Source: a virus | Direction: 5' to 3' (one strand) | IMG/VR virus record: IMGVR_UViG_3300010354_000652 | Span: 1-24,021 of that record | Length of the DNA stretch: 24,021 nucleotides | In this document: piece after piece, positions 1 to 24,021 of the stretch | How the letters are laid out: each line of letters begins with the position of its first letter | Position numbering within the stretch: position 1 is the first letter of the stretch | The notes under the pieces: model-generated | Told to the model about the DNA's origin: nothing | The model's input: only the letters and a program-made list of their open reading frames with translations | Databases searched by the model: none | Program-made: the position numbers and the translations under genes

Positions 1-2936
1 AAGGTCGCTGGCAGTGCCGAGGCCTGTTCCGCGGTGTGCGTATGGCTTGGCAGGTCTGTCGCCACCAGCGCTCTGAATGCCGGCGCTGCGGCGGAGCCGC
101 TGGTTGGGCCGGCGAAGACGGCATTCGCGCTCTGCGTGGTCAGCGACCCGGCCAGGGTCCCGTTGGTGGTCACGGGGCTGCCAGAGACCGTGAACAACCC
201 TGCCGGTAGTGTCAATGCCACGCTGGTCACCGATCCGCCGGATGGCAGAAGCTCGCCCGGCACCAGGCCATTGGCGCCAAGGCGGACCAGCCCATTCGCA
301 ACGTTCATCGACAGGGCGATGTTCCTGGTCCTCGTCCAGAAGCCCTGCGCGTCCTGTGACGAGGTGTCCGTGATCGTCAGCGGTGACCCGGCGGTCGCCG
401 TCAGCCCTGCCAGGAACCGGTTGTCCGCATAGGTCCGCACCGCGAACTGCGTCGGCGCAGTGTTGCCGTCCGTGCCTCCGGTGTCCGACAGCAGGCTGGT
501 GTTGTTGCTGACCTCCCGCAGCTGCACGCCAACGGTGCTGATGCCGCCATTGCGGCTGAAGGGACCGATGAAGTTCAGCCCGCTCAGGTTGAACTGATCA
601 GTGTTGATCGTGACGCTGCCAGTCGTGCCATCAACAGCAAACTGAGAGCCGACCGCGAAGTCGCCCTTCTCGTTGGTGTTGCTGCTGTAGACCCGACCGT
701 TGTTCTCCTCGACAATCGCGTTAGCCGGAATCGGCACGCCGCCATTCCAGGGGAGGGCGTCGTAGTTAGTTCCCGAGCCGACGAACTCGAAAGTATGGGA
801 CGGCGCCGAGACCTGCGAACGATTGCGGAAGTCGAGCTTCTGCCCGGCGGTGATCCGATCCTTGAGACCTCCGTTGATACCGGAATAGAAGACGACGCGA
901 TAGCCGGCCTTCAGGGCCGAGTCGTTGGCGACCGGACTGCCATTGGCGTCGATCGGGATGCTCGAGGTGACGATGTAGGCGCTGGTCGGACAGATGAAGA
1001 CCAATCCTTCGACCGTCACGCTGCCGGTGCTGCCGTTCGATCCAGGGAGCTGGCTCTTGGTCGTGAGTGTGACGACACCCGTGACCTTGTTGTAGACGGC
1101 GTTGGCGACGCCGTAGTTAGTGCCGCCGATCGTGGCGGTGCCGCCGCTGACATACTCGTGCTCGGGCCCCGACGGGGACGAGGCTTCCGCGTAGGTCAGG
1201 GTGTAGGTCCCGGTCCTGGTGTAGGTGAAGGTCTTGCCCTCTGCGACCTCAGTGCTCGAGTTGCGAGGGAAGACCAGCTGCGGGAACATCAGCTGTCCTG
1301 CGTTCGGCCGCGATGCGCTGCTGCAGATGAAAGACAGCCCGCTCAGCGTGATCTGAGCCCCTTGGGACGGTGTGTATCCCTGGGCGGTCAGCACGGTCAC
1401 ACCGGTGCTGTTGTTGTACGTGGCGCTGGTGATCGAGTAGTCGGTACCGCCGGCGGTCACCTTGCCGCCGCCGACGTACTCGTGGCCGATCAGGGCGACC
1501 GTTCCCAGGGTCACCGTGAAGGTGCTGCCAGGCGTTGCGCCGCCGACGGCACTGATCGTGACCGGATTGCCTGGGGACCCCAGGGACCCAGCCGTGGGGT
1601 ACTTGATCTGACGGCCCAGGCGATTGGCGGAGAAGCCGATGACATCGAGCTCGGTGGCCCCCTGTCTGACGAACTTGTAGGTGCCCGTTGCGCTGCCGCT
1701 GGTGTCGATCGAGCTACCGCCCAGGGTGGTCGACACCTTGAACGCGTTCGCCGTCAGTCCAGAAGCGATCACGTAATACTTGGTCCCTGCCTCCACGCCA
1801 TCCGGCAGCGAACCCTGGGTGGCCGAGATCAAGACCTGATCGCCGACCAGCAAGCCGTGGGCGACGCAGGAGAAGACGTCAGTGCTGACGTCGATCGTGA
1901 CCGCCTTCTCGATCCGCGTAGCACCGTAGGTGGCGACCCTGGCGCTGCCGGTGTAGAGCGGCTTCGGCGAGTACCCGCTGGCGACGAGGCCGTAGATGCC
2001 GAAGTCAGTGGTGCCGCCGCCGGAGAGGTTGACCTGGCCGCCGCTGAGAGTCTTGACGTGATAGGTGCAGAACGTCCCGAAGAACGAGACGAGCTGCGCG
2101 TAGCCGTCGTTCAGCACCAGACAGCCAGGGCCACCGAGGTTGACCTGGGTGTAGCTGTCGACGACCATCGAGCGGATCGGCGAGTTCAGTGCGCACGCGT
2201 TGCCGTCAACCTTGATGCCGCCGCCGGTGTCGCCCACCGACTGGCTGCCGGCGGTACCGGCGTCATCCTCAGCGGTGATCGACGTGCAGTTCTGGATGTA
2301 GGGCGATTTCAGGATGAAGGCGCCGAGGCCGATGGCACCGCGGGACGTGTTGTCGGCCAGCTCGTCAAAGGAGATCGCCCAGGACTGCAGGTTCTGGTTG
2401 GCGTCTGCCTGGTGCCCCGCGAAGGACAGGCCCCAGCACCAGAAGCCGGAGTCCACCTTGAAGACGTCGTTGAAGGCCTGCCCCGCGGCCGGCTGCACGA
2501 TCGTGCTGCGCAAGCCACGCCCGAAGATCGTGACGTCGTACCTCCAGCGAATCGGCAGCACCGTCTCGACGTATGTGCCCGGGCCGACCTCGACGACGTC
2601 ACCAGGAAGTGCTGCTGCTGCGGCGGCGGCCAGGGTACGCAGCGGCTCGGCCGGCGATGTGCCGTTGTTGGTGTCGTTGCCCTGCAGCGACACGTAGACA
2701 CGCCTCGCGTCCCTCAGGGCCAGCAGGCGTGCGACGCACTCATCCCAGGACGTCTGCTCTGCGTCGGAGGGCAGGCTGTAGCCCGCCGCGAAGGTCAGAT
2801 TGAGGTTGCCACTCGTGGTGACGGGCGAGCCAGTGACAGCGAACCCGGTTGGCGCTACAAGGCCAACGCTGGTCACGCTGCCGCTGCCGCTGCCTCCGCC
2901 GCCACCGCCGCCGGGGCCCAGGGTGTAAAAGCTCAT
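1..2936 (-). CDS. Giant tail fibre / tailspike-like protein (C-terminus outside the window)
   Basis: The frame is open from an ATG at 2936 to the left edge, at least 978 residues with no stop. After a Gly/Ser-rich start, residues 21-45 carry a SVTSV...GSPVTTSG motif. Residues 80-102 match the N-terminus of right-handed beta-helix (pectin-lyase/DUF1565-like) proteins (VYVSLQGNDTNNGTSP). Further on come a GHGL...YYVI..GLT..AFKVS module (about 1661-1905) and two related HEYV..GG...FIC repeats (about 1316-1484 and 983-1160). A second SVTSV...GSPVTTNG...AFRALVATDLPSHTH block lies near the left edge. Such modular fibres normally bind or degrade host surface polysaccharide. The ATG overlaps the upstream stop by one base (TGATG), suggesting coupled translation. 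The fibre assignment is strong; the receptor or enzymatic activity is unknown. Confidence 0.85.
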   Translation of the reverse strand, partial: MSFYTLGPGGGGGGGSGSGSVTSVGLVAPTGFAVTGSPVTTSGNLNLTFAAGYSLPSDAEQTSWDECVARLLALRDARRVYVSLQGNDTNNGTSPAEPLRTLAAAAAAALPGDVVEVGPGTYVETVLPIRWRYDVTIFGRGLRSTIVQPAAGQAFNDVFKVDSGFWCWGLSFAGHQADANQNLQSWAISFDELADNTSRGAIGLGAFILKSPYIQNCTSITAEDDAGTAGSQSVGDTGGGIKVDGNACALNSPIRSMVVDSYTQVNLGGPGCLVLNDGYAQLVSFFGTFCTYHVKTLSGGQVNLSGGGTTDFGIYGLVASGYSPKPLYTGSARVATYGATRIEKAVTIDVSTDVFSCVAHGLLVGDQVLISATQGSLPDGVEAGTKYYVIASGLTANAFKVSTTLGGSSIDTSGSATGTYKFVRQGATELDVIGFSANRLGRQIKYPTAGSLGSPGNPVTISAVGGATPGSTFTVTLGTVALIGHEYVGGGKVTAGGTDYSITSATYNNSTGVTVLTAQGYTPSQGAQITLSGLSFICSSASRPNAGQLMFPQLVFPRNSSTEVAEGKTFTYTRTGTYTLTYAEASSPSGPEHEYVSGGTATIGGTNYGVANAVYNKVTGVVTLTTKSQLPGSNGSTGSVTVEGLVFICPTSAYIVTSSIPIDANGSPVANDSALKAGYRVVFYSGINGGLKDRITAGQKLDFRNRSQVSAPSHTFEFVGSGTNYDALPWNGGVPIPANAIVEENNGRVYSSNTNEKGDFAVGSQFAVDGTTGSVTINTDQFNLSGLNFIGPFSRNGGISTVGVQLREVSNNTSLLSDTGGTDGNTAPTQFAVRTYADNRFLAGLTATAGSPLTITDTSSQDAQGFWTRTRNIALSMNVANGLVRLGANGLVPGELLPSGGSVTSVALTLPAGLFTVSGSPVTTNGTLAGSLTTQSANAVFAGPTSGSAAAPAFRALVATDLPSHTHTAEQASALPAT

Positions 2937-3499
2937 CAGACCATCTCCGTGACTTGGGCGGTACCGTCCGCCAGGTTCCAGATCCCGTGGATCGCATTGG
3001 CCACGATCAGCTGCTGATCAAACAGCAGGACCGATCCAGACGTCATGCAGAGAAACGAGTTCTCCACATTCGCTGGTGTCGAAAACGACAGAAAGAGGAT
3101 TCCGTCGCTCTGGTTGTGGATCAGCAGTCCCTTTCGGTTGCTGTTTGCCGCGAGTAGCTGCACGCTGGTGGTCGTGCTAGCAACGCTCGTCGTGGTTGGC
3201 GTCGAGGGCAGCGCCGACGTAGCCACGCGAATGGGAGTGGCTCGCAGCTGCTGATCAGTCAGCGGGCCGTCCACCGTGATCGAGAGGCCGCCGTCATCGA
3301 TCGTCAGAGACCCGCCTGCATCGCTGACAGGAACCGGATTGGCGCTGGTGTTCTCGATCGTAATGTCGGTGACTACAACGTCACCTTCGATCGTGATCGC
3401 GCCGCCGCCGATGTCCACTGGCACCGGCGCAGCCGTGACAATGGCGATCTCGTCGTAGGTCTGCCCGTTCAGGCGTCTTGTCGGCATCCCCCCGAGCAC
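2936..3499 (-). CDS. Hypothetical virion-associated protein, 187 aa
   Basis: I do not recognise a named family. The protein is rich in beta-branched and small residues. Its first half has short repeated stretches (GGGAITIEGDVVVTDITIE, then GGSLTIDDGGLSITVDG). A Thr/Ser linker follows, then a compact C-terminal half (RKGLLIHNQSDGILFLSFS). Small beta-rich proteins of this type are common next to phage fibre genes, so a virion or fibre-accessory role is inferred from position. The listed start is a GTG. An in-frame ATG at 3487 is directly preceded by a run of six G and is a reasonable alternative, making the protein 183 aa. It is coupled to the giant fibre gene by a one-base stop/start overlap. 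A CTAGCATG motif lies just upstream. Confidence 0.75.
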   Translation of the reverse strand: MLGGMPTRRLNGQTYDEIAIVTAAPVPVDIGGGAITIEGDVVVTDITIENTSANPVPVSDAGGSLTIDDGGLSITVDGPLTDQQLRATPIRVATSALPSTPTTTSVASTTTSVQLLAANSNRKGLLIHNQSDGILFLSFSTPANVENSFLCMTSGSVLLFDQQLIVANAIHGIWNLADGTAQVTEMV

Positions 3500-3513
3500 A
3501 AGCCGGCAGTCAC

Positions 3514-3521
3514 CATGCTAG
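3514..3521 (-). promoter_or_regulatory. CTAGNATS motif, candidate promoter for the 187-aa gene and giant fibre
   Basis: Read on the minus strand this is CTAGCATG, 15 nt upstream of the GTG start (27 nt from the alternative ATG). It overlaps the integrase stop codon. TAGCAT resembles a -10 hexamer; I see no conserved -35. One of six sites of this kind. Confidence 0.4.
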
Positions 3522-4690
3522 CTGGGGCGTTCGAGGTACAGATCAACAGGATCCTCAGGGCTCAGCCAGTTCCGGTAGGCCGTGTGATGCGAGGCGACCG
3601 TATGCCCCATGAACACCGAGGCATGGGCATCGGTGACCCGGTGCCGCGGCGAATGAAGCCGCTGAGCGTAGGCGTGCCGAAATCCGTAGGCGGTCGGACC
3701 GTCTTCGGCGACCAGCTTCAGGGCCCGCAGGCGGCGGTTGACGCGAACCCCGGCTCGCGACAGGTCTGACAGGGCTGGCAGTGGGGCAAGCCAGAGATCC
3801 GTGACGCCGAACTTCTCGTGCCACTCCGGGTGGAACGGTGGCACCCGTCGTGGACGTGTTTCGCCCTGGCGATTGGTTTTCCCTTTCCCCACCCAGGCGC
3901 AGTCTGGGCGCTTCTGACAGGGCTCGGCAATCCAGGCCTCCCATGGGCGGAGTCCGTAGACGGCAAGCAGGGTCACGACTCGCCGCCAGGGGCGACTCAG
4001 CGGGGAGTCCGGGGCGAGGAACGCCTCGATCTCCTGGTCGGAGAAACAGGGCTGCGGGCGAACGCGCGGCACGCGGCCGCTGCCCGCCAACGGCTCGAAG
4101 AGGGCCGTGTTCCACTGGACACCGCAAAGTGCGCAGACCCGCCTCAGCACCGCAATGGTGCGGCGACGGGACTCGGACCGCGGCCGAGTCAGCTCAATGG
4201 CACGGAAGATCGAGTCCTCGCTCAGGGGCCTGCTGGGATCCAGGCGCCGCAGGTAGGTCATGTGGTTCTCGACGAAGGTCTTCTCGGTGACCCCCTCGGC
4301 CAGCTTCAGGCGTTTCCACTTGGAAACCACCACTTCCAGTGTCAGCCTGGGTTCTTGCGGCTTGCCCTTTTTTACCCTCGACACGCTGCAGGCGTCTCTC
4401 CAGGCCTCGGCATCGAAGACCCAACCCCTGTCCAGGAGGAAGGCACGAAGCTCGAGGCCGCGGTTCTGCACGTCCATCGGCGCACTGTCGAAGTCCAGGA
4501 ACAGCGGCGCTTTCAGGCCGCTCAGCTGGACGTAGAGCTTCCGGCCGATCGCCCTCAGCCGAAACCCTCGACCGAAGACAGTGCCGCTCTTGGCGACGAG
4601 CAGCTGGACGGTCAGAGCGATGACGTCCTGCTCGGCCACAGAGGGTAAACTTACCCTTTTTTGTCCCCTTTTGGCCTCAGTTGCCTCCAT
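3518..4690 (-). CDS. int: Tyrosine-recombinase integrase
   Basis: This 390-aa site-specific recombinase would integrate or excise phage DNA. The C-terminal catalytic domain shows Arg I at R248 (YGLRPWE), a Lys-rich strand (K269/K271 in VGKGKT), box II as YGFRHAYAQR (R338, with Tyr replacing the usual His at 335), the MGH motif (H363) and the nucleophile Y372 in TAYRNW. This box II form and the MGHTVA...TAYRNW end are typical of integrases from cyanobacteria and their phages. Residues 110-200 are probably the core-binding domain. The N-terminal 100 residues resemble an arm-binding or AP2-like region (KLYVQLSGLKAPLFLDF). No att site can be assigned without the host chromosome. Unusually, the gene lies among tail-fibre genes. 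The ATG at 4690 has no strong Shine-Dalgarno sequence. Confidence 0.93.
   Translation of the reverse strand: MEATEAKRGQKRVSLPSVAEQDVIALTVQLLVAKSGTVFGRGFRLRAIGRKLYVQLSGLKAPLFLDFDSAPMDVQNRGLELRAFLLDRGWVFDAEAWRDACSVSRVKKGKPQEPRLTLEVVVSKWKRLKLAEGVTEKTFVENHMTYLRRLDPSRPLSEDSIFRAIELTRPRSESRRRTIAVLRRVCALCGVQWNTALFEPLAGSGRVPRVRPQPCFSDQEIEAFLAPDSPLSRPWRRVVTLLAVYGLRPWEAWIAEPCQKRPDCAWVGKGKTNRQGETRPRRVPPFHPEWHEKFGVTDLWLAPLPALSDLSRAGVRVNRRLRALKLVAEDGPTAYGFRHAYAQRLHSPRHRVTDAHASVFMGHTVASHHTAYRNWLSPEDPVDLYLERPS
4641..4662 (+). terminator. Possible plus-strand intrinsic terminator inside the integrase 5' end
   Basis: GGGTAA (4643-4648) pairs with TTACCC (4651-4656). One A-T pair and a G-U pair extend the stem, and a run of six T follows. 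In plus orientation this has the shape of a short rho-independent terminator. It lies inside the integrase reading frame, so it could limit antisense transcription, act as an operator, or be coincidental. Confidence 0.35.
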
Positions 4691-4790
4691 TTGCCGAGTG
4701 ACGCAGGAGCCAGGACATTAGTCCAGTCAAGGGATCCCAAGGGGTCCCAGCGAAAAGCCCCTACCAGGGAGCACCTCCTGGAGGAGGAGG
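4691..4790. other. Integrase upstream intergenic region
   Basis: About 100 bases between the BPSL0761-like gene and the integrase start hold no ORF I can support. A small palindrome (GGAC-ATTA-GTCC) lies near 4713-4724 and repeated CCTCC/GGAGG tracts lie near 4775-4790. This is the natural place to look for attP or an integrase operator, but neither can be identified from the sequence alone. Confidence 0.3.
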
Positions 4791-5069
4791 TTACTCCTGG
4801 CGAAAAACGTGCTCCAGCACTGGATCTCGCGACTCGAAAATCGCCTTACCCTGGGCCTTACCCTGGCGCTGCAGATGTGCTGAACCCTCCAGAACCGGGC
4901 GCAGGCGCTCTGGTCTGGGGAACCAGCGCAGCAGGGCACGGGCCTCGGCCCTGATCTCTCTGGGGATCCGTGGCGTCAGGCGATGGTCACTCAATCGATG
5001 TAGCAGCACGCGGGCCTGCAGGACGGCGGCGACTTCCTGGACGTTGGTCTCGTAGGGCGTCGGCTCCAT
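4791..5069 (-). CDS. BPSL0761-like small protein, 92 aa
   Basis: The protein starts with MEPTPYETNVQEVAAVLQAR and continues with LLHRLS...PREIRAEARALLRWFP. This pattern (an E/Q-x-R-A-V-L-Q-x-R helix, then xVRxxARxLLRHYP) is that of the BPSL0761 family, small helical proteins of unknown function found in bacteria and prophages. The C-terminus contains a short internal repeat (QGKAQGKA). I chose the ATG at 5069 because it gives the family N-terminus; the frame extends further upstream but would overlap the 150-aa gene in another frame. It lies 10 nt after that gene and before the integrase, so the three probably share a transcript. Confidence 0.75.
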   Translation of the reverse strand: MEPTPYETNVQEVAAVLQARVLLHRLSDHRLTPRIPREIRAEARALLRWFPRPERLRPVLEGSAHLQRQGKAQGKAIFESRDPVLEHVFRQE

Positions 5070-5079
5070 CGACCTGTCC

Positions 5080-5532
5080 TCAGGCCGACAGTGTGAGGGC
5101 CTCAAAGGGATCAGGTCCCTCGCCGATCGGCTCGGCGGCGCGCAGCTCGCGGAAGTAGCGGGCCCGGCAGGCGGCCTCGAGGCCTTCGAGCCGAGTGATC
5201 TCGCGTCGCAGGGCGACGGCTTCGGCGCCGTACTCCAGGCCGCGGTCGCGGGCGCACTGGCGCAGATGCACCACGTCAAGGCGAGTGGCGAGCGTTGCTG
5301 GCTTCGGCACCGGTTCCGGCTGCTCGGCCTCCGGCTGCAACCCCAGGCCGGTATAGGTGCAGCAAAGGGGGTGTGTGGGGTCCTGGCGCCCGTCCTCGGC
5401 GAAGAGGCGCTCCATGGTCTCCACCCGCGCGCTTGCCTCCGCCAGGTCAAGCGCTACCTGGCCGTCCGGCTCGACGGCGACCGGGAACAAGCCCGGGATA
5501 GTCAACTGGGTACACGAACGGTCACCAGGCAC
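5080..5532 (-). CDS. Hypothetical protein, 150 aa, integrase module
   Basis: No named family is recognised. The frame shows consistent coding character and a GTG start at 5532. The N-terminal third contains a helix (VALDLAEASARVETMERLFAE) followed by DGRQDPTHPLCCTYTGL. The centre is Pro/Glu-rich, and the C-terminal half is charged and helical (LRREITRLEGLEAACRARYFRELR), likely coiled coil. It is the first gene of the integrase-side operon and is divergent from the zinc-ribbon gene across a short intergenic region. A regulatory or DNA-metabolism role is possible but unsupported. Confidence 0.7.
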   Translation of the reverse strand: MPGDRSCTQLTIPGLFPVAVEPDGQVALDLAEASARVETMERLFAEDGRQDPTHPLCCTYTGLGLQPEAEQPEPVPKPATLATRLDVVHLRQCARDRGLEYGAEAVALRREITRLEGLEAACRARYFRELRAAEPIGEGPDPFEALTLSA

Positions 5533-5581
5533 GGGAGCGAGGCAGGTCTCGGCACGCTATCGCCGTGTCATGCGGTCTGCC

Positions 5582-5601
5582 AGCCTGGGCTGACACTCAG
5601 T
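5582..5601 (+). repeat. 20-nt shared element, copy 1 (before the zinc-ribbon gene)
   Basis: AGCCTGGGCTGACACTCAGT matches the minus-strand element at 9607-9626 with one mismatch in 20. Both copies point toward a gene starting just downstream. Here a GGGCT/AGCCC inverted repeat (5587-5607) surrounds a CACT-C-AGTG core, so it could be an operator or a hairpin near the translation start. Confidence 0.45.
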
Positions 5602-5611
5602 GAGCCCGGCG

Positions 5612-5857
5612 ATGCGCTGTCCCGTCTGCAGTTCGACGGACTTCACCTGCGTCCTGAATACCGTCCACCGTGAGGACAGTTCCGTGCGCCGCCGCCGTGG
5701 GTGCCGTCGCTGCCAGGTCCGCTGGACCACCATCGAGTCCTACGAGCCAGGCACGCTGATCAAGGCCTTTGTGCCGAGGCCTGTCGTCGGGGTCGACAAT
5801 GCGGCCCCTGGGGACAGCAGGGACGTGACGATCGCGAGCCCGGGGAGCGAGCCGTGA
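5612..5857 (+). CDS. NrdR-like zinc-ribbon protein, 81 aa
   Basis: The protein starts MRCPVCSSTDF and continues with VRRRRGCRRCQVRWTTIE. Two CxxC pairs (C3/C6 and C31/C34) around an Arg-rich RRRR stretch closely match the N-terminal zinc ribbon of NrdR, the repressor of ribonucleotide reductase genes. The ATP-cone that follows in cellular NrdR (about 150 aa) is missing. The last 35 residues are low-complexity. Phages often carry such short zinc-ribbon regulators, so DNA binding is likely while nucleotide sensing is not. I chose the ATG at 5612; an in-frame GTG at 5600 would add four residues. It is the only plus-strand gene in the left half, divergent from the 150-aa gene and convergent with the 56-aa gene. 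Confidence 0.75.
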   Translation: MRCPVCSSTDFTCVLNTVHREDSSVRRRRGCRRCQVRWTTIESYEPGTLIKAFVPRPVVGVDNAAPGDSRDVTIASPGSEP

Positions 5858-5903
5858 ACGGTGCTGCGGCTGCACGCACCCCGAAGGCACTGCAGATAGC
5901 CGC

Positions 5904-6074
5904 TCACTCGGAGGCGGTTTCTGCGACCTCGCCCGGGAGGGGGATCGACTTCCGCCTGGCCCACTCGATCAGCTCGCTGTAGGGAACAGCCCCAGTGCGC
6001 GGGTCCTTTTGAAGCTCTTCGTCCGGGTAGTAGACGATTCCGTGTTCTAACCGCGAAAAGAGGATGTAAGACAT
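5904..6074 (-). CDS. Small hypothetical protein, 56 aa
   Basis: This short frame begins with an ATG five bases after the tail-fibre stop. It encodes MSYILFSRLEHGIVYYPDEE, then VPYSELIEWARRKSIPLPGE, ending ETASE. The composition is protein-like, with an aromatic/hydrophobic N-terminal strand and a helix, and it is arranged like a translationally linked downstream partner. No family is recognised. By position it could be a fibre chaperone or an early gene of the integrase module. Overlapping frames on the other strand look like shadows of it. Confidence 0.65.
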   Translation of the reverse strand: MSYILFSRLEHGIVYYPDEELQKDPRTGAVPYSELIEWARRKSIPLPGEVAETASE

Positions 6075-6076
6075 GT

Positions 6077-7555
6077 TCAGAGAAGCGATGCGTCTGCATA
6101 ATAGGTGCCGGTAACGGAAGTATTCGGTTCTGTTGGCGACGTAGGTTGCGACAGCAGTAGTATGGTTACACCGTTTACGCCGACAAGTCCCCCATAGTAT
6201 GCAAGGCTATGGAGATTGAGGCTAGTGCCCACCGCGGTTTGAAAGTTGGGCACCCGTGCCAGTTCGGTAGAAAAGTAAACTGTTCCCCCGGCAATCTGGG
6301 AAGCCGGGCTATCGGACAGTGCGCGTGTTGCCGAGAATATCCCCGTCTGATAGTAGCGCTGACAGGACTGCAGCTCGTCTTCGAAGCCCCTGGGCTCAAG
6401 CGTTGTGGCGTTTGGCCCGGACTCGAACTGGGCGTCGGCAATCGTCCAGGAGGTGCCAGCTGCCTGCGCGCCGACCGAAAACACGACTTCGATCCCTGTA
6501 TTAGCCGAAGCAGGAACACTGAACGTCGCCGCGTACCTGGTCAGCGTTGGTGTCACGGTAAACGAGCCCGACGCAAAGAGAGTGCGCTTGGGAGATGCAT
6601 TGGTCCCAAACTGCCCCTTGACGTCGGCTCGGTACACGGCCCAATTAACGGCACTCAGCGAGGAGTTCGCAAGGCGGACGCTGAGTGTGGCCACGGAACC
6701 TGCCAGTGCAACGCAGTTGCGACCCTCGATTCGCTGGCCAAAGTTAATCGCGGTGACTCCGCTGCCTCCGGTGAACTCATACTGATACTTTCCGCTTCCC
6801 AGCTCCTTGATCTGTCGACCGGTGACCGTTCCGCCAGTTGGGTATCCGTACCAACAATCAATGGAATAATTCTGTACTGACGACGGAAAGCTCTGGACAT
6901 TGCTCGACCAGACCCTGTATTCCCCGCCTGCTGTTCCGGTCAGATCAATTGCCGTGCCACCGGAGGTTGCTGAAACCTTGAACGCCGTTACAGTCAAGCC
7001 GCTGCTGATCACGTAGTAATCCGTGTCCGGGACCAGAGGGCTTGGGAGTGCCCCATCAGTAGCAAAGAATCTGACACGATCTGCAGCCGCTAAGCCATGC
7101 CCCGCAGTCGGTGGGTCTAACGTGAAGGTACCTGTTGATACGTTAATCAGCAGTTCTGCTTCTAGTTTCGTGGCACCAAGGAGGCGCTGGTTGACCGCCA
7201 TGTTGCCGTTCAGGAGCCAGTTCTTACGCTTCAGGTACCTGGCGTCCGGGTTCTTCGGGACGAAATTGAGCCAGATCCACTTCCCGGCAGCACTGGAGTA
7301 ACGAAGACGAACTATCAGCTCGTTGCTGCCAATAAAGCCAGCCGGCACGCCCTGGATGATCAGCAATGACTCAATGCCAGTGCTGTCGAAAATCTCGATC
7401 AGGTCTCCATTGTTCGGATTGTTCGGAATTAAAAATATCGTATCAATAGGTCGATAGACCCATCCCGTCGTTTCGTTAAGAGAGAGAAAGTTGTCATCAA
7501 CCTCCTTAAAGGTCAGCGGTTCGCCCTTGGCGGCCCGGGTCGTGATAGCTGCCAA
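6077..7555 (-). CDS. Tail fibre protein with carbohydrate-binding-like domain
   Basis: Residues 1-27 (AITTRAAKGEPLTFKEVDDNF) match the common N-terminal attachment motif of phage tail fibres. Residues 136-218 carry the GHGL...YYVISSGLTVTAFKVS module that also occurs in the giant fibre at the left end. Residues 270-390 look like a jelly-roll carbohydrate-binding domain (NCVALAGSVATLSVRLANSS...). A typical fibre C-terminal segment follows (ELQSCQRYYQTG). The likely role is host-surface recognition. The start is a TTG at 7555, supported by an upstream GGAGGG. Base composition is visibly lower in GC than the neighbours, especially for residues 30-70, consistent with horizontal exchange. Two stem-loops lie immediately upstream. 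Confidence 0.85.
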   Translation of the reverse strand: MAAITTRAAKGEPLTFKEVDDNFLSLNETTGWVYRPIDTIFLIPNNPNNGDLIEIFDSTGIESLLIIQGVPAGFIGSNELIVRLRYSSAAGKWIWLNFVPKNPDARYLKRKNWLLNGNMAVNQRLLGATKLEAELLINVSTGTFTLDPPTAGHGLAAADRVRFFATDGALPSPLVPDTDYYVISSGLTVTAFKVSATSGGTAIDLTGTAGGEYRVWSSNVQSFPSSVQNYSIDCWYGYPTGGTVTGRQIKELGSGKYQYEFTGGSGVTAINFGQRIEGRNCVALAGSVATLSVRLANSSLSAVNWAVYRADVKGQFGTNASPKRTLFASGSFTVTPTLTRYAATFSVPASANTGIEVVFSVGAQAAGTSWTIADAQFESGPNATTLEPRGFEDELQSCQRYYQTGIFSATRALSDSPASQIAGGTVYFSTELARVPNFQTAVGTSLNLHSLAYYGGLVGVNGVTILLLSQPTSPTEPNTSVTGTYYADASLL

Positions 7556-7571
7556 GACCTGCCCTCCCTCT

Positions 7572-7600
7572 GAGCTTGTGGGTTCATGTACCCGTAGCTC
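7572..7600 (-). other. Stem-loop in the tail-fibre leader
   Basis: Arms GAGCT/AGCTC enclose a second stem GGGT/ACCC around a six-base loop. It lies in the intergenic leader of the fibre gene, with no U-tract after it, so it is not a classical terminator. Confidence 0.4.
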
Positions 7601-7601
7601 C

Positions 7602-7623
7602 GAGTCTAACGACAGTTCGACTC
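7602..7623 (-). other. Second stem-loop in the tail-fibre leader
   Basis: GAGTC/GACTC arms flank an inner AAC/GTT stem with a four-base loop. It abuts the neighbouring hairpin, giving a continuously structured leader of about 50 nt. Parts resemble tRNA arms, but no complete tRNA fold exists. Confidence 0.4.
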
Positions 7624-7634
7624 CCTGCTCTGCG

Positions 7635-9056
7635 CTATGCCGGCAGGGTGACCAGGCCTGTCGCCGTCGTCGACTCGATGACAGGCCTGCTGTCGCCTCC
7701 TACCGGAGTCGATTCGACAAACCGGCCAACAGCTGGACTGAAGATCCGCAGGATCGCAGTCCCTCTCTCGAGCCACCAGTCATCTGCAACTGCCCGATGG
7801 GCAGCAGGCTCGCGCGTCGTGGTCCAGAACACCGGCAGTCGCCCTGGCTGTGCTGGCGCCTCCGGATTCAGGGAGACCGTGTCGCCGGCGTCCAACGACA
7901 CGCCCGCACAGTCCGCCAGGGCTGGCGCAAGGCGGTCGAGGGTCAGCGCCCTGAGTCGGTGGTACCTGAACACCTCGGCGGAGTCGATAGCCTCGTCGAC
8001 GCCTCCCTCGAAGTGCTGCTGGCTGTTGTCGACCTGGTAGTCGGCCGGCTCGTAGAAGGGGTAGCCCACGGACCAGCGTGTCGCGTGGATGTGCTTGCAC
8101 TCGCGTCGCTGGTCGGAGCGGGTCGGCAGGTCCCGCCAGCGGCTGATATAGCCGACCTCCTCCCCCTCCCAGTTCGTGGCGACGCTGCGCCCCGCACCGG
8201 GCCGCGGGAACAGCTCCTGGCTGCCGGTGCCGGTACTGGCCAGGTTGGCGATCCGCTTGCCGCTGAAGTCCGGACAGGTGCAGTAGAAGCGGTGACTGCT
8301 GCAGAGGTAGCGCGTGCCGTTGTTGCGCCAGGACAGCGGCGTGTTGCGGGTGTAGAGGATCCGCTGCCAGAAGGCCTGAGGGACCATGGGGCTCGGCCGG
8401 CGGCGCATGTAGGGCCGCGAGAGATCGAACAGGAGGCGACCTCCCGCAGAGTCGACTTCGACCAGGGTGTAAGCGATCGTGTCAATCGGCTCGCTGATCA
8501 GCCCCGACGGAAAACCTGTGCTGGTTGCCGAGTCCTCGAACTGGTCGCCGATGAATGCCTTCCATGCCTCGACCTGCTCACTGCTCAACGTGCCACTGAC
8601 GTCCAGGATCAGTCGGTGCTGCGCGGCGTTGCTGTGTCGGTTGTCCAGCGTGATGTCGCCCTGCTGCAGCAGTTGGGGGAGGATGATCGCGCCGCGGCGA
8701 CGGCAGGTCACGACCCAGGCTCCGTCCGGCGAGCTCGGGCTCGGGAAGTAGGTCGCCACCAGAGGCAGCGCCCCGGGACGGGCCCCGAAGTCGCGGAACG
8801 AGCGCACCAGGTAGTAGCGCTCGATGTCGCTCCAGCTCTTGCCGCTGCCCTGCCAGTAGTCCCAGCCGCGGCGCCAGCGCTTGTAATCACTGTCGCGGTT
8901 GTAGGCCTCGAGGACCGTCGGGTAGACGGTGCCGCCGGTCCCATCGGTGCGGCGGTCTCCCGACCGGTAGGAGCCAGCCGGGCGGGGTTTCATCGGCCGA
9001 TCTACACGCCCGACCCCCAGTCCCGCGTCTATCCGGCGGCCGTAGCCGCCAGGCAT
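7635..9056 (-). CDS. Putative virion structural protein with SWIM-like zinc signature, 473 aa
   Basis: I chose the ATG at 9056 because it overlaps the upstream stop by one base (TGATG); the longer open frame would lie over the previous gene. The protein is rich in Tyr, Trp and Arg. Its central part reads as a structural protein (RRRGAIILPQLLQQGDITLDNR, HRLILDVSGTLSSEQVEAW). The striking feature is C259-T-C261 (FYCTCPDFSG) and C320-K-H322 (RRECKHIHA), a CxC...CxH arrangement as in SWIM zinc fingers. SWIM motifs usually bind nucleic acid or protein. Position among tail and neck genes suggests a virion component; zinc binding is inferred. The C-terminal 100 residues look beta-rich. Confidence 0.75.
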   Translation of the reverse strand: MPGGYGRRIDAGLGVGRVDRPMKPRPAGSYRSGDRRTDGTGGTVYPTVLEAYNRDSDYKRWRRGWDYWQGSGKSWSDIERYYLVRSFRDFGARPGALPLVATYFPSPSSPDGAWVVTCRRRGAIILPQLLQQGDITLDNRHSNAAQHRLILDVSGTLSSEQVEAWKAFIGDQFEDSATSTGFPSGLISEPIDTIAYTLVEVDSAGGRLLFDLSRPYMRRRPSPMVPQAFWQRILYTRNTPLSWRNNGTRYLCSSHRFYCTCPDFSGKRIANLASTGTGSQELFPRPGAGRSVATNWEGEEVGYISRWRDLPTRSDQRRECKHIHATRWSVGYPFYEPADYQVDNSQQHFEGGVDEAIDSAEVFRYHRLRALTLDRLAPALADCAGVSLDAGDTVSLNPEAPAQPGRLPVFWTTTREPAAHRAVADDWWLERGTAILRIFSPAVGRFVESTPVGGDSRPVIESTTATGLVTLPA

Positions 9057-9577
9057 CAGAAGAAGCCCCCCTGGGCAAAAGCCACGATCTTGGTCGCCGG
9101 CGTCGGAGCCAGGATCGCCTGGTTCAATCCGACGTAGAGCACCTGCCCAGCCTCGACGTAGAGGCCAGTGTTCTTCTTGGAGGTCTCGGTCGGCGACGTC
9201 TGGCCGCCAAGGCTTGGCACTGGAATCACCAGGGGAGGCAGGGACACGTTCGTCCTCTCGCCCGCGGCACTCGACAGCACTACCACTGAGGCCACCGGTG
9301 CAGTGTTGCTTTCGCTGATCCCAAACGGTGTCGAAGAGCTGCTGAGAAAGAACACAACAGTCACTGCGGTCGTGTTCTGCTGCGTCGCGAAGATCGACAG
9401 GCTGTCGATCACGGCGCCGTCGTTGCTGACGCAGCTGACCAGCTCCGTGCAGCCACCACCAATGATGGTGGAGAAGTTGTTGGCGTTCGACAGGGCTGGC
9501 GTCGGCCCCAGGATGGCCCACTTGTGCAGCGGGCGATCGACCAGCAAGGGCTGCTTGTTGGTACTCGTGCTACTCAC
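9056..9577 (-). CDS. Beta-rich virion protein, 173 aa
   Basis: The protein begins MSSTSTNKQPLLVDRPLHKW and is then dominated by short beta strands rich in Ser, Thr and Val (AVTVVFFLSSSSTP, ASVVVLSSAAGERTNVSLPPL), ending VAFAQGGFF. This profile suits a small tail or neck structural subunit. I do not recognise a named family. The start is GTG at 9577 without a strong ribosome-binding site. It is coupled to the SWIM-motif gene by a one-base overlap. The intergenic region upstream carries copy 2 of the 20-nt shared element and a TAGGATG sequence. Confidence 0.75.
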   Translation of the reverse strand: MSSTSTNKQPLLVDRPLHKWAILGPTPALSNANNFSTIIGGGCTELVSCVSNDGAVIDSLSIFATQQNTTAVTVVFFLSSSSTPFGISESNTAPVASVVVLSSAAGERTNVSLPPLVIPVPSLGGQTSPTETSKKNTGLYVEAGQVLYVGLNQAILAPTPATKIVAFAQGGFF

Positions 9578-9606
9578 GGAAGACGCCCGGCCGACAGGCC
9601 CATCCT

Positions 9607-9626
9607 ACTGAGTGTCAGCCCTGGCT
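9607..9626 (-). repeat. 20-nt shared element, copy 2 (before the 173-aa virion gene)
   Basis: On the minus strand this reads AGCCAGGGCTGACACTCAGT, 19 of 20 identical to 5582-5601. It occupies most of the 50-nt gap after the 117-aa gene and is followed by TAGGATG about 24 nt before the GTG start. A shared regulatory role is inferred. Confidence 0.45.
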
Positions 9627-9627
9627 T

Positions 9628-9981
9628 TCACACCCGCCCACTGCGACCCGAGCGGCGCCGGGCACCTGAGAGCGAGGTGTCCATGCCCTGGCTGCCCATC
9701 GGCAGGTTGGTACCGGTAGCCGCGCCGATCTGCTCCAGCTGATCGCGAGTCGGGATCAGGCTGGGATGACCTGGCACGTTCCTGCTCCCTGGCGAGAAGA
9801 TCACCCGCTGCTGGGGCTGGCGAGTGACCTGCAGACCGGTCGTGAGATAGGGCAGCTGCTGCTCGCCGTAGACGTCGGAGCGCTGCCCCGGCTGCGGGAA
9901 CATGTCCTGAGTCGTGTTGACCGGGTTGTTGGTCGGCCGCCCGTTGAGGGACAGCAGCTTCGAAGGAAGAAGAGGGCGCAT
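9628..9981 (-). CDS. Hypothetical protein, 117 aa
   Basis: A low-complexity protein rich in Pro, Gln, Asn and Arg, starting MRPLLPSKLLSLNGRPTNN and ending in a basic Arg/Ser/Gly tail (GARRRSGRSGRV). No domain or membrane segment is visible. The ATG at 9981 follows the stop of the 534-aa gene by seven bases, so the two are almost certainly co-transcribed. A minor virion or assembly role is inferred only from its place in the structural operon. Confidence 0.65.
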   Translation of the reverse strand: MRPLLPSKLLSLNGRPTNNPVNTTQDMFPQPGQRSDVYGEQQLPYLTTGLQVTRQPQQRVIFSPGSRNVPGHPSLIPTRDQLEQIGAATGTNLPMGSQGMDTSLSGARRRSGRSGRV

Positions 9982-9988
9982 GAGTCGA

Positions 9989-11593
9989 TCAGAAAAGGGC
10001 CTGGCCGGAGAAGGCTGCCGGGTTGAAGGCTGCGCCTCCCTGGATGTCCGACGGACGCATCTGCTTGATGCGCTGCAGCGCCCTGGAGCTGAGGCCTTGG
10101 GCCGCTACGCCCTCTGGATCGAAGGTCGACACCGGCTGCTGACTGGGCGCGGCAGCAGGGGGCGCCATTAGGTCCATCCCGGAGCCATAGGCCGCCTCGA
10201 TCGGAACGCCACTGGACTGACGCGCAGGTGCAGGTACTTCTCCGCCGGCCAGGCTTAGCGAGGGATCGAAACGTGACTGCATCTGCCAGGTCCCGGCCGG
10301 CGGCTGCCAGGGGGCCTCGGGGCGCAGGTCAAGACCTGGATCAAGGGCCTCGTTGCGGGCCTGGACACTCCAGGCACTGTCGGGGGCGCTGAAGCTGGGT
10401 ACGGGGGCGGAGACAAGGGCGTTCTGCGCTCCGAAGGCCACGTTGGGGTCGCGATCGATGGCACCACCGAAGGTGATGTTGGGGGCAGCCCAGGGCGCCT
10501 GGCCCGAGGCATTGAGATCGGACAGGCCGTGCTTTCTGCGGAGGTTGTTGGCCAGTCCCCTGTTTGCAGCGGCCCACGCGCGGTTGTCGGCATCATTCCA
10601 CCAGGCCTCGCTGGCGGGCGTCAGGTTTGCCGGCAGTTCACCGCCGGATGCCTGCGCCGCGCGAATCATGTCAGCTCGATTCCTGGCAGCCAGGCGCACG
10701 TCATCACCAGCGGACTCGTAGCGGACCGCCGCGGGGCTCAGGCCCGCCTGTTGGGCAGCAGCATTGAGCAGTCTGGCCTGAGTCGCACCGGCGGGACGGA
10801 CGACTGGGGCAGTCCCGATGCCAGGAACGGCGGCGGGGCGGGTGTAGCCACCTGCGGTTGCAGCGGCCGGCGGACGGCCGGCAGGCGCGGGGCCGGGGGA
10901 GGGAGCGGACCACTGGCTGGCGGTGCTGGCCCCGGCATTACCACCGCCGACGCCGGTGGTACTTGACCCGACGCCACGGTACTGACCGCGACCTGAGTCT
11001 GCATATATTGGGCGCCCTGAAGCGGCGTCGTAGGTGATACCGGCGACTTTGTACGCGGGACTGTTATGGAGTGCGGGGAGCGTCTCGTCTTGAATGCCTA
11101 TGCTTTGACCACCGTCGGTGCCAGGGACCCGAAAGTTTTTAACAGACCATGCGTCATAAAGGCGATCACTACCTGAACTGTGCACGTTGAGGTGGATCGT
11201 GGAGGGAGCCGCGTTTCGGTTCATTACCGCGCCGGCGCCAGCGAGTCCGCCAAAGGCGGTCGTCCCAAGGGCGGCTGCCTTGATGCCCGTTGATCGAGTT
11301 GCGTTTAATCCCCCCAGTCCCACCCGGCCGTGCACAAGCCTTTGATAGCCGCTGCCGGTCGCGCGATCGGCGGCAGTGGCAGCGCTCTTCACGCGGGCCA
11401 CTGCATCCCTGGCCAGTTGAGCCGCCTGAGCGTTTGCCCGGGTGACGCCACCCTGGACGGCCCGGATCGTCGCTTGCGCGCTGTTGCCGCCAAGGCCGCC
11501 AAGTCCAGGCAGTCTTCCAGCAACTCCTGGAGGGACCCTTTTCGCAACTTCTCTTGCAGCTTCGAGAACTTTGAGAACTTTTCCGATTGGCAC
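9989..11593 (-). CDS. Ala/Pro-rich structural protein, 534 aa
   Basis: The GTG start at 11593 has one of the best ribosome-binding sites in the window (GGAGGT, five bases upstream), which overlaps the end of the 161-aa gene. Residues 1-75 are amphipathic helix (GKVLKVLEAAREVAKRV...). Residues 104-124 form a hydrophobic Ala/Gly stretch that might insert in a membrane. The middle (about 215-290) is a Pro/Ala/Gly linker. A helical segment with NRADMIRAAQASGGELPANL and ASEAWWNDADNRAWAAANRG follows at about 308-360, then a long disordered-looking C-terminus. This layout resembles internal or ejected virion proteins. No enzymatic motif is seen. Confidence 0.75.
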   Translation of the reverse strand: MPIGKVLKVLEAAREVAKRVPPGVAGRLPGLGGLGGNSAQATIRAVQGGVTRANAQAAQLARDAVARVKSAATAADRATGSGYQRLVHGRVGLGGLNATRSTGIKAAALGTTAFGGLAGAGAVMNRNAAPSTIHLNVHSSGSDRLYDAWSVKNFRVPGTDGGQSIGIQDETLPALHNSPAYKVAGITYDAASGRPIYADSGRGQYRGVGSSTTGVGGGNAGASTASQWSAPSPGPAPAGRPPAAATAGGYTRPAAVPGIGTAPVVRPAGATQARLLNAAAQQAGLSPAAVRYESAGDDVRLAARNRADMIRAAQASGGELPANLTPASEAWWNDADNRAWAAANRGLANNLRRKHGLSDLNASGQAPWAAPNITFGGAIDRDPNVAFGAQNALVSAPVPSFSAPDSAWSVQARNEALDPGLDLRPEAPWQPPAGTWQMQSRFDPSLSLAGGEVPAPARQSSGVPIEAAYGSGMDLMAPPAAAPSQQPVSTFDPEGVAAQGLSSRALQRIKQMRPSDIQGGAAFNPAAFSGQALF

Positions 11594-11595
11594 TG

Positions 11596-12081
11596 CTACC
11601 TCCAGTGTGTGGACCCGGTCAGAGTCGCCACGCGTGTTCCCACCGAGGTGTCGGCTGGGCCGGGAACCGCCATGATGAACTCGGCGCCACTTCGCTCAAA
11701 GGCGTAGCGACGGACGTCCTCCCGCCGGTAGTTGGGGACGTACAGGGTCTCGGCAAGTCTATCGACCTCACGCAGGTAGATCTCCCGGTAGATCCGATCC
11801 GACTGCTCGGGGCTCGACTGGTAGATCGCTCGTTCGGTGTCGCCGACGATTCGCTCAACGCGGCTCGGCATGGGCACGCTCTCGTCACGCAACACCTCGG
11901 AGATCCTCCAGGCGCGATCACAGCGGTCCAGGTGCTCCGTGATGCGCGCATAGAAGTACGCATCCGGCACCCGCGCCATGGCCTCCTCCAGGCGTGCCAG
12001 GTCGCCCGCAGGAACCTGGGCACCACTGTTGAAGCCAAGGTGAAACCGGCAGCGAGACTTGTCGTAGGTGCTGAGCTCCAC
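11596..12081 (-). CDS. Putative head-tail connector-region protein, 161 aa
   Basis: A charged, mainly helical protein starting MELSTYDKSRCRFHLGFNSG, with a long middle helix (DLARLEEAMARVPDAYFYARITEHLDRCDRAW) and a second region (DRIYREIYLREVDRLAETLYVPNYRRED). Phage proteins with a FHLGY-like N-terminus and a helical body are common between capsid and tail genes; a neck or adaptor role is inferred from that context. The start is GTG at 12081. A CTAGAATC motif lies 24 nt upstream in the short gap after the helix-hairpin-helix gene. Confidence 0.7.
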   Translation of the reverse strand: MELSTYDKSRCRFHLGFNSGAQVPAGDLARLEEAMARVPDAYFYARITEHLDRCDRAWRISEVLRDESVPMPSRVERIVGDTERAIYQSSPEQSDRIYREIYLREVDRLAETLYVPNYRREDVRRYAFERSGAEFIMAVPGPADTSVGTRVATLTGSTHWR

Positions 12082-12104
12082 GCTGCCGGAGGCTGGCCTT
12101 CCCT

Positions 12105-12112
12105 GATTCTAG
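12105..12112 (-). promoter_or_regulatory. CTAGNATS motif, candidate promoter for the 161-aa gene
   Basis: CTAGAATC on the minus strand, preceded by TTC, the same 11 bases as the plus-strand site at 15940-15950. TAGAAT differs from the -10 consensus at one position. Start codon 24 nt downstream. Confidence 0.45.
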
Positions 12113-12119
12113 GAACGAT

Positions 12120-12551
12120 TCAGGCGACGTAGATCAGGTCAGCCTTGATCACTTCGTCCCAGTCGACGCGGCCAACCTGTCGTACCTGGTCGAGCGTCGC
12201 AAAGCGCTCGCCAGGCAGGCTCATCCGGAGCTCGAGGATTCTCTTGGCAGTCGAGTAGCCAACGCCCTTGATCCGGTCGGCGATAGCCTCGGCGCTGGCC
12301 ATGTTCAGGTTCAGCCGGGTGTCCGGGGGGATTGCCTGGGGTGGGACCACGTCCGGGTCCACGTCGTCTTTCTTCATTGGCGCAACCGGCTGCTGACCCG
12401 TGCGACCCCTGCCAGGCTCGTAGGCGTGCAGCTCGGCGAGGGCGACGTAGTTGACAGCACCGGTCTGGGTTTTGACCATCGCGTAGTCCTTGTCGTGGTA
12501 GCTGATCAGCTCCACGATTTGACCCGTCTTCTGGTTCTGGAAAAGGCTCAT
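12120..12551 (-). CDS. Helix-hairpin-helix (ComEA-like) protein, 143 aa
   Basis: The C-terminal half carries two helix-hairpin-helix units: residues 79-109 (RLNLNMASAEAIADRIKGVG...AKRILELR) and 117-135 (FATLDQVRQVGRVDWDEVI). This is the ComEA/competence-type fold that binds DNA without sequence specificity. The N-terminal 45 residues form a small beta-rich domain (FQNQKTGQIVELISYHDKDYAMVKT), and a Pro/Asp linker joins the two. I chose ATG 12551 over the longer frame because the extra residues run through the intergenic hairpin. Its place after the capsid genes suggests binding packaged DNA or a connector role. Confidence 0.8.
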   Translation of the reverse strand: MSLFQNQKTGQIVELISYHDKDYAMVKTQTGAVNYVALAELHAYEPGRGRTGQQPVAPMKKDDVDPDVVPPQAIPPDTRLNLNMASAEAIADRIKGVGYSTAKRILELRMSLPGERFATLDQVRQVGRVDWDEVIKADLIYVA

Positions 12552-12591
12552 ACGTTTCGCTCGATCGGAAGCCGCGAGTCCTGCAAGCTCC

Positions 12592-12599
12592 GATCCTAG
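12592..12599 (-). promoter_or_regulatory. CTAGNATS motif, candidate promoter for the helix-hairpin-helix gene
   Basis: CTAGGATC on the minus strand, 40 nt before the gene start, directly at the base of the long hairpin. This is what one would expect of a promoter placed after a transcription barrier. Confidence 0.4.
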
Positions 12600-12648
12600 G
12601 TGAGGGGGGCAGGCGAGACCGAGGTCCTGCCTGCCCGTCACTCACCTA
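12597..12648 (-). terminator. Long intergenic hairpin after the capsid genes
   Basis: The outer 8-bp stem is TAGGTGAG/CTCACCTA (12597-12604 with 12641-12648). The inner 8-bp stem is GGGCAGGC/GCCTGCCC (12607-12614 with 12629-12636), and GACC/GGTC lies further inside. It sits three bases after the 227-aa gene stop. No U-run follows, so it may be a processing or mRNA-stability element rather than a strict intrinsic terminator. It would separate abundant capsid mRNA from the downstream genes. Confidence 0.6.
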
Positions 12649-12650
12649 CC

Positions 12651-13334
12651 TCATGAAGAGGTCTGCACAGGAGTGGGCAGGCCGCCGATGAAGGACTCAT
12701 CAGCGACGCCGTCCTCGGTGTAGTAGCAGGCCTCAGCGATCAGGTAGCTGCCGTCCGCCTCAATGGAAGACAGCGCACCATTACCCGTCCCGGGGGTCGT
12801 GGTGTTGCCGTTGTCCACGTACAGCTTCAGGGTCAGGCCACCGGATTGGGTGATCTGCACCGGAGTGATCACCGAGAACCGGGAACCATTTGCGTCAGAG
12901 GGCGCAATGGTCAGGCTGGTGTCATCTAGAGGCGGCGTCGAGGCGGTCGTTGCAGTGATCGCGCCGGCAGTGGTGCCGACGGAAACGGCGCTGGCCAGCT
13001 TGATCCGATCAGTGCCAACACTCCAGGTCAGGCCGGAGCGGGGGCTGCCCTTGCCGCGATCCTTGCGTGCGTCGAGAACGCGCAGGCCGACGTGGTACAG
13101 GTAGGCGTTCTGGGGGACGGTCAGACCAACGATGTCGGCGCGGGGCTTGTCGTCGGGCCGCTTGTCCGGGCTGGGGATGATCACGTCGAACGAGGTAGCG
13201 CCGACGGAGGTCACCTTGATGTAGCCCACGCGGTGGTAGTAAACGCGCCCAGGCAGGGCGATCACCGGCTGGTTCTGGTAGGAGCTCAGGGGAGCCACCC
13301 AGTTACCGGGGTAAATGGACTTCGCGATGCTCAT
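12651..13334 (-). CDS. Capsid-associated (decoration or minor capsid) protein, 227 aa
   Basis: A beta-rich protein starting MSIAKSIYPGNWVAPLSSYQ, with strands such as GRVYYHRVGYIKVTSVGATSF and QNAYLYHVGLRVLD, then a Thr/Ala-rich stretch (TTAGAITATTASTPP) and a C-terminus with GGLTLKLYVDNGN. It lies immediately after the major capsid gene with a strong ribosome-binding site (GGAGGG, eight bases from ATG 13334), indicating high expression. Capsid-decorating or vertex proteins typically occupy this place, so that role is inferred. No named family is recognised. Confidence 0.75.
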   Translation of the reverse strand: MSIAKSIYPGNWVAPLSSYQNQPVIALPGRVYYHRVGYIKVTSVGATSFDVIIPSPDKRPDDKPRADIVGLTVPQNAYLYHVGLRVLDARKDRGKGSPRSGLTWSVGTDRIKLASAVSVGTTAGAITATTASTPPLDDTSLTIAPSDANGSRFSVITPVQITQSGGLTLKLYVDNGNTTTPGTGNGALSSIEADGSYLIAEACYYTEDGVADESFIGGLPTPVQTSS

Positions 13335-13349
13335 GTTTGTGCCCTCCGA

Positions 13350-14495
13350 TCAGTAAACGAATGAGTAGGCGACCGTCACGAAATCCTTGTTGAGGATCTC
13401 GAAGCCGGCAAAGAGTGACCAGATCATGATGATAAAACGACTGAAGTCGTCGTTATTGTTCAGCAGGATCTGAGCGTTCTCGCCGCCAATGCCGACGCCG
13501 ATCGCCTGCATGCCGAAGAACAGCAGCGGGGCGGCCTCGTAGGTGGCAGCACTCGCGTTGCCGCTGACCGGAATGGTCGCGGTGAAAGACTTCTCGGGCA
13601 GGTTGGTCGACTCGAAGAAGCGCACTCCCTCGAAGACAAACCCTGTGGGCATGACCGGCTGGCCTGCCACGAAGCCCGCTTGGCCGTATGCAGGGCCCAT
13701 GCCCATGTAGAAGTTGGCGTTCGGAGCCATGAATGGCTGACTGGGATCGACCATCCCGGAGCCGGGGTAGCGGGCGATCTCGCGGAAGTCGCTGTCCTGG
13801 CGCATGTGCTTCATCGCCGTGGGATCGAGGATCGCTCGATAGTTCCCATCGGGGAAGGTGGGCACGTTGCGCTTGCGCAGCTTCTCCACCACGTCGAGGA
13901 GGTCGTCCTTGACGCCGAACTTGGCCGACTGGTTGGCCGCGTAGGCAGCCACCGTGGTGCTGTTGGTCTTGGCCTTGCCTTTGGGGAAGAAGTAGCCGCC
14001 CTGGGTGGAGTCGGACTGACCGTTGGCCTCCGCCTTGAAGAGCTCGTCGGCGAACACCCGGTCGCGCCACCGGCGGTAGTCGTCCAGGAGGGTCAGCGAG
14101 CCAATGCTCTGGTGAAACACCGGCAGGGACCCGGTATCCAGCAGCATGCGCTGCGCGGTGATCAGGGTTTCGCGGGCCACCTTGAAGGTGCTCGCCTGGC
14201 TGGGGTTCTGGGGATCCGCAGGGCCCGTGTACTCCTTGAGGGTTACGGGAACCTTCTCCTTGACGATATTCCGAGAGGAGCTGGTGCCGATCGTTTGATC
14301 AGCAGTCCGCTCGCGGGAATCCTTGGTTCCAGGATTGCCCCAGTAGCGGTAGCGGTCAAGCTGAACGGTCTGTCCCGGCTGGGCACCAAAATCGTGGACC
14401 ACAACGGGGTCCACGGCCATCTCGATGACGTAGGCGGGGTGAGGCCGGTAAAGCTCGGCGCCCAGCACCTTCGGGAAATCATTGTCGACAAACAT
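13350..14495 (-). CDS. Major capsid protein
   Basis: This 381-aa protein has the hallmarks of an HK97-fold coat protein of the P22/N4-gp56-like type. The N-terminal part resembles FPKVLGAELYRPHPAYVIEM and GQTVQLDRYRYWG. A central helix-rich region follows (LLDDYRRWRDRVFADELFKAE). The diagnostic segment is YRAILDPTAMKHMRQDSDFR / EIARYPG, then the hydrophobic C-terminal domain. It would self-assemble into the procapsid with the scaffold-like protein. I chose ATG 14495; the frame extends to 14591, but those residues run into the divergent intergenic region and do not look like coat protein. No strong ribosome-binding site is visible, so the true start should be checked. Confidence 0.88.
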   Translation of the reverse strand: MFVDNDFPKVLGAELYRPHPAYVIEMAVDPVVVHDFGAQPGQTVQLDRYRYWGNPGTKDSRERTADQTIGTSSSRNIVKEKVPVTLKEYTGPADPQNPSQASTFKVARETLITAQRMLLDTGSLPVFHQSIGSLTLLDDYRRWRDRVFADELFKAEANGQSDSTQGGYFFPKGKAKTNSTTVAAYAANQSAKFGVKDDLLDVVEKLRKRNVPTFPDGNYRAILDPTAMKHMRQDSDFREIARYPGSGMVDPSQPFMAPNANFYMGMGPAYGQAGFVAGQPVMPTGFVFEGVRFFESTNLPEKSFTATIPVSGNASAATYEAAPLLFFGMQAIGVGIGGENAQILLNNNDDFSRFIIMIWSLFAGFEILNKDFVTVAYSFVY

Positions 14496-14579
14496 GGGAA
14501 GAAATGTTCCGAACGATGGGGGATAGAAGCGCGCAGCGTGCGTACCGTGGCATACGCTAGTGACAGCCTGGTGGCAAAA
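14496..14579. promoter_or_regulatory. Divergent intergenic region between capsid and LAGLIDADG genes
   Basis: These 84 bases separate the minus-strand capsid gene from the plus-strand LAGLIDADG gene and so should hold promoters for both. On the minus strand, TTGCCA is followed after 17 bases by TATGCC, a weak sigma70-like pair. A GCGTA/TACGC inverted repeat (14540-14557) overlaps it and could be an operator. CTAGCGTA here is a near variant of the CTAGNATS motif. Confidence 0.4.
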
Positions 14580-15206
14580 ATGAACACACAAGGCGTACGC
14601 GAGTTGCTCGGCGTTCTACTCGCGGACGGGAACCTGGGGCGTCGCCGCACGTCAACCCACATGCGAATCGTCGCAGCGATGCACGGCGGGGAGGACGAGC
14701 TTGACTTCCTGGAAGAGAAGGCGGACGAAGTTCGTCGCTGGGTTCCGACCAAGGCTCGGGTCGCTCCATACAGCACGCCACGGCGCGAGTCCGGCAACAG
14801 CACCGCCGTACTGCGCTTTCGCTTCACGTCGGAGATCCTCCTCCCGATCTACAACCTGCTCTACCCGAGCGGCGAGCGAGAGATCACCAGGCCGGCGCTG
14901 GAGCTCCTGGGCGGCAGAGCCGCGGCCTGGCTGTGGGCCGAGGGTGCTCGCCCGCTGGACCAGGGGAACGGATTCTTGCTGCGTCGCGTCGGCCGACTGG
15001 AAGATGAAGCTCGCCTGGTGAGCGGATGGCTCGAGGTGTTGAGTGGCGCCGGGTCCGCGGTCGTTTTTCCACGGGCCGCCCAGGGCGGGAGTCGGGGGCT
15101 ACCGCAGCTCTGGTTTCAGTCGTCGGAAGTTCAACGGCTTCAGGAGACGTTGGCGCCCTATGCCCCTAGGTCCCGTGCAGCGCTTTTCCAGGGCGAGTCA
15201 CAATGA
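14580..15206 (+). CDS. LAGLIDADG-type homing endonuclease-like protein, 208 aa
   Basis: The N-terminus carries a clear LAGLIDADG motif (residues 9-17, LLGVLLADG, catalytic D16). The second copy lies at residues 114-122 (AAAWLWAEG), with E121 in place of the usual Asp. Between them the family pattern is intact: FTSEILLPIYNLLYPSGERE leads to the second motif. Near the end, YAPRSRAAL aligns with the family's PYIxPSMRYKL segment. Such enzymes cut long asymmetric DNA sites and often lie free-standing near essential phage genes, here divergent from the capsid gene. I chose ATG 14580 (weak GGTGG site); in-frame GTGs at 14571 and 14547 are possible. The next gene overlaps by four bases. Confidence 0.78.
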   Translation: MNTQGVRELLGVLLADGNLGRRRTSTHMRIVAAMHGGEDELDFLEEKADEVRRWVPTKARVAPYSTPRRESGNSTAVLRFRFTSEILLPIYNLLYPSGEREITRPALELLGGRAAAWLWAEGARPLDQGNGFLLRRVGRLEDEARLVSGWLEVLSGAGSAVVFPRAAQGGSRGLPQLWFQSSEVQRLQETLAPYAPRSRAALFQGESQ

Positions 15207-15793
15207 CGGCCCAGTTCGTAAGCCTCGCAGTCGGCTATTCGCTGGCAGGCGGTCAACTGCGACGCAAGGGCGCGCGACAGCGTCCTTGGCTGGAGCTGCG
15301 CCGCCTGGAAACCGAGGCCAGCTACCTCGAGCACCAGTTACGAGCCCTGCGTCGCGCCGTGCGCCAACCGATCCGAGTGGACACCGACATGGTCCCGGGC
15401 CGGGGCTACTACGACATCTGCCGGGCCAGGATTCACAGCCCTCTCCTTGAGCGAGCGCTGGAACTGACTGCGAACGGCCTCACGGATGAAGCGCTGCAAG
15501 CAGCAGGCGTCCGCGGGCTTGCCTGTCTCTGGCTCGACAGCGGGCGCTGGAGCCGGGACGGAGGTGAGGTCCCGTTTGCCAGTCGGTCGGATGCCGAGGT
15601 CTTCCGGACCGCCCTGCACCGGCTTCAGATTCCCGCGGCCCCGCCGATGGTGCGCCATCACCTGGTGCGGATCTCGCCGATGGGCATGCGCGACCTGGCG
15701 CGCATCCTGCGGCCGCACGTTCATCGGTCCATGCGCCACGCCCTCAGGCCTGGTTCACGCCACGGCATGCAGCTGCTGACGGGGCTACGATGA
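15203..15793 (+). CDS. Degenerate LAGLIDADG-like partner protein, 196 aa
   Basis: Its ATG overlaps the previous stop (ATGA). The protein mirrors the layout of its neighbour: motif 1 at residues 9-17 (AVGYSLAGG), YLEHQLRAL, a CRARIHSPLLERALEL segment, motif 2 at 106-114 (LACLWLDSG) and RPHVHRSMRHAL near residues 170-181, equivalent to the family's PYIHPSMRYKL. The catalytic acid positions are G16 and S113, so cleavage by this subunit alone is unlikely. The pair may work as a heterodimer in which this subunit mainly binds DNA, or it may be a decaying duplicate. The relationship is assigned by pattern alone and is less certain than for the first protein. Confidence 0.62.
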   Translation: MTAQFVSLAVGYSLAGGQLRRKGARQRPWLELRRLETEASYLEHQLRALRRAVRQPIRVDTDMVPGRGYYDICRARIHSPLLERALELTANGLTDEALQAAGVRGLACLWLDSGRWSRDGGEVPFASRSDAEVFRTALHRLQIPAAPPMVRHHLVRISPMGMRDLARILRPHVHRSMRHALRPGSRHGMQLLTGLR

Positions 15794-15856
15794 GACCGCT
15801 CTCGAAGTAGAACGGCGTCAGGGGGCAGCCATCTGGACGGGATGGCACTTTCCAGG

Positions 15857-15886
15857 ACGACTGGGTTTTTGCCGTTTCCCCGTCGT
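15857..15886 (+). other. Intergenic stem-loop 1 after the LAGLIDADG pair
   Basis: ACGAC (15857-15861) pairs with GTCGT (15882-15886), with an inner GGG/CCC and a T-rich loop. It could be part of a transcription end for the LAGLIDADG genes. There is no T-run after the stem. Confidence 0.35.
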
Positions 15887-15896
15887 GGCAACCGAT

Positions 15897-15925
15897 CCTC
15901 CGTGCGGGTCGCCCCCGTGCGGAGG
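15897..15925 (+). other. Intergenic stem-loop 2 before the 285-aa gene
   Basis: CCTCCG/CGGAGG arms, a TG/TG internal mismatch, then CGGG/CCCG and a five-base loop. It lies just upstream of the CTAGAATC motif, repeating the hairpin-then-motif arrangement seen at 12592-12648. Apart from these elements I see nothing coding in 15794-15999. Confidence 0.45.
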
Positions 15926-15942
15926 CGCCTGGTGCTCGATTC

Positions 15943-15950
15943 CTAGAATC
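15943..15950 (+). promoter_or_regulatory. CTAGNATS motif, candidate promoter for the 285-aa gene
   Basis: CTAGAATC on the plus strand, 49 nt before the GTG start. It is the only plus-strand member of the set, and it precedes a plus-strand gene. It shares TTCCTAGAATC with the minus-strand site at 12105-12112. Confidence 0.45.
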
Positions 15951-15999
15951 CCGATCGACAGCTGCACCGCGCCGGCGGCGTCGATCATCGGGGACTGCC

Positions 16000-16857
16000 G
16001 TGGACCAATCCAGCGTCGAGGTCGAGGTCGTCCGCTTCTACGGCGGTAGCGACGCCACGACCCCAAGCTTCAATCGAACTCGTTATGTGTACCACTTCTC
16101 GGTACACGAGCCGTTCGACATCAGCAAGCTCCTCCAGGCCCAGTACAGCGCGACCCAGGTCCGTGATGCGTTGCCACCGCGGGGGCCGCTGCGCGCCGTA
16201 CTCAGCGGCCTGATCGGCGCCGAGCGAGGGACGCAGACCCTGTTCTTCGGTTTCAGCATTGCGTCTCCGGCCAGGATTGGCTTGCTGCTGGTCCGGCAGA
16301 ATCGCTACGAAGACCAGTACATCTCCGTCTCGCTTCACAATGACGACGGACCAATCCCGCTCGGGATCGACGGTTTTGCGCGTTCATCGCTCGAATACCC
16401 AATCGAGTTCGAGGAGATCACGCCAATCAGTGTCGAACTTGGATACGTGAAGTGCGGATACTGGCAAACCGGCTACGCGATTGGAGACTGCGTATTCTTT
16501 GACACGAAATTCATCGAGGAGGACGCGTATGGAGATCTTGACTACAAGTTTGACTCCCCCTATGGCGCCATCCTGCCTGCCGGCAAGTACGGCTTCACGG
16601 TCTCCAGCTCACAGTGGCCAAAGCTCCCCTACAAGCTGATCCTGGCCATCATTCCGCCCGGGGAGCTTTCCGCCGTTCTTGAGTGTCGCGCCGATCCCCA
16701 AGGTCGCGTCGGCTTTGCCCCCCTGTCTGCGGTCCTAGAGATGAGATCCAGTCCGTCCGGTGTCATCCCAGGCCGAAGGGCGGAAGCCTCCGGCGCGATC
16801 GAAATGGCAGCAGCGCCGACGGCGACCATCGAACGAGTCTCACCGTACGGCTCCTGA
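16000..16857 (+). CDS. Hypothetical virion-like protein with C-terminal repeats, 285 aa
   Basis: No named family is recognised. Residues 1-220 look like a folded beta-rich domain (RYVYHFSVHEPFDISKLLQA, TLFFGFSIASPARIGLLLVR, ILPAGKYGFTVSSSQWPKLP). Residues 223-279 hold three degenerate units of about 19 residues (LSAVLECRADPQG, LSAVLEMRSSPSG, ASGAIEMAAAPTA). The start is GTG 16000. It lies in the plus-strand island between the LAGLIDADG pair and a small tail protein, 35 bases from the latter, so a tail or fibre-tip role is inferred. GC content is somewhat lower than in the flanking genes, especially for residues 20-180. Confidence 0.7.
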   Translation: MDQSSVEVEVVRFYGGSDATTPSFNRTRYVYHFSVHEPFDISKLLQAQYSATQVRDALPPRGPLRAVLSGLIGAERGTQTLFFGFSIASPARIGLLLVRQNRYEDQYISVSLHNDDGPIPLGIDGFARSSLEYPIEFEEITPISVELGYVKCGYWQTGYAIGDCVFFDTKFIEEDAYGDLDYKFDSPYGAILPAGKYGFTVSSSQWPKLPYKLILAIIPPGELSAVLECRADPQGRVGFAPLSAVLEMRSSPSGVIPGRRAEASGAIEMAAAPTATIERVSPYGS

Positions 16858-16892
16858 CGGCTTGCCAGAATGAGCAAAACGCAAGACCAGGC

Positions 16893-17336
16893 ATGCCCTA
16901 TTCCCAGTACCTGGCGACGAGGATCCTGAACTGGCATCGTGGCGTCGCCAACGGTGTCGCTGGTTCCAACCCAGGCATGCCCGCGGCTCCCTCCACGATC
17001 TACATCAGCGTGCATAGTGCCGATCCAGGGCCTCTTGGCACCGCCAACGACGTGACCAACATCGTCGCGACGGCCCGGGGGTCGATCCCTGCTGCCAACT
17101 GGAGCGTGCCGACCGAGGCGCCCCCGCCGGCCACGGGCTTCCAGATGAGCAACACCGCTGCGGTGACAATCTCCGGGTCTGCCCCGGGAACGGCGACGGT
17201 GTCCTACTTCGGCTGCTGGGACGCCGCCGTGGGTGGCAACTTCCTGGAGTACGGCCCCCTGGCCAACCCCTTGACGATCGCGGTCGGTGACATCGTGCGG
17301 TTTTCGACAGGGCAGCTGGTGCTGCGCAAGGTCTGA
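16893..17336 (+). CDS. Small phage tail fibre-like protein, 147 aa
   Basis: The sequence follows a widespread siphophage family. It starts PYSQYLATRILNWHRG, then a strand with IYISVHSADPGPLGTANDV, a NWSVPTEAPPPATGFQMSNT segment, and a C-terminal block with ATVSYFGCWDAAVGGNFLEYG and VGDIVRFSTGQLVLRKV. The pattern 'L(Y/H)TADPxxxG...FGIFDAxxGGNLLxxGxL...GDxxxFxxGxLxI' is characteristic. These proteins are thought to be tail-tip or fibre components. I chose ATG 16893 because it gives the family N-terminus; the longer frame runs over the 285-aa gene. Its stop is two bases from the convergent stop of the L,D-transpeptidase gene, leaving no room for a separate terminator. Confidence 0.82.
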   Translation: MPYSQYLATRILNWHRGVANGVAGSNPGMPAAPSTIYISVHSADPGPLGTANDVTNIVATARGSIPAANWSVPTEAPPPATGFQMSNTAAVTISGSAPGTATVSYFGCWDAAVGGNFLEYGPLANPLTIAVGDIVRFSTGQLVLRKV

Positions 17337-17338
17337 CC

Positions 17339-18097
17339 TCAGCGCTCTTGAAAGACCCCGACGTAGACCGTCCCCTTGCGGCAGAGGGGCAGGATCTTGT
17401 CGCGCAGGTCGATGTTGTGAACCCTGATGCAGCCGAGGGTCGGATGCAGTGCCTGGTGCGGCGCCCAGGCCCCGGGCCAGCCGCAGGCGCTGCCACCGCC
17501 GTGGATCATGATCCCATCCCGAAGGGGCTTGCTGTGGGGTCCCTCCTGCCCCTCGAGCCCCTCCAGGTCGAAGCTATACCAGCCATAGGCCCGGCGATCT
17601 GGAGTGAAGTTCGCCGCGGGGTCCTTCTCGTAGTCCCTGTGGATGCCGCTCGGATTGATCCTGTACAGGCCCGGCGGAGTGTCACCACCTCGGGTCTTCC
17701 AGTCCGTGTCACTGCCCTGGCCGCGGGCTAGGCAGGGGATCTTCCAGAGCAATCTTCCTGTATGGTCGTAAGCCTCCATGTCCCGGTCACGATCGTTGAC
17801 CAGCAGGTAGGAGTCACCGGGCTGCACCGGTGCGGGGATCCCGGGACCAGCCATGCCAGCCTCTTCCGAGCCACGCGGATCAAGCCCCTTCCTCGGGGGC
17901 GAAGCGCTCGACGACAGCAGTGGAGCCTTGGTCTCGACCGCGGCCTTCCACAGGTCTCGGAGCTCGCCGCCCTCGTCGAGGGCCCTGGGGTCAAGCTGCA
18001 GCAGTCGATCGAGTACCGCCTGCAGCCAGGCCCGGTGATGCGACTTCGAGGGATCGAAGTAGGTCGCGTAGTTGGTGATCGAAGTCACGTTCGTCAA
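17339..18097 (-). CDS. YkuD-type L,D-transpeptidase, 252 aa
   Basis: The catalytic signature is clear: IMIHGGG with H199, and HPTLGCIRVHN with nucleophile C223 and R225. The YkuD domain spans about residues 95-250 (SYLLVNDRDRDMEAYDHTGR... to the end), with the typical PPGLYRI and YGWYSFDLEG strands. Cellular enzymes of this family form 3-3 or lipoprotein cross-links in peptidoglycan. In a phage the enzyme could remodel or cleave the wall during lysis or entry. The N-terminal 90 residues form a helical region and a Ser/Pro linker; there is no signal peptide, so export would need a holin or virion delivery. The start is TTG at 18097, overlapping the upstream stop (TTGA); a GTG at 18088 is an alternative. 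Confidence 0.88.
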   Translation of the reverse strand: MTNVTSITNYATYFDPSKSHHRAWLQAVLDRLLQLDPRALDEGGELRDLWKAAVETKAPLLSSSASPPRKGLDPRGSEEAGMAGPGIPAPVQPGDSYLLVNDRDRDMEAYDHTGRLLWKIPCLARGQGSDTDWKTRGGDTPPGLYRINPSGIHRDYEKDPAANFTPDRRAYGWYSFDLEGLEGQEGPHSKPLRDGIMIHGGGSACGWPGAWAPHQALHPTLGCIRVHNIDLRDKILPLCRKGTVYVGVFQER

Positions 18098-18336
18098 ACG
18101 CCCTCGTGGCCCTGTTCTAGGGATTCCACGGCCAGATGCTGAGCCGCTTCGTCGTCGAAGCCCTGGCTGCGCAGCGAGCGGTAGACCTCGTCGAAGCGTG
18201 CAATGCTCGTCTCCATGCCCTCTCCATGAGTCAGCACCTCGGCGGCCATGTGAGCAGCAGCAGGGCGGGGAACGTCGTCGCTGGTGAAGTGCTTGGCCAG
18301 CGCTCGGTAAACCTCAGGACTGGCTGCCAGGCGCAT
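18094..18336 (-). CDS. Hypothetical helical protein, 80 aa
   Basis: A small, mostly helical acidic protein starting MRLAASPEVYRALAKHFTSD, with internal helices (AAAHMAAEVLTHGE, EVYRSLRSQGFDDEAAQHLAVESL). No family is recognised. The ATG is at 18336, and its stop is overlapped by the TTG start of the L,D-transpeptidase gene, so the two are probably translated together. A functional link to the wall enzyme is possible but based only on coupling. A CTAGCATG motif lies 21 nt upstream. Confidence 0.7.
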   Translation of the reverse strand: MRLAASPEVYRALAKHFTSDDVPRPAAAHMAAEVLTHGEGMETSIARFDEVYRSLRSQGFDDEAAQHLAVESLEQGHEGV

Positions 18337-18357
18337 GACGGCTCTTGGGTGTCAATT

Positions 18358-18365
18358 CATGCTAG
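18358..18365 (-). promoter_or_regulatory. CTAGNATS motif, candidate promoter for the 80-aa and transpeptidase genes
   Basis: CTAGCATG on the minus strand, identical to the site at 3514-3521, in the 38-base gap after the 106-aa gene. Start codon 21 nt downstream. Confidence 0.45.
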
Positions 18366-18374
18366 ACGGGGCGG

Positions 18375-18695
18375 TCACCAGGACCAGTGACAGCTCCAGT
18401 AGCCTGGGGTCAGCTTGTCGGTCTTCTCGTCACAGTTGTGGCGCTTGTGGAAGTCGTCGCGTCGAACCTTGTCCCCATGCCCGCCTCGTCCGCCCGGGCC
18501 ATTGCGGTAGTGCTCCATTGATGGATCCCCGAAGCGCACGATCTGGATCCGATCGGTCTTGGGGTTCCGAACGGCGACGGCGAACTTCTTGCTGGCCCCC
18601 GGGGTGCGCTTGGGTTGCTCCAGCCCCTTGAACCTCTCGCCGGCAACCTCGATGTAGCGCTGAGCCTTCTCCCGCGCGCCGGCACGATCAGCCAC
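18375..18695 (-). CDS. Conserved phage protein with FGDP / RHNCD / YWSC motifs, 106 aa
   Basis: The core pattern is KKFAVAVRN...IQIVRFGDPSME (residues 36-61), then a Gly-rich loop, RRDDFHKRHNCDEKTDK (78-94) and YWSCHW (99-104). I know this combination from small uncharacterised proteins encoded near portal and capsid genes in many large phages. The role is unknown. The two conserved Cys (C88, C102) and nearby His could bind metal, which is inference. The start is GTG at 18695, three bases after the stop of the 43-aa gene. An assembly or prohead role is suggested only by location. Confidence 0.8.
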   Translation of the reverse strand: MADRAGAREKAQRYIEVAGERFKGLEQPKRTPGASKKFAVAVRNPKTDRIQIVRFGDPSMEHYRNGPGGRGGHGDKVRRDDFHKRHNCDEKTDKLTPGYWSCHWSW

Positions 18696-18698
18696 GGA

Positions 18699-18830
18699 TC
18701 ACTTCCCCTGACCGACCGATTTCTTGCGGCCGTGACTGGGTCGCGACCGAGTTCCGTTACCTTGGCGGGTTTTCTTGGGGGTGCGCTCGATCGGTTGCTT
18801 CCCCCCGGCCAGCGAGCGCTTCGTCTTCAT
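18699..18830 (-). CDS. Small very basic protein, 43 aa
   Basis: It starts MKTKRSLAGGKQPIERTPKK, continues with TRQGNGTRSRPSHGRKK and ends SVGQGK. About a third of the residues are Lys or Arg. Short basic proteins with a P-K-K-T-R-Q-G-x-G core and a GQGK end occur in cyanophage and other marine phage structural clusters, which supports a real gene despite its size. The ATG overlaps the upstream stop (ATGA), also supporting translation. The charge suggests DNA or RNA binding, or a scaffold contact inside the procapsid; the function is unknown. Confidence 0.72.
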   Translation of the reverse strand: MKTKRSLAGGKQPIERTPKKTRQGNGTRSRPSHGRKKSVGQGK

Positions 18831-19126
18831 GTGGGGCCGCAGCAGAGGGTCCTCGCCCGTGCCAGGTGGCCGGTGAGCAGACCTTGCGCCTGGGCCTGCT
18901 GCGATGCGGCGTTGAACGCGGCTTGCTGTGCCCCGTACTGCAGAGTGCGCTGATCGGCCTGCGCGGCCTCGGCAGCGCGAGTAAAGCCTGCCGTGGCCTG
19001 ATTGCCGGCCGGGTCGCTCAGTGCGCCCGCCGCCGAGATGACCTGGTTCCCGCGGGATCTCACCTGGGCGAAGGACTGCCCTGTGGGGCCCTGGGCCATC
19101 AGGGCAGCGGGTTGTTGCATCATCAC
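18827..19126 (-). CDS. Hypothetical Ala/Gln-rich protein, 99 aa
   Basis: It starts MMMQQPAALMAQGPTGQSF and is dominated by Ala, Gln and Gly, with helices such as FTRAAEAAQADQRTLQYGAQ and FNAASQQAQAQGL. No family is recognised. The GTG at 19126 is followed at once by two in-frame ATGs (19123, 19120), and no ribosome-binding site distinguishes them. It follows the scaffold-like gene by four bases and overlaps the 43-aa gene by ATGA. A minor assembly or virion role is inferred from position. Confidence 0.65.
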   Translation of the reverse strand: MMMQQPAALMAQGPTGQSFAQVRSRGNQVISAAGALSDPAGNQATAGFTRAAEAAQADQRTLQYGAQQAAFNAASQQAQAQGLLTGHLARARTLCCGPT

Positions 19127-19130
19127 GGCG

Positions 19131-20108
19131 TCAGCTGTCGGAGATCAGGAGCTTGCTGCGCAGTGCGTCGGCCGGCGCCTGGGATAGCAGCTTCCAAAGC
19201 TGGTCGGGCTGGTAGTTCGCGGTTTGCTGGAACACGTTCCAGAAGTCGCTGTTGCCCGAGGGCTGATACCCGGGGGCGGGCATCTGCATCTGGGGGCGCT
19301 GGTATCCCGGCGTAGCGGCGGTCACGTCCGCCTGGAGTCGATCCAGGGGGGTCTCAACGGGGTAGGGGCCCTTCGGTCCGAAGAACTCGTTGACGTAGTC
19401 AGCCAGCAGGTCCGGGTTCGTGGTCAGCAGGTTGTAGGCCTGATTGTCCTCGAGCGTGGCGTTGAGCGCAGTCTCCAACTGGCGAAGGTTGCCATGGACC
19501 TGCTGCAGCTGTTGCAGGGCGTCAACGCTCTGCTGTGCCTGGGCAAGCAGCGCGTCCTCGACGGTGCAGGCATAGCGGTTCAGCAGGGCGGGGGCCTCGG
19601 CGCCGAAGTGCTGAAGAACCTCCAGTGACTCGTTACTGACGCCGTTCAGATACTGGTCGACCGGTCCTGCGGCCTGCAGGCTTGGCACGCTCGCTGCGGG
19701 CGGAGCGGCGCTTGGCCACGCGCTCGGATAGCTCGGCGAATACGCCGGCATTGCTTGGGGATAGGAGGTCGGCGTCGCCGAGCTGAGTACCGGCTGGTAG
19801 CTGGGTACTGCCGAAGGGTAGGGCGCCTGGTAGGCGGGAGCCGACGGGGTCGCGGGCCAGGAGGGCGCCTGGGGACGGTATTGGGGCGTCCCGCTCAAAC
19901 GGGCGGACAGGTTCTCGTACGCCGCCTGCCAGGGATCCGGAGCCGCCGGAGCCGCCTGCGGCTGGTAGCTGGGCTGCGTCGGGTACGAAGTCTGCGGCAT
20001 CGGTGCCTGGGGCATCGATGGGGAGACCGGCGCCGACACGGGCGCGCTGGATGGGATCGAGCTCTGCGGGCTCACCTGAACCTGCGGCATCGCCAAACTG
20101 TCCTGCAT
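19131..20108 (-). CDS. Scaffold-like protein, 325 aa, starting inside the portal frame
   Basis: The first 150 residues are extremely rich in Pro, Gln, Ser, Tyr and Ala (SYPTQPSYQPQ, APAYQAPYPSA), with one helical island (DPWQAAYENLSARLSG, about 58-73). Residues 155-235 form a helical domain (SLEVLQHFGAEAPALLNRYA, then QQSVDALQQLQQVHGNLRQLETAL), likely coiled coil. The C-terminus has NSDFWNVFQQTAN. Disordered plus helical architecture between portal and capsid fits a procapsid scaffold. ATG 20108 has a good GGGAG site seven bases upstream, and the frame has very GC-rich third positions, so the start looks real although it lies 476 nt inside the portal frame. Confidence 0.75.
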   Translation of the reverse strand: MQDSLAMPQVQVSPQSSIPSSAPVSAPVSPSMPQAPMPQTSYPTQPSYQPQAAPAAPDPWQAAYENLSARLSGTPQYRPQAPSWPATPSAPAYQAPYPSAVPSYQPVLSSATPTSYPQAMPAYSPSYPSAWPSAAPPAASVPSLQAAGPVDQYLNGVSNESLEVLQHFGAEAPALLNRYACTVEDALLAQAQQSVDALQQLQQVHGNLRQLETALNATLEDNQAYNLLTTNPDLLADYVNEFFGPKGPYPVETPLDRLQADVTAATPGYQRPQMQMPAPGYQPSGNSDFWNVFQQTANYQPDQLWKLLSQAPADALRSKLLISDS

Positions 20109-21846
20109 AAGTCAGCTCCCGTTTAAGGAAATCGAAGGTCCGGTAAAGGAACGGCGTCAGGTCGAGGCGAGCGTCCGCGAGGAGCGGCAGGTTCGGCGCC
20201 TGCGGATGCGGCGTCTGCTGCATCGCTCCAATGAGGCCCAGGAACGTTGAGATGCTCTGCTGGGTAGCCTGGGCCAGCCTGAATGGGTACCCGTTCAGCA
20301 TAGCGCTCCGTTCCTCGTCGGTTTTGCTCGGGAAGAGGTAGCGCAGCGCCTCGATCGAGTTGACCCCCAGCTCCTGGAGGTTGCGGACCACGATCGAGTT
20401 GTTGAGGATGTCGTCGGTCGATTCCTCGAACACTGGCCCCCGCCAGCGCCACTCGACGCGACGGTCGCCATCTGGGATCAATCCGACCACGCCGGATGGC
20501 AGCTTCTGGGCCTCGATGGCCTTGTCGATGGCCGTCGCGACCTTTCCTTCAAAGGCCTCGAAGGCCTGCAGGAAGTCCTGTCGAGCCTTCTCGTAGGCCT
20601 CCCGATCCCCGTCCATCTCCTCGAGGATTGGCGGCTGCGGGACCTTGATCTTGGCGGCGATGGCAAAACTCTCCCGGAAGATCCGCTCCTCGTTGTGGAT
20701 CATCAGGGCCAGCAGCTTGCAAAGCCCGTAGGTCAGCAGGCCGCGGCACTTTCGTGAGGCGGTCGTTGCCGCCCGTCCGAAGAGGCTCTTGATCTCGTAG
20801 GCCGTGGCCCCGGAGCTGATCCCGAGCTCGTCGACCCCGCCCAGGGCCGTGCGAACTTCCTCGCGGTACTGCCTGGCGTAGAGGTTCTGGTCGCCGCTGA
20901 CGGCATTCGGGGTGATGTACTGGACACGGTCAGTCGCCTCCAGGTTGGCGATCAGGCGCGGGACTCGGACGCCGCCGTCGAGGGTCGGGGCCCCGGTAAC
21001 CGAGAACCGGCTGCTGGGGCGGTCAGCCGAGGAGAAGCCACTTCTGCTGCTGATCGTCGGGCGCTGCAGCGCACTGTCGCCTCCGGCCTCCACCAGGTCG
21101 TGCCGCGGGCGGCTGGAGACCAGTGTCGGATTGCCATAGAAGCGGATGTTCTCCCGGATGTTCTTGACCAGGCCGTCGTGCACCATGATGTGCCCCTCAT
21201 GGCCGGCGAAGTCCCCGGTGGCGTCCATGCCCGTGGCGCGCATCCAGTTGAACGCCTCGACAGCCGGGATGAACCCCAGGGAGTTGCGGGTCGTGCGCCG
21301 CTGAAGGCTGACCGCCGCCGGCGGCATCGGCGTGTCGAAGGACGGCTTTTCGCTCGAGATCGACTCGATCAGTTCGTCGCGGCGAACCCTCAGTCGCACG
21401 TACTTCTGGGCGACGCCCCCAGGCGCCAGGGCCCCGGTCGCACCGATCTCGGCGCGAGCCCGGTAGGAGTAGATCAGGTCAAGCTCCTCGAGCTGCTCGC
21501 TGGCGTCGTAGTAGGCGCGGTAGTTCTCCTTGGAGAACCACATGATTCGATAGGAGTCTCCGACCGGCCGAAAGAACCAGAGGCCGACCCCCTGGCAGAT
21601 GAAGTCATCGACAATGCCCTCGAGACGCTGATCGATCTCGTTCTCCTCGATGATCCGCTCGAGGAAGCTGCGCCGGAAGCCGTAGGTGTCCTGCCGGGGG
21701 TAGAACTCGACCCCCTGGCGAAGCATGAACATCCGCATCTGGGCCAGATGCCCGGACACGATCGTCGTATCAGCTGATGCGTCCGCACGACGCTCGCGCG
21801 CTGCTTCGACGATCTCGTTGAAGCGGTTCGGATCTTGGGTACGCAT
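19633..21846 (-). CDS. Portal protein
   Basis: This 737-aa protein would form the dodecameric ring at the unique capsid vertex through which DNA is packaged and ejected. The N-terminal part (RRSFLERIIEENEIDQRLEGIVDDFICQG) and core (LGGVDELGISSGATAYEIKSLFGRAAT) fit large phage portals of the cyanophage type. Residues 385-450 form a long helical region (HNEERIFRESFAIAAKIKV...KARQDFLQAFEAFEGK). The last 158 residues are Gly/Pro/Arg-rich and overlap the scaffold-like gene in another frame; AAGSGEPAELDPIQRARVG in this part still looks portal-like. It follows TerL with a 37-base gap containing CTAGGATG. ATG 21846. Confidence 0.88.
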   Translation of the reverse strand: MRTQDPNRFNEIVEAARERRADASADTTIVSGHLAQMRMFMLRQGVEFYPRQDTYGFRRSFLERIIEENEIDQRLEGIVDDFICQGVGLWFFRPVGDSYRIMWFSKENYRAYYDASEQLEELDLIYSYRARAEIGATGALAPGGVAQKYVRLRVRRDELIESISSEKPSFDTPMPPAAVSLQRRTTRNSLGFIPAVEAFNWMRATGMDATGDFAGHEGHIMVHDGLVKNIRENIRFYGNPTLVSSRPRHDLVEAGGDSALQRPTISSRSGFSSADRPSSRFSVTGAPTLDGGVRVPRLIANLEATDRVQYITPNAVSGDQNLYARQYREEVRTALGGVDELGISSGATAYEIKSLFGRAATTASRKCRGLLTYGLCKLLALMIHNEERIFRESFAIAAKIKVPQPPILEEMDGDREAYEKARQDFLQAFEAFEGKVATAIDKAIEAQKLPSGVVGLIPDGDRRVEWRWRGPVFEESTDDILNNSIVVRNLQELGVNSIEALRYLFPSKTDEERSAMLNGYPFRLAQATQQSISTFLGLIGAMQQTPHPQAPNLPLLADARLDLTPFLYRTFDFLKRELTYAGQFGDAAGSGEPAELDPIQRARVGAGLPIDAPGTDAADFVPDAAQLPAAGGSGGSGSLAGGVREPVRPFERDAPIPSPGALLARDPVGSRLPGALPFGSTQLPAGTQLGDADLLSPSNAGVFAELSERVAKRRSARSERAKPAGRRTGRPVSERRQ

Positions 21847-21851
21847 GACTG

Positions 21852-21859
21852 CATCCTAG
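21852..21859 (-). promoter_or_regulatory. CTAGNATS motif, immediately upstream of portal
   Basis: CTAGGATG on the minus strand, only five bases before the portal ATG. If TAGGAT were a -10 element, transcription would begin at or near the start codon, giving an almost leaderless mRNA. That makes this the least certain of the six as a promoter. Confidence 0.35.
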
Positions 21860-21883
21860 GGATGGCGGCCCTTGTGAGCCCCT

Positions 21884-23428
21884 TCACTCGATGTGTATCC
21901 GGCCGCGACGGCAGGCCCGGTCGAGCAGGATCTGCAGTGCGTCTGCGCAGTCGTCGTGCGGGGCGTTGCCAAGGTTGACGACCTCGTCGAAGACGACCCT
22001 GAAGTCCCGGTACTTGTTGAAGATGACCCGGCCGGTCTCGAACAGGCCCATGATGCCGCGGAAGCGGGCCAGCTTGTCGCCACGGACGCCGGTGACTGGC
22101 GAGACGCGCAGGTTCATCAAGGGCTGTCGCGCCAGGCTCGACTCCTGGTGTGCGATGCGCTTGAAGTCGCCCTCGAACGACTTCTGGTAGGCGACCGCCT
22201 CGGGCCAGATCGTGACGTCCGAGCCCGTCGGCAGGTAGCGACCGTCGGAGTCCTGGTCCAGCAGGTTCCACTCGTGAAGCAGCTCGCAGAGGGCCTCGAT
22301 CTTCTCGATGTTGCCCATGCTGCGGATCCTGACCTTGTCGATCACGTAGAAGGTGTCGCCGTCCAGGCCGCCCAGCATGAACACCGTGTAGTCGTTCCGC
22401 TCCCTCAGGCCCGACGACAGGTCAACGCCAACGCCGATCAGGTCGAACTGGTCCGGGATCTGGCCCCGGATGAACAGCTCCGGGGAGATGCCCAGCTCGG
22501 TCGAGCGGACGGCTCGGTTCATGTACTGATACGCGAAGGCGACCCGATCCTTGTCCTGCAGCCCGAGCAGGTATTCGAGCGACCACCATTCCGGCCAATA
22601 CGACCGAGGAACGCCCTCGTCGTCGTAGACAAGGGCCGCCTGGACCATGACCTTCCAGCCGTTGCGCTCGATGAAGGTCGTCGCGAAGACGTCGTCGAAG
22701 TGGAAGCGGGTTCCCAGGGCGATGGCCCGAGCGCCCTGGAACATGGTCGGAACGATGACGCTGTTCCAGTTGGCCTCCATCTCACGCCGGATCTCCGGGT
22801 TCTCGATCGACTTCTTCGACTTGATCAGGTCGTCCAGGATGACCAGGCTGGACCGCTTGGAAGTGATGGCACCCGCCAGGCCGGCGCACGCCAGGGTGAA
22901 GGCGTCCTCGCCGCGGACGTCGATGCCGGCATGCTCGAAGTCGATCGACCAAAGCTCGTCGCTGGTGCGCGTCTTGGACAGCCGGACGCAGGGGAAGATC
23001 TCCTGGTAGGCGTCCGACTGGATCGTGTTCTTGATCGCAGCGCTCTTGCCACGCGCAACGTCGACGATGAAGGAGACGTAGAGAATCCGCAGCAGCTTCT
23101 TGGCCAGTGTGTGCCGACCGATCACCCAGGCCAGCAGCAGGCCGACGACCGTGCTCTTGGCTGAGCCCCTCGGGCTCAGCAGACAGGTATCCAGGCCAGC
23201 GACATCCAGCAGGTGCTCATTGCTCTCTCCGGTGACCAGTTCCCGATGCCACTCGAGCATGTGCGGCGCGGGCGGCTTGCCCATTGCTGTGCAAAAAGCC
23301 CCGAAGTCCTCGCGGGCCCGTCGCACTCGCTCGCTGACGACCTCTACCTCGCTCATGGACTGCGGTACTCGCCGCGCCACCAGGCGAGCGGAGCGCTTGT
23401 GTGCCCGGGCGAGCGCAAGATCAGCCAT
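21884..23428 (-). CDS. terL: Terminase large subunit (TerL)
   Basis: This 514-aa packaging motor has an N-terminal ATPase with Walker A SPRGSAKST (residues 85-93), Walker B LVILDD (195-200) and coupling motif GTRF (239-242). The C-terminal RNase H-like nuclease shows D336 in GVGVDLSSG and the final acidic cluster NAPHDDCADAL (488-498). It would cleave concatemeric DNA and drive it through the portal. ATG 23428 follows the small-subunit stop by 21 bases. A second in-frame ATG at 23356 (MSEVEVVSERVRRARE) could be the true start, since the first 24 residues are a basic extension. Length and motifs are normal for the family. Confidence 0.95.
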   Translation of the reverse strand: MADLALARAHKRSARLVARRVPQSMSEVEVVSERVRRAREDFGAFCTAMGKPPAPHMLEWHRELVTGESNEHLLDVAGLDTCLLSPRGSAKSTVVGLLLAWVIGRHTLAKKLLRILYVSFIVDVARGKSAAIKNTIQSDAYQEIFPCVRLSKTRTSDELWSIDFEHAGIDVRGEDAFTLACAGLAGAITSKRSSLVILDDLIKSKKSIENPEIRREMEANWNSVIVPTMFQGARAIALGTRFHFDDVFATTFIERNGWKVMVQAALVYDDEGVPRSYWPEWWSLEYLLGLQDKDRVAFAYQYMNRAVRSTELGISPELFIRGQIPDQFDLIGVGVDLSSGLRERNDYTVFMLGGLDGDTFYVIDKVRIRSMGNIEKIEALCELLHEWNLLDQDSDGRYLPTGSDVTIWPEAVAYQKSFEGDFKRIAHQESSLARQPLMNLRVSPVTGVRGDKLARFRGIMGLFETGRVIFNKYRDFRVVFDEVVNLGNAPHDDCADALQILLDRACRRGRIHIE

Positions 23429-23449
23429 GGCGGCCAGCGTAGCCCCCGA

Positions 23450-23971
23450 CTACCGCTCGTCGCTGACCTGACTCCAGAAGGACTCGTAGGCCTGCTCCAG
23501 GGCGGCCTTCATCTCCTCGTTCTCATTGAACATGTCCTGCAGGATGCGCAGCAAGCGATCCGCGCCAGTGAGCAGCAGGCCGCGCCGATCAACCCCGCGG
23601 CCGATGCGGTCGACCTCGACCAGGTGGCCGCGCAGCTCCTTGGACAGCGAGGCGATGTTGCGAGCCGCGTCCTGGGGTTTGACCGCGGTGACCCCATCTG
23701 CGTCGGCGGTCCCGGAATCGCGCAGCACGGCGATGTCGCTCTCGAGTCTGATCGCCTCAGCCAGTAGCATCTTGCGCCGATCGAGCCGCGGGTAGCGCTT
23801 CTGCAGCCAGGTCTCCAACTGCAGGAAGTCGCCTTCGTAACCCAGGGCGCAGGCGTACATCCAGGCCTGGATCGGAGAATCACGGCTTTCGCAGGCGACC
23901 AGGAAGCGCTCCCGCTGGCCGTTGTCCAGAGACGAGAGGAACCCGGCGACGTCCGGGTGATCCTCAGCCAT
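23450..23971 (-). CDS. Putative terminase small subunit, 173 aa
   Basis: A helical, acidic protein directly upstream of TerL. The N-terminal part (LSSLDNGQRERFLVACESRDSPIQAWMYACALGYEGD) is followed by a Trp-containing helix (LETWLQKRYPRLDRR) and long helices (LLAEAIRLESDIAVLRDS, NIASLSKELRGHLVEVDRIG, ending EEMKAALEQAYESFW). Position, size and the DNA-binding-like N-terminal helices fit a small terminase that recognises the packaging site and regulates TerL. The assignment rests on context and general pattern, not a diagnostic motif. ATG 23971 overlaps the upstream partial gene by eight bases. Confidence 0.65.
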   Translation of the reverse strand: MAEDHPDVAGFLSSLDNGQRERFLVACESRDSPIQAWMYACALGYEGDFLQLETWLQKRYPRLDRRKMLLAEAIRLESDIAVLRDSGTADADGVTAVKPQDAARNIASLSKELRGHLVEVDRIGRGVDRRGLLLTGADRLLRILQDMFNENEEMKAALEQAYESFWSQVSDER

Positions 23972-24021
23972 AGAAGTTCCTGCCGGTGTCGCGGATGTTG
24001 CGACGGTACATGGCGGACCTC
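23964..24021 (-). CDS. C-terminal end of an upstream gene (partial)
   Basis: A frame open from the right edge encodes RSAMYRRNIRDTGRNFYG and ends in TGA at 23964-23966. The stop overlaps the small-terminase start by eight bases, the kind of overlap seen elsewhere in this operon. Only about 18 residues are visible, so the product cannot be named. It could also be a stray open frame. Confidence 0.4.
   Translation of the reverse strand, partial: RSAMYRRNIRDTGRNFYG

Follow-up and report, generated by a model that had tools for sequence, protein, structure and literature searches.

Late promoters of T4 and T4-like cyanophages share the consensus TATAAATA. T4-type late promoters work through a gp55/gp33/gp45 mechanism (PMC2988020), the late promoters of the Microcystis phage Ma-LMM01 are bipartite (WTNNANN16-22TATTMT) and resemble SigA sites (PMC5780444), and the middle and late promoters of phiEco32 carry a single element, tAATGTAtA, that is read by the phage sigma factor gp36 (PMC8948821). 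On the host side, S. elongatus promoters are built around a -10 of the form Ta-aaT, lack a -35 consensus and carry A at +1 (PMC3219970). The S-EIV1-like phages are a widespread lineage, according to the title of Chenard et al. 2015, and the literature searched held no description of a promoter system for them.

Here, we analyse the window, the whole stretch of 24,021 nt, which is a 24-kb late-gene fragment from a virus of a freshwater cyanobacterium, kin to cyanophage S-EIV1, a cultured phage of Synechococcus sp. PCCC-A2c. Both its large terminase subunit (TerL, 53% amino acid identity) and its portal-like protein (45% match) have homologues in S-EIV1, which places the phage among the S-EIV1-like cyanophages. 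No annotated phage matched the window by megablast, so a protein search, with TerL as bait, was required to find relatives, one of which (G002) encodes both NblA and a DUF3288 protein. A search for prophages and hosts gave no usable genome, the only genome matches being short contigs in metagenome bins.

Six oriented sites in a late-gene fragment

The first-pass annotation had described six CTAGNATS motifs, each pointing at a nearby gene. The window contains exactly these six matches, each just ahead of a same-strand start at a distance d, counted in nt from the motif end to the start codon. The sites and the genes behind them are as follows.

2936..3487, minus strand: 183-aa gene, 3′ of the 3514 site
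3514..3521, minus strand: CTAGNATS site CTAGCATG, predicted -10 (-13 to -6), d 26 to the start at 3487; predicted +1 3508 (T)
11596..12081, minus strand: 161-aa gene, 3′ of the 12105 site; its G002 orthologue is phrog_29158
12105..12112, minus strand: CTAGNATS site CTAGAATC, predicted -10, d 23 to the start at 12081; predicted +1 12099 (A)
12120..12551, minus strand: 143-aa gene, 3′ of the 12592 site
12592..12599, minus strand: CTAGNATS site CTAGGATC, predicted -10, d 40 to the start at 12551; predicted +1 12586 (T)
15943..15950, plus strand: CTAGNATS site CTAGAATC, predicted -10, d 49 to the start at 16000; predicted +1 15956 (C)
16000..16857, plus strand: 285-aa gene, 3′ of the 15943 site
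18094..18336, minus strand: 80-aa gene, 3′ of the 18358 site
18358..18365, minus strand: CTAGNATS site CTAGCATG, predicted -10, d 21 to the start at 18336; predicted +1 18352 (A)
19633..21846, minus strand: portal-like virion structural gene (phrog_20475, E 7e-173), 737 aa, behind the 21852 site
21852..21859, minus strand: CTAGNATS site CTAGGATG, predicted -10, d 5 to the start codon of the portal-like gene; predicted +1 21846, the A of its ATG
21884..23428, minus strand: large terminase subunit (phrog_38), the bait for relatives

The sites lie in intergenic gaps or at junctions overall, with two qualifications: the 3514 site overlaps the TAG stop of its upstream neighbour, an integrase-like gene, and the 12592 site counts as intergenic only if its gene starts at 12551, a start backed by 143-aa orthologues. 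The lone plus-strand site does precede a plus-strand gene and is the weakest of the six; its counterpart in G003 reads CTAGGATC and stands 78 nt ahead of the orthologue of the 285-aa gene. None of the CTAG tetramers inside genes of the window fits the pattern, as first noted.

The raw count of six is by itself only modestly unusual, dinucleotide shuffles giving a mean of 2.06 and reaching 6 in 3 of 100 cases. CTAG is depleted in the window (15 found vs 49 in shuffles), and given these 15 tetramers about 0.3 CTAGNATS matches per strand are expected. The pre-start zone makes up only 2.6% of the window sequence on both strands, so the probability that all six sites fall within it is about 3e-10.

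Conservation and proposed promoter architecture in relatives

Six close contigs, about 321 kb in all, contain 52 CTAGNATS sites, of which 48 fall in a 46-nt zone ahead of a start on the same strand vs 0.1 expected; such site counts overstate independence because the relatives are phylogenetically linked. Most single-substitution variants are far less enriched in this zone of the same contigs. We assigned strands as early or late by gene content and strand, the late strand carrying head, tail and terminase genes and the early strand helicase, primase, SSB and ThyX. The motif is nearly restricted to the strand of the structural genes, occurring in 34 of 112 late upstream regions vs 3 of 112 early ones (Fisher p 1e-8). 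Neither gene interiors nor the opposite strand contain matches at an equal frequency. An unbiased search for NTANNNTN6A returned 60 matches on the late strand vs 2.8 expected, and 7 vs 3.5 expected on the early strand; of the 60 late matches, 48 have C at -13 and 52 have G at -10, and none has T at -10. Many late gaps lack the motif, and early genes have a different one, TCAGCAGTGCACA.

The sites are also conserved at orthologous junctions, a pattern the first reading had left to be checked. Orthologues of the 3514 site in G001, G002 and G003 are identical (CTAGCATG, d 25), and those of the 12105 site in G002, G003 and G007 read CTAGAATC at d 22-26; out-of-sample contigs have CTAGNAT at d 21-26 ahead of the 161-aa gene. 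The 12592 site is kept at d 40 in G002 and G007, with TTAGGATC at the equivalent position in G003 and L229. The 18358 site recurs as CTAGCATG in nine of ten orthologues, at d 21 or d 44, and the motif is absent from L146 and L147, new relatives of the 80-aa gene whose start codon is poorly located. The phrog_20475 gene probably encodes the portal, judging from its place after the terminase, and exact CTAGGATG precedes it at d 5 in five phages (W, the window itself, and G001, G002, G007 and G028). Of 46 unique relatives, most have a TANNNT that ends 6 nt ahead of the portal ATG; in most phages outside the clade, however, the TAA there also serves as stop codon of the preceding gene, which gives part of this conservation another cause.

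Individual bases are locus-specific. Flanking sequence in 72 orthologous site pairs is 38% identical, whereas all 72 pairs agree at N and 97% at S. Counted by family, the N-S pairs are A-C 10, C-G 7 and G-G 5 vs G-C 2 and C-C 1. Putative promoter subclasses in this N/S pattern are CTAGAATC, CTAGCATG and CTAGGATG.

An A stands 7 nt past TAGNAT (+13 from C) in 50 of 62 aligned sites, a base unused in site selection, and a sister group has it in 31 of 42 sites; among the six sites of the window, just three do. The same 62 sites have no informative position near -35, in line with the earlier observation. TAGNAT, present in all sites, is a TANNNT hexamer, and the purine or A lying 6-8 nt downstream suggests a start there on sequence evidence. 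The octamer would span -13 to -6, with C at -13 and TAGNAT at -12 to -7; transcription would start 7 nt after the last T, mostly at A, with no -35 element, and the portal-like mRNA would be leaderless, its predicted +1 falling on its own ATG. Because relatives have the same word at the same junctions, facing the same way and followed by a conserved A where +1 is expected, we consider it very probable that CTAGNAT(C/G) is the -10 of late promoters in the GC-rich S-EIV1-like clade, with +1 as placed and a leaderless portal mRNA. The sites would promote transcription, and would do so late.

The -10 of the wider family varies with base composition, from TATAAT/TAAAAT at 41-46% GC through TAGAAT/TAGACT at 60% to CTAGNAT at 63-67%, and the AT-rich relatives show ordinary TATAAT/TAAAAT/TAGAAT. 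The wider family uses a generic TANNNT-N6-A, of which CTAGNATS is the version sharpened in the GC-rich clade.

Candidate readers of the sites

The most likely reader is host RNA polymerase, with or without a phage activator. The cyanobacterial enzyme with a sigma-70-family factor would probably recognise the sites as it does -10-only cyanobacterial promoters, and late timing would come from a phage factor or from removal of a block. The initial suggestion of a -10-like late promoter without a -35 is strongly supported by upstream placement, orientation, conservation, late-strand bias and the +1 A. Its "phage-specific or sigma-variant" part is more tentative. The wider family grades into TANNNT-N6-A, which fits the -10-only design of cyanobacterial promoters (PMC3219970), and in 12 relatives, sigma-70 region 2 (Pfam) had no match at E<=1 and region 4 none over the cut-off, a search that very diverged gp55-like proteins could escape.

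Such a diverged sigma-like protein, comparable to T4 gp55 or phiEco32 gp36, could steer host core RNA polymerase to CTAGNATS, and we regard this as the main alternative, possible but rather unlikely. At positions -10 and -13 the clade tolerates far less variation than a generic cyanobacterial -10 does, the motif is confined to the late strand, the promoters read by gp36 have one element and start 6-8 bp downstream of it (PMC8948821), and sigma factors are annotated in other Synechococcus siphophages. Against it, besides the empty domain searches, the fold of the best conserved HTH protein resembles XRE/Cro-CI, with weak E-values, and the -10s of AT-rich relatives look as if read by a normal sigma. 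CTAGNATS is absent upstream of genes in S-CBS2 and S-CBS3, which are annotated with sigma factors.

Candidate proteins fared as follows. The HTH protein (L090:4616-5260) was rejected as a late sigma on its weakly XRE/Cro-CI-like fold, and a gene of 163-169 aa, located where early and late genes diverge, was rejected as a late regulator on its hydrophobic C-terminus and virion-like character. The model obtained for A6, the first early gene, was mixed alpha/beta, of low confidence and unlike a sigma. The controls of a search for a T7-like RNA polymerase gave no signal.

Equally tentative is the idea that these are plain promoters for the primary sigma of the host, which would need no late factor of their own, their CTAG form arising from G+C pressure alone. 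The host-type architecture, a -10 alone with A at +1 (PMC3219970), and the grading with GC fit it well. However, early-strand upstream regions of the same genomes are nearly devoid of such -10s, so the late class is selective, and the N base is fixed per locus. More doubtful still is that N (-9) and S (-6) form a locus-specific code, with two to three subclasses differing in strength or timing and read by a phage sigma-like factor that is dedicated to them and whose fold has gone unrecognised.

An operator or other protein-binding site, for instance for a repressor near the late genes, is improbable as an alternative to a core promoter element. The word is short and conserved, relatives keep an XRE-type regulator, and the integrase-like gene suggests temperate ancestry, but the fixed-spacing +1 A, one-way orientation, 5-nt leaderless minimum and TANNNT likeness are promoter hallmarks, and the site as a whole is not palindromic. 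A translation-related element or by-product of gene junctions, a TAG stop followed by start context, is very improbable: the TAG at 3514 is a stop codon, as is the portal TAA in many relatives, but most sites have none, d ranges from 5 to 49 nt, off Shine-Dalgarno spacing, and the +13 A, which it does not explain, and the orthologue comparison already largely refute it. A chance pattern picked by eye, for which only the weak raw counts of the window speak, is practically eliminated by the relatives, by conservation among orthologues and by the +13 A, a base that had not been selected for.

Comparison with known systems

A base-exact late consensus with a predicted +1 allows operon maps from sequence alone. 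It predicts leaderless portal mRNAs, sets late apart from early gene control, and makes the choice of polymerase or sigma for late genes of picocyanobacterial phages testable with few promoters.

The sites resemble T4 late promoters in being 8-bp single elements in the -13 to -6 register before late genes, but the word differs (TATAAATA vs CTAGNATS), the window phage is not T4-like, and no gp55-like domain was found in 12 relatives. With phiEco32 they share a single element before late genes, a start (here predicted) 6-8 bp downstream and the lack of a -35; there, however, the element is tAATGTAtA, and here no sigma homologue was detected in 12 relatives. The cyanophage Ma-LMM01 lacks gp55, and its late promoters look like SigA sites of the host, although these promoters are bipartite and the phage belongs to a different, T4-like lineage. 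The -10-only promoters of S. elongatus PCC 7942 and Prochlorococcus MED4 (PMC3219970) are alike in their lone TANNNT, absent -35 and preferred +1 A; the host has Ta-aaT, whereas the phage has a strict C(-13)TAGNAT(C/G), on the late strand only, with its own N base for each gene.

Motif sites before predicted late genes

The first-pass annotation had reported six CTAGNATS (CTAGNAT(C/G)) sites in the window, and all six are present, at 3514-3521 (-), 12105-12112 (-), 12592-12599 (-), 15943-15950 (+), 18358-18365 (-) and 21852-21859 (-), with no further copies. Each is aimed, as described, at a same-strand start codon 5-49 nt downstream. The chance of placing 6/6 in such pre-start zones is about 3e-10 with our own gene calls, which on the S-EIV1 annotation agree for 56/62 stops and 47/56 starts. 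CTAG is scarce in the window (15 observed vs 49 in shuffles).

The enrichment extends to relatives: across six close contigs (the window and viral contigs G001, G002, G003, G007 and G028), 48 of 52 CTAGNATS copies fall in the 46-nt zone that precedes a start codon on their own strand, where 0.1 are expected. Most single-base variants show little enrichment in this set, and enriched ones occur only at small counts (e.g. CTAGNCTS 8, GTAGNATS 3, TTAGNATS 2). G002 carries 10 sites on the strand encoding head, tail and terminase and one on the opposite strand, which encodes helicase, primase, SSB, thymidylate synthase and kinase. Gene content suggests that these strands are late and early, respectively; the motif occurs in 34/112 late-strand vs 3/112 early-strand upstream regions (p 1e-8). 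It was not found in many late-strand gaps, including that of the capsid-like gene. Among out-of-sample contigs fetched by the 161-aa gene, CTAGNAT lies 21-26 nt before the start in L151, L153, L154, L166, L169, L170 and L178-L181, and close variants precede it in L155, L165, L168 and L182; contigs further removed, whose genes are packed tightly, show no CTAGNAT. For the 80-aa gene, the motif was not found in new relatives L146 and L147, whose start codons are poorly located.

Predicted promoter architecture and locus-fixed variants

As noted at first reading, no -35 element is shared, here across an alignment of 62 unique sites. The strongest signals beyond the octamer are an A at position +13, 7 nt past the T of TAGNAT (50/62), and a pyrimidine at -3 (58/62). 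A sister group with a looser YTAGNMT independently shows both (A 31/42, Y 39/42). Half of the window sites are missing the A (T at 3508 and 12586, C at 15956). A search presupposing only NTANNNT-N6-A found 60 late-strand upstream hits vs 2.8 expected, and 7 early-strand hits vs 3.5 expected; the late hits carry C at -13 (48/60), G at -10 (52/60), A/C at -8 (56/60) and C/G at -6 (55/60). Among 72 orthologous site pairs, which are linked by phylogeny and are not independent tests, flank identity is 38%, with N (-9) the same in 72/72, S (-6) in 97% and +13 in 82%. The +1-spaced A, the upstream position and conservation across orthologous sites uphold the proposed late promoter with a -10-like hexamer, and on this sequence evidence the CTAGNATS sites are predicted promoters.

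Within the clade, the variant is tied to the gene: CTAGCATG precedes the 80-, 183- and 97-aa genes, CTAGAATC the 161- and 169-aa genes, and CTAGGATG the portal gene. N and S covary in window sites and orthologues (A-C, C-G, G-G): 10 families combine A with C, and none combines A with G (p 1e-4). The variants possibly confer differing strengths or timing.

CTAGGATG lies 5 nt before the portal-like ATG in the window, G001, G002, G007 and G028, a spacing that places the predicted +1 on the A of the ATG and would give a leaderless transcript. Most of 46 unique relatives have a TANNNT in the equivalent register. In phages beyond the clade, the hexamer's TAA usually doubles as the upstream gene's stop codon; in the GC-rich clade (the window and close relatives), that gene stops earlier, leaving the -10 free-standing. 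About 57 nt upstream of the capsid-like gene is CTAGCGT (window 14554-14560, -), replaced by CTAGCGTAAG or CTAGTGTAAG in G003 and G004; this may be a variant form of the late promoter that lacks the +1 A.

Phage lineage and the early block

The 24,021-bp IMG/VR window has zero nucleotide matches to annotated phages. Its large terminase and portal-like protein are 53% and 45% identical to those of freshwater Synechococcus phage S-EIV1; terminase identity is 91% to G001, 89% to G002 and 89% to G003, and 63-72% to many further viral contigs. G002 spans 84 kb with a 123-bp end repeat. It encodes a DUF3288 protein and a short NblA-like (phycobilisome degradation) protein (L091:1919-2266, -; NblA detected by Pfam in the A3 set, the protein assigned by sequence reading), which together point to a cyanobacterial host. 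The window holds part of the structural block, with terminase, portal-like, capsid-like, tail fibre and integrase-like genes. Features of the window and of fetched relatives (L-numbers) are:

Window 3518-4690 (-): gene of integrase type (phrog_1, E 6e-10) within the late block; orthologues occur in G001, G002 and G005
Window 17339-18097 (-): L,D-transpeptidase (YkuD, PF03734) gene, late block
Window about 14480-15206 (+): gene resembling LAGLIDADG-type homing endonucleases (PF03161 match below cut-off, E 3.6e-4)
L088:16754-16813 and L089:2211-2260: early motif examples, not in the window
L089:2183-2223 (G002 42183-42223): divergent intergenic region holding both the early motif and a late CTAGAAT(C/G) site
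L090:4616-5260 (-): conserved protein of 214 aa whose HTH is XRE/Cro-CI-like, encoded on the late strand inside the early block

The integrase-like gene in the late block raises the possibility that S-EIV1-like phages are temperate, and the L,D-transpeptidase perhaps serves in lysis or wall remodelling. The LAGLIDADG-type gene, absent from the gene calls, is on the strand opposite to the capsid-like gene (13350-14495) and lies upstream of it.

Early-strand upstream regions of G001, G002, G003, G005 and G028 share a longer motif, roughly TGAGCNCACTCAGCAGTGCACA, with several near-exact copies per contig grouped where the early block begins, often directly following a terminator-like GGGGCTTTTT. 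It contains no -10 box and does not resemble a sigma-70 promoter. At the early/late divergence point it and a late CTAGAATC site stand back to back, a pairing kept across clades (equivalents in G001, G003, G028, G010, G021 and G009).

Candidate readers of the predicted late promoters

The motif had also been read as possibly phage-specific or sigma-variant. A divergent phage sigma possibly reads these promoters, and phiEco32 offers a precedent for single-element promoters of the phage-sigma kind (PMC8948821). No sigma region exceeded the cut-off in the relatives searched, and the lone conserved HTH protein that was folded weakly resembles, in its predicted model, an XRE regulator. That 214-aa protein is a candidate repressor or activator.

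The simplest reading is that host RNA polymerase would recognize the -10-only late promoters, with some late licence that would set the timing. Across the family, the late strand carries TATAAT, TAAAAT and TAGAAT with a +1 A at 41-46% GC (G016, S-EIV1), TAGAAT and TAGACT at 60% GC, and CTAGNAT at 63-67% GC. Cyanobacterial promoters have only a -10 element (Ta-aaT) with a +1 A (PMC3219970). This gradient and these cyanobacterial promoters together argue for the host polymerase.
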